Origin: an uncultured Saprospiraceae bacterium | GTDB taxonomy: Bacteria; Bacteroidota; Bacteroidia; Chitinophagales; Saprospiraceae | Length of the DNA stretch: 42,552 nt | Assembly: GCA_937921595.1 (NCBI GenBank) | Contig: CAKZTD010000271.1 | Location: 1-42,552, forward strand | Direction of reading: 5' to 3' | Part shown: positions 1 to 42,552 of the stretch, in pieces | Layout: each line of letters starts with the position of its first letter | Position numbering within the stretch: position 1 is the first letter of the stretch | Position numbers and translations under genes: made by a program | The notes under the pieces: generated by a model | The model's database searches: none | What the model saw: only the letters and a program-made list of their open reading frames with translations | Told to the model about the DNA's origin: nothing

Positions 1-1
1 T

Positions 2-1495
2 TCCAATTTATCAAAAGCCTTTTCGGCATTACCTCGAAGTACACCAGAAGCACAAGGTGTTTCTTCTTCCGCAATCCTAAATCTCCTCGAAGCTATTGAA
101 AAAAGTAGCCAGGAATTTCACGGATTGATAATTGTTAGAAATGGGAAAGTCATCACCGAAGGCTATTGGTCTCCTTTTGAAAAAGGAATGAAACATACCT
201 TATATTCACTGAGCAAAAGTTTTACTTCTACAGCGATTGGGATGTTGGTCGATGAAGGAAAGTTGACGGTTGAGGATTTAGTAGTTGATTTATTTAAAAC
301 AGATCTTCCTGCAGAGGTGAGCCCGAATCTTGCTGCGATGAAAGTCAAGCATCTACTGACTATGAATACTGGTCATAGCGATAAAACATTGTTTCCAATG
401 CTAAAAGCTAGTGATGGAGATTGGGTGAAAGCTTTCCTAGGGCAAGAAGTTCCTCATGAGCCAGGTTCTCATTTTTTATACAATACTGGAGCGACTTATA
501 TGCTTTCGGCTATTGTACAAAAACTATCTGGCCAATCTACTTTTGATTTTTTAAAAACAAGGTTGTTTGATCCATTAAATATAAAAGATACCGATTGGGA
601 AGTTGATCCTGAAGGTATCAATGTTGGAGGTTATGGCTTGAGGGTTTCTACTGAAGCGATTGCAAATTTTGGACAACTCTATTTGCAAAAAGGGAAGTGG
701 GGAGAAGAGCAATTGATTTCTGAAAAATGGATCGAGGAAGCTACTCGAAAACATACCACTTCGCATGTAGGTGATAGTGATTGGTCGCAAGGTTACGGTT
801 ATCAATTTTGGCGTTGCAAACCAGAACCGGGATTCTATCGTGGTGATGGTGCTTTTGGACAATATTGCATCGTCATTCCTCAAAAAAATACAGTGATTGC
901 CATCAATAGTGAGAGTAAAGATATGCAAGCTTCCATGGATTTGGTTTGGGATCATTTGTTACCAGCCTTGGGGGAGGAAAAAAGTTTGTCCTCAGATGCA
1001 AAAACTCATCAGCAATTGAAAGATCGGATTTCTAAATTGAGTCTTCCAACGACCAAAGGTTTATCCAATGTGCCAACGGTGTCAGAAATTTCCGGGAAGT
1101 TATTTGATTTCTATGACAACAAGCTGAATTTATACACGATGACTTTTACTTTTGAAAATGATAAATGTCACATCAAAGTTCAAGGTAAAAATGGAATTGA
1201 AAATTTAAGTTCTGGTGATGGATATTGGATTTCAGAAACCAATGAAAAAAAGCATCCCGATGGACTTTTTGCAGTCGAAGGAAAAACAAATGTCCTTTCA
1301 AAAGTTGCTGCTTTTCATAATTGGAAAGATGAGAAAACCTTAGTTATTAATTTAAAATTTATCGAAAATATTCACAGCGATCAGTGGACTTGTCATTTTG
1401 TGAAAAATACGGTTCGAGTTTCTTTTATGGATTCGCAGTCTATTTTTGATGCGGAGCAAGAACAACGAGAGGAGGTGATTGGCTTGTTGGGGTAA
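2..1495 (+). CDS. Serine hydrolase, beta-lactamase class C family (5' end outside window)
   Basis: The reading frame is open from base 2, so the start codon lies before the window. The TTG at 125 is an internal leucine codon. The first in-window residues include the LPRSTPEAQGVSS-type motif common at the N terminus of these hydrolases. The S-x-x-K catalytic motif (SLSK) is at nt 206-217, a YNTG segment fits the Y-x-N region, and a GDGAFGQY stretch matches the C-terminal active-site strand. After the catalytic domain comes an extra C-terminal domain of about 150 residues. Family members are esterases, peptidases or penicillin-binding-like enzymes, usually exported; the substrate cannot be told here, and any signal peptide is outside the window. 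Confidence 0.85.
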   Translation, partial: SNLSKAFSALPRSTPEAQGVSSSAILNLLEAIEKSSQEFHGLIIVRNGKVITEGYWSPFEKGMKHTLYSLSKSFTSTAIGMLVDEGKLTVEDLVVDLFKTDLPAEVSPNLAAMKVKHLLTMNTGHSDKTLFPMLKASDGDWVKAFLGQEVPHEPGSHFLYNTGATYMLSAIVQKLSGQSTFDFLKTRLFDPLNIKDTDWEVDPEGINVGGYGLRVSTEAIANFGQLYLQKGKWGEEQLISEKWIEEATRKHTTSHVGDSDWSQGYGYQFWRCKPEPGFYRGDGAFGQYCIVIPQKNTVIAINSESKDMQASMDLVWDHLLPALGEEKSLSSDAKTHQQLKDRISKLSLPTTKGLSNVPTVSEISGKLFDFYDNKLNLYTMTFTFENDKCHIKVQGKNGIENLSSGDGYWISETNEKKHPDGLFAVEGKTNVLSKVAAFHNWKDEKTLVINLKFIENIHSDQWTCHFVKNTVRVSFMDSQSIFDAEQEQREEVIGLLG

Positions 1496-1580
1496 GCTTG
1501 TTTTTTAGGATATTTTTTTGGATTTTTATTTTTGAACCACATTAGTCACATGAGGGGCACATAAGTTTTTTATAAAAAAT

Positions 1581-1660
1581 TAAACTATTATAGACTTTTG
1601 AATGCCATTATAAAAATGAGCGAATGAGTGAATTCATAAAGGAGTGAATGCCCCTTCAAA
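1581..1660 (+). repeat. Dispersed intergenic repeat, GAATGAGTGAAT family, copy 1
   Basis: About 80 bp align closely with 38329-38413. Shared blocks include TTTTGAATGCC, AAATGAGCGAATGAGTG and GAGTGAAT. It lies in the 346-bp gap 1496-1841 between the serine hydrolase and the broken barrel gene. I see no gene or clear terminator in the rest of that gap, which is simple AT-rich sequence. Confidence 0.6.
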
Positions 1661-1841
1661 ATTTAAAAATAGGATAAGGGTAAACTATCATGATTTTACT
1701 CGGCTCAAGTATTGCAAAATAATGTTGGTTTTAACTAAGACAATAAGCATCAAATTTTCATCAAAAAAATGTATAGCAACTTTATAAAATTTAATCATTT
1801 AGCAAATCTTCTTTTTCTTGGTATTGCTTACATGGTTTAAA

Positions 1842-2663
1842 TTAAAAACTATATCCCAAACGAATCAAAGGAGAGAATTCTGACCAGGACCATTCTGAAT
1901 AATTAATGTCAATTTCTTCCATGCTTTCTGAACTAGAAACCTCCTCCATTCCCATTTGTGAAAAAATAGATTCGCCACGATAGTTTTGGATTCTTTTATC
2001 ATTTGAAATAGTTTTCATAAAATAATATTGAATTTCGAAAGAAATATTTAAGCCCATTTTTGATCTGTATTCTGGTTTGATAATGGGACCAATTCCAAAA
2101 CTCATCGCTTTTCCATAGTTAGTGTTGGACCACGTCTGCGACTTAGAACGATAATCTGAGCCTCTATAACTAGAAGAAGAATAATGCTCATCAGTTCCGT
2201 CTAAATACGAAATTACTGCTAAGTCCAGACCAAAGTCAATATTAAATTCATGGTTTAAATGAACACGTTTTGATAAGCCAAGGAATAGATTTATATAATT
2301 CTGTTCATAAACAAAACCTGATTCGTTAATTAGGGTTTCATCTGGATCAATATTGAGTTCAAGTTTTGCATAATTAATCAGATCAATAACGGTTAAGCCA
2401 AAACGAGATCGAATTACAATGTCATTTTTAAACTCCCTTTCGAAGCCCATTCCCACGGAGTAAGTATTATAATCTCTGGTTTCGGAATCACCGCCAAAGA
2501 ATACTATCCGAGTCTTATCATAATACTTAACACTATTAGTAAACACCGGTTTTTAAGCTTCTAGAAATATAGTATTTTTACGTTGACGCTCAGGGTTTTC
2601 AGTTTGAGCAAAAGAAATAGAAATAAAAAATAAGGAGAAGAATAGTGGTAGAAGGTTTTTCAT
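1842..2663 (-). pseudogene. Outer-membrane beta-barrel-like protein interrupted by one in-frame stop
   Basis: The open part (2546-1842) encodes 234 aa of barrel-like alternating strands ending in GYSF, a typical outer-membrane C terminus. It has no signal peptide. In the same frame upstream, an ATG at 2663 begins a good signal peptide (MKNLLPLFFSLFFISISFAQ) and then ...KNTIFLEA, followed by TAA at 2555-2553, three codons before the GTG at 2546. Bacteroidota barrels of this kind usually carry a Gly-Gly here (LEAGG-type), so the stop probably replaced a conserved position. The frame is otherwise intact over 273 codons. It is a recent nonsense mutation, a sequencing error or a readthrough case. 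No FNR-like promoter faces this gene. Confidence 0.7.
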
Positions 2664-2781
2664 TTTTCAAGCTTTATTTGTTCAAATACTTAAACTTATA
2701 GAGGCGTTAGTTATTTTATTTTAACATAATCGATTGTTGTTTTTCAAAAACATCTCCTCTCGATTTTCCAATATTTAAGAT

Positions 2782-2846
2782 TGATATTTCTCAAGCTCTA
2801 CAATGACAAGCGTCATTCAAAGACGATCCTGTTTGTTTTATTTTTA
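2782..2846 (+). promoter_or_regulatory. Tandem FNR-like sites plus -7 box, promoter of the RNase operon
   Basis: Sites TGATATTTCTCA (2782-2793) and TGACAAGCGTCA (2804-2815) have centres 22 bp apart. The second lies in a perfect inverted repeat AATGAC-N4-GTCATT (2802-2817). The -7 box TATTTTTA (2839-2846; 5 of 6 fixed bases of TAnnTTTG) begins 29.5 bp from the nearer centre. It lies upstream of the ATG at 2862, which argues against the in-frame start at 2781. Confidence 0.75.
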
Positions 2847-2861
2847 CAAAAAATAATTCAA

Positions 2862-4274
2862 ATGAAAAAGAAAAAGAAAAAAGCAAAACTTCGATTTTTG
2901 GGAGGAGCAGGGACGGTTACAGGATCGAAAATATTAGTAGAATCTAAAGGTAAACGAATCCTAGTTGATTGTGGAATGTTTCAGGGAATCAAAGCTTTAC
3001 GAGAAAAAAACTGGGAAGACTTTCCAGTAGAACCTTCTAGCATAGATGCCATTTTATTGACGCATGCACATTTGGATCATTGTGGTTATATTCCTGCATT
3101 AGTGGCTAAAGGTTTTAAAGGAGAAATCCATTGTACACCGCCAACCAAAGACTTGACGGAGGTCATTCTAAGTGATAGTGCCAAGATTCAGGAAGAGGAA
3201 GCGGAGCGAGCCAATCGTTATAAATACACCAAACATAAACCTGCCAAACCGCTTTATACGCTTGTCGATGTAGAATTTGCAATGGGGCTTTTTATTACTC
3301 ATAATCTTCATCAATGGGTCATTCTAAATGGTGGGATGAAGTTTCAATTTAGGAATAGTGGACACCTTCCAGGTTCTGCTTTTATTGAAATGAAAATTAA
3401 TAAAAAGGTTTTTGTATTTTCTGGTGATTTAGGTAGAACAAAACCACTGATTCTTCCCAGTCCTGAGTATATAAAATACGCTGATGTCGTGGTGATGGAA
3501 TCAACTTATGGTGATCGTTTACATACAGAAGAAGATCCACAAAAAGTCTTGGGTGATATTATTTGGGAGACTTATCGGAGGAAAGGTATCTTGATGATTC
3601 CGACCTTTACAGTAGAACGAGCACAAGAATTATTATTTCTTTTAGCAAATCTAAAAGAACAAAACGAACTTCCAGGAATTCAGATTTTTCTGGATAGCCC
3701 GATGGGCGTACAGGCCACTAATATTTTGCTAAAACATTCAGACTGGCATTCGCTTTCCAAAGAAGAATGTCTAGCTATGAATAGCATTGCAGAATTGATT
3801 GTTGATGCTAAAGCTTCAAGAGCGGTCGTTGCGGATTCGGCACCTAAAATAGTCTTAGCTGGAAGTGGAATGATTACTGGTGGACGAATTTTACATTACT
3901 TGAGTCAGTTTGGGGATGATCCGAATAATACGATCTTACTGGCTGGTTTTCAGGCTGCAGGGACGAGAGGACGTACCTTATTGGAAGGTGCGAATGAATT
4001 GAAATTCTTTGGAACTACTCATAAAATTAATGCTCAAATAAAACAAATGCATTCGCTCTCGGGGCATGGAGATCAGCAAGATATACTAAACTGGCTGAGC
4101 CATTTGAAAAATAAACCAGAGCAGATTTTATTAAATCATGGTGAGCCACATCAGTCCAATGCTTTACGAGTAAAGATTCAAGATGAGTTAGGTTTTCCTT
4201 GTCGGACGGTTCAAATGGATCAGCGGATTTCTTTTAAGGTGGAAGAGGAGTTGGTAAGGGAGGATATGCTATAA
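2862..4274 (+). CDS. Metallo-beta-lactamase/beta-CASP RNase family protein
   Basis: This 470-aa protein belongs to the YSH1/CPSF-73-like family of zinc-dependent RNases (COG1236 type). It shows the T-H-A-H-L-D-H-C-G-Y metal motif, the ESTYGDR segment, a beta-CASP region and the C-terminal motifs GSGMITGGR, SLSGHGDQ and LNHGE. The frame is open from 2781, but ATG 2862 is preferred: its Lys-rich start (MKKKKKKAK) runs straight into the conserved LRFLGGAGTVTG strand, and the predicted promoter occupies 2782-2846. It heads an operon with the next two genes. The likely role is RNA processing or turnover in the cytoplasm; the RNA target is unknown. Placement under the FNR-like sites suggests induction at low oxygen. 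Confidence 0.88.
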   Translation: MKKKKKKAKLRFLGGAGTVTGSKILVESKGKRILVDCGMFQGIKALREKNWEDFPVEPSSIDAILLTHAHLDHCGYIPALVAKGFKGEIHCTPPTKDLTEVILSDSAKIQEEEAERANRYKYTKHKPAKPLYTLVDVEFAMGLFITHNLHQWVILNGGMKFQFRNSGHLPGSAFIEMKINKKVFVFSGDLGRTKPLILPSPEYIKYADVVVMESTYGDRLHTEEDPQKVLGDIIWETYRRKGILMIPTFTVERAQELLFLLANLKEQNELPGIQIFLDSPMGVQATNILLKHSDWHSLSKEECLAMNSIAELIVDAKASRAVVADSAPKIVLAGSGMITGGRILHYLSQFGDDPNNTILLAGFQAAGTRGRTLLEGANELKFFGTTHKINAQIKQMHSLSGHGDQQDILNWLSHLKNKPEQILLNHGEPHQSNALRVKIQDELGFPCRTVQMDQRISFKVEEELVREDML

Positions 4275-4279
4275 TATCT

Positions 4280-5077
4280 ATGGATAAAATTTTTAAATTT
4301 ATCAGTTACCCAATCATTTTTCTTACTATTCTTTCATGTGGAATTAGTATTTTTAACAATGAAATTTATCAAGATGGAGTATGGGTTAATGCACAATGGC
4401 TTGGACAAGATATTGTTTCCTTGTTGATTGCGACACCTTTACTTTTGATGGCTACTATTTTTATTCAGAAAGATCAACGGTGGTTGATGATTTTAGGAGG
4501 AGCCTATTTTTATTTTGTTTATGTGTATGCTTTTTTTGTGTTCGGAGCGGAATTAACTTTTTTATATCTTTTTCATGTTCCGATTTTTAGTTTATCGCTC
4601 TTTGGTTTGTTCTTTTCTTTTAGAGAAATATTTAAACCAGAACGTAGTTTTTATCAAAAAAAAGATTTTATAAAATACCTGATTATCGCTTATTTATTAA
4701 TTAATGCTTTGGTGTTGTCATTCCTTTGGTTTGCTGATATTTTTGGTCATTTAATTGACCCTAACTATCGTTCTGATACACCAGATGGATCAGCACCATT
4801 AATTATTTATTCTCTGGATTTAGCAATTGTAATTCCCTTAATGATCTTTTCGGTAATTGGGTATTGGAAAGGCCACAATTTTGGCAATAAATTAATAGGC
4901 ATTATGTTGACTAAGACAAGTACAATAGGATTTATGCTAATGGGAATGAGTTTAAGTATGTATCTTCAAAACTTGAATCCTGATATTTCACTAACAATGT
5001 TATGGTGTTTTATTGGATTAGTTGGATTAGTTCTTAGTATTTTGTTTTTTAAGAGAATTGAGACTTTTAATATTTAA
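4280..5077 (+). CDS. Polytopic membrane protein of unknown function
   Basis: The start is five bases after the RNase stop, so the two genes are surely cotranscribed. The 265-aa product is almost entirely hydrophobic, with about eight predicted membrane segments (around residues 5-25, 45-62, 70-85, 90-112, 130-152, 172-194, 203-225 and 233-258). Charged loops are short; one near 155-170 is rich in Asp and Ser. No signature motif is recognised, so no function is assigned. Confidence 0.75.
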   Translation: MDKIFKFISYPIIFLTILSCGISIFNNEIYQDGVWVNAQWLGQDIVSLLIATPLLLMATIFIQKDQRWLMILGGAYFYFVYVYAFFVFGAELTFLYLFHVPIFSLSLFGLFFSFREIFKPERSFYQKKDFIKYLIIAYLLINALVLSFLWFADIFGHLIDPNYRSDTPDGSAPLIIYSLDLAIVIPLMIFSVIGYWKGHNFGNKLIGIMLTKTSTIGFMLMGMSLSMYLQNLNPDISLTMLWCFIGLVGLVLSILFFKRIETFNI

Positions 5078-5125
5078 GTTATTGGATTCAATTAAATTCT
5101 TCAGGTCTACTTAAAATAAAAAATT

Positions 5126-5881
5126 ATGTCCATCATAAAATTAACCAAAGATAATATCGCTGACGAACACATTTGCTGTGCTTTTTCAGATAAAAAATGT
5201 AGTGAAGGATATCAAGCAAAAAAGGATTGGCTCAAGCAAAATTTTAAAGACGGTTATGTTTTTAAAAAGCTTAACGAACGAGGCAAAGTCTTCATCGAAT
5301 ATGTACCAGCAGAGAAAGGTTGGGTGCCGATTGATGCGAAAGGTTATATGTTGATCAATTGCTTTTGGGTATCCGGAAAGTTCAAAGGCAATGGGCATGG
5401 AAAAGCCTTGTTTGGAGAATGTGAGAAAGATGCGAAAGATCTGAAGATGAATGGGGTAGTGGTTGTCGCAGCAAAAAAGAAACAGCCGTTCATGTCAGAG
5501 AAGAAGTTTTTTCAAAAACAAGGATTTGAATTATGTGATACCGCAACTCCATATTTTGAATTATGGTACAAACCTTTTAAAAAGAATGCACCGATTCCAA
5601 AATTTAAAGCTTGCGCAAAGGAAGGAATCTGCGATGTGAAAAAAGGCTTAGCAGTATATTACACCAACGCTTGCCCATTCAATGAGTTTCATGTAAAAGA
5701 GCTAGAACGTTTCGCAACAGAAAAAGGCTTTAAAGTAAAAGTCATAAAACTTGCCACCAAAAAACTAGCACAAAATCATTTCGTTCCACATACAATTTAT
5801 AGCATATTTAATAATGGAAAGTTCGTAACGCAACAAGTCCTAACGGAAAAGCATTTCGATAAATTCATACCAAGTCCCTAA
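5126..5881 (+). CDS. GNAT acetyltransferase with C-terminal YoaP-like domain
   Basis: The N-terminal part (about 1-150) has GNAT features, with the acetyl-CoA loop around GKFKGNGHGKALF and a downstream F-F-x-K-x-G-F-E motif. The C-terminal part (about 165-251) resembles the YoaP domain, a thioredoxin-like fold; YYTNACPFNEFHV places one Cys where a redox or binding motif would sit. The protein is Lys- and Cys-rich and cytoplasmic. It lies 48 bp after the membrane protein gene with no terminator seen, so it is probably the third gene of the RNase operon. Its substrate is unknown. Confidence 0.8.
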   Translation: MSIIKLTKDNIADEHICCAFSDKKCSEGYQAKKDWLKQNFKDGYVFKKLNERGKVFIEYVPAEKGWVPIDAKGYMLINCFWVSGKFKGNGHGKALFGECEKDAKDLKMNGVVVVAAKKKQPFMSEKKFFQKQGFELCDTATPYFELWYKPFKKNAPIPKFKACAKEGICDVKKGLAVYYTNACPFNEFHVKELERFATEKGFKVKVIKLATKKLAQNHFVPHTIYSIFNNGKFVTQQVLTEKHFDKFIPSP

Positions 5882-5900
5882 GCAATGACTTCTTAGCCAT

Positions 5901-6608
5901 TCACTCCTCACTCCTCACTCCTGCTAACGCATTACTATGCAAGATTTCCCCATCTGCCATTTCAATTATCCGGTCTGTCTTCTTAGCAAAATCCATATCA
6001 TGCGTCACGATCAATAAAGACAAGTTTTTCTCCACACTCAAGTCTTTAAAAATATTAAAAACATTCTCCGCATTTTTACTATCCAGATTCCCTGTCGGTT
6101 CATCGCCCATGATAATCTTAGGATTATTGATCAAAGCCCTGGCGATAGATACTCGTTGCTTTTGACCACCCGAAATCATAGATGCTTTTTTATGAGCTTG
6201 ATCTTTAATACCTAGGAGGTCCAGTTTCTCCATCGCATCCATTTTGATTTGCTTATAACTTTTAGTACCCAATTTTCGCGCAGGTAGCATGACATTATCT
6301 AGGACCGAAAACTCAGGCAGTAGATAATGAAACTGAAAAACAAAGCCAATCTGTTGATTTCTAATATAAGCCAATTCCGCTCTAGGACGACCAGTAACTT
6401 TTGTATTATTCAATAATAATTCACCTTCGTAATCCGTATCCATGGTAGAAAGAATATATAAAAGCGTTGACTTTCCACAACCCGATTTCCCCATGATCGA
6501 AGTAAACTCCCCAGGTCGAATCCCAAAACTAATGTCTTTCAATACATGAAAAAGAACCGGATTCCGAAAATACTTATTGACTTTTTTTGCTTCTAAAATA
6601 TATTCCAT
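5901..6608 (-). CDS. ABC transporter ATP-binding protein, MacB/LolD type
   Basis: The 235-aa protein carries Walker A GKSGCGKST (about 40-48), a Q-loop near FVFQFHYLLPEF, the signature SGGQKQRVSIARAL, Walker B IIMGDEPTG and an H-loop in VTHDMDFA. The sequence is of the LolD/MacB/FtsE class. It is the last gene of a three-gene minus-strand unit, 132 bp after the permease. It should energise the FtsX-type permease 6741-8003. The trailing bases hold ACTCCTCACTCC tracts related to the dispersed repeats. Confidence 0.9.
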   Translation of the reverse strand: MEYILEAKKVNKYFRNPVLFHVLKDISFGIRPGEFTSIMGKSGCGKSTLLYILSTMDTDYEGELLLNNTKVTGRPRAELAYIRNQQIGFVFQFHYLLPEFSVLDNVMLPARKLGTKSYKQIKMDAMEKLDLLGIKDQAHKKASMISGGQKQRVSIARALINNPKIIMGDEPTGNLDSKNAENVFNIFKDLSVEKNLSLLIVTHDMDFAKKTDRIIEMADGEILHSNALAGVRSEE

Positions 6609-6740
6609 ACTATCATTTTTTATTTTTAATAACCCTCACTCCTTTTCACTATCGACGCAGTCTATCTATCCTTATTCTGAAGGAATCGATCTCTATTTTT
6701 CTTTAGAAAAATCTATCTCTATTTCGACGAAGGAGTGATC

Positions 6741-8003
6741 CTACTGCCCCCGAATAATCTCTACCGGATCAATCTTCTGCGCCTTCCTAGCCGGCAAGTA
6801 TCCCGCAAGAAAAGTCGAAACCATTGCAAAAATAATTCCTGTGATGTAAAAGTTAGGATCAAAATTTACAGGATAGGTAGTAATCGTTGGTAAGGCCTCT
6901 GTTTCGAATGGTGCCTGAGAAATCAAGACCGAAACAACATAACCGATAAGTAAACCAAGGATGCCACCAACCAATCCAATAATTACAGCTTGACTAATGA
7001 AAATCATTTTGACATCGAAACCTGAAAAACCAGTCGCTTTTAAAATCGCAATGTCATTCATCTTTTCGTAGATAAGCATATTGAGGATATTATAAATTCC
7101 AAAACCAGCAACGATCAATAGCGTGATGGATACAGAATAAGAAATCAAATTCCGTATACTCGTTCCCGTTTCAAATTGAGCATTGGCTGTTTTAGCATCA
7201 ATGGCAGTCAAATTAAATTGCCGACCAATTGCCTCAGACATCTCGAATGCATTTTCCATATCCCAAAGTTTAATATTGATATCCGTGATGTAACTATTCC
7301 CTTCGCCCAACAATTGTTGTGCAGTTTTTAGATTGACATAACTTTGAATGTTATCAATATCACCAAGGCCACTTTGAAAAATTCCTACAATTTTTAAAGG
7401 AAAAATTCCACCAGTTGTGGTACTCACCTGAATTCGATCTCCCGTAGAAAGAGACATCTTATCAGCGATTCCTGCACCGATCAATATTCCATTCCTTGTT
7501 TTAATCAAATCCTCTGGACGACCTTCGATGATGTAATTGTCAAAATTAAAAAGCCGAACTTCTTCGAGAGGATGAATGCCATTGATGACACCATTGAGTT
7601 CATTGGAACCAGCGAGATAAAATACTTTAGCAACTATTTGAGGACTAATTCCTTTCACCCGAGGATCATCTTTGAGATGACTGATCAAAGGTAAAGCATT
7701 ATGGATTCGAAGTTGACTTTTTTTAGGTTTTACCGAATGAACTACATTGAGACTTTGTTGGATTTTTTGATGTAAATCTACTGGTTGTTTTTCACTAGGT
7801 TTGATTTCATTATAAAGATGAATGTGAGGTGTTCTGTTGAGGATAAGATCGTCGAGCATGCCATTGAGTCCCGTCATAAAACTCATCATAATAATATAAG
7901 TCCCAATGCCAAAAGTAACGCCTAGGGTTGCCGTTCCAGTTTGTTTTATTCTGGAACTTAAATGCGTCCGAGTAATATCGAAAATGACTTTAAATTTGTA
8001 CAT
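6741..8003 (-). CDS. FtsX-family ABC permease, MacB/LolC-like
   Basis: The 420-aa protein has the standard layout: one N-terminal membrane segment (about 20-45), a large periplasmic MacB core domain (about 50-270), and three C-terminal membrane segments (about 285-310, 330-360, 385-410). It ends in ARKAQKIDPVEIIRGQ, the usual C terminus of FtsX permeases. It starts three bases after the adaptor stop, so translation is closely linked. With the adaptor and ATPase it forms a tripartite mechanotransmission-type transporter. The cargo (lipoprotein, lipid, peptide or drug) cannot be read from sequence. Confidence 0.88.
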   Translation of the reverse strand: MYKFKVIFDITRTHLSSRIKQTGTATLGVTFGIGTYIIMMSFMTGLNGMLDDLILNRTPHIHLYNEIKPSEKQPVDLHQKIQQSLNVVHSVKPKKSQLRIHNALPLISHLKDDPRVKGISPQIVAKVFYLAGSNELNGVINGIHPLEEVRLFNFDNYIIEGRPEDLIKTRNGILIGAGIADKMSLSTGDRIQVSTTTGGIFPLKIVGIFQSGLGDIDNIQSYVNLKTAQQLLGEGNSYITDINIKLWDMENAFEMSEAIGRQFNLTAIDAKTANAQFETGTSIRNLISYSVSITLLIVAGFGIYNILNMLIYEKMNDIAILKATGFSGFDVKMIFISQAVIIGLVGGILGLLIGYVVSVLISQAPFETEALPTITTYPVNFDPNFYITGIIFAMVSTFLAGYLPARKAQKIDPVEIIRGQ

Positions 8004-8006
8004 TAT

Positions 8007-9101
8007 CTAAGGTTTTAGGATATGAGTACTCGTATCAATTCCGCTAAGTATTTCAACACGATCCATTGTTTTTATTCCTGGTTTGACAATCGTTTCTCCG
8101 TCTACGGTCTTTACTTTTTGATTGTCGATGAGATATTCCATAGGAATAGAAATGACATTTTCTTTTTGAGCATAGATGATGTTTGCTTCACCTGAAAGAC
8201 CAGCGTATAGGACTTTGGGAGCCTGATCAAATTGACCTTCTACTTTAAAAGTTTGTGTCCGTTCATCTTTTTGCGGAAATATCTTTGTAATCTTTCCTTC
8301 AAATACTTCACCTTGATAAGCATCGAGAGTAATCAAGATTTGTTGACCAATAATTACTTTTGAGATATCCACTTCATCAATTCGCATATCGATCAGAAAG
8401 CGATCACTTTTTCCAATTTTTGCTAAAGGCTCTTGAGGACTGATTAGCTCTCCTTCATTTTTTAAGAGAGAATAAACCATCCCATCCATCTTAGCTTTGA
8501 TTAGATAATCATTGAAATCTGATTGAGCTTTCTTTAATGCGTTTTGAGATTTTTTATAATTGTTTTCAAGTTCAACTTCTGTTTGCTTGAATTTCTTTTT
8601 CAAACCAGCAATCTTCTTTTTGGTTAGCTCAAATTTTAATTGTTTATTTTCTAGTTCAGAACGAGAACCAATACTTTGATTCCATAAGTTTTTTTGTCTA
8701 AAGTAATTTAGGGAATCCAATCGGACTTGTTCTTCAAGTTGTTCAATTTCGTTGTTGATACTGGAAAGTGTATTACTGGTTCCGTAATATTTTTCTCGAG
8801 CTAGTTCAACACTAAGTCGTGCGTTGTCTCGGTTGATTACTGGATTTGTGGTTGTGACTTTAGCTAATATTTGACCTTTCTTGATTTCATCACCTTCATC
8901 AATGAATACCTTTTCTAGAATACCTGAAGTGCTGGTGTATACTAGGTAATCATCTTCTGGTTGGATGCTGACAGAAGCATAAATAGACTCGGTAAGGTCA
9001 CTAATTTGAGGTCTGATTTCTTCTTGTTTTTCAGTACAAGCAGTGATAACCAATAAACTAACGAGTATAAAAATGTAGGGTTTTAATATTGTCTTTTTCA
9101 T
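8007..9101 (-). CDS. HlyD/MacA-type periplasmic adaptor, predicted lipoprotein
   Basis: ATG 9101 is chosen: it gives MKKTILKPYIFILVSLLVITAC, a lipoprotein signal with the lipobox Cys at residue 22. The longer frame to 9191 would run through the two FNR-like sites. The 364-aa product has lipoyl-type half-motifs around ILEKVFIDEGDEIKKGQILAKV and LKNEGELISPQEPLAKI. A helical hairpin rich in Lys, Glu and Leu lies between them (about 85-205), followed by a beta-barrel domain. It links the inner-membrane permease to the outer membrane or delivers substrate to it. It is the first gene of the exporter operon, predicted to be under the tandem sites at 9157-9190. Confidence 0.87.
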   Translation of the reverse strand: MKKTILKPYIFILVSLLVITACTEKQEEIRPQISDLTESIYASVSIQPEDDYLVYTSTSGILEKVFIDEGDEIKKGQILAKVTTTNPVINRDNARLSVELAREKYYGTSNTLSSINNEIEQLEEQVRLDSLNYFRQKNLWNQSIGSRSELENKQLKFELTKKKIAGLKKKFKQTEVELENNYKKSQNALKKAQSDFNDYLIKAKMDGMVYSLLKNEGELISPQEPLAKIGKSDRFLIDMRIDEVDISKVIIGQQILITLDAYQGEVFEGKITKIFPQKDERTQTFKVEGQFDQAPKVLYAGLSGEANIIYAQKENVISIPMEYLIDNQKVKTVDGETIVKPGIKTMDRVEILSGIDTSTHILKP

Positions 9102-9125
9102 AATGGAATGATGCGTTTCTAATGA

Positions 9126-9221
9126 CAAATATCCTACAATTAAAGTCTCTCGAGACTGATTAATATCAAGTCTGTCAATGATTAATGTCAATTTTTATAC
9201 TCTTTAAAAAAATGATCTTAG
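9126..9221. promoter_or_regulatory. Divergent promoter region with a shared pair of FNR-like sites
   Basis: Sites TGATTAATATCA (9157-9168) and TGATTAATGTCA (9179-9190) have centres 22 bp apart. On the minus strand the -7 box GATATTTG (9133-9126; 5 of 6) begins 29.5 bp from the nearer centre and serves the exporter operon. On the plus strand GATCTTAG (9214-9221; only 4 of 6) is at the same offset for the flavodoxin-like gene. A partial third site (TGACAAATATCC) overlaps the minus -7 box. Confidence 0.72.
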
Positions 9222-9298
9222 AATACAAAATTTAAACAAGTTCCTAAATACAGCAAAGGGATATTCAACCCTTTGTGAGTTTCTTGGCCTAAAAACAG

Positions 9299-9934
9299 AT
9301 GAAGAACTTTAAACATCACTTCATGAAAAAAAATAATAAAACAATACTCTTTTTAAAAATCCTAGCAGGTATAGTAATCGTATGGGGCATAACGACCTTA
9401 ATCGCGGAGTCTAGCAGCAAAGAAAAGACAAGCCTTATCGGGAAAAAAATAGCGAAGAGAAATGCACTGATTGTTTATGATCCGGATCCTTTTTATAATT
9501 TGGATGAACAAGTTTGCCTGGGTTTTGCAGAAGGATTGTCCACAGAATTTTGGTTAGCTAAAATAGTAACCGTTTCCGCAGCCTATAAACTAGAAGAAGA
9601 ATTTGATCTCTATGTTTTTTGTACCAATACGTATAATTATGCTCCAGATTGGGCTATTTCTACTTTTATAAAAAGAAATAAAGACCTCAAAGGAAAACCA
9701 GTCGTTGCAATAACCCTAGGTGCAGGTTCTACCGATAGAGCGCAGCGCTTACTTGAGGAAAAAATCAAAGCTAAAAATGCGAATTTAATTGATTCAAAAA
9801 CCTTTTGGCTAATGCGACCCAATGATGAATCTCGAATGGAGGAGTCTAATGTAAAAGTAGCGGTTGATATGGCCAGAGCATTTGGGACAGAGGTCGGCAA
9901 GAATATGGAAGAAGGCTATAGTTTGGTTCGGTAA
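9299..9934 (+). CDS. Membrane-anchored flavodoxin-fold protein
   Basis: The 211-aa protein has an N-terminal membrane anchor (about 19-38) and a flavodoxin-like alpha/beta domain. That domain opens with ALIVYDPDPFYNLDEQVC and later has DLYVFCTNTYNYAPDWAI and GKPVVAITLGAGST, in the positions of the FMN-loop strands. An inner-membrane protein with an exposed redox or FMN-like domain is likely; the side it faces is uncertain. FMN binding is inferred from fold only, since the phosphate loop is not canonical (Asp-Pro-Asp-Pro instead of T/S-x-T-G-x-T). ATG 9323 (MKKNNKT) is an equally plausible start. It is transcribed away from the exporter operon. Confidence 0.7.
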   Translation: MKNFKHHFMKKNNKTILFLKILAGIVIVWGITTLIAESSSKEKTSLIGKKIAKRNALIVYDPDPFYNLDEQVCLGFAEGLSTEFWLAKIVTVSAAYKLEEEFDLYVFCTNTYNYAPDWAISTFIKRNKDLKGKPVVAITLGAGSTDRAQRLLEEKIKAKNANLIDSKTFWLMRPNDESRMEESNVKVAVDMARAFGTEVGKNMEEGYSLVR

Positions 9935-10005
9935 TTTTGCTTGGTATCAGCTCGCCGATCATTAAGCTAGGACTTCGTGCTCAATATACTTTTCTAATAA
10001 TTTAC

Positions 10006-10221
10006 TTATTTCACTAATTCTTTTTCTATTGTTGATATTCCAATCAAATGATATAAAGGCGAATACCCAAAAATCATTGGAATCGCCAAGACAATACTCA
10101 TTACAAAAGCCGTAGTTGCGTATATCATTGGGATCTCAAAACCCATAAATGAAAAACCTAATAGTAAATCTATTACTACAAAGCGGATGATTCGATCAGT
10201 AATTCCTACATTCTTTTTCAT
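10006..10221 (-). CDS. DUF2892 (YgaP-type) small membrane protein
   Basis: The 71-aa protein begins MKKNVGITDRIIRF, the hallmark of DUF2892, followed by two membrane helices (about 14-35 and 36-52) and YSPLYHLIGIST. In other bacteria this domain occurs alone or fused to rhodanese (YgaP). Its function is not known. It is transcribed divergently from ccoI and has a perfect -7 box at the offset from the FNR-like site seen elsewhere in the window. Confidence 0.85.
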   Translation of the reverse strand: MKKNVGITDRIIRFVVIDLLLGFSFMGFEIPMIYATTAFVMSIVLAIPMIFGYSPLYHLIGISTIEKELVK

Positions 10222-10241
10222 AAGTAAAATAATTTATAGTA

Positions 10242-10337
10242 CAAAAATAGAATTATGCCTTGATTTCAAATATGACAAAAATCATTATAGTGTATGATTA
10301 AAATCAATGTTTGGATAAGAAAGATCCTGTAATATTG
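10242..10337. promoter_or_regulatory. Divergent DUF2892/ccoI promoters sharing paired FNR-like sites
   Basis: Sites TGACAAAAATCA (10273-10284) and TGATTAAAATCA (10295-10306) have centres 22 bp apart. The minus -7 box TATTTTTG (10249-10242) matches all 6 fixed bases. The plus -7 box TAATATTG (10330-10337) matches 5 of 6. Each begins exactly 29.5 bp from its nearer site. The ccoI ATG is only 6 bases beyond the plus box, so that mRNA may be nearly leaderless. Confidence 0.82.
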
Positions 10338-10342
10338 TGTTT

Positions 10343-12763
10343 ATGAATCAAATCTCCCATAAGAGTCAAATAAAAAAGCAGAAGAAAACGATCTGTTTTC
10401 ATTGTGGGGAGCCTTGTAAAGATGATCAAATTAGGTTAGCCGAAAAGGCATTCTGTTGTGAAGGCTGTAAGATGGTCTACTCAATTTTGGAGGATAATGA
10501 TTTATGTAATTATTATGATTTAAATACGATGGCTGGTGTTTCCCAAAAGGATTATTCCAATAAGGAGTATTCTTTTTTAGAAGACCAGAGTGTAGTAGAT
10601 CGGTTAATTGATTTCACGGATGGTGAAAAAACGAAGGTTCATTTCTATCTACCTCAGATACATTGCTCTTCTTGTTTATGGTTGCTAGAAAATTTATCAC
10701 GACTTCATGAAGGCATTTTAAATTCCAGAGTCGATTTTTTGAAAAAGGAAGTGAGCATTACTTTTTCAGCTTCAAACATGAATCTGAGAGAAGTAGTTGA
10801 GTTATTAGCTAGAGTAGGCTATCCTCCAGAAATTAACCTCAATGACCTTGAACACCAAGAAAAGGTCATTGATAAATCATTATACTATAAACTTGGCTTA
10901 GCTGGATTTGCATTTGGAAATATTATGCTCTTGAGTTTTCCGGAGTATTTGGGGATGAATGCTAAAGCCAACACCACACTCGTGTATTTTTTTGGGTACT
11001 TGAATATACTTTTAGGACTCCCAGTCATTTTTTATAGTGGCTGGGAGTATTTTCGTTCTGCTTGGCAGGGCCTGAAACAAAGACACCTCAATATTGATGT
11101 TCCTATATCATTGGGAATCACTGCTTTGTTTTCAAGAAGTGTATTTGAAATCCTTACACATACCGGTGCCGGTTACTTGGATTCAATGGCTGGATTAGTC
11201 TTTTTTCTTTTAATTGGTAAATGGTTTCAAAAGAGAACTTATGATAAACTTTCCTTTGACCGAGACTATAAATCCTATTTTCCTATTGCTTGTAATAAAA
11301 AAGTAGAAGGAAAAGAAGTTTCGGTGAGTTTAGATAATATTAAAAAAGGAGACATGCTCATCATTCGTCATGGAGAATTGATTCCAGCAGATGCTTACTT
11401 GTTGGACGGTGAATCGAAAATTGACTATAGTTTTGTGACTGGAGAATCTGATCTCATTAAAAAACAAAAAGGAGCTTTATTATACGCCGGAGGGAGACAG
11501 ATGGGTGCAGCGATAGAAATTTCTGTTGCTAAGAAAGTATCGAATAGCTACCTCACTCAATTATGGAACGAAGATACTTTTACCAAATCAAATAAAGTTG
11601 GGGAAGTCAGTGATTTAGCAGATAAAGTAGCCAGGTTCTTTACTTGGGTTATTCTTACTGTTGCTTTTGCCACACTAATTTACTGGCTTCCTAAAGATAT
11701 GGGTACTGCTATCAATGCATTTACCGCAGTTTTGATTATTGCTTGTCCTTGCGCTGTGGCGCTTTCTATTCCATTTACTTTTGGGAATGTACTTCGAATC
11801 TTTTCAAGACAAGGGATTTATTTGAAAAACATTCACGTCATAGAATCTCTTTCAAAGATCAATCATATTGTATTTGACAAAACAGGAACAATCACTAAAG
11901 TTAATTCGGGAAGCGTGCATTATCGTGGAAAACCACTTGAAGAGTATATTGAGCAATTGCTTTTTTCGTTGGTTTATCATTCTTCACATCCTTTGAGTAA
12001 AAGGATTAAAGAGGGGATCCATGACCAATTGCCGCTTTCTGTATTAGACTTTGAGGAAGTAAAAGGTAAGGGTGTCAGAGGTAGGGTAGAAGATCATTAT
12101 GTTCGGATTGGGTCAAACGATTTTATTAATGGCTTGTCAAAAAAAGACACTTTGAAACAAAACGTTTATGTGGAAGTCGATGGAGAAGTTTATGGAGCAT
12201 ATACTTTTGATGGAGCTTATCGACAAGGGCTAAATCAAGTTTTAAACCGGCTTAAAAAATGGGCGGGGCTTTCTTTAATCTCTGGTGATAATGATCGGGA
12301 AAAAGGGATTCTATTGCCTTTGTTTGAAACAGAAAGAAATTTATATTTCAATAAAAAACCTGCTGATAAATTAAATTATATAAAATTATTACAGTCTGAT
12401 AATCAGTATGTTGCAATGATTGGCGATGGCCTGAATGATGCTGGTGCATTAAGTCAGAGCAATGTAGGAATAGTTATCACTGAAACCACATCCAATTTTA
12501 CACCAGCTTGTGATATTATTGTAGATGCGAAAGCTTTTGAAAAACTTCCGTTCATTTTTTCTTTTTCAAAACTAAGTATTCACATTGTCTACTTAGCTTA
12601 TTCAATAGCATTAGTCTACAATATTGTTGGTTTAAGCTATGCGGTGCAGGGGGCATTGTCCCCTGTGATCGCTGCGATACTGATGCCATTGAGTTCCATT
12701 ACTATTGTTCTTTTTGGTGTAGGAGCAAGTACTTTGTTGGCCTATAAAAATAATCTACTTTGA
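10343..12763 (+). CDS. ccoI: Copper-translocating P1B-type ATPase for cbb3 oxidase assembly
   Basis: The 806-aa protein is of CcoI/FixI type. An N-terminal Cys cluster (C18-x2-C21-x3-C25, then F-C-C-E-G-C) is the metal-binding domain typical of these pumps. An HMA-like domain with HCSSC follows. The core shows TGES, the intramembrane CPC motif (IIACPCAVAL), DKTGT, the SHPL motif and GDGLNDA. It should export Cu to the periplasmic side for the CuB centre of CcoN. ATG 10343 is preferred to the in-frame GTG 10337, which lies in the -7 box. It precedes the ccoS-ccoNOQP-GH genes but has its own promoter and terminator. Confidence 0.93.
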   Translation: MNQISHKSQIKKQKKTICFHCGEPCKDDQIRLAEKAFCCEGCKMVYSILEDNDLCNYYDLNTMAGVSQKDYSNKEYSFLEDQSVVDRLIDFTDGEKTKVHFYLPQIHCSSCLWLLENLSRLHEGILNSRVDFLKKEVSITFSASNMNLREVVELLARVGYPPEINLNDLEHQEKVIDKSLYYKLGLAGFAFGNIMLLSFPEYLGMNAKANTTLVYFFGYLNILLGLPVIFYSGWEYFRSAWQGLKQRHLNIDVPISLGITALFSRSVFEILTHTGAGYLDSMAGLVFFLLIGKWFQKRTYDKLSFDRDYKSYFPIACNKKVEGKEVSVSLDNIKKGDMLIIRHGELIPADAYLLDGESKIDYSFVTGESDLIKKQKGALLYAGGRQMGAAIEISVAKKVSNSYLTQLWNEDTFTKSNKVGEVSDLADKVARFFTWVILTVAFATLIYWLPKDMGTAINAFTAVLIIACPCAVALSIPFTFGNVLRIFSRQGIYLKNIHVIESLSKINHIVFDKTGTITKVNSGSVHYRGKPLEEYIEQLLFSLVYHSSHPLSKRIKEGIHDQLPLSVLDFEEVKGKGVRGRVEDHYVRIGSNDFINGLSKKDTLKQNVYVEVDGEVYGAYTFDGAYRQGLNQVLNRLKKWAGLSLISGDNDREKGILLPLFETERNLYFNKKPADKLNYIKLLQSDNQYVAMIGDGLNDAGALSQSNVGIVITETTSNFTPACDIIVDAKAFEKLPFIFSFSKLSIHIVYLAYSIALVYNIVGLSYAVQGALSPVIAAILMPLSSITIVLFGVGASTLLAYKNNLL

Positions 12764-12813
12764 TCGAAAGATCGAAGTCAATGATTTAATAATTTTCGTT
12801 TTGTTTGTTGATT

Positions 12814-12849
12814 AGTGAACCTTGGTTTTGACTAGGGTTCACTTTTTTT
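12814..12849 (+). terminator. Rho-independent terminator after ccoI
   Basis: A perfect 8-bp stem, AGTGAACC (12814-12821) with GGTTCACT (12836-12843), and a 14-nt loop are followed by a T run to 12849. It separates ccoI from the ccoS operon, which has its own promoter at 12925-12989. Confidence 0.85.
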
Positions 12850-12924
12850 GATAGGCTTTTTTTTCTAGAAAAAATACACTTTTATCCTCTTTAGACAAAA
12901 GTAATTTCCATGCTCTCTACCCTT

Positions 12925-12989
12925 TGACAAAACTCACTAGCTCCATTGATTAAAATCATCTGTAGGTTTTGCATGTGACACTAACTTGC
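12925..12989 (+). promoter_or_regulatory. Promoter of the cbb3 oxidase operon with paired FNR-like sites
   Basis: Sites TGACAAAACTCA (12925-12936; one mismatch in the right half) and TGATTAAAATCA (12947-12958) have centres 22 bp apart. The predicted -7 position (12982-12989, TAACTTGC) matches 4 of 6 fixed bases at the standard 29.5-bp offset. It lies 17 bp before the ccoS start. Confidence 0.7.
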
Positions 12990-13006
12990 AGGCAAAACGA
13001 ACGCAG

Positions 13007-13162
13007 ATGTATATCATTGTTTTTTTAATCATAATCAGTCTCATTATTGCTATTGGATTTTTACTGGCTTTCTTCTGGGCAGTAAAAGATGGTCAATTTG
13101 AAGATGATCATACACCTGCGATCAGAATTTTATTTGATGATAACAAAACGAAAAAAAAATGA
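13007..13162 (+). CDS. ccoS: cbb3 oxidase maturation protein CcoS
   Basis: This is a 51-aa protein with one N-terminal membrane helix (about 3-25). The family signature follows: FFWAVKDGQFEDD and then AIRILFDD. CcoS is needed for cofactor insertion into cbb3 oxidase. It is the first gene of the oxidase operon. Its TGA stop overlaps the ATG of the next small ORF. Confidence 0.9.
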   Translation: MYIIVFLIIISLIIAIGFLLAFFWAVKDGQFEDDHTPAIRILFDDNKTKKK

Positions 13163-13263
13163 TAGCAGCACGTCTTATTCTCTACACCATATTTTTTATT
13201 CTATTCATTGGATCAATATTTATTGATCGCCTCGATAAAAGAAATACAAATTTTAAATTTTAA
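13159..13263 (+). CDS. 34-aa single-pass membrane protein between ccoS and ccoNO
   Basis: This short ORF overlaps the ccoS stop (ATGA, 13159-13162) and ends 19 bp before ccoNO, so it looks translationally coupled. The peptide is MIAARLILYTIFFILFIGSI followed by a charged tail FIDRLDKRNTNFKF, giving one helix of about 20 residues. I do not recognise a family. A small accessory or assembly subunit of the oxidase is a reasonable guess from position only; chance is possible at this length. Confidence 0.55.
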   Translation: MIAARLILYTIFFILFIGSIFIDRLDKRNTNFKF

Positions 13264-13282
13264 TTGAAAAACTAGATTTTCT

Positions 13283-15421
13283 ATGTCAACTATAGAACAT
13301 TTTAAATACGATAACGAGATCGTTAAGAAGTTTGCAATTGCGACAATCACTTTTGGGATTGTTGGGATGCTCGTGGGCCTGTGGATTGCATTGGAGCTGG
13401 TCTTTCCAGTTTTGAATTTTGATTTACCTTATCTCTCCTTCGGAAGACTAAGACCATTGCATACTAATGCTGTGATTTTTGCTTTTGTAGGAAATGGGAT
13501 TTTTATGGGAGTATATTACTCCTTACAACGATTGCTCAAAGCACCGATGTATAGCAAGGCTTTAAGTAATATTCACTTCTGGGGATGGCAGGCGATTATC
13601 CTAGCCGCCGCGATTACTTTACCATTAGGGTTTACCAGTAGTAAAGAATATGCAGAATTAGAATGGCCAATTGATATTGCGATAGCAGTGATCTGGGTGA
13701 TTTTTGGAATCAATATGATCGGGACTATTTTAAAAAGAAGAGAAAAACACCTTTATGTAGCCATCTGGTTTTACCTAGCAACTTGGGTAACGGTCACCAT
13801 GCTTCACATTTTTAATAATCTGGAAATCCCGGTTTCGCTTTTCAAAAGTTACTCCGTTTTTGCAGGTGTACAAGATGCCTTGGTACAATGGTGGTATGGT
13901 CACAATGCGGTTGCCTTCTTTTTGACAACACCATATTTAGGACTGATGTATTACTACTTGCCAAAAGCTGCGAATCGACCAGTTTACTCTTATCGACTTT
14001 CAATCATTCACTTTTGGGCCTTGATTTTTATTTACATCTGGGCTGGTCCTCACCATTTATTATATACTTCTTTACCAGACTGGGCACAATCATTAGGGAT
14101 GGTTTTCTCTTTGATGTTGATCGCACCTTCTTGGGGTGGAATGTTGAATGGACTATTGACTTTAAGAGGTGCTTGGGATAGGGTTCGTACAGATCCAATT
14201 CTGAAATTTATGGTCGTTGCGATTACGGCTTATGGGATGTCAACTTTTGAAGGACCGATGATGTCAATCAAATCTTTTAATGCGATCACACACTATACGG
14301 ATTGGACGATTGCTCACGTACACGTAGGAGCATTGGGATGGAATGGGATGTTGACATTCGGAGTTTTATATTGGTTGATTCCTAAAATTTATAGAACAAA
14401 ATTATACTCAGTCAAGTTGGCCAATATTCATTTTTGGTTGGGAACGCTTGGGATTATATTTTATGCTGTTCCATTATACTGGGGAGGGGTAACACAACAA
14501 TTGATGTGGAAACAATTTTCTCCAGATGGTTTTTTGGTTTATCCAAATTTCCTGGAAACAGTAACTCAGATTATTCCAATGTATGCGATAAGAGCATTTG
14601 GAGGTTTGATGTTTTTCAGTGGATTGTTTGTGATGCTTTATAATCTAGTAAAAACAATGGTACATGGAAATTTTGAAGCGGAAGAATCTGCTTCAGCTCC
14701 AGCGATGGAAAAACATGTTACTAAGAAAGGAGAACACTGGCATAGAGTTTTAGAAAGAAAATCTATCCTGTTGACTGGCTTGTCTTTAGTCGCAGTAGCC
14801 ATAGGCGGAATGATGGAAATCCTTCCAATGATGTGGGTAGAATCTAATGTTCCAAAAATTGCGACCGTAGAACCGTACACTCCATTAGAATTGCATGGTA
14901 GAGATTTATACATCCGAGAAGGTTGTGTTGGTTGTCACTCACAGATGATTCGACCATTCCGATCGGAGACAGAGCGTTATGGAGAGTTTTCAAAATCAGG
15001 AGAGTTTATCTATGATCGACCATTCCTCTGGGGCTCCAAACGTACCGGACCAGATTTGCATAGGATAGGAGGGAAGTATTCTGATTCTTGGCATTACAAT
15101 CATATGATTGATCCACAAAGTATGTCGCCGGGTTCTATAATGCCAGCTTATCCGTGGATGGTTACTAATGATCTCGATACGACGACGACGATCAGAAAAA
15201 TTGAGGTGTTACAAATGTTGGATACACCATATCCCAAAGGTTTTGCTACCAGAGCTAACAAAGATTTAGAAAAGCAAGCCAAAGGAGTCGCAGATCGATT
15301 GAGATCAGATGGTGTCGAGATAGAACGATTGGAAGATAAAGAGATTGTTGCTTTGATTGCTTATTTACAGCGACTTGGAACTGATATTAAAAAATTAGAA
15401 AATCCAAAAGCTAAAAACTAA
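13283..15421 (+). CDS. ccoNO: Fused cbb3 oxidase subunit I/II (CcoN-CcoO)
   Basis: The 712-aa protein joins two subunits that are separate in Proteobacteria. The CcoN part (about 1-470) has a dozen membrane helices and the heme and CuB histidines in [29 protein letters not shown] and [12 protein letters not shown]. The CcoO part begins near 490 with a membrane helix, then heme c motif C548-V-G-C-H552 and GSIMPAYPW, which supplies the Met ligand. The complex reduces O2 to water with high affinity and pumps protons in the inner membrane. A ccoNO fusion is known in Bacteroidota. It is preceded by ccoS and the 34-aa ORF and followed 5 bases later by ccoQ. Confidence 0.95.
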
Positions 15422-15426
15422 TAATC

Positions 15427-15588
15427 ATGTATAAATATATTTTAGAATCCGCAGGAGATATTGATTGGTTAGCCTTGATTCCTTTGATTGTTTTCTTTTG
15501 CTTTTTTACACTCACTATTGTTAGGGTGATGATGAAAAAGAAAAGCTACATCGAGGAAATGGAACGCATGCCTTTCGATGATGAATAA
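15427..15588 (+). CDS. ccoQ: cbb3 oxidase small subunit CcoQ
   Basis: This is a 53-aa protein with one membrane helix (about 13-34) and a basic then acidic tail (KKKSYIEEMERMPFDDE). Size, topology and position directly after ccoNO fit CcoQ, which stabilises the oxidase. The start is 5 bases after the ccoNO stop. CcoQ is poorly conserved, so the name rests mainly on context. Confidence 0.8.
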   Translation: MYKYILESAGDIDWLALIPLIVFFCFFTLTIVRVMMKKKSYIEEMERMPFDDE

Positions 15589-15653
15589 ACAGCCTCATAA
15601 CCAATAATCTGTCTGGACTGAAAAGTTCAGCTGGGTTGTTTTCTGTTTTTTTT
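15588..15653 (+). terminator. Intercistronic stem-loop with T run between ccoQ and ccoP
   Basis: A nested hairpin: AACAGCC (15588-15594) faces GGTTGTT (from about 15634), with an inner CTGAA-AAG-TTCAG hairpin (15617-15629). It is followed by a run of eight T (15646-15653). Because the operon clearly continues, this is more likely a leaky attenuator or an RNA-processing or stability element than a full stop. Confidence 0.4.
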
Positions 15654-15674
15654 ATAAAAAATAATCATAGCAAT

Positions 15675-16607
15675 ATGAAAAAGATATTTTTGAAAATTAA
15701 TTTACTCTTCGTTTTTATGACCATTGTTTCTTTCGGTTTCTGTGCTGAAGAAGGTGGCGGCAATCCTAATTTTTATCCGAATCTAGCGGCATATCTGGTC
15801 GGAATTACTGGAGCGCTTGTGATCGCCGGAACTTTGACCTTACTGGTTAAATTACTAAACCAAGTTGTCAAACTTCGGGAGATTGAAATCCTTACGGATA
15901 AAGGACTGGAAGAATACATTGAGGTGAAAAAAGCCAACCAAGAATCTTGGTGGACCCGTTTTATGCGTAGCATGACGGATCTAGTTCCAGTAGAAAAAGA
16001 GAAAGATATTTTACTGAATCACAATTATGATGGCATTCAGGAATTAGATAATAATCTTCCACCTTGGTGGTTGTATGGTTTTTATTTAAGTATAGGTATT
16101 GCCATCTTTTACATTGGTTATTATCACTTTTCTTCCAATGCGATGAGCTCTGCCGAGGAGTATGCATTGGAGATGCAACAGTCTCAGGATGCAGTGGATC
16201 GCTTTCTTGCAAAACAAGCAGATCGAATTGATGAAAGTAATTTAGTTGCACTTGCTGATGTGACGGCTCTTGCTGATGGAGAGAATATTTTTAATTCATT
16301 ATGTATCGCTTGTCATATGCAAGGTGGTGGTGGTGCTCCGGGTAGTGTTGGTCCTAATTTGACGGATGATTATTGGCTTCATGGTGGAAGTATTAAAGAT
16401 GTTTTTAAAACCGTAAAATATGGTGTTCCTGAAAAAGGAATGATCTCCTGGAAGGATCAATTGCGACCAGTAGAGATGCATAAAGTATCTAGTTACATTC
16501 TTTCTTTACGAGGAACTAATCCTCCGAATGCTAAAGAACCACAAGGAGAATTATATGAAGCTGTTGAAGTGGTAACTCAAGATTCCACGGTTACCGAGAT
16601 GAAGTAA
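15675..16607 (+). CDS. ccoP: cbb3 oxidase subunit III, monoheme CcoP
   Basis: ATG 15675 gives a 310-aa protein starting with a signal-like helix (MKKIFLKINLLFVFMTIVSFGFC). The in-frame start at 15636 merely adds residues before it. A membrane helix (about 32-58), a cytoplasmic linker, a second helix (about 130-153) and one cytochrome c domain follow, with C210-I-A-C-H214 and a Met in EKGMISWK. Proteobacterial CcoP has two heme c sites; only one CxxCH is present here, as in other Bacteroidota. It passes electrons to CcoO and CcoN. Confidence 0.92.
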   Translation: MKKIFLKINLLFVFMTIVSFGFCAEEGGGNPNFYPNLAAYLVGITGALVIAGTLTLLVKLLNQVVKLREIEILTDKGLEEYIEVKKANQESWWTRFMRSMTDLVPVEKEKDILLNHNYDGIQELDNNLPPWWLYGFYLSIGIAIFYIGYYHFSSNAMSSAEEYALEMQQSQDAVDRFLAKQADRIDESNLVALADVTALADGENIFNSLCIACHMQGGGGAPGSVGPNLTDDYWLHGGSIKDVFKTVKYGVPEKGMISWKDQLRPVEMHKVSSYILSLRGTNPPNAKEPQGELYEAVEVVTQDSTVTEMK

Positions 16608-16666
16608 GTAAAAGAAAAAGAGATTGTGTACAAGTATATTTAAGTATTTAAGAAACTACAAAAAGA

Positions 16667-18103
16667 ATGGATAATTTACCAATCAAAGATACCGAAGGTT
16701 TCAGAGATAGCATCGCAACGGTGGATGATCGAGGTGGTAGAATTTGGATTTATCCTAAAAAACCAAAAGGTAAGTTTACCAACTTACGAACCTATGTAAG
16801 TTGGATTTTACTCTTTGTTTTATTTGCGACACCTTTTATAAAAGTTAATGGCGATCCCTTGTTTTTATTTAATGTCGTTGAACGAAAATTCATTCTTTTT
16901 GGAATTGTTTTCTTGCCGCAAGATATGCACCTCTTTGCATTAGCGATGATCACCTTTATGGTCTTTATCGTATTGTTTACGGTAGTTTTTGGAAGGCTTT
17001 TTTGTGGATGGGTATGTCCTCAGACTATTTTTATGGAGATGGTTTTTCGGAAGATTGAGTACTGGATAGAAGGAGATGCGAATCGTCAAAAAAAGCTGAA
17101 TAAAGCACCTTGGACTACAGAGAAATACATTAAGAAAATTTCAAAACACGCCATCTTTTTTCTGATTGCTGTATTGATCGCCAATGTTTTTTTATCCTAT
17201 ATCATAGGGGTAGATCAAGTCGGAACAATAATCAGCGAGCCAATTTCTTTACACGTAGGTGGATTTATAGCGATGATGGTTTTTAGTGGAATTTTCTATT
17301 GGGTATTTGCCTTTTTTAGAGAGCAAGTCTGCATTGCTGTTTGCCCATATGGACGATTGCAAGGAGTACTTTTGGTTAAAGAATCTATTGTCGTTATCTA
17401 CGATTGGATCAGAGGAGAACCTCGAGGGAAAATCAAAAAGAAGAAGTCAACATTTAAAGAATTACCGATTGTTGAACAAGCGAAACCTTTAGGCGACTGT
17501 ATCGATTGTAGTCTTTGTGTTCAAGTTTGTCCAACAGGAATTGATATTCGAAATGGTACTCAGTTGGAATGTGTCAATTGTACTGCTTGTATCGATGCTT
17601 GTGATGAGGTCATGGTAAAAATCGGTAGGCCAGTTGGCTTGATTCGTTACGATTCTTTTAGCAATATCGAAGAAGGTAAAAAGAAAATTTTCAATACTAG
17701 AGTATGGGCTTATACGGCTGCTCTGACAATTTTGATTGTTCTTCAAAGCTTTCTATTTGCTACCCGAACAGATGTTGAAGCAACTTTATTAAGAACACCG
17801 GGTATGCTATTTCAGAAAACGGAAGATGGTAGGATTAGTAATCTTTACAACTATCAGATTGTCAATAAAACAACGAAAGTAATTTCGAATTTAGAATTTA
17901 AATTAAAAGATAAATCAGGAGCCATAAAAGTCATCGGTGTAGTACCTGAAGTTGAAAAGTTATCTCATAGCAAAGGTTCTCTTTTTATAGAAATAGATCC
18001 CCAAGACTTAGACTCTAGGAAAACGAAATTAATTATTGAGGTCTACTCAAATGGAGAATTGATTGATGATTTGAAGACAAATTTTTTAGGCCCGGTGAAG
18101 TAG
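16667..18103 (+). CDS. ccoG: cbb3 oxidase accessory ferredoxin-like protein CcoG
   Basis: This 478-aa membrane protein is of CcoG/FixG/RdxA type. It has about five membrane helices, Cys motifs in LFCGWVCPQ and VCIAVCPYGR, and two ferredoxin-like 4Fe-4S clusters (CIDCSLCVQVCP, then CVNCTACIDACD). A C-terminal Ig-like periplasmic domain follows the last helix. CcoG is a cupric reductase in cbb3 assembly in studied bacteria. It lies 59 bp after ccoP and is read as part of the same operon. Confidence 0.94.
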   Translation: MDNLPIKDTEGFRDSIATVDDRGGRIWIYPKKPKGKFTNLRTYVSWILLFVLFATPFIKVNGDPLFLFNVVERKFILFGIVFLPQDMHLFALAMITFMVFIVLFTVVFGRLFCGWVCPQTIFMEMVFRKIEYWIEGDANRQKKLNKAPWTTEKYIKKISKHAIFFLIAVLIANVFLSYIIGVDQVGTIISEPISLHVGGFIAMMVFSGIFYWVFAFFREQVCIAVCPYGRLQGVLLVKESIVVIYDWIRGEPRGKIKKKKSTFKELPIVEQAKPLGDCIDCSLCVQVCPTGIDIRNGTQLECVNCTACIDACDEVMVKIGRPVGLIRYDSFSNIEEGKKKIFNTRVWAYTAALTILIVLQSFLFATRTDVEATLLRTPGMLFQKTEDGRISNLYNYQIVNKTTKVISNLEFKLKDKSGAIKVIGVVPEVEKLSHSKGSLFIEIDPQDLDSRKTKLIIEVYSNGELIDDLKTNFLGPVK

Positions 18104-18199
18104 ATTATTGGTCAGGTAGTAATTTGGGAATTAGTCAAAGGCAATATTTTTTGACCATTGTATTCAAGAAAAACAACAAACAATTTTAAAATTATTATT

Positions 18200-18643
18200 A
18201 TGAAGATAAATTGGGGGACAGGCATCGCCATATTTTATTCCTGCTTTGTAGCGATCATGATCTTTATGGTCGTCAAATCAAGTCAGAATAATGTACACTT
18301 AGTACAGGAAAACTATTATCAAAAAGATTTAGGTTACGAGGAGTTTCGATCCAAGCGTCAAAACTCAACAGAGCTTTCTACTCCGGTGACCATCAAACTA
18401 AATAATGATCAAAATACAATGGAATTCAGTTTCCCAAAAGATATGAAAGAGGTCAAAGGGAAGCTTTTGTTTTTCCGACCTTCTAATAAATATATGGATA
18501 AAACATACGATCTAAAATTGGATGGAAATTCCAAAATGATTTTACCTTTGGATGCTACAATTCCTAGTGGACTTTGGCGAATAAAAATCGATTGGGAATC
18601 TCAGGGTAAGTATTTTTATAAAGAAGAATCAATCGTTATTTAA
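18200..18643 (+). CDS. ccoH: CcoH/FixH family assembly protein
   Basis: ATG 18200 gives 147 aa beginning MKINWGTGIAIFYSCFV, the standard FixH start. The frame could begin at 18158 but that adds only low-complexity residues. There is one N-terminal membrane helix (about 7-27), then an NYYQKDLGYEE segment and a periplasmic beta-rich domain. CcoH helps assemble and stabilise the oxidase. Confidence 0.9.
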   Translation: MKINWGTGIAIFYSCFVAIMIFMVVKSSQNNVHLVQENYYQKDLGYEEFRSKRQNSTELSTPVTIKLNNDQNTMEFSFPKDMKEVKGKLLFFRPSNKYMDKTYDLKLDGNSKMILPLDATIPSGLWRIKIDWESQGKYFYKEESIVI

Positions 18644-18702
18644 GAATGCTAGAATTCGAATAACATATCTCAGACTCTAGCAAAATAGTAAACTAAAGTA
18701 CC

Positions 18703-18741
18703 CCCATTTACTCATTAAGATCATTCATTCACTCACTCATT
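18703..18741 (-). repeat. Dispersed intergenic repeat, GAATGAGTGAAT family, short member
   Basis: On the minus strand this reads AATGAGTGAGTGAATGAATG and then AATGAGTAAATG, like the copies near 1581, 22552 and 38329. It fills most of the ccoH to TauE-like gap and overlaps the upstream region of the TauE-like gene. Confidence 0.4.
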
Positions 18742-18744
18742 GTC

Positions 18745-19443
18745 ATGGAACTCTGGACCGCATTCACCATAGGCTTATTTGGATCCCTGCATTGTGTTGG
18801 GATGTGTGGCCCTATTGCCTTGAGCTTGCCTTATCAAGACGAAACAAAACTCAGAACGTTAATAAATGTATTGACCTATAACTTCGGCCGAACCTTTAGT
18901 TACACCATCATTGGGATCATCCCCGGGATTTTCGGTTTAGGCGTTTTTGTCTCAGGTTATCAAAGTAGTCTTGCGATTATTCTTGGAATATTAATGATCC
19001 TAATTGCTCTGTTTTCTATTAATATCGAACAACAAATTTTAAAGATCAAAGGTTACAAAAAATTCAATAACTGGTTACGCGAACAGTTCGCTCGGCAGTT
19101 TAAAAAAGGCAACCGATCTACATTATTAAGCATCGGTTTGCTCAATGGTTTCCTTCCTTGCGGCATGGTCTATGTCGGAGTAGCCGGAGCAATTACTCAA
19201 GGTCATATCCTTGACAGCATGCTCTATATGATGTTTTTTGGATTAGGTACAATGCCTTTGATGATTCTAATGTCTTTCTCTGGTCATTGGGTTAGCGGAA
19301 ATTTTAGAAAGCAACTTTTTAAAATGGTCCCTTTTGTGATTTTCTTTTTTGGTTTCTTTTTTCTTTGGCGAGGTTTGGAAGTCGAGTTGCCTGCTGATGT
19401 AAATTTTTGGCTTATGAACGCGAAGCAGATGATGTGTTTTTAG
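18745..19443 (+). CDS. TauE/SafE-like (DsbD_2) membrane protein of the cbb3 locus
   Basis: The 232-aa protein has about six membrane helices and two conserved Cys motifs: GSLHCVGMCGPIAL at the N terminus and NGFLPCGMVYVGVAGA near 130. This family is commonly annotated as a sulfite exporter but is found beside ccoGHI in many genomes and is suspected to act in copper or redox handling during oxidase maturation. Here it closes the cco locus, 101 bp after ccoH. The function is inferred from context. Confidence 0.83.
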   Translation: MELWTAFTIGLFGSLHCVGMCGPIALSLPYQDETKLRTLINVLTYNFGRTFSYTIIGIIPGIFGLGVFVSGYQSSLAIILGILMILIALFSINIEQQILKIKGYKKFNNWLREQFARQFKKGNRSTLLSIGLLNGFLPCGMVYVGVAGAITQGHILDSMLYMMFFGLGTMPLMILMSFSGHWVSGNFRKQLFKMVPFVIFFFGFFFLWRGLEVELPADVNFWLMNAKQMMCF

Positions 19444-19521
19444 ATACTCATGTGAAAATGAACTTTAGTATTTTTCTCTTTTGCTATCTCTGTGTCAAAA
19501 AAAATAGCCCTACCAAAATAA

Positions 19522-19551
19522 AAACCCCAATGCAATTAAGCACCAGGGTTT
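19522..19551. terminator. Possible bidirectional terminator between the TauE-like gene and hpf
   Basis: AAACCC (19522-19527) pairs with GGGTTT (19546-19551), with a second short TGC/GCA pairing inside. It lies between convergent genes, with A-rich sequence on the left that reads as a T run on the minus strand. Confidence 0.5.
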
Positions 19552-19587
19552 CGAATCTAAAAGCTGTAGAAAATTTAGGTTAAAAGG

Positions 19588-19920
19588 TTATGTATTTGAA
19601 AGCCTTTCTTTTTCTTTTAAAATTTCTTTTTTATCGATTTCTTTTTTCTTTTTTAGCAATTGAGCTCTTAATTTATGAGTAACTGCAGCAGTCGCTTTTT
19701 CATAAGTATCAGCGTATGCTTGCGCAAATAATTCAGGGCCTGGCATTCTTAAACGAATTTCAATTAATTTATCATTGATTCCTTCATTGACACCTTTTTT
19801 TAAAAAGATATCCGCATGTAAAATACGGTTGTCAACGCCGGATAATTTTTCCATTTTTTCCTGAATGACTTCTTTTAGATAATCATTAACATCCCAAGGG
19901 GCTTGAATATTTAATTTCAT
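19588..19920 (-). CDS. hpf: Short ribosome hibernation factor (HPF/RaiA family)
   Basis: The 110-aa protein has the S30AE fold pattern: an N-terminal beta strand (MKLNIQAP), an amphipathic helix, ADIFLKK, then a strand with RLRMPGPELFAQAYADT, and a helix KATAAVTHKLRAQLLKKKKE. It has no long C-terminal dimerisation domain, so it is the short type. Such proteins inactivate ribosomes in the stationary or stressed state. It lies 179 bp downstream of the AhpD-like gene on the same strand and may be read from that gene's FNR-site promoter. No convincing paired site lies directly in front of it. Confidence 0.88.
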   Translation of the reverse strand: MKLNIQAPWDVNDYLKEVIQEKMEKLSGVDNRILHADIFLKKGVNEGINDKLIEIRLRMPGPELFAQAYADTYEKATAAVTHKLRAQLLKKKKEIDKKEILKEKERLSNT

Positions 19921-20099
19921 GTTGTTTGTGTTTTATATTTTTATTAAATTAGGTCTTGGTTTTAAATTCTTAATTATTGTTGAATGAACTTTTATAGACT
20001 TTTGAAAACCAGTTTTTAGATGATCTCATTCACTCTTTCTAAAAAGAATCTCGAGTAAAAACTAAAAATTAAAGTTTTTTCTAAAAAGCAAATAGCAAC

Positions 20100-20465
20100 C
20101 TAATTGCTAACAACTTCCTCATCTTGCTTTACGACAAACTGTCTAAGAGCAGCCAAAGCTTCACAACCATAAATCAACGAAGGGCCTCCTCCCATCATTA
20201 CAGATACACCGATGGTTTCTATTATTTCTTCATGATTAGCTCCTGCCTTTAGTGCATCATGTATATGGAAGGCAATACATCCATCACAGTGAACGGCGAT
20301 CGCAATTCCCAATGCAATTAATTCTTTGTTTTTTGTACTCAAAGCACCGTCAGCAATAGCCGCTTTATGTAAAAGGTTAAAACCTTTCATCGTCTCCGGA
20401 ATCTCGGTATTTAAATCTCCGATGAGTGAAACAAATTGTTGATAATGCTGTGGATAATTTTTCAT
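20100..20465 (-). CDS. Carboxymuconolactone decarboxylase/AhpD-like protein
   Basis: The 121-aa protein has the AhpD-type motif HCDGCIAFHIHDALKAG (Cys-x2-Cys plus the downstream His) around residues 48-66, and a Gly-rich GVSVMMGGGPS helix. AhpD-like proteins use this CxxC for disulfide or peroxide reduction and form all-helical trimers. Cytoplasmic. It has two FNR-like sites upstream and a -7 box at the standard offset. Confidence 0.87.
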   Translation of the reverse strand: MKNYPQHYQQFVSLIGDLNTEIPETMKGFNLLHKAAIADGALSTKNKELIALGIAIAVHCDGCIAFHIHDALKAGANHEEIIETIGVSVMMGGGPSLIYGCEALAALRQFVVKQDEEVVSN

Positions 20466-20477
20466 ATTTTTTTATTA

Positions 20478-20542
20478 TAAAGATACCCTGATCTAAGCCC
20501 AGAGTCATTGAGTAAAGTCATTTTTAATGATGATTTTTGTCA
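20478..20542 (-). promoter_or_regulatory. Promoter of the AhpD-like gene with paired FNR-like sites
   Basis: Sites TGAGTAAAGTCA (20509-20520) and TGATTTTTGTCA (20531-20542) have centres 22 bp apart. The minus -7 box TATCTTTA (20485-20478; 5 of 6) begins 29.5 bp from the nearer centre. The ATG is at 20465. hpf may be transcribed from here as well. Confidence 0.75.
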
Positions 20543-20561
20543 AGCGAGCAAATTCGATATT

Positions 20562-20918
20562 TTAAATATTTTTCGATACAAATCTTCTAAAGTTTTTTTT
20601 CAGTAGCTCTATGGCTTTAACGAATCTCCGGTGTTTGTTTTCCATCAATTCGAATTCTCTTTTCTGATTTTCAGGATCAAATAAAACCAAATTTAATTGA
20701 TGCTCTTTTTCTAACAATTCATCTTGAAGTGATTTTAAGTTCTTTTTCTTTTTTTCGAAAATTAGTTGATATTCCTTGACATGCTCGACGATAGATAATA
20801 GATCAGAATGTCGTTCAACTAAGAGATTTAATTCTTTTTGGAAAACGAGTAATTCGTCTTCATAGAAATTTAATTCCTTAAGCCATGTCTGATAAGCTCG
20901 ATGTTGTTGCGCGATCAT
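20562..20918 (-). CDS. Coiled-coil protein of unknown function
   Basis: The 118-aa, highly charged protein is predicted to be almost fully helical, with heptad-like Leu/Val spacing over residues 15-110 and many Lys and Glu. No signal peptide or membrane helix. I do not recognise a family. It lies just upstream of the AhpD-like gene on the same strand; the AhpD promoter sites occupy the gap. No paired FNR-like site was found in front of it. Confidence 0.65.
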   Translation of the reverse strand: MIAQQHRAYQTWLKELNFYEDELLVFQKELNLLVERHSDLLSIVEHVKEYQLIFEKKKKNLKSLQDELLEKEHQLNLVLFDPENQKREFELMENKHRRFVKAIELLKKNFRRFVSKNI

Positions 20919-20997
20919 AATTGATATTTTTGAGTATGAAATGCGAATCAGGTTTGAATTTAATATGGAGTCTAAGTGATTAATTTTAACGGAGTGT

Positions 20998-21108
20998 AAA
21001 CGGTATTAGGTGTTCGGTATTGGGAGAGCCCGAGAACCTAATACCTAATGCCGTTTTTTCTTAGCTTGGAGTAAATTAAAAACTTACATTATTTAAAACT
21101 CTGATTGG
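20998..21108 (+). repeat. Palindromic dispersed repeat, copy 1
   Basis: A hairpin-forming unit: AAACGGTATTAGGT (20998-21011) pairs with ACCTAATGCCGTTT (about 21043-21056) with one G-T mismatch. A T run and a conserved AT-rich tail to CTGATTGG (21108) follow. About 110 bp align with 37771-37872. It lies in the 324-bp gap 20919-21242; the rest of that gap holds AT-rich sequence and a short GAATGAGTGAAT repeat (21198-21230), with no gene seen. Confidence 0.65.
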
Positions 21109-21197
21109 CTGCCATATGATTTTTTATTTATGTTATTCTAGTTTAAAATGATTTAATAAAGAACAATAATCTAATAATCTCCTTTGCTTCAAGTTAG

Positions 21198-21230
21198 GCT
21201 ATTCACTCATTCTAATATTCACTCACTCAC
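21198..21230 (-). repeat. Dispersed intergenic repeat, GAATGAGTGAAT family, short member
   Basis: On the minus strand this reads GTGAGTGAGTGAATATTAGAATGAGTGAATAG. The core units are the same as in the copies near 1620, 22555 and 38370. It lies just beyond the stop of the minus-strand lipoprotein gene. Confidence 0.4.
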
Positions 21231-21242
21231 TTTTTTCCTTTC

Positions 21243-21917
21243 CTATAATTCCACTGGTAAAGCAATTCTTTTAAAATAATCACAGGTTTCAAAGACTAAT
21301 TCTTCATCTAAAATTTGGCTAAATTCATAAACAGTAGGAGAGATTTTAAATTGAAGGGTATCTCCTTGAGATAAATCTGTGACTGGAGTGATTTCTTTCA
21401 ATCGATCCAAATCTTCTGGGAGTGCCGCCATTGATAAGGCCAAGTCAAATTCGTAATCCATACTCAAGATCAAGACTTCCCAGTCACCATTACTCATTTT
21501 TTTATTCAGGATTTGATGCCCTCTGAATTGTGTTAAAACATTTTTTTCTCCTAATTGGAAGAGCGTATCTCGAACTGCCATCTTTCCAAAAACACTGTCG
21601 CCAACTACATTTATAGGGAAAGGCTGATCAAAGTCTTCTACGTACAAATTATATCCATCAAGCCTAATTTCTGGAGTAGAATCAATCTCTTCTAAGGTTG
21701 CAGCGAGCTCATATTCTTTTTCTTTAAAAATAGTTTTTCCATGTATGTGAACAATGGAGCTATCAGAGTCACATAAAAAGGTTCCTCGATAATATATTGG
21801 AAAAGAATTTTGAGGATTATATCCTTTTGGTTGAGGTTCTGAAAAAACTACTGGAGGTACACAAGCGTACCATGAAATAGTGACTAGAGTAAGCAGTAAA
21901 ATAAATGAGTTTTTCAT
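21243..21917 (-). CDS. Predicted lipoprotein of unknown function
   Basis: The 224-aa protein starts with a lipoprotein signal, MKNSFILLLTLVTISWYAC, with the lipobox Cys at 19, followed by VPPVVFSEPQPKGYNPQNSF. The rest is beta-rich with several aspartates. Its strands around YYRGTFLCDSDSSIVHIHGK and KMAVRDTLFQLG suggest a small envelope beta domain. I do not recognise a family. It is divergent from the gene at 22116. Confidence 0.75.
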   Translation of the reverse strand: MKNSFILLLTLVTISWYACVPPVVFSEPQPKGYNPQNSFPIYYRGTFLCDSDSSIVHIHGKTIFKEKEYELAATLEEIDSTPEIRLDGYNLYVEDFDQPFPINVVGDSVFGKMAVRDTLFQLGEKNVLTQFRGHQILNKKMSNGDWEVLILSMDYEFDLALSMAALPEDLDRLKEITPVTDLSQGDTLQFKISPTVYEFSQILDEELVFETCDYFKRIALPVEL

Positions 21918-21962
21918 GTCGATGTTTTTTTACAATATCGGTACGAAAAACTATGAAAATAA

Positions 21963-21996
21963 TGATTTAAGACAAGGAGGAGATTGAGATTTATCA
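21963..21996 (-). promoter_or_regulatory. Weak FNR-like pair facing the lipoprotein gene
   Basis: TGATTTAAGACA (21963-21974) and TGAGATTTATCA (21985-21996) have centres 22 bp apart, but both are imperfect. A TATTTTCA element (21961-21954; 4 of 6) sits at the standard offset from the second site. The second site abuts the site at 21998 that serves the plus-strand gene. This is the least certain of the set and is not counted among the 14 promoters. Confidence 0.4.
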
Positions 21997-21997
21997 A

Positions 21998-22062
21998 TGA
22001 TCAATATCATTATAGTGAGTGCATAAGATCATTATAAAGAGGTTTGAAATGATCTATTTTTG
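21998..22062 (+). promoter_or_regulatory. Promoter of the 121-aa unknown gene with paired FNR-like sites
   Basis: TGATCAATATCA (21998-22009) lies inside a perfect inverted repeat AATGAT-N4-ATCATT (21996-22011). TGCATAAGATCA (22020-22031) is centred 22 bp further. The -7 box TATTTTTG (22055-22062) matches 6 of 6 and begins exactly 29.5 bp from the nearer centre. Confidence 0.8.
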
Positions 22063-22115
22063 ATTTAATTAAACAATATTTCATTGATTTAAAAAAACAT
22101 AAAAATAATATCATC

Positions 22116-22481
22116 ATGAAAATATCTAAAAATAGACGCCTAAAAGATTTGCAAAATGAATTCAGTAGTTTCTTTCCATTTTTACGAATAGAATTTTATC
22201 GCAATCCACACTTGGAAGGAATGTCTTCTGATAAAAACGAAGTCTTAGATCCAGAGTTGAAAGTGGGCGAAGTTTGTGATTTATATACTTTTGGTTTTAT
22301 GCCATTGAATGGCTATCAAAAAGTTGGAAATTTTGAACAATTATTTGCTAAAACTTTCGGCTTAAATGTTCAAGTGTTTCGGAAATCTTACGGTAAATGG
22401 TTGCAGACTTGGGCAACGGATATTTGGACGCTTGAGGAGCAAAATGATAGAGGTAGAATAATGGGGAATAAGACGGCGTGA
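22116..22481 (+). CDS. Conserved-looking 121-aa protein of unknown function
   Basis: This is a small soluble protein without a signal peptide. It starts with a basic segment (MKISKNRRLKDLQNEFSSFF) and has aromatic-rich stretches (RIEFYRNPHLEG, GKWLQTWATDIWTLEEQND). I do not recognise a domain. It stands alone between a divergent lipoprotein gene and a convergent CBS gene. Its promoter has a perfect -7 box and a perfect palindromic FNR-like site, so it is a likely direct regulon member. Confidence 0.75.
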   Translation: MKISKNRRLKDLQNEFSSFFPFLRIEFYRNPHLEGMSSDKNEVLDPELKVGEVCDLYTFGFMPLNGYQKVGNFEQLFAKTFGLNVQVFRKSYGKWLQTWATDIWTLEEQNDRGRIMGNKTA

Positions 22482-22551
22482 TGTGGGAGAGGTATTAAGT
22501 TTAAGTTGTCATGTTTTCTGGTAGTTTTTTAATTTTCAATGTATCATTGTC

Positions 22552-22647
22552 AGAATGAGTGAATAGAGTGAATATTGGAGAAATCTTTAAATTCTTAGCT
22601 AATATTTTTGACATCTAGAAGGCCATTCACTCATTCATTCATTCATT
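22552..22647. repeat. Dispersed intergenic repeat, GAATGAGTGAAT family, inverted pair
   Basis: One unit reads GAATGAGTGAATAGAGTGAA on plus from 22553. A second, on minus (22647-22604), reads GAATGAGTGAATGGCC then TTCTAGATGTCAAAAA, matching the tail of the 38329 copy (GAGTGAATATCC then TCCTAGATGTAAAAAA). It lies between convergent genes. Confidence 0.5.
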
Positions 22648-22654
22648 ACTAATC

Positions 22655-23113
22655 TTACTCTGCCAAGGCTCGCTTCGGATGTAGCATTCTGAAAATAATA
22701 TCATGCGTTGTAATAATCCCGACTAATTTGCCATGATCCAGAACTGGAATAGCATGGAAAAGGTTTTCGCTGAAGATTTCCAAAGCCGTTTTAATCGTAT
22801 CAGAAGAAGAGACCCAAGTCACTCTTTTGGTCATCGCTTCCTCAATCTTGTAATTCTTCAAGATGATGTGATTATGGTATTGTTCTTCACTATCCTTGTG
22901 AATAGGTTTTAAGAAATAGAGATAATCTGTTTTACTTAAAATCCCTACCAGTTCTTCTTCACTTACCACAGGAATATGATGGATGGAGTTTTCAACAAAA
23001 ATATCTTTTGCTGCTTGCAAATTATCTTCAGGAGCCAAGGTTTTTACTGGACTCGTCATTATGCTTGAGATAGGGTTTTGTAAATTCATTTTATTATTTT
23101 TTAAATAAGACAT
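22655..23113 (-). CDS. Two-CBS-domain protein
   Basis: The 152-aa protein consists of two CBS motifs (about 15-70 and 88-145), each ending in the usual pattern (IPVVSEEELVGILSKTDYLYFL and IPVLDHGKLVGIITTHDIIFRM). Such pairs bind adenine nucleotides. Its ATG shares one base with the UbiB stop (TAATG), so the two are translationally coupled; MNLQNPISSIM at 23089 is an alternative start. A second CBS pair with similar TSPVK/HHIPV elements lies at 37892. Confidence 0.88.
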   Translation of the reverse strand: MSYLKNNKMNLQNPISSIMTSPVKTLAPEDNLQAAKDIFVENSIHHIPVVSEEELVGILSKTDYLYFLKPIHKDSEEQYHNHIILKNYKIEEAMTKRVTWVSSSDTIKTALEIFSENLFHAIPVLDHGKLVGIITTHDIIFRMLHPKRALAE

Positions 23114-24804
23114 TAAAAATTTCCATGTTTTATAATAGAATACAGCAAGCGAAAAGCTAGCAAACCAGATAAAACAAATCCGGCGAATCCCAACACGGAC
23201 ATATTAAAAATCAGAGGTGGAATACCTGCTGCAACAATCCAGGAAGAACCCAAAATCAAAGCGCTGAGTAGTAAGGTGAAAGAGATTCTATTGGAAACTG
23301 TTTCCATCTTCTGCGTCAAAGGCTCTAATCCTTTATGTTCAAACTCAAGATGGAGTTTTCCTCTTTTTATTTTGCGTATAATCTCAGAGATATCTTCAGG
23401 AAGATCTGTAAACAATTTGGACGAATCCAAAATATGTTTTAACAAGTCAGATTTTAATTTTTTGGGAATAAATTTTCTAAGTAAAAGTTTACTGGCATAA
23501 GGATCAATATTTTTAACAATATTATACTTAGGGTCAAGTTCCAAACCGACTCCTTCAATAATCAACATCGCTTTGATCAAAAGAAGCAAATTCGATGGGA
23601 TTTTAATTTTATAATCAAAGAAGAGAGAATTTAATCCTCGAAAGATCTCATCTGTATCCAGTGACTCAATAGTTACATTCTCATAAGCGGCAAAGAATTC
23701 CACAATGTCTTGTTCTAGCTCTTCTTCATTTTCAAAAAAATCACCTGCCGAAAAATGGAGAAAAGATTTCTTTAATCCCTGAACATCTTGTCTCGAAATA
23801 GCAAGTAATAATTCCGCAATGTGTTCTTGGTCTTTTTCCAGAATGAAACCCATCATTCCAAAATCGATAAAACAGATTTGCCCCGTTTTCTTCATTACAA
23901 AAATATTCCCCGGATGAGGATCAGCATGAAAGAAACCATGTTCGAAAACCTGCTCAAAATAAAGACCAATACCTTTTTGAGCCAAATCTTTTCCTGTAAG
24001 GCCAGTACTAGCTTCGATAGATTCCAGATCTGTGATTTTAAAACCATCGATAAACTCCATACAGAGCACCTGATTGGTGGTATATTCTGGATAGACATCA
24101 GGGACATAGACATCAGGATGCTTTGCGAATTGCTTTTGAAAGCGAATAATATTGGCAGCTTCTAATGTGAATTTCAATTCTTTGCGAATACTGATTTCGA
24201 ACATTCTGACCAATTCTTTCGGTTGGAAAGCCATGTATTGTGGGAAATAATACTCGATGACATTCGCCAGATTTTTCAAAATTGAAATATCAGCTTCAAT
24301 ATTAGCACTGATATCTGGACGTTGAACTTTCAATGCGACTTCTTTGCCTCCAATTGTTCTGGCTCGGTGAACCTGAGCAATGGAGGCCGAAGCCAAAGGG
24401 TTATAATCAATGTGTTCGAAAAAATCTTTGAGTGGTCGTTTATAAGCTTTTTTGAGTGCTCGGTGGATTTTTGATTTTGAAACAGGAAGTGCCTGATCTT
24501 GAAATTTGGTCAGTTCATGGATCAATTCCTCAGGTAAAAGATCGGGTCGATTACTAGCAATTTGTGCAAACTTAATAAAAGTCGTCCCTAATTCTTCGCA
24601 GACCATTCGTACACGTTCGTACCTCGTGTATTGCAAAACAGATTTTCCATCTCGAAGCGGAGCCATATTTTTGACAACAGATACGAATCGGTTGAAGGGT
24701 GGATGCGACACTACATCTTCAAAGCCATACTTGACCAACACGCCAATAACCTGCTGATATCGTTTCCAATGGCTTTGAGTTGATGCAGTATTTTTTGTTA
24801 GCAT
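23113..24804 (-). CDS. ubiB: ABC1/UbiB-family atypical kinase
   Basis: The 563-aa protein has the ABC1/ADCK domain: a KxGQ-like region (LGTTFIKFAQIASNRPDLLPEEL), an Ala-rich loop in PLASASIAQVHRA, the lysine in VALKVQRPD, the catalytic region GFFHADPHPGNIFV and the metal motif FIDFGMMG. Two C-terminal membrane helices (about 510-555) anchor it. UbiB-like proteins act in quinone biosynthesis or lipid distribution; in Bacteroidota the quinone is menaquinone, so the symbol marks family, not proven role. It follows the coiled-coil gene by 60 bp. Confidence 0.88.
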   Translation of the reverse strand: MLTKNTASTQSHWKRYQQVIGVLVKYGFEDVVSHPPFNRFVSVVKNMAPLRDGKSVLQYTRYERVRMVCEELGTTFIKFAQIASNRPDLLPEELIHELTKFQDQALPVSKSKIHRALKKAYKRPLKDFFEHIDYNPLASASIAQVHRARTIGGKEVALKVQRPDISANIEADISILKNLANVIEYYFPQYMAFQPKELVRMFEISIRKELKFTLEAANIIRFQKQFAKHPDVYVPDVYPEYTTNQVLCMEFIDGFKITDLESIEASTGLTGKDLAQKGIGLYFEQVFEHGFFHADPHPGNIFVMKKTGQICFIDFGMMGFILEKDQEHIAELLLAISRQDVQGLKKSFLHFSAGDFFENEEELEQDIVEFFAAYENVTIESLDTDEIFRGLNSLFFDYKIKIPSNLLLLIKAMLIIEGVGLELDPKYNIVKNIDPYASKLLLRKFIPKKLKSDLLKHILDSSKLFTDLPEDISEIIRKIKRGKLHLEFEHKGLEPLTQKMETVSNRISFTLLLSALILGSSWIVAAGIPPLIFNMSVLGFAGFVLSGLLAFRLLYSIIKHGNF

Positions 24805-24864
24805 TTTTTTCTGCTTTTTATTAAGTTTTTAAACTTTCAAAAGATTAAAAACTATTTGTAAATC

Positions 24865-25479
24865 CTATTTGATAATCTCAGAAAATGCTTGCTTCAAGTG
24901 ATCAAAAGATTGAGAGATTTCATCCATGAAATGCTCAAGGCTTTTTCCATCAGAAGAATTCTCTTCATCAAGCATCGCAATTGTTTTATCTAAAGATTCA
25001 ACTAAAGCTTTTTGATCAGCTTCAATTTTTTCGCGATTATCAAATTCAGTAAGTGCCAAATCTACTCGATAAGCATCCAGTACTTCTTTTAATTCATTCA
25101 ACTGGTTGGTTACTCGATCTCCAGCATCTTTGTAAACCGTACGGATCAAGTATTCAGCTTCATGAACTAATCTCATATTGCCTTTTCTACGGGTTTCGTA
25201 AGTTCGTTCTGCTGTTGGCATTTCTGCATTTAAAGCACCGTTCAACTCTGTAAGTTTTCTAACCAAAGAAATTCGCTGTTCAGAAATTTTAGATTCCGTT
25301 TGTTTGAATTGTGCTTTTTGTTGATTGAAAAATTTAGAGAAATTTTTCTTTTCTGATTTTATGACATCTTTAGCTTCTGCTTTACCCAGAGATAATTGTA
25401 GCTCTAATTCTTCAATCATTCCTTTCCATTGGTTAAGTTTTGATTTTCCAAATTCCAATACTTCTTTTTTGGTATCCAT
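24865..25479 (-). CDS. Coiled-coil protein, first gene of the UbiB/CBS operon
   Basis: The 204-aa cytoplasmic protein is almost entirely helical and charged, with no signal peptide or membrane segment and long heptad-like stretches (about 15-85 and 105-180). I do not recognise a family. It is transcribed divergently from the fixL-like gene, from a shared regulatory region. Its position ahead of ubiB and the CBS gene suggests a shared task, perhaps as an adaptor or stress-related scaffold; this is a guess. Confidence 0.75.
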   Translation of the reverse strand: MDTKKEVLEFGKSKLNQWKGMIEELELQLSLGKAEAKDVIKSEKKNFSKFFNQQKAQFKQTESKISEQRISLVRKLTELNGALNAEMPTAERTYETRRKGNMRLVHEAEYLIRTVYKDAGDRVTNQLNELKEVLDAYRVDLALTEFDNREKIEADQKALVESLDKTIAMLDEENSSDGKSLEHFMDEISQSFDHLKQAFSEIIK

Positions 25480-25524
25480 GTTGTATTTTTTTCAGTTAAA
25501 TAAAAATGATGTTCTGTTCTGATA

Positions 25525-25620
25525 CAAAGGTGAAGAATCATGTTTTAAAAAAAAGTGACATTAATCATGGGGTAAATTGATTTTTATCATCTGTAGGGTC
25601 GCTATAATAAGGTTTCTTTG
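25525..25620. promoter_or_regulatory. Divergent coiled-coil/fixL promoters sharing paired FNR-like sites
   Basis: Sites TGACATTAATCA (25556-25567) and TGATTTTTATCA (25578-25589) have centres 22 bp apart. The minus -7 box CACCTTTG (25532-25525; 5 of 6) and plus -7 box TTTCTTTG (25613-25620; 5 of 6) each begin 29.5 bp from the nearer site. This predicts autoregulation of the sensor-regulator operon. Confidence 0.8.
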
Positions 25621-25670
25621 TATTAAAGAACATGTTCTTTTGGAATTTATAAGAATAAACATAGATCAAA

Positions 25671-26978
25671 ATGCCTTTATTTCAACCAGATTTTTTAGGA
25701 TCCTCTGTACTGCTGAAAGCAATATTTGATACTGCTAATGATGGAATTATTACCATCAATGAACGAGGGATCATTCAGATGGTGAATAATGCAATAAGTG
25801 AGTTGTTTCAATATACAAGTAAAGAGCTGATCGGGAAAAACATAAGTATACTGATGCCTGAGCCTCATCATTCCATGCATGATGATTATATCATGAATTA
25901 TAAAGAAACTGGAAAGAAGAAGATAATCGGAATTGGTCGAAAGGTAGATGGAAGAAGAAAAGATGGTTCTTTATTTCCTCTTCGCTTAAGTGTTAGTGAA
26001 ATTAAGGTAGAAGGTCATTTGGTTTTTACTGGGATCATCCATGATTTAAGTGAACAAAAAAAGGCAGAAGAAAATATTCGACAGTTAAATCAAGAACTTG
26101 AGGAGCGAGTTGAACTTAGAACAAATGAGCTTTCTGAAACGGTTAAAAAAATTACAATTACCAATGAGAAATTGGCGAATGAAATATCAGAACGAAAAAA
26201 AATAGAAGAATTACTTCGTGAAACAGAAACCGAAATCAGAGGAGCATTAGAAAAAGAAAAAGAACTGAATGAACTCAAATCGAGATTTGTAACAATGGCT
26301 TCTCATGAGTTTCGTACTCCTTTGAGTGCTATCCTTTCATCTGCTGCATTGATCGAAATGTATAGTGAAGAAGGACAAGAACCTTTAAGGGTAAAACATT
26401 TGCATAGAATAAAAAAATCAATTGGTAATCTCACCAATATTCTAAATGATTTTTTATCACTCAGCAAGTTAGAAGAAGGAAGGATTCAAGTCAATCCAGA
26501 ATCTTTTTTATTCTCTGATTTTTGCGAAGAAGTCATTGATGAAATTAAAGGTCTTTTGAAAACGGAGCAAAATATAGAACATGTCGCCGAAGGAAAAGAT
26601 GAGGTGGTTTTTTTAGATAAACACTTGATGAAGAATATTCTATTTAATCTGCTTTCAAATGCGATCAAATATTCCTCAGAAGGGAAAACCATCTATTGTA
26701 AAAGTGAAATGAAAGCAAATGAAGTCATCATTACAATCAGAGATGAAGGATTGGGGATTCCAAAATCAGAACAGATTCATCTATTTACTCGATTCTTTAG
26801 AGCAGGCAATGTGACCAATATCCAAGGGACTGGTCTTGGGCTAAACATTGTAAAACAATACGTAAAATTATTAAACGGAAACATAACATTTACCAGCGAA
26901 ATTGAAGTTGGTACGACCTTTATTATAACACTTCCTAAAAGCATCAAACATGAAAAAGATTCTACTTATAGAGGATAA
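25671..26978 (+). CDS. fixL: FixL-like heme-PAS oxygen sensor histidine kinase
   Basis: This is a 435-aa soluble kinase. The PAS domain (about 10-125) reads LMPEPHHSMHDDYIMNY, then IIGIGRKVDGRRKDGS, closely like rhizobial FixL. His70 aligns with the heme ligand His200 of Bradyrhizobium FixL and Arg90 with the oxygen-sensing Arg220; the 20-residue spacing is identical. Position 206 (Arg in FixL) is Asn76. A coiled coil (about 125-200) leads to the HisKA domain with phospho-acceptor His212 (ASHEFRTP). The ATPase domain has NILFNLLSNAIKY, DEGLGIP and GTGLGLNIV. No membrane segments. It overlaps the regulator gene by 29 bp. Expected behaviour: active when the heme is deoxygenated. Confidence 0.87.
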   Translation: MPLFQPDFLGSSVLLKAIFDTANDGIITINERGIIQMVNNAISELFQYTSKELIGKNISILMPEPHHSMHDDYIMNYKETGKKKIIGIGRKVDGRRKDGSLFPLRLSVSEIKVEGHLVFTGIIHDLSEQKKAEENIRQLNQELEERVELRTNELSETVKKITITNEKLANEISERKKIEELLRETETEIRGALEKEKELNELKSRFVTMASHEFRTPLSAILSSAALIEMYSEEGQEPLRVKHLHRIKKSIGNLTNILNDFLSLSKLEEGRIQVNPESFLFSDFCEEVIDEIKGLLKTEQNIEHVAEGKDEVVFLDKHLMKNILFNLLSNAIKYSSEGKTIYCKSEMKANEVIITIRDEGLGIPKSEQIHLFTRFFRAGNVTNIQGTGLGLNIVKQYVKLLNGNITFTSEIEVGTTFIITLPKSIKHEKDSTYRG

Positions 26979-28005
26979 TTTAGAAGTTCGAGAAAATCTT
27001 GAAGAAATTCTAAACCTCTCTAGTTATGAGGTATACACTGCCGAAAATGGCGTTGAGGGTGTTGAAATGGCATTAAAAGTTGATCCTGACCTTATCATTT
27101 GCGACGTGATGATGCCAAAGCTTGATGGTTTTGGTGTACTAAGAATTCTTGGTCAAAAGCCTCAGACGAGCGATATTCCTTTTATCTTTTTGACTGCTAA
27201 AGCAGAAAAAAACGACTTCCGATTAGGGATGAATCTTGGTGCTGATGATTATATTACCAAACCTTTTCACCATAAAGAATTATTGGATGCAGTTGAGATT
27301 CGACTCAAAAAATCTGAGCGAATCAGTAAGGCTTTTAAGCAAAATCCAATGGATAATAAAAGACTACTCGATGAATACAAAGGGCAGAAAGAGTTAGAGA
27401 AATTAGCAGAAGCCAAGGAAGTTAGATTTTATCGAAAGAAAGATTTAATTTTTAAAGAAGGTGAATACCCTAAGCGATTGTATTATGTGGTAAAAGGAAA
27501 AGTGAAGACTTTTCGTAGCAATGAATTTGGAAAAGAATTCATCACCGGAGTTTATAACAAAGGAGAATTTCTAGGCTTCCAGGCTTTATTAAAAGAAGGA
27601 ACTTATAATGAGTATGCTGCAGCAATGGAAGATGCAGAGGTGAGTTTTATTCCTAAAGAAGATTTTTTAGAATTGCTAGAAGGTAGTAGAGATTTTACAG
27701 CTAGGTTTATTAAAATGCTAGCCAATAATGTCATAGAAAAAGAAGAAGAGTTACTCAAATTGGCTTACAATTCGATTCGGAAACGTGTTGCTGATGCCTT
27801 GGTGAAACTTAACAGGAAATTCCAAGAAGATGGTCAAGTAAAAATGGATCTTATGCGTGATGATCTCGCAGGATTAGTCGGAACGACCAAAGAATCTATT
27901 TCTAGAATGTTGACAGAATTTAAAACGGAAAAACTAATCAACATCGATTACCTTGGAGTGATCACTGTAGTAGATGAAAATAAATTGGCTAATCTCCCAA
28001 ATTGA
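26950..28005 (+). CDS. Receiver-Crp/Fnr fusion transcription regulator (FixJ-FixK-like)
   Basis: The 351-aa protein joins a response-regulator receiver (1-120; acidic pair E8-D9, phospho-acceptor Asp52, Thr82, Lys104) to a Crp-type cyclic-nucleotide-like sensor domain (about 150-250) and a Crp HTH (about 270-345). The recognition helix TTKESISRM has Glu315, Ser318 and Arg319 in the E-x-x-S-R spacing used by FNR to read TTGAT half-sites. Cys51 is the only cysteine, so no FNR-type iron-sulfur cluster is possible; oxygen information must arrive by phosphorylation from the overlapping kinase. It is the obvious candidate for binding the TGAy-N4-rTCA sites across this window. Confidence 0.93.
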   Translation: MKKILLIEDNLEVRENLEEILNLSSYEVYTAENGVEGVEMALKVDPDLIICDVMMPKLDGFGVLRILGQKPQTSDIPFIFLTAKAEKNDFRLGMNLGADDYITKPFHHKELLDAVEIRLKKSERISKAFKQNPMDNKRLLDEYKGQKELEKLAEAKEVRFYRKKDLIFKEGEYPKRLYYVVKGKVKTFRSNEFGKEFITGVYNKGEFLGFQALLKEGTYNEYAAAMEDAEVSFIPKEDFLELLEGSRDFTARFIKMLANNVIEKEEELLKLAYNSIRKRVADALVKLNRKFQEDGQVKMDLMRDDLAGLVGTTKESISRMLTEFKTEKLINIDYLGVITVVDENKLANLPN

Positions 28006-28022
28006 TTTTTCAAAGGAACAAA

Positions 28023-28065
28023 GGAACAAGTAAGCAAACCCTTCAGGCCATTGCTCACTTGTTCC
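28023..28065. terminator. Bidirectional hairpin between convergent genes
   Basis: The arms GGAACAAGTAAGCAA (28023-28037) and TTGCTCACTTGTTCC (28051-28065) pair with one mismatch around a 13-nt loop. It lies between the stops of the regulator (28005) and the minus-strand membrane gene (28075). Confidence 0.7.
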
Positions 28066-28074
28066 TCTGTTAAC

Positions 28075-29145
28075 TTATTCACTTGTTCTTCTCCAAAACT
28101 TTCCATAAACAAACTCCCCCTCCGGATAATGCCAAATGGCTTCGCCGTAACTCATCAATTTATAGTTTCCAAATTTCCGATACTCGCTAATTGGAGTAGA
28201 AAAACGATAAGATTTATTCTCATTTATTTCAAAGCGATCATCAGAAATAAAATTAATCAATTGCCCTTGCTTATTAAAATAAAGCGTTGCAGAAATACTC
28301 ACCCCATTATTTGTAAAAGTAGCTTGAGTAGAAGTTTCATCAATCGATTTCCATTTTATACGAGGATCAATAAGCGAAGCAGGAGCAAGTATGCACATGT
28401 CGTTAAAAACAGTTACCGTTTCCGCTTTAAACAAATCTTTCCCTTCGATATCTACTATTGAAAACAAAGACAAGAGCTTAATATTCATTCTAGCTTTCTT
28501 GTTTTTATAAAAATGAAATCCACTAGTTGGCAAGCCTTTGATTTTTGCTTTCATAAAGAACAAACGTTCTGGTTGATCAAAAAAAGAATACTGTTCTGAA
28601 GTGAAGTCAAACCAATCTTGATCCTTGCTCCTCATTTTACCAGAAAATATAATTTTTGCAGTGTTGACCTTTGGTTGGTTGATCACACCAACATAACGAA
28701 GATATTGCTGAACCGGACTAGGAAGATGTTCGATATCCTTTTCCTTTAGGATCTGTTTTTCAAGTACACTTGTTCGTTTCAATCCTTGCTGGACCTCATT
28801 TTTGTAAGAATTTTCAAAACTCCAATTTCCATAACCAGCAATTACCGCTAATAGAATAATCACATTAGCGATGGTACCAAATTTAGCATCCTGCCAAAAG
28901 TGAATGATCAATAGTTGAGAAATGAAAACCGCCAGAAATCCTATCAACCACCAATAAGGATTCTTCATTGCATACATTAATATAAGGATAGCAAACAACA
29001 AAAATGAAATCCCCCAGACGATGCCCAAGGGTTTAGAAATCGGAAGATTTAAAGCTTTTATTTCTGATAAATTAAATGCTTTTACAAAGCCCATCAAATG
29101 GATGAAACCATGTAGACTCATCAATAGGATTAGTACTAGTCGCAT
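28075..29145 (-). CDS. Membrane protein with large soluble C-terminal domain (DUF6544-like)
   Basis: The 356-aa protein has four membrane helices in the first 120 residues (about 1-20, 40-60, 67-90 and 93-112) and a soluble beta-rich domain of about 220 residues. That domain contains LPSPVQQYLRYVGV and FTSEQYSFFDQPERLFFMKAK, which resemble the DUF6544-type family; I name the family with moderate confidence. The function is unknown. It is transcribed away from mlaE, and the pair of FNR-like sites between them can serve both. Confidence 0.72.
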   Translation of the reverse strand: MRLVLILLMSLHGFIHLMGFVKAFNLSEIKALNLPISKPLGIVWGISFLLFAILILMYAMKNPYWWLIGFLAVFISQLLIIHFWQDAKFGTIANVIILLAVIAGYGNWSFENSYKNEVQQGLKRTSVLEKQILKEKDIEHLPSPVQQYLRYVGVINQPKVNTAKIIFSGKMRSKDQDWFDFTSEQYSFFDQPERLFFMKAKIKGLPTSGFHFYKNKKARMNIKLLSLFSIVDIEGKDLFKAETVTVFNDMCILAPASLIDPRIKWKSIDETSTQATFTNNGVSISATLYFNKQGQLINFISDDRFEINENKSYRFSTPISEYRKFGNYKLMSYGEAIWHYPEGEFVYGKFWRRTSE

Positions 29146-29161
29146 GTGATTTGTTTTGATA

Positions 29162-29257
29162 TAAAGCTCACGAAACTAGCGACTTATAATGGTGATATTA
29201 ATCAATGAGACTGTTGAGTTTAGTCAATCTTTTGGTGATTTCAAGCTTGTACTTTTG
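29162..29257. promoter_or_regulatory. Divergent DUF6544-like/mlaE promoters sharing paired FNR-like sites
   Basis: Sites TGATATTAATCA (29193-29204) and TGAGTTTAGTCA (29215-29226) have centres 22 bp apart. The plus -7 box TACTTTTG (29250-29257) matches 6 of 6; the minus box GAGCTTTA (29169-29162) matches 4 of 6. Both begin 29.5 bp from the nearer site. The mlaE ATG starts 5 bases after the plus box. Confidence 0.8.
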
Positions 29258-29261
29258 AATT

Positions 29262-30035
29262 ATGGAAACGATTGCAAAAAGTATCAAAAACTATCTTGAA
29301 GAAACCGGAAGCATTTCTCAATTTGCTTTCCGATTTTTTCAACAGGCAGTTCGACCACCTTTTGAGTTTAAGGAATTACTTCGACAGTGTTATTTGATCG
29401 GGTACAATTCTTTATTCCTTGTAATCGCTACCGGGTTTATCATGGGATTGGTTCTGACCTTGCAAGTACGACCAACGATGATCGAATTCGGAGCGGTTTC
29501 CTACATGCCTCAGATGGTTGGTATTTCCATCGTTAGAGAAATTGGTCCTGTGATTACGGCTTTGATTTGTGCTGGAAAAGTTGGTTCAAGCATCGGAGCA
29601 GAATTAGGGTCTATGAAGGTGACGGAACAGATTGATGCGATGGAAGTTTCTGGAACCAATCCATTTAAATATTTGGTGGTCACTCGGATTATGGCAAGTA
29701 CATTGATGCTGCCATTATTGGTTATTGCTGCAGATGCGATTGGTTTATTTGGTTCGTTTTTGATCGAAAGTATCAAAGGAGATGTGAGTATGACTTTGTA
29801 TTTCAATATCGTTTTTGAAACCTTGACTTTCGGTGATCTCTTACCAGCGACGATAAAATCTTTCTTCTTTGGATTCGCCATAGGATTGGTTGGTTGCTAT
29901 AAAGGGTATCATTCTAAAAAAGGAACTGAAGGGGTTGGAAAGGCAGCGAATTCAGCAGTGGTGCTGGCGAGTTTATTACTTTTCGTAATTGATTTTTTAG
30001 CGGTACTGGTTGCGGATATTTTTTATGAAATATGA
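29262..30035 (+). CDS. mlaE: MlaE-family lipid ABC permease
   Basis: The 257-aa protein has about five or six membrane helices and the MlaE core motif region IVREIGPVITALICAGKVGSSIGAELGSMKVTEQIDAM, which faces the ATPase, followed by EVSGTNPFKYLVV. It is the permease of an MCE system that moves phospholipids between the membranes. There is no other start codon nearby, so ATG 29262 stands even though it begins almost at the predicted transcription start. First gene of mlaEFD. Confidence 0.92.
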   Translation: METIAKSIKNYLEETGSISQFAFRFFQQAVRPPFEFKELLRQCYLIGYNSLFLVIATGFIMGLVLTLQVRPTMIEFGAVSYMPQMVGISIVREIGPVITALICAGKVGSSIGAELGSMKVTEQIDAMEVSGTNPFKYLVVTRIMASTLMLPLLVIAADAIGLFGSFLIESIKGDVSMTLYFNIVFETLTFGDLLPATIKSFFFGFAIGLVGCYKGYHSKKGTEGVGKAANSAVVLASLLLFVIDFLAVLVADIFYEI

Positions 30036-30108
30036 AGGTTTGCTAATTAAATATCGACAGGGTTTTATAAGAATAAATCAAAAAATGAGACTAAAAGAAA
30101 ACATAAAC

Positions 30109-30882
30109 ATGCAGGATTCCAAAACTCAAAAGGATAAACTTGTTCCATTAGTGAAAATTCGGAATTTAAAAAAAGCCTTTGGGTCTAACTTGGTGTTGAA
30201 AGGTTTTAATCTTGATTTGTTTCCGAATGAAAATGTTGTAATCCTGGGGAAATCTGGTTCTGGAAAATCTGTTTTGATCAAATGTCTGGTTCGTTTAGTA
30301 GAAGTTGATGAAGGAGAGATTTTGGTATTAGGGAAATCCATTCCTGATTTAGAACAAGAAGAACTCGATGAAATTAGAACCGATGTTGGTTTTCTTTTTC
30401 AAGGAAGTGCATTGTATGATTCAATGACAGTTAGAGAAAATTTACAGTTTCCACTCCGTAGGCACAAAGAAAGAATGAAAGGACAAGACGAAGAAAAATT
30501 AATCATGGAGGCATTGAGAAGTGTAGGACTTGAACATGCTATTGATCTCATGCCAGCAGAGCTTTCAGGAGGAATGAAAAGACGAATCGCATTGGCTAGA
30601 ACACTGATCTTGCAGCCACAAATTATACTCTATGATGAGCCAACAAGTGGATTAGATCCGATCACTTCAAACGAAATAATTCAGCTTATTTTAAAAATAC
30701 AAAAAGATTTAAAAGCGACCTCTTTAATCATTACACATGATATGGATTGTGCAAGAGTGATTTCTAATCGAATGATTATTCTTCAAGATGGAATCAACTA
30801 CGCCGAAGGCACTTATGAAGTACTATCTCAATCAGATGACAAGAAGGTAAAAGCTTTTTTTAAAGAAGTTCAAAAAAGGTAA
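30109..30882 (+). CDS. mlaF: MlaF-family ABC ATPase
   Basis: ATG 30109 (MQDSKTQKDK) gives 257 aa starting just before the ATPase domain. The frame is open from 30010, inside mlaE, and ATG 30085 is also possible. Motifs: Walker A GKSGSGKSV, LFQGSALYDSMTV after the Q-loop, signature LSGGMKRRIALARTL, Walker B IILYDEPTSGLDP and the H-loop in ITHDMD. It powers MlaE. The mlaD start follows after 3 bases. Confidence 0.92.
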   Translation: MQDSKTQKDKLVPLVKIRNLKKAFGSNLVLKGFNLDLFPNENVVILGKSGSGKSVLIKCLVRLVEVDEGEILVLGKSIPDLEQEELDEIRTDVGFLFQGSALYDSMTVRENLQFPLRRHKERMKGQDEEKLIMEALRSVGLEHAIDLMPAELSGGMKRRIALARTLILQPQIILYDEPTSGLDPITSNEIIQLILKIQKDLKATSLIITHDMDCARVISNRMIILQDGINYAEGTYEVLSQSDDKKVKAFFKEVQKR

Positions 30883-30885
30883 ATA

Positions 30886-31935
30886 ATGGGAAAGGAAAAT
30901 AAAAATAATACGAAGCTAGGCTTGTTTGTAACGATTGCAATTCTCTTATTCACGGTAGGTGTATATTACATGGGAAATAAGCAAAATATCTTTGGATCAT
31001 CCTATAAGATATCTTCAATTTTTGAAAATGTAAAAGGATTGACCATTGGGAATAATGTCCGTTATTCTGGAATTAGTATTGGAACGGTTGGTGATATTAT
31101 CATCCTTAACGATTCGATGATCCAGGTGGATATGATGCTCGAAAATAAGATGCAAGCATTTTTAAAAAAGGATGCTGTTGCAACTATAGGATCAGATGGT
31201 CTGGTCGGAAATATGATTGTCAACATCAGCCCTGGAGAAGGTACTGGCCAATCTGCTGAATATGGAGATGTTATCAATTCTTTTGCAAGACTCGAAACTG
31301 GCGAGATGATAAATAGCTTGGGAAATACCACGGAAAATATTGCACTTTTAACCATGAATCTTTTAGAGATTGCCGAAAATATTAATTCAGGAGAGGGTAG
31401 TGTTGCTTCTTTGCTCAATGATCCGACCATGGCCAATGACTTGAGTTTGGCTATCAAAAACCTAAAAATAACGACTCAAAATATCAATGCTCTAACTGGT
31501 CAATTTCAAAAAAACATGAATGAGGTCAATCAAGGAGAAGGACTATTAGGATATCTTTTTAAAGATTCAACATTCGAATATCAAATCAATCATATCACAG
31601 AAGGATTAGATACTTTAATCCGAAGTCGTACTACTCCGATTATGGAAAATCTGGAAGCTTCCAGCAAAGATATCGCTATGGTCAGCGCCGATCTTAAAAA
31701 AATCATCCAAGAGATCGATCTTCAAGAAGGTCTTGCCGGAGCTATTTTAAAAGATTCCCTGACCGCTGAAGATTTTAAACAAACCATGGAAAACCTCAGC
31801 CAAGGTACTGATCGATTCAATGAAAATATGGAAGCATTAAAGCATAATTTTCTCTTTAGAAAGTATTTTAAAAAGCAGGAGAAGAAACGCCAAAAAGAAT
31901 TAAAGAAACAAGCTGATGCGGTGGTGCATCGGTAG
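30886..31935 (+). CDS. mlaD: MlaD-family MCE-domain protein
   Basis: The 349-aa protein has an N-terminal anchor helix (about 9-29) followed by the MCE domain (about 38-115; FENVKGLTIGNNVRYSGISIGTV and GSDGLVGNMIVNISPG). A long helical region (about 130-335) ends in a basic tail (KYFKKQEKKRQKELKKQ). This is longer than E. coli MlaD and typical of Bacteroidota MCE proteins. The MCE ring carries lipids across the periplasm. Confidence 0.92.
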   Translation: MGKENKNNTKLGLFVTIAILLFTVGVYYMGNKQNIFGSSYKISSIFENVKGLTIGNNVRYSGISIGTVGDIIILNDSMIQVDMMLENKMQAFLKKDAVATIGSDGLVGNMIVNISPGEGTGQSAEYGDVINSFARLETGEMINSLGNTTENIALLTMNLLEIAENINSGEGSVASLLNDPTMANDLSLAIKNLKITTQNINALTGQFQKNMNEVNQGEGLLGYLFKDSTFEYQINHITEGLDTLIRSRTTPIMENLEASSKDIAMVSADLKKIIQEIDLQEGLAGAILKDSLTAEDFKQTMENLSQGTDRFNENMEALKHNFLFRKYFKKQEKKRQKELKKQADAVVHR

Positions 31936-32209
31936 GAGTTTGTGAATAACAATATCCATTAAAGGTTCGACTTGTTGTCTTATTGGCAAGTCAAAATTGC
32001 GATCTCTAAATGAATGTTGGATTCCTGATCAAGTTTGTGGTTTGGCGTATATGTATAAATTTAGTGCCATAAAGTGCCTTTGTAATAGACTAGGAAAATA
32101 TTGACATTAAATAAATAAAAATATAATAACATCAAAATTTGCTTCTCTCCTCAACTCGTTTCATAGCAACTTTAGTTTGATAATTATTCTTAAATCAAAC
32201 CTAATTGTC

Positions 32210-32755
32210 ATGAAAAGTATTCAAAATTTATTTAACAGCTTGTTTCTTTACAGTTCACTATTTGCGATTGCAAATACTGTAGATGCTCAATCAAAATTTA
32301 GTGTTTCAACTGGGATAGGCCTTGCGGAAGCAATAAATGTTGGGGCACATTTCAATTCTGGACAATTCCAAACCGGCATTCGATTTGGAATATTTTCTAC
32401 TGGTGAAGTAGATTCAAAAACATTAACATTGGATCTTGCTTATCACATGCTGGGAACTGCAAAATTTTCCGAAAGGCGGCCTTGGTATATAAAAGCTAGT
32501 TTGCACTTTACAAAAGATTCTGAAGTCGACATTGGAGGAAAAGAGATAGGGGGTAAATATGTAATGACGAGTCTTAAATTCGGTCGAGAATTCAATTTGA
32601 CCAGAAAGGTTAGTTTTTATGCCGATGCTGGTTATATTTTGATACTGTCAGATAACAGCCTTCAAGCTGGATGGTTTGAAGATATTAAAGATGATTTTCG
32701 AGAAACGGTTTTTCTTTTACCAAATGCGAGTCTTGGAATTTCCTATAAATTTTAG
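32210..32755 (+). CDS. Outer-membrane beta-barrel-like protein, paralog A
   Basis: ATG 32210 gives 181 aa with a signal peptide ending in NTVDAQ (about residue 26). The frame from 32177 only adds residues ahead of it. The mature part is beta-strand rich and ends in ISYKF. It is a clear paralog of 35553-36092: shared SERRPWYIKASLHF/SSRRPYYLKLGVNYF, FGREFNLTRK/LGREINITER and the same ends. Function unknown. No FNR-like pair was found in the 274 bp upstream (31936-32209), which hold only AT-rich sequence. Confidence 0.75.
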   Translation: MKSIQNLFNSLFLYSSLFAIANTVDAQSKFSVSTGIGLAEAINVGAHFNSGQFQTGIRFGIFSTGEVDSKTLTLDLAYHMLGTAKFSERRPWYIKASLHFTKDSEVDIGGKEIGGKYVMTSLKFGREFNLTRKVSFYADAGYILILSDNSLQAGWFEDIKDDFRETVFLLPNASLGISYKF

Positions 32756-32830
32756 CGCTCGTATTTTTATTGAATAAATAAAGAAGAAGCGAAAACTGAA
32801 GTTTATTGATTTAAAAATAATAATAATTAG

Positions 32831-32867
32831 AACCACTGCTCGCTAAAAAAAGAGAGCAGTGGTTTTT
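32831..32867 (+). terminator. Rho-independent terminator after paralog A
   Basis: A perfect 11-bp stem, AACCACTGCTC (32831-32841) with GAGCAGTGGTT (32854-32864), and a 12-nt loop are followed by a T run. It lies between convergent genes. Confidence 0.88.
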
Positions 32868-32925
32868 ATATTTACCGCCGATAGAATGAAAGGTGTAGGA
32901 GTAAAATAATTTTAAAAATTACCTG

Positions 32926-35427
32926 TTAGGCGATATTCTTCTTTTTAAAAATTACCCAAATCTCAAACCACATCACTGATAAAAAACCAATACCAGCACT
33001 CCTCAACAGATCATCAATTCCCAGTTGTTCAAAACCTAGAAAGGAAGTAAAGACTGGAACAAAAAGCATCAATCCCAGCATAACTAAAGTGATTCCAATG
33101 ATCATTGGGACTAAATTGTTTTTATACTTCAAGGTGGTGAAGATTGAATAATCAAAAGACCGATTTACCAAAGTCAAAAATATATTCGCCATAACTAAAA
33201 CTGTAAATACCATCGTCCTTGTCGCTGCTTCTCCATATCCATTTTGAACAGCAAACTGATAAGCTAGCATTGCTCCAGCCGTTATCATCAATCCCTGAAT
33301 GACGCTCATCGTCAACTCACTCCAATTAAAAAAAGAAAGAGACAAAGGCCTAGGTTTTTGAATCATCGTATTTTTTTCCATCGGTTCATTCTCATAGATG
33401 ATAGAGCAAGTTGGCCCCATGATCAATTCCAATAAAATTACATGAACTGGAGAAAAAATATTGGGATAAATCCAACCCAAAGCAAGTGGAATAAAAACCG
33501 TTAAAATAATCGGAATATGAATTGAAATAATATAGCGGATTGCTTTTTTAAGGTTGGTGTAAATCTTCCGGCCTGTCGCAACAGCGTCTACCATTTTTGA
33601 TAAATCATCTTCTACTAAAATCAGTGAAGAAGCCTGCTTTGCGATTTCTGTTCCTCGCTTTCCCATAGCGATACCAATGTGCGCCGCTTTAAGTGCGGGG
33701 CCATCATTGACGCCATCACCCGTCATGGCAACGATCTCACCGCTGTTTTTTAACGCATTAATAATTCTAAGTTTTGCATCTGGAAACATTCGGGTAAAAA
33801 CCTGAGTATCCAATACTTTTTTCTGAAGGGAAGCATCGTCGAGTTGCATCAATTCATCACCACTCATACTTTTATGATGATTTTTGAAATTGATTTGTTT
33901 GGCAATAGAAGCCGTCGTTTCTGCATTATCACCAGTGATGATTTTCACATCAATCCCTGCCTTATTGAACGTTTCAAAAACCTCTTGAATATTCTCTTTT
34001 GGAGGATCATAGAAAGCGACTAATCCTTTAAATTGAAAATCAAAATCTTGCTGCCTTTTTGGAAAATCATCACCCGTAAAATCCGCAGTACCCACGCCCA
34101 ACAAACGATAACCTTTCTTTGCCAGATTTTGAATGACTACTCGTATCCCTTCTTTTTCTTTGTCGTTTAAATTAGAAACAGCTAGTAAGGCTTCCGGAGC
34201 ACCTTTGGCAGCGATAATCCTTTTACCGGTTTCGTTTTCAAAGAGATGAGTCATCATCGGAGGCTTTCCTCCAAGTGGATATTCATGAATCATTTTAAAA
34301 AAAGGGCGTTCATCCTTTTTGATTTTTTTTGCATAAGTCTCATGTAAGGCAATCTCCATGGGATCAAAAGGAATCGGTTCGCTCGACCACATCGAAAGTT
34401 GAAGTAATTCTTCTGCTGAGGAATTAAAATTTTCGGTTGGATCTAAAATCTCTCCAGTGTCATAAACAAAAAACTTAGCCAGGCTCATCTCGTTTTTAGT
34501 AATTGTCCCTGTTTTATCAACACAGATAATTGTAGCAATGCCAAGCGTTTCAATTGTTTTCATTTGCTTCACGATGATCCCTTTTTTCATCATCCGCCAG
34601 GCACCAATTGCCATGAAAGTGGTAAAAGCAACAGGAATTTCTTCGGGTAATACACTCATCGCCAAAGTCAAGGCATTCAGCAGACTATCGAGGAGATCGT
34701 AAGAGATAAAATAATTGATGCCCCAAACCAAGAGAAAAATAATCGCTCCTGCGATTACCATTTTTTTTACAAAATCTCCAATTTGAATTTCCAATGGAGT
34801 CTCTTCTTCTTCAATCTCCTCCATACTTTTTCCAATCTTTCCCAATGTGGTGTTATGACCAATCGCATTGATCGTTACGACGGCCAAACCACTGGCGACG
34901 GTCGTCCCTTGATAAACTGTATGGTCTTCTTTTTTTGAATCTTTATAGATGGAAAGAGATTCTCCGGTAAGGATGGATTCGTTGACCGAAAAATCATTGG
35001 AGTGAATAATATTACCATCAGCAGGGATGATGTTACCTTCTTCAACAATCAGGCGATCACCGATGACCAATTCTTCGCTTTTGATCTCAACGACTTGTGG
35101 TCCTCTGATTACCTTGACATTAGCTTGGGTATAAGTTTTTAGCTTTTCCAAAGCATTGCGACTCCTTGAATCCTGATACAATGAAATCGAAGCAACCAAT
35201 ACAATCGCTACTGCTAAAAAGATACCATCACCAATATCTCCACTGATAAAATAAATGGCAGAAGCCACCAATAGTAAAAGAACCATTGGTTCTTTTACTA
35301 AACTTTTTAGGATATCGAGGAAAGGATTTTCTTTTTTAAATTCTAAACGGTTGGCGCCATGTTTTGCTCTGGATTCGACAACTTGCTGATCAGACAAACC
35401 TTGAATTGCGAAATTGTCTATCTCCAT
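32926..35427 (-). CDS. P2-type cation-transporting ATPase
   Basis: The 833-aa protein has the P-type ATPase order: an N-terminal cation ATPase domain, two helices, an actuator with LTGES, the M4 ion motif region SVLPEEIPVAF, the phosphorylation site CVDKTGTITK, the nucleotide domain, the hinge TGDGVNDGPAL, and six C-terminal helices. It lacks the Cys motifs of metal pumps, so it belongs with Ca2+/H+/Na+-type pumps; PEEIP in place of PEGL leaves the ion uncertain. It lies 125 bp after paralog B on the same strand, with only a small CTGAT/ATCAG palindrome between, so it could be read from that gene's FNR-site promoter. No site lies directly upstream. Confidence 0.88.
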   Translation of the reverse strand: MEIDNFAIQGLSDQQVVESRAKHGANRLEFKKENPFLDILKSLVKEPMVLLLLVASAIYFISGDIGDGIFLAVAIVLVASISLYQDSRSRNALEKLKTYTQANVKVIRGPQVVEIKSEELVIGDRLIVEEGNIIPADGNIIHSNDFSVNESILTGESLSIYKDSKKEDHTVYQGTTVASGLAVVTINAIGHNTTLGKIGKSMEEIEEEETPLEIQIGDFVKKMVIAGAIIFLLVWGINYFISYDLLDSLLNALTLAMSVLPEEIPVAFTTFMAIGAWRMMKKGIIVKQMKTIETLGIATIICVDKTGTITKNEMSLAKFFVYDTGEILDPTENFNSSAEELLQLSMWSSEPIPFDPMEIALHETYAKKIKKDERPFFKMIHEYPLGGKPPMMTHLFENETGKRIIAAKGAPEALLAVSNLNDKEKEGIRVVIQNLAKKGYRLLGVGTADFTGDDFPKRQQDFDFQFKGLVAFYDPPKENIQEVFETFNKAGIDVKIITGDNAETTASIAKQINFKNHHKSMSGDELMQLDDASLQKKVLDTQVFTRMFPDAKLRIINALKNSGEIVAMTGDGVNDGPALKAAHIGIAMGKRGTEIAKQASSLILVEDDLSKMVDAVATGRKIYTNLKKAIRYIISIHIPIILTVFIPLALGWIYPNIFSPVHVILLELIMGPTCSIIYENEPMEKNTMIQKPRPLSLSFFNWSELTMSVIQGLMITAGAMLAYQFAVQNGYGEAATRTMVFTVLVMANIFLTLVNRSFDYSIFTTLKYKNNLVPMIIGITLVMLGLMLFVPVFTSFLGFEQLGIDDLLRSAGIGFLSVMWFEIWVIFKKKNIA

Positions 35428-35552
35428 AGTTTATGTTTGTGCGTTAAAAAAGTATACAGCCTTGAGATTTTTGGTTCTTTTGTGTTAAGATAAAAAGAAT
35501 TGACGAAAATATAATCAGCTGATAATCAGTTTCAAAACTGTAAAATAAAATA

Positions 35553-36092
35553 TCAAAGTTTATAAAAAGCCCCAACTCCAAAACTAGGAATCATCGGCAA
35601 GTCAAAATTTCTTTCCAACCAAGTATTTTTCGGTTCTATAAAAAGTTTGTTTTGATGAGATAACTCGTAACTCACTCCTGCACTTATATCAATGCCAAAC
35701 CGTTCTGTGATATTTATTTCTCGACCTAATCGAGTGTTAAAAAACAAATATTCATACAATTTTAAATCAGTTTCATTCCAAAAATAATTAACGCCCAATT
35801 TCAAATAATAAGGACGTCTGGATGATAATTCAGAAAATCCAGCGTAATGTATGTAAACATCATTGGAATAAGAAAACATCAATTCATCATCAATAAAGTT
35901 TGTGCCAACACTATAACCAACTTGAATTTGTTGCCATTCAAACCGGACACCAATGTTTGCTAATTCTGGAACACCGAAACCTGCAGATATCGTCACATCT
36001 CGATTTCCTTGCTGGCCAAAGGATTCAAAACTTGAACCTAAGAATAAAGCAAATGTAAATAAGATCGGATAAAATAATTTAGTGATTCTCAT
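35553..36092 (-). CDS. Outer-membrane beta-barrel-like protein, paralog B
   Basis: The 179-aa protein has a signal peptide (about 1-26, ending FESFGQ) and a beta-rich body ending in GAFYKL. It is a paralog of 32210-32755; the two flank the P-type ATPase. Unlike paralog A it has a strong FNR-like site with a -7 box at the standard offset, so the two copies are probably regulated differently. Function unknown. Confidence 0.75.
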   Translation of the reverse strand: MRITKLFYPILFTFALFLGSSFESFGQQGNRDVTISAGFGVPELANIGVRFEWQQIQVGYSVGTNFIDDELMFSYSNDVYIHYAGFSELSSRRPYYLKLGVNYFWNETDLKLYEYLFFNTRLGREINITERFGIDISAGVSYELSHQNKLFIEPKNTWLERNFDLPMIPSFGVGAFYKL

Positions 36093-36138
36093 CTTTTTTG
36101 AATTTTATAGTTTCAAGATATTCATCTATTTTCTTTTA

Positions 36139-36203
36139 TAAAGGTATCGTCAATTAGCTATGATAAGAATGATTTTTGTCATTTAAAGGAGTGTTTTTAA
36201 TCA
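36139..36203 (-). promoter_or_regulatory. Promoter of barrel paralog B with paired FNR-like sites
   Basis: TGATTTTTGTCA (36170-36181) and TGTTTTTAATCA (36192-36203, one mismatch) have centres 22 bp apart. The minus -7 box TACCTTTA (36146-36139; 5 of 6) begins 29.5 bp from the nearer centre. Confidence 0.75.
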
Positions 36204-36227
36204 AGGTTGAAGAGTAGATGGATTCAT

Positions 36228-36292
36228 TGATAGAAGTCAATACACCAATTGCAAAAAGTCATTTTCTGAATTGAAGATAGCTTGCATCTTTG
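36228..36292 (+). promoter_or_regulatory. Promoter of the DUF4136 operon with paired FNR-like sites
   Basis: TGATAGAAGTCA (36228-36239) and TGCAAAAAGTCA (36250-36261; left half imperfect) have centres 22 bp apart. The -7 box CATCTTTG (36285-36292; 5 of 6) begins 29.5 bp from the nearer centre. This pair was found by applying the spacing rule from the other promoters. It is separate from the pair at 36170-36203. Confidence 0.72.
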
Positions 36293-36323
36293 GAGTAGTT
36301 TAATCATCAAAAAAACGTTTAAC

Positions 36324-36866
36324 ATGAACCTCCGAAATATATTTTTAACATCCTTAATTGTAATCCTTTTTTCCGCTTGTTCTACAAGCTATTACATTGC
36401 GAGTGATTATGAAAAAGGAACGACTTTCGAATCTTATAAAACATATAAAGTTTACAATCATAAAGATGGTTTTCCTTTAGGAGCCAATCCGATCAACAAG
36501 CAGCGAATCGATCGAGCCATCCATAATGAAATGGATGCTTTAGGTTACAAAACTTCAGATGATCCAGATTTACTGGTCTCTTGGTTTGTTATGGTTAAAA
36601 ATGTGAAATCTGTAGATGTTTATCATGACTATTATCGAGGTTGGGGCTATGACCGCCATGTATCAGTATATGAATACAAAGAAGGTACTTTGGTGATCGA
36701 CATGATTGACCGAGATAAACAACAAGTGGTTTGGCATGGAAAAACTTCGGAAAGAGTTTATGAAGGGATGCCGAATGTAGATAAGAAAATCAACACGGCA
36801 ATAAGAGCAATGGCTAAACAATATGTCAAAGATGCGAAATTGGATAAAGAATATGCTGCTAACTAA
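36324..36866 (+). CDS. DUF4136 lipoprotein
   Basis: ATG 36324 gives 180 aa with a lipoprotein signal (MNLRNIFLTSLIVILFSAC, Cys19); the frame from 36282 would bury it and cross the -7 box. The mature part fits DUF4136: DYEKGTTFESYKTYKVYN at the start, DDPDLLVSWFV in the middle, and GTLVIDMIDRDKQQVVWHG with an Asn/Ile-rich C-terminal helix. These are envelope lipoproteins of unknown role. First gene of a run of four plus-strand genes. Confidence 0.85.
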   Translation: MNLRNIFLTSLIVILFSACSTSYYIASDYEKGTTFESYKTYKVYNHKDGFPLGANPINKQRIDRAIHNEMDALGYKTSDDPDLLVSWFVMVKNVKSVDVYHDYYRGWGYDRHVSVYEYKEGTLVIDMIDRDKQQVVWHGKTSERVYEGMPNVDKKINTAIRAMAKQYVKDAKLDKEYAAN

Positions 36867-37367
36867 ATGGAAGTCATCTTAATCATATTCCTGCTACTCA
36901 TCAGTTTGATGCTCTGGTTTTTAATTGCTCCTTTAATTATCACAATTGATAGCAATAATAATCGGTATGAATTAAGATTAGTAAGTATTGGTTTTGTGAA
37001 GGTTTTATTTGAAAACAATCAATTCATAATTCATTTTAGAATACTTTTTTTTGAAAGAAGAATGAATATCGATCCTTTTAAAAAATCCAAAGCAAAGCCT
37101 AAAAAGGAAGAGAAAAAGAAGAAAAAGAAAATGTCTTGGTCTAGAATGAAGCATAAAATGAAAAGGGTGTTCCAGTCATTTGAAATTGAAAAATGTTGGC
37201 TTAATCTAGATACAGACAATTATTATTATAACGCATTTTTATATCCCATTTTCTTTTTTATAAAAGGAAAGAACTATCGATTCAATATTAATTTTCAAGG
37301 TAATAACGAATGCTCACTAGTTTTGAAAAATAGACTCATTCGGTTACTAATTGCCTTTATTTTTTAA
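36867..37367 (+). CDS. DUF2953-like membrane-anchored protein
   Basis: The start codon follows the DUF4136 stop with no gap. The 166-aa protein has one N-terminal helix (about 3-27), a beta segment, a very basic linker (about 70-95, mostly Lys) and a C-terminal part with CWLNLDTDNYYYNAFLYPI. Size, layout and the gene next door (YtfJ-like) resemble the YtfI (DUF2953)/YtfJ pair of Bacillus; the family match is by eye and moderate. Confidence 0.65.
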   Translation: MEVILIIFLLLISLMLWFLIAPLIITIDSNNNRYELRLVSIGFVKVLFENNQFIIHFRILFFERRMNIDPFKKSKAKPKKEEKKKKKKMSWSRMKHKMKRVFQSFEIEKCWLNLDTDNYYYNAFLYPIFFFIKGKNYRFNINFQGNNECSLVLKNRLIRLLIAFIF

Positions 37368-37385
37368 CCCTCAAAATCGATCATC

Positions 37386-37760
37386 ATGCAAATGAATTTT
37401 GAAGAAATGCTAGATCGCATTACGAAGTTTATCAAGTCGGAAGCTAAAACAGATACCATTATTGGTGAAGCTTTTCAATTAGGAGAATTTTCTTGTATTC
37501 CAGTTATTAGAGTCGGAATGGGCTTTGGGACTGGTGGTGGAGAAGGTGAAGATCCTAAATCTGGCCATGGTTTTGGTGGTGGTGCTGGAGCAGGAATGGG
37601 GATTGATCCAATTGGTTTTTTAGTCTCTCGTGGAGAACAAATCTCTTTCGTCAGCACCAAAACCAATAAAGGCTTAGCTGCTGCTTTTGAAAAAGTACCA
37701 GATTTATTATCCAAGTTTTTGGATACTAGAAAAACTGATTCTAAACCAGTTGAAGCGTAA
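37386..37760 (+). CDS. YtfJ/GerW-family protein
   Basis: The 124-aa protein has the YtfJ pattern: an N-terminal helix (NFEEMLDRITKFI), GEAFQLGEFSCIPVIRVGMGFG, a Gly-rich loop with Asp, Glu and His (about 40-75) and PIGFLVSRGEQISFVS. In Bacillus GerW is a spore germination protein, but the family is wide in non-sporing bacteria, where its role is unknown. It follows the DUF2953-like gene by 18 bp. Confidence 0.85.
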   Translation: MQMNFEEMLDRITKFIKSEAKTDTIIGEAFQLGEFSCIPVIRVGMGFGTGGGEGEDPKSGHGFGGGAGAGMGIDPIGFLVSRGEQISFVSTKTNKGLAAAFEKVPDLLSKFLDTRKTDSKPVEA

Positions 37761-37770
37761 CGATAATTTT

Positions 37771-37872
37771 AAACGGTATAAGGTGTTTGACATAAAACGA
37801 GTCCGAATATCTAATACCGTTTTTCTAGCTTAAAGCAAATTAAAAACTAATATCATTTTAAATTCAGATTGG
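37771..37872 (+). repeat. Palindromic dispersed repeat, copy 2
   Basis: It starts AAACGGTATAAGGT and later has ATCTAATACCGTTTTTC, forming a hairpin with a T run, then an AT-rich tail ending CAGATTGG. It aligns with 20998-21108 over its whole length. Here it sits between the YtfJ-like and CBS genes, both on plus, and could also terminate. Confidence 0.65.
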
Positions 37873-37891
37873 TATAAATAATTAAAAAAAT

Positions 37892-38323
37892 ATGAATTAC
37901 ATAGATCAAGTAGGAAGCATCATGACCACGGATTTGATAACCGTTCGAGCGGACACTCCGATTGGTGAAGTGAAAAATTTGTTTAGAACCAATAGTATTC
38001 ATCACATTTTAGTCGAAAGTAGGGTAGGCGAATTAGAAGGGATTATCAGTTCTGTTGATCTTGATAGAACGGCACATTTTTTATTAAATGAAAATGAACT
38101 AATGGCCAAGCATATCATGACTGCAAGTCCTGTAAAGGTGAAACCAGAGATGCCATTAAAGCATGTAGTAGATTACTTTTTAGACAATCGATATAGAGCA
38201 ATACCTATTGTCAATCAAGATGAAGTATTAATCGGTATTGTTACACCCTATGATATCATGAAAGCCTTGTTGGAAAGTTTTGAAGAAGCGGAAGAAGAAG
38301 AAACGCATTTTGATAACGTATAA
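37892..38323 (+). CDS. Two-CBS-domain protein
   Basis: The 143-aa protein has two CBS motifs (about 5-62 and 72-130), with VGSIMTTDLITVRADTPIGEV and HIMTASPVKVKPEMPLKHV, followed by an acidic tail (EEAEEEETHFD). It is probably a nucleotide-sensing regulator. It resembles the CBS gene at 22655 in plan. No FNR-like pair was found in the gap in front of it; it may be read through from the DUF4136 operon if repeat copy 2 is not a full terminator. Confidence 0.88.
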   Translation: MNYIDQVGSIMTTDLITVRADTPIGEVKNLFRTNSIHHILVESRVGELEGIISSVDLDRTAHFLLNENELMAKHIMTASPVKVKPEMPLKHVVDYFLDNRYRAIPIVNQDEVLIGIVTPYDIMKALLESFEEAEEEETHFDNV

Positions 38324-38328
38324 ATTCT

Positions 38329-38413
38329 TAAACTATTTTAGATTTTTGAATGCCGATTTAGAAATGAGCGAATGAGTGGATTTATCAAATGAGTGAATAT
38401 CCTCCTAGATGTA
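38329..38413 (+). repeat. Dispersed intergenic repeat, GAATGAGTGAAT family, copy 2
   Basis: Aligns with 1581-1660 over about 80 bp, sharing TAAACTATT, TTTTGAATGCC, AAATGAGCGAATGAGTG and GAGTGAAT. Its tail (CCTCCTAGATGTAAAAAA) is also found inverted at 22604-22625. It lies in the gap between the CBS gene and the GIN-domain gene. Confidence 0.6.
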
Positions 38414-38533
38414 AAAAAACTTAAAACTCAAAGCCCTGAAATATTCATTCATTCAGACAAGATTCATGGAGTAAAATACTGAAAATCAAAGTCTAATCAG
38501 AAAAATGTAAAGGACCTTAAAAAATCTACCATT

Positions 38534-39259
38534 ATGAAAAATAGAATCCTCCCTTTTATACTAGCCATATTTATTTTTGTTTTTTATAGTTCTTGTGTAG
38601 ATAATGAAGAAGGTTGTATTCTTGGTGAAGACGATGATATTCGAAAAGAAGTGATGAGTATTTCTAAATTTGAAGGTATAGATTTGGAGATTGATGCTTA
38701 TGTTTTTCTAAAAAAAGGAGATCATCAAAAGGTCGAAATTCAAGCTCAAAAAAATATAATTGAACGTATCAATAGATCTGTCTCTGATGACATTTGGAGG
38801 ATTAGATTTGATCGTTGTATTTTGCATCACGAGGATATTAAAATTTTCATAACGCTACCATATATCAATTATGTTGAGATGAATGATGATGGAAAAATTT
38901 CGACCTCAGGAACTTTTATTTCAAAAGAAATAAATATTCTATCGAATGGGGCTGGTGATATCCGATTGAATACAATCGTAGATTATTTAACCGTCAATCT
39001 GAATGGATCAGGTAATGTAGAATTACTAGGTGAAGCAGGAAATAGTGATATAAAAATCACCGGTTCTGGAGACCTTGAAGCCTTTGGCTATGAAACGTCA
39101 AGCGTAGATTTTAATTTGCGTGGTTCTGGAAATGCGATGGTATATGCCATAGATTATCTAAGAGGAGAAATCAGTGGAAGCGGAAATTTATTTTATAAAG
39201 GTAATCCGAGACTTGATGTATTAGAATCAGGATCTGGAGATTTGATTGATGCGAATTAA
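38534..39259 (+). CDS. Head-GIN-domain (DUF2807) lipoprotein
   Basis: The 241-aa protein has a lipoprotein signal (MKNRILPFILAIFIFVFYSSC, Cys21) and a repetitive right-handed beta region with Gly-Ser-Gly repeats (NGSGNVELLG, TGSGDLEAFG, RGSGNAMVY, SGSGNLFYKG, SGSGDLID) from about 125 to the end. This is the DUF2807/head-GIN fold common in Bacteroidota. It is surface or periplasmic, with unknown role. No FNR-like site upstream. Confidence 0.87.
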   Translation: MKNRILPFILAIFIFVFYSSCVDNEEGCILGEDDDIRKEVMSISKFEGIDLEIDAYVFLKKGDHQKVEIQAQKNIIERINRSVSDDIWRIRFDRCILHHEDIKIFITLPYINYVEMNDDGKISTSGTFISKEINILSNGAGDIRLNTIVDYLTVNLNGSGNVELLGEAGNSDIKITGSGDLEAFGYETSSVDFNLRGSGNAMVYAIDYLRGEISGSGNLFYKGNPRLDVLESGSGDLIDAN

Positions 39260-39283
39260 AATCCCGAATTGCTAGGGAAAACG

Positions 39284-39332
39284 GAATTCGCAATTCGGTA
39301 TTCGGAAAGACCGAATGCCGAACAACGAATTC
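39284..39332. terminator. Long hairpin between convergent genes
   Basis: Two 22-nt arms (39284-39305 and 39311-39332) pair except for a small central mismatch region, around a 5-nt loop AAAGA. The tip TTCGGTATT resembles part of the palindromic repeat at 20998. It lies between the GIN-domain gene and glgC, both of which end here. Confidence 0.6.
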
Positions 39333-39382
39333 TGAAACCTTTGGCATTGAGAAACGCAATAAAGATTTGGATATATTATCAA

Positions 39383-40663
39383 TTAGGATTTTTCTGCCCC
39401 AATTACCGTATCATCTAAAACAACTGCACCTTTTTTCAAAACAACAATACCATCTCGAACGCAATAACTAGCAGTCTCCATATCTGTAAGGCTAGAATGA
39501 CCGATGATGGTCACATTATCACCTATCTTACAATTTTTATCAATGATAGCGTTTTCGATGTGACAATTTCTTCCAATTCCAAAATGCGGCTCGGTTCCTT
39601 CTTCTTTATTTTTTGCAATTTCTTCTAAAGATTCATAGTGATCTAAACCCATTACAATACTGTCTTTAATAAGGGTGCCCTCTTCAATTCTTGAGCGAAT
39701 GCCAATGACAGAATGTTCAATAGATGCATTCTGAATGATAACACCGGAAGCTAAGATAGCTTTGTCAATTGTACTTTTTTGAATTTTACTTGGAGGTAAA
39801 ATTCTAGCATTAGTATAGACCTTTTCGTTATTACTAAATAGATTGAAGGAAGGGATATCTTCGGTTAATTCTAGGTTTGCTTCCATAAAAGCAGCGACTG
39901 TACCAATATCTTCCCAATAGCCACCAAAAGCATAAGAAGCTACTTTATAATTTGAGTTTATCGCTTGAGGAATTATTTCTTTTCCGAAATCGTTGGCATC
40001 GGGATAATCTGCAAACATTTTTGTCAATACCTTTCTATTGAAAAGATAAATGCCCATGGAAGCAAGATAGTGCTTTTCTTTTTCTGCGTAAACAGGTGCT
40101 ACAGGAGAAGTCCATTTTGGCAATAAATCCGATTTGGGCTTTTCAATAAAACTATCAATAATTCCATCCTCTTTTACTTTCATGATACCAAAAGCTGGAG
40201 CATCTTTGGCTTTCACAGGAATAGTTGCAATAGAAATATCTACTCCTTTTTCGAGATGATAATCTAATAATTCCTGATAATCCATCTGGTACAATTGATC
40301 CCCGGATAGAATTAGAACATGCTCATCATCATGGTGTGCAAGGTGTTTCATTGTTTGTCGAACAGCATCGGCTGTACCTTGAAACCATTTTTCGTTACCT
40401 CTGGTTTGTTCGGCTGCCAAAATATCTACAAAGCCACTATTAAATCTATCGAAATTATAAGAAACTTTTATATGCCTATTTAATGATGCCGAATTGAATT
40501 GAGTCAAGACATACATTTTACGTACACCTGAATTCAAACAATTAGAAATAGGAATATCTATTAAACGATAATTTCCAGCTAATGGAACAGCAGGTTTTGA
40601 ACGTTCGTCTGTAAGTGGGTATAAGCGACTTCCTGCGCCTCCTCCTAAGATTAAAGCTATCAT
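39383..40663 (-). CDS. glgC: Glucose-1-phosphate adenylyltransferase
   Basis: The 426-aa protein has the nucleotide-binding start GGGAGSRLYPLTDERSKPAVPLAG, LSGDQLYQMDYQELL, FIEKPK, GYWEDIGTV and a C-terminal left-handed beta-helix with hexapeptide repeats. It makes ADP-glucose from glucose-1-phosphate and ATP for glycogen synthesis, in the cytoplasm. It lies 315 bp downstream of glgA on the same strand. No FNR-like pair is seen upstream. Confidence 0.95.
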   Translation of the reverse strand: MIALILGGGAGSRLYPLTDERSKPAVPLAGNYRLIDIPISNCLNSGVRKMYVLTQFNSASLNRHIKVSYNFDRFNSGFVDILAAEQTRGNEKWFQGTADAVRQTMKHLAHHDDEHVLILSGDQLYQMDYQELLDYHLEKGVDISIATIPVKAKDAPAFGIMKVKEDGIIDSFIEKPKSDLLPKWTSPVAPVYAEKEKHYLASMGIYLFNRKVLTKMFADYPDANDFGKEIIPQAINSNYKVASYAFGGYWEDIGTVAAFMEANLELTEDIPSFNLFSNNEKVYTNARILPPSKIQKSTIDKAILASGVIIQNASIEHSVIGIRSRIEEGTLIKDSIVMGLDHYESLEEIAKNKEEGTEPHFGIGRNCHIENAIIDKNCKIGDNVTIIGHSSLTDMETASYCVRDGIVVLKKGAVVLDDTVIGAEKS

Positions 40664-40933
40664 TATTAAGGGGTTTAGTATGTTAAGTAATGAATATGGC
40701 CAAATAGCCGTACTGTTTTTTTTAAATTCATATGTCTATTTTTTCCTATTCTTTTCCATTGCTGAAAAGAACCAAAAAGCTAGGCTCATTAAACGCTATA
40801 CTCTTTTTTCCTTTACTCTTTGATACTCTGGTATCAAGCAGCGCAGACCCTCCCGCCCCCACCTAATGAACCATTCCCAACCCGCCACTTGAGACGTGTT
40901 TCGAACGCAGTAATATTAATGACAAAGTAGTAA

Positions 40934-40977
40934 TAAGTAGTTCACGGAATTAAATATTTAATTCCGTGAACTACTTA
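40934..40977. repeat. 44-bp perfect palindrome after glgA
   Basis: The arms meet at 40955/40956 with no loop; the inner part reads GGAATTAAATATTTAATTCC and the pairing is unbroken from 40934 to 40977. It begins two bases beyond the glgA stop and can form a cruciform or RNA hairpin, probably ending glgA transcription, although no T run follows on the minus strand. The rest of the 315-bp gap (40664-40978) holds no gene; it includes a TTGATAC-TCTG-GTATCAA inverted repeat at 40820-40837 and a C-rich stretch near 40850. Confidence 0.75.
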
Positions 40978-40978
40978 A

Positions 40979-42550
40979 TTAAAGTTGATAGAGTTCTTTT
41001 ACATAATGTTCAATAGCATCTTCCCAAAGAAATCTTTCCTTTGTTGCAGCTTTGCTAATCTTGTCCCATGTCTTTGGTTTCTCCAAGAATAAATTAATGG
41101 CTTCTTCGAAAACTTTGACCATATTCTCCCCTTTTTCTTCTATTGTCTCTCCGTCAAATTGGAAACCAGTTTTTCTATGTTGAACTGTATCTTTTAAGCC
41201 ACCAATACTATGTACTAAACAAGGTTGTCCATCTCTCATCGACAATAATTGACTGATGCCGCAAGGTTCAAAAGAGCTAGGCATCATAAACAAATTGCCA
41301 CCAGCGTAAAGTGCATTGGCTGCTTTTTCGGAATAGCCGTTCAAAAATATAAATCGCTCGTATTCTTCACTTATTTGTTTAAATAGGTATTCATAAGCAT
41401 CAAGACCACTCCCTAATAAAATATATAAACCATTTTTCTCTTCTAGTGTGTCAAGGATTTTTTTGAGGGAAGAGTGGTCGTTTTTCCAGCAATAAAATTT
41501 TTGATCAACTAGTCTACTTACACTAGTCAAAACAATGGAAGGCTTTTGCTTAAATTGTTGGACTAATTTAGCACATTGTTTGGCATGAAAAGCAGAGATG
41601 TCGTGGTTTTTTGATTTTTGAATCCACCCAAAAATTTCCAAAAGCAAAGTACGCTGCAATTCCATTTGGTCAATTCGAGGATTTATTTTTTCATAATCCG
41701 CACCATTCAAAATACCATATAACCTGCCTTGTTTTTTCGCCGCTTGTAAATCTTTTTCCAATCCTTCACCGCCAATAAATTCAGGCCTTTTACTAGGTAA
41801 TAAAACTTCTTTGGCATAAGAGGGAGAGACTACTTGAATAGCGTCTGAGAATCGAATACCAACTGCCATTAAATTAAAGCAATCCTTATAATTGGGATCT
41901 TCTAATGCTGTGGTTTCATATTTCAATTGAGGAAACCATTTCGAGAGAGATGAATTACCAAAATCAAAAGGACGGATTCCTTGATATTCAATATTGTGAA
42001 TCGTAAAAACAGTACGAATAGATTGTAAGGCAGTGTAATCAGGATGGTATTTTCTTAAAACTAAGGCGAAAGCAGCATGCCAATCATGAAGATGCAGACA
42101 GTCTATTTGTTTAAAATAATCATCACTTATCAATTTACTAACGGCTGTACAAAAAGTAGCATATTTAATAGCATCTGTATAAAATGGATGATTAGGTCCA
42201 TCATCATTATAGATGCCACCAGCCAAATTGCCTGCTTTAATATTGCTACTATGAAGTACGTAATGCCTTACATTAGGTATAGGTACTCTTCCTGTTATTT
42301 CATATAATTCTCCTTTTTGCAATTGCGCTTCAAAAACAAATTCAACGTCTGTTAATTTTTCGACAGGCAAATGTAATCTTCCATAAGCAGGTGTGATAAC
42401 GGTGACTTGATAACCTTTTTGTCCGAGCGTCTGTGCAGCATCTCTTACAACGTCACCAATTCCTCCTGCTTTGCAGCCAATAATTCCATCATTTTCGGCG
42501 GCAACAAATAGAATATGCTTTCTCGTTTCAGTTGTTTTTTTAGACTTCAT
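40979..42550 (-). CDS. glgA: Glycogen synthase (ADP-glucose type, GT5)
   Basis: The 523-aa protein starts at ATG 42550, two bases inside the window edge. The N terminus has HILFVAAENDGIIGCKAGGIGDVV, the GT5 ADP-glucose-binding loop (K-x-G-G-x-x-D-V), then LHLHDWHAAF and IHNIEYQG. The C-terminal domain has LTSVSRLVDQK and MPSSFEPCGISQL with the nucleotide-binding Glu. It extends alpha-1,4-glucan chains using ADP-glucose from GlgC. The promoter lies outside the window. Confidence 0.93.
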   Translation of the reverse strand: MKSKKTTETRKHILFVAAENDGIIGCKAGGIGDVVRDAAQTLGQKGYQVTVITPAYGRLHLPVEKLTDVEFVFEAQLQKGELYEITGRVPIPNVRHYVLHSSNIKAGNLAGGIYNDDGPNHPFYTDAIKYATFCTAVSKLISDDYFKQIDCLHLHDWHAAFALVLRKYHPDYTALQSIRTVFTIHNIEYQGIRPFDFGNSSLSKWFPQLKYETTALEDPNYKDCFNLMAVGIRFSDAIQVVSPSYAKEVLLPSKRPEFIGGEGLEKDLQAAKKQGRLYGILNGADYEKINPRIDQMELQRTLLLEIFGWIQKSKNHDISAFHAKQCAKLVQQFKQKPSIVLTSVSRLVDQKFYCWKNDHSSLKKILDTLEEKNGLYILLGSGLDAYEYLFKQISEEYERFIFLNGYSEKAANALYAGGNLFMMPSSFEPCGISQLLSMRDGQPCLVHSIGGLKDTVQHRKTGFQFDGETIEEKGENMVKVFEEAINLFLEKPKTWDKISKAATKERFLWEDAIEHYVKELYQL

Positions 42551-42552
42551 TT

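Follow-up and report, generated by a model that had tools for sequence, protein, structure and literature searches.

Paired FNR-type sites 22 bp apart at a fixed distance from the -7 box in a Saprospiraceae genome, with a receiver-CRP protein as their candidate activator

Genes and paired sites in the window

The window, that is, the whole stretch of 42,552 nucleotides analysed here, comes from an uncultured Saprospiraceae bacterium and contains genes for a PAS histidine kinase and for a response regulator with a CRP-type output (receiver-CRP), together with cbb3 oxidase and assembly genes, which are predicted targets of paired FNR-like sites. The sites were scanned with the core pattern TGAYNNNNRTCA, the mismatch limit being stated for each count. 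In the initial annotation, ten site pairs at 22-bp spacing were claimed, and all ten were found. The spacing was correct, but the coordinates given as centres were those of the first T of TGAY, the dyads lying 5.5 bp further (2787.5/2809.5 etc.). The features are as follows, with each -7 box scored against the six fixed bases of TAnnTTTG.

2782..2815, plus strand: site pair with dyads at 2787.5 and 2809.5 (cores of 12 bp), ahead of a gene for an MBL/beta-CASP hydrolase (Pfam Beta-Casp, RMMBL)
2839-2846, plus: -7 box TATTTTTA of the 2782 pair, 5/6
9157..9190, minus: perfect site pair, dyads 9162.5 and 9184.5
9126-9133, minus: leftward box GATATTTG of the 9157 pair, toward an HlyD-like/ABC gene set (HlyD-like as judged from reading the ORF)
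9214-9221, plus: rightward box GATCTTAG of the 9157 pair, 4/6 only
10273..10306, both directions: bidirectional site pair, boxes 5/6 and 6/6
10330-10337, plus: rightward box TAATATTG of the 10273 pair, toward a heavy-metal P-type ATPase gene (10337-12763)
10242-10249, minus: leftward box TATTTTTG of the 10273 pair, toward a 71-aa ORF (10006-10221)
12925..12958, plus: site pair ahead of the cbb3 oxidase genes, in the order 58-aa ORF, fused ccoNO (13283-15421), ccoP-like gene, ccoG
12982-12989, plus: box TAACTTGC of the 12925 pair, 4/6
20509..20542, minus: site pair ahead of a gene of the carboxymuconolactone-decarboxylase family (20100-20465, PF02627)
20478-20485, minus: box TATCTTTA of the 20509 pair, 5/6
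21998..22031, plus: site pair before ORF 22116-22481, near site weak (GTGCATAAGATCAT)
22055-22062, plus: box TATTTTTG of the 21998 pair, 6/6
25556..25589, both directions: bidirectional perfect site pair, 5/6 box on each side
25613-25620, plus: rightward box TTTCTTTG of the 25556 pair, toward the kinase/receiver-CRP operon
25525-25532, minus: leftward box CACCTTTG of the 25556 pair, toward ORF 24865-25479
25671..26978, plus: PAS histidine kinase gene
26950..28005, plus: receiver-CRP response regulator gene
29193..29226, both directions: site pair with boxes on both sides
29250-29257, plus: rightward box TACTTTTG of the 29193 pair, toward MlaE-type transporter genes (TIGR00056)
29162-29169, minus: leftward box GAGCTTTA of the 29193 pair, toward a DUF6544 gene (PF20181), 4/6
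36170..36203, minus: site pair before ORF 35553-36092
36139-36146, minus: box TACCTTTA of the 36170 pair, 5/6
36228..36261, plus: site pair before ORF 36282-36866, near site weak (TTGCAAAAAGTCAT)
36285-36292, plus: box CATCTTTG of the 36228 pair, 5/6

In the family search, the cbb3 genes matched NF011053, TIGR00780 and TIGR02745 above the curated cut-off and TIGR00782 (ccoP-like) below it. The heavy-metal P-type ATPase is probably CcoI, as judged from its gene position. The box tally for the 14 promoters was reproduced, with 6/6 in three, 5/6 in eight and 4/6 in three. Eleven of these promoters are solid, but the three with 4/6 boxes (9157 rightward, 12925 rightward and 29193 leftward) are not above chance singly because boxes of at least 4/6 occur at 8% of local positions. 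The 36228 pair, which had been offered as an internal test, does have a 5/6 box but is not an independent case, since it was located by applying the rule.

The pairs were compared with chance within the window. With at most one mismatch to the core in each site, nine pairs were found at a spacing of 22 bp, and no other spacing between 10 and 60 bp gave more than two; dinucleotide shuffles of the window (n=40) gave a mean of 0.2 and a maximum of 2 pairs at 22 bp. Perfect-site pairs at 22 bp numbered three, compared with none in 100 shuffles. Eight of the nine pairs were on the earlier list, and the remaining two listed pairs (21998 and 36228) have one site each with two mismatches. Boxes of at least 5/6 occur at 1.4% of local positions but accompany 11 of the 20 directed window pairs; the binomial value of 5e-16 is an after-the-fact figure because the pairs were preselected and the last one was found with the rule. 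The ninth pair, 21963/21985, was absent from the earlier list, and its boxes reach only 3/6.

Spacing and box offset in the genome and its relatives

The genome scan of the combined pattern, which had been proposed as the check on the rule, was run, and genome-wide the pattern was enriched over a reversed pattern, which served as the control; the independent test is given by the pairs outside the window. Among perfect pairs with a gap of 0–30 bp in the whole genome (8.04 Mb), 19 of 26 were exactly 22 bp apart, compared with 3 in the control. At up to two mismatches, 105 pairs at 22 bp were found against 15, and across 119 genomes the count was 753 against 34. A spacing of 23 was also raised in some genomes (238 against 40 in the 119 genomes), and arrays of three sites at 22-bp steps occur. 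Single sites and boxes are frequent in AT-rich intergenic DNA, and a spacing of 21, a multiple of three, is also common (a raw count of 416 in 119 genomes), as might be expected if the pairs were a by-product of local composition or coding periodicity. However, 22 is not divisible by three, neither shuffles nor the reversed pattern yield this spacing, the offset of the box is constant to the base, and of the 38 pairs outside the window (with no more than one mismatch in total), 35 are located outside ORFs of at least 300 nt that start with ATG. Chance, composition and coding periodicity were accordingly rejected as the source of the pairs, and the probability left to them is negligible.

The fixed 29.5-bp distance between near dyad and box, another element of the rule, was repeated outside the window in 25 of 76 directed pairs, with no other offset exceeding four. 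In relatives, 24 of 56 directed pairs had the box at 29.5 and every other offset again had four or fewer; the binomial values, for which the window's local box rate was used, were 1e-27 and 5e-30, respectively. In a second, partly overlapping set of relatives, the box was at 29.5 in 7 of 35 pairs, or in 4 of 23 without the shared pairs. Counted to the first base of TAnnTTTG, the 29.5 bp put the near dyad at -41.5, provided that this base is -12. The class II activator geometry suggested earlier thus gains support from this offset in the window, the genome and the relatives, as far as DNA sequence can indicate it.

The far site was considered separately. A 22-bp partner (at least 6 of 8 bases) was present in 13 of 17 exact near-site-plus-box matches, and one further exact match had a perfect partner at 21. 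This test covered 45 of 68 matches, namely all 17 exact ones and 28 of the 51 with one mismatch, the latter being biased toward stretches picked for pairs. For 15 of the 38 outside-window pairs, neither direction showed a 5/6 box at 29.5. Some pairs are flanked by boxes of at least 5/6 left and right (within the window, 10273 and 25556; outside it, L132 84 and L134 11111), so a pair could in principle be two back-to-back single class II sites serving divergent genes, without cooperation between dimers. Such flanking was seen in just 2 of the 38 outside and 2 of the 10 window pairs, yet the partner was present in 13 of 17 matches, and arrays of three sites exist. Divergent-only use was rejected on box sidedness and partner counts and is considered very unlikely.

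Predicted targets elsewhere include Usp, Hsp20, MBL-rhodanese, CBS and P-type ATPase genes, with ClpB, FtsH and PRTase behind weaker promoters. Of the 34 named downstream ORFs, 20, picked by eye, were family-searched; two had no family and two had below-cut-off matches alone.

The kinase, the receiver-CRP protein and other candidate binders

The nearest PDB domain to the kinase PAS was the FixL heme domain (8js5, E 2.1e-31; 1dp6, E 7e-31). The PAS is probably a FixL-like heme domain, and heme binding is predicted from its sequence. By alignment, the equivalents of the FixL proximal heme His (200) and of Arg220 are His70 and Arg90, and N and K take the places of R206 and H214 (FixL numbering). 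A PAS with both residues adjoins receiver-CRP in 28 of 50 loci. It was not found beside receiver-CRP in the other 22, of which 17 gave no PAS hit, two were cut off and three were short of one or both residues; some of these loci have little upstream DNA. In the closest relative (72% identity), the locus gave no PAS hit despite 10 kb on each side.

The receiver-CRP protein consists of a receiver (Response_reg, residues 4-116) with Asp52, a cNMP-binding fold and a Crp-type HTH with E315, S318 and R319 (cNMP_binding and HTH_Crp_2). The phospho-acceptor Asp was present in 49 of 50 receiver-CRP sequences, with one gap. In the recognition helix, E and R were each present in 50 of 50, and the position of S318 was S in six (window included) and I in 44. 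The E..SR helix and the TTGAY-N4-RTCAA sites fit an FNR/FixK-type DNA specificity. As Cys51 is the only cysteine, no iron-sulphur sensing is expected of this protein. The kinase/receiver-CRP operon is predicted to be autoregulated through the 25556 pair.

The number of pairs was related to the presence of receiver-CRP in two genome samples, which have at least five genomes in common. Among 118 relatives, the median was 6 pairs with a receiver-CRP match (n=69) and 1 without (n=49; p=3e-11, shared ancestry uncorrected). The former group was defined by a match of E 1e-30 or better, minus G103 and G114, in which the CRP part alone matched; G050 (two pieces, two stops inside) and G052 (protein end only, stops inside) were kept. 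Three of the 69 (G019, G097 and G101) had no pair at up to one mismatch. Among 294 Bacteroidia genomes, grouped by best E alone among the matches listed, the median was 4 pairs with a strong match (1e-55 or better, n=142) and 0 with none (n=71; p=2e-22, shared ancestry uncorrected). The weaker group (9e-26 to 6e-40, n=81) had a median of 2 pairs (166 against 18 in the control), receiver-only and CRP-only matches being pooled in it. With the window's own genome included, 143 of 295 sampled Bacteroidia genomes have a strong match. At the locus level, 28 pairs at 22 bp were found in 259 kb with receiver-CRP and none in 967 kb with a receiver match only, the latter loci coming from varied phyla with a G+C of 42%, compared with 37%.

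The genome contains seven HTH_Crp_2 matches, and the pairs might instead be bound by another CRP/FNR-family protein, receiver-CRP being just one of its targets. C110, a CRP-family protein with an E-A-V-S-R helix, adjoins a 21-bp pair with a 6/6 box. Moreover, receiver-less FNR-like proteins accompany pairs in five genomes, with the box too in the four analysed for it; those at L179-L183, in other genomes, have C-x2-C plus further cysteines. Against this, the FNR-type helix is confined to three of the seven matches (two receiver-CRPs and C110; the other four have S-R-Q-T), pair number tracks receiver-CRP in both samples, and a perfect pair lies on the kinase/receiver-CRP operon itself. Binding by another protein is therefore judged improbable, and receiver-CRP is supported, not proven, as the binder by its FNR-type helix, gene position and co-occurrence. 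The helix of C150, the second receiver-CRP in this genome, could fit too. That C150 is driven by its own 23-bp pair is unsupported because both sides lack a 5/6 box at 29.5.

Four genomes encode a cysteine-rich FNR-like protein and lack a strong match to receiver-CRP; in these, the box was at 29.5 in 9 of 21 pairs. Since they share the layout, pairing does not depend on the receiver domain, and a requirement for that domain was rejected. The oxygen sensor seems interchangeable under one promoter plan.

Proposed switch and comparison with known systems

The preferred reading, to which we assign a probability of about three in four, is that receiver-CRP, paired with the FixL-like PAS kinase, activates a low-oxygen regulon as two dimers at -41.5 and -63.5 together with the -7 box. 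Low oxygen would activate the heme PAS kinase, which would phosphorylate Asp52 of receiver-CRP. The activated protein would bind as two adjacent dimers at the observed dyad spacing of 22 bp, approximately two helix turns. The near dimer, in the class II position indicated here, would replace the -33 contact and work together with RNA polymerase at TAnnTTTG, the Bacteroidota -7 element. The far dimer would stabilise the assembly, perhaps reaching the C-terminal domain of alpha. As the plan is also present in some relatives with a cysteine-rich FNR-like protein and no strong receiver-CRP match, it seems to belong to the activator branch, with the oxygen input exchanged.

The recurrence of the plan in many related bacteria points to a shared low-oxygen switch. 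With slightly more belief than doubt, we propose a class-wide Bacteroidota oxygen regulon in which two same-face dimers (sometimes three) are near-obligate and are kept through an exchange of the input, which is an iron-sulphur FNR-like protein in one form and, in the other, a FixL-type kinase with a receiver-activator fusion. Because the pattern is strict, a low-oxygen regulon can be proposed for many Bacteroidota genomes from their sequence. One protein would here combine two steps of a textbook cascade, and the layout is a candidate case of a promoter outliving a change of sensor. How two CRP-type dimers 22 bp apart work with the Bacteroidota polymerase becomes a testable claim. Among the matches listed in the open-access literature, including PMC8510549, PMC4999443 and PMC12531629, none described a regulon under receiver-CRP or FNR sites paired at 22 bp for Bacteroidota.

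In the rhizobial FixL-FixJ-FixK cascade, FixK boxes lie before fixNOQP (see PMC4999443). The present system resembles it in the predicted FixL-type heme PAS kinase, the CRP-type activator, the TTGAY-N4-RTCAA-like site and the cbb3 oxidase and assembly targets. It differs in that the receiver is fused to the FixK-like activator and a LuxR-type FixJ step is absent, the sites are in 22-bp pairs and the box is the Bacteroidota -7 element. Unlike FixJ, with its LuxR/GerE-type output HTH, receiver-CRP has a cNMP_binding and HTH_Crp_2 output, and unlike FixK, it has a Response_reg domain. FixK2 (4i2o) matched its CRP part at E 9.7e-12, more weakly than several other CRP-family chains did.

As in FNR class II promoters, the same core site is used, with the dyad 29.5 bp before the box, which here would be the -41.5 position. 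The FNR recognition helix has the same E and R as receiver-CRP. However, FNR is a [4Fe-4S] oxygen sensor with an N-terminal cysteine cluster, whereas the window protein has one cysteine and a second site, at what would be -63.5, is usual. Class III or tandem CRP promoters likewise combine a class II dimer with an upstream dimer of the same activator; there, the upstream dimer occupies varied class I positions, whereas here it would be fixed at -63.5 throughout the regulon. Finally, the DosR/DevR hypoxia regulon of actinobacteria has a heme-sensor kinase and Usp, Hsp20, CBS, PRTase and P-type ATPase targets. These target classes are similar to those found here, but DosR belongs to the LuxR type and its site is another one.

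Paired sites and -7 boxes in the window and its genome

The initial annotation had described ten pairs of TGAY-N4-RTCA-like (FNR-type) sites spaced 22 bp apart in the 42.5-kb window, and 14 directed promoters with a TAnnTTTG-like -7 box exactly 29.5 bp from the near dyad. All ten pairs were present, and the box statement was also exact, with six of the six fixed bases matched in 3 promoters, five in 8, and four in 3. The positions it called centres were the first T of the core, and the dyads lie 5.5 bp further on. The double core carried at most one mismatch in 8 of the 10 pairs and two in 21998/22020 and 36228/36250. Window pairs at spacing 22 exceeded chance: with at most one mismatch per site, nine were found, whereas no other spacing between 10 and 60 gave more than two and shuffled sequence averaged 0.2. 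Eight of the nine were those already described, and the ninth (21963/21985) had 3/6 boxes only. Two adjoining pairs occupy 36170-36261, where four sites lie in about 90 bp and one pair faces each of two divergent genes.

Boxes matching at least 5/6 bases, which occur locally at 1.4% of positions, were present for 11 of the 20 directed window pairs, a figure obtained after the fact, while each of the three 4/6 boxes was within chance taken singly (8% of positions). The box variant of the ccoN promoter (pair 12925/12947), TAACTTGC, was found again at the same offset at C8:4108 (L129) in G000, the genome containing the window.

In G000 (8.04 Mb, 465 contigs), perfect sites with a gap of 0-30 bp formed 26 pairs, namely 19 at exactly 22 bp, 1 at 21 bp, 2 at 23 bp, and 4 elsewhere, against 3 for the reversed pattern. 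With at most two mismatches, 105 pairs were obtained versus 15 in the control, and with at most one, 46 versus 0. Eight of the 46 were inside the window, and many others were clustered on contigs such as C91, C93, C130, C140, and C189. The 38 outside pairs were retrieved with their surrounding DNA for scanning, and 35 of them fell outside ATG-started ORFs of at least 300 nt. A box of at least 5/6 was located at 29.5 bp in 25 of their 76 directions (6/6 in 13), and every other offset gave at most 4. Counted per pair, such a box was present on one side or more in 23, on both sides in 2, and on neither in 15, of which 7 reached 4/6.

The near site with its box was also searched for in G000 unconditioned on a pair. 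Seventeen exact matches were found, 13 with a partner at 22 bp (at least 6/8 bases) and one with a perfect partner at 21 bp; with at most one mismatch, 68 were found versus 21 in the reversed control. Two of the three exceptions, C140:2825 and C173:16170 (the other being C33:4495), read TGTGA-N6-TCAC once the bases before the core are included, which suggests that another regulator of the CRP type perhaps acts there on its own with the same class II geometry. Four such single sites lie 29.5 bp before a -7 box and have no 22-bp partner, two exact and two with one mismatch:
C140:2825-2867, single TGTGA-N6-TCAC-like site
C173:16170-16212, single TGTGA-N6-TCAC-like site
C95:278-320, single TGTGA-N6-TCAC-like site
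C95:1877-1919, single TGTGA-N6-TCAC-like site

When 42 paired promoters, all from G000 and including those of the window, were aligned, the cores of both dimers and the -7 element were prominent, their strength being partly built in by selection, whereas the region from -35 to -13, where -33 was unselected, reached at most 0.35 bits. Separately, a 21-bp pair with a 6/6 box at 29.5 bp adjoins another CRP-family gene at C110:1350-1413 (L013). Three-site arrays with 22-bp steps, at C91:17936-17991 and C140:2614-2669 in G000 and in two further genomes (G090:C2:2518584-2518639 and G088:C9:96410-96465), hint at dimer stacking beyond two.

The receiver-CRP, its kinase, and the putative targets

The window features concerned are as follows:
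13283-15421, ccoN-ccoO fusion, putative bifunctional cbb3 oxidase subunit I/II
19588-19920, HPF/YfiA-like ribosome hibernation gene inside the block, below the curated cut-off
25671-26978, PAS kinase gene
26950-28005, receiver-CRP, a receiver with a cNMP fold and Crp-type HTH

Among 50 aligned receiver-CRP sequences, which include the window protein and a few near-duplicates, the phospho-acceptor Asp was conserved in 49 (one gap) and the recognition-helix residues Glu315 and Arg319 in all 50; position 318 was occupied by Ser in 6 sequences and by Ile in 44. With its single cysteine, the window protein is probably not an iron-sulphur FNR. The best PDB match of the kinase PAS was the FixL heme PAS (8js5, E 2.1e-31), and residues equivalent to the proximal His and Arg220 are conserved. 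A kinase PAS with both residues adjoins the receiver-CRP in 28 of the 50 loci; in the others, no PAS match was obtained (17), the PAS was truncated (2), or one or both residues were missing (3). No such PAS match was found within 10 kb in the closest relative's locus (L019). A perfect pair flanked on either side by a 5/6 box belongs to the window kinase/receiver-CRP operon itself. At G000:C150:396-3288 (L148), a further FixL-like kinase with two PAS matches is encoded along with a 61% identical receiver-CRP; the pair upstream is spaced 23 bp, with no box at 29.5.

The putative targets in the window comprise cbb3 oxidase genes, namely the fused ccoNO, ccoG, a CcoI-like ATPase, and a ccoP-like gene (below cut-off), together with an MBL/beta-CASP hydrolase, a carboxymuconolactone-decarboxylase-family gene, and MlaE. 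Outside the window, where 20 of 34 downstream ORFs were chosen by eye, 5/6 or 6/6 boxes precede Usp, Hsp20, MBL-rhodanese, CBS, and P-type ATPases; 4/6 boxes precede ClpB, PRTase, an AMP-binding enzyme, a macro-domain protein, and flavodoxin; and two-mismatch pairs precede FtsH and pyruvate kinase. The FixK and DosR regulons have target sets resembling those of the paired promoters.

Distribution among relatives

In the 19 loci with a receiver-CRP (259 kb), 28 pairs were spaced 22 bp and a further 6 were spaced 23 bp, whereas 61 receiver-match-only loci (967 kb), drawn from varied phyla with a G+C of 42% versus 37%, contained none at 22 bp. Saprospiraceae accounted for 9 of the 19 named receiver-CRP loci and 6 of the seven closest. 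The box offset peaked at 29.5 in the receiver-CRP loci (24/56); in a second set of relatives, which overlaps the first (6 of its 19 distinct pairs identical), 7 of 35 had the box there, or 4 of 23 once shared pairs were removed.

Across 119 genomes (G000 included), 22-bp pairs numbered 753 versus 34 in the control, 23-bp pairs 238 versus 40, and 21-bp pairs 416, a count that coding periodicity may inflate. Pair number follows the receiver-CRP: with G000 left out, the median was 6 pairs per genome with it (n=69) and 1 without (n=49). In a class-wide sample of 295, medians were 4 with a strong match (n=142, G000 left out), 2 with a weaker one (n=81), and 0 with none (n=71); the two samples overlap by at least 5 genomes, and the tests ignore shared ancestry. 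In two genomes, 23-bp pairs were nearly as many as 22-bp pairs (G005, 19 vs 23; G023, 20 vs 27); thus, a second spacing may be in use in certain lineages.

Nine genomes scored without a receiver-CRP still carry at least four pairs. In five (G088, G099, G103, G107, and G111), the best CRP relative was a 234-268 aa open frame carrying a C-x2-C at its N-terminus plus additional cysteines, the pattern of iron-sulphur FNR proteins. The box was at 29.5 in 9 of 21 pairs of G088, G099, G103, and G111. In a small midpoint-rooted tree, the cysteine-type proteins grouped with the receiver-CRP and not with the remaining CRP proteins of the genome; support was moderate (87/84). This would fit a swap of the sensor, in either order, under an unchanged promoter plan. 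The remaining four genomes had neither a strong receiver-CRP nor a cysteine-type FNR match: G041 yielded a 151-aa fragment (39% identity), G030 and G035 distant CRP proteins only, and G039 no CRP relative at E 1e-12. Incomplete assemblies or another binder are possible explanations of their pairs.

Comparison with known oxygen control

In PMC8510549, the CRP/FNR homologues from a Saprospiraceae assembly are regarded as MalR-like, and neither that paper nor PMC12531629 contains the words receiver or tandem. The alphaproteobacterial FixLJ/FixK network is described in PMC4999443. Among the matches listed, the open-access literature held nothing closer to a receiver-CRP regulon or to 22-bp FNR pairs in Bacteroidota.

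The paired sites and boxes were confirmed as observed, and their interpretation was supported in its main lines: probable class II control of the FixL/FNR type, which differs from the known systems in the fusion of receiver and activator and in the fixed promoter plan for two putative dimers.
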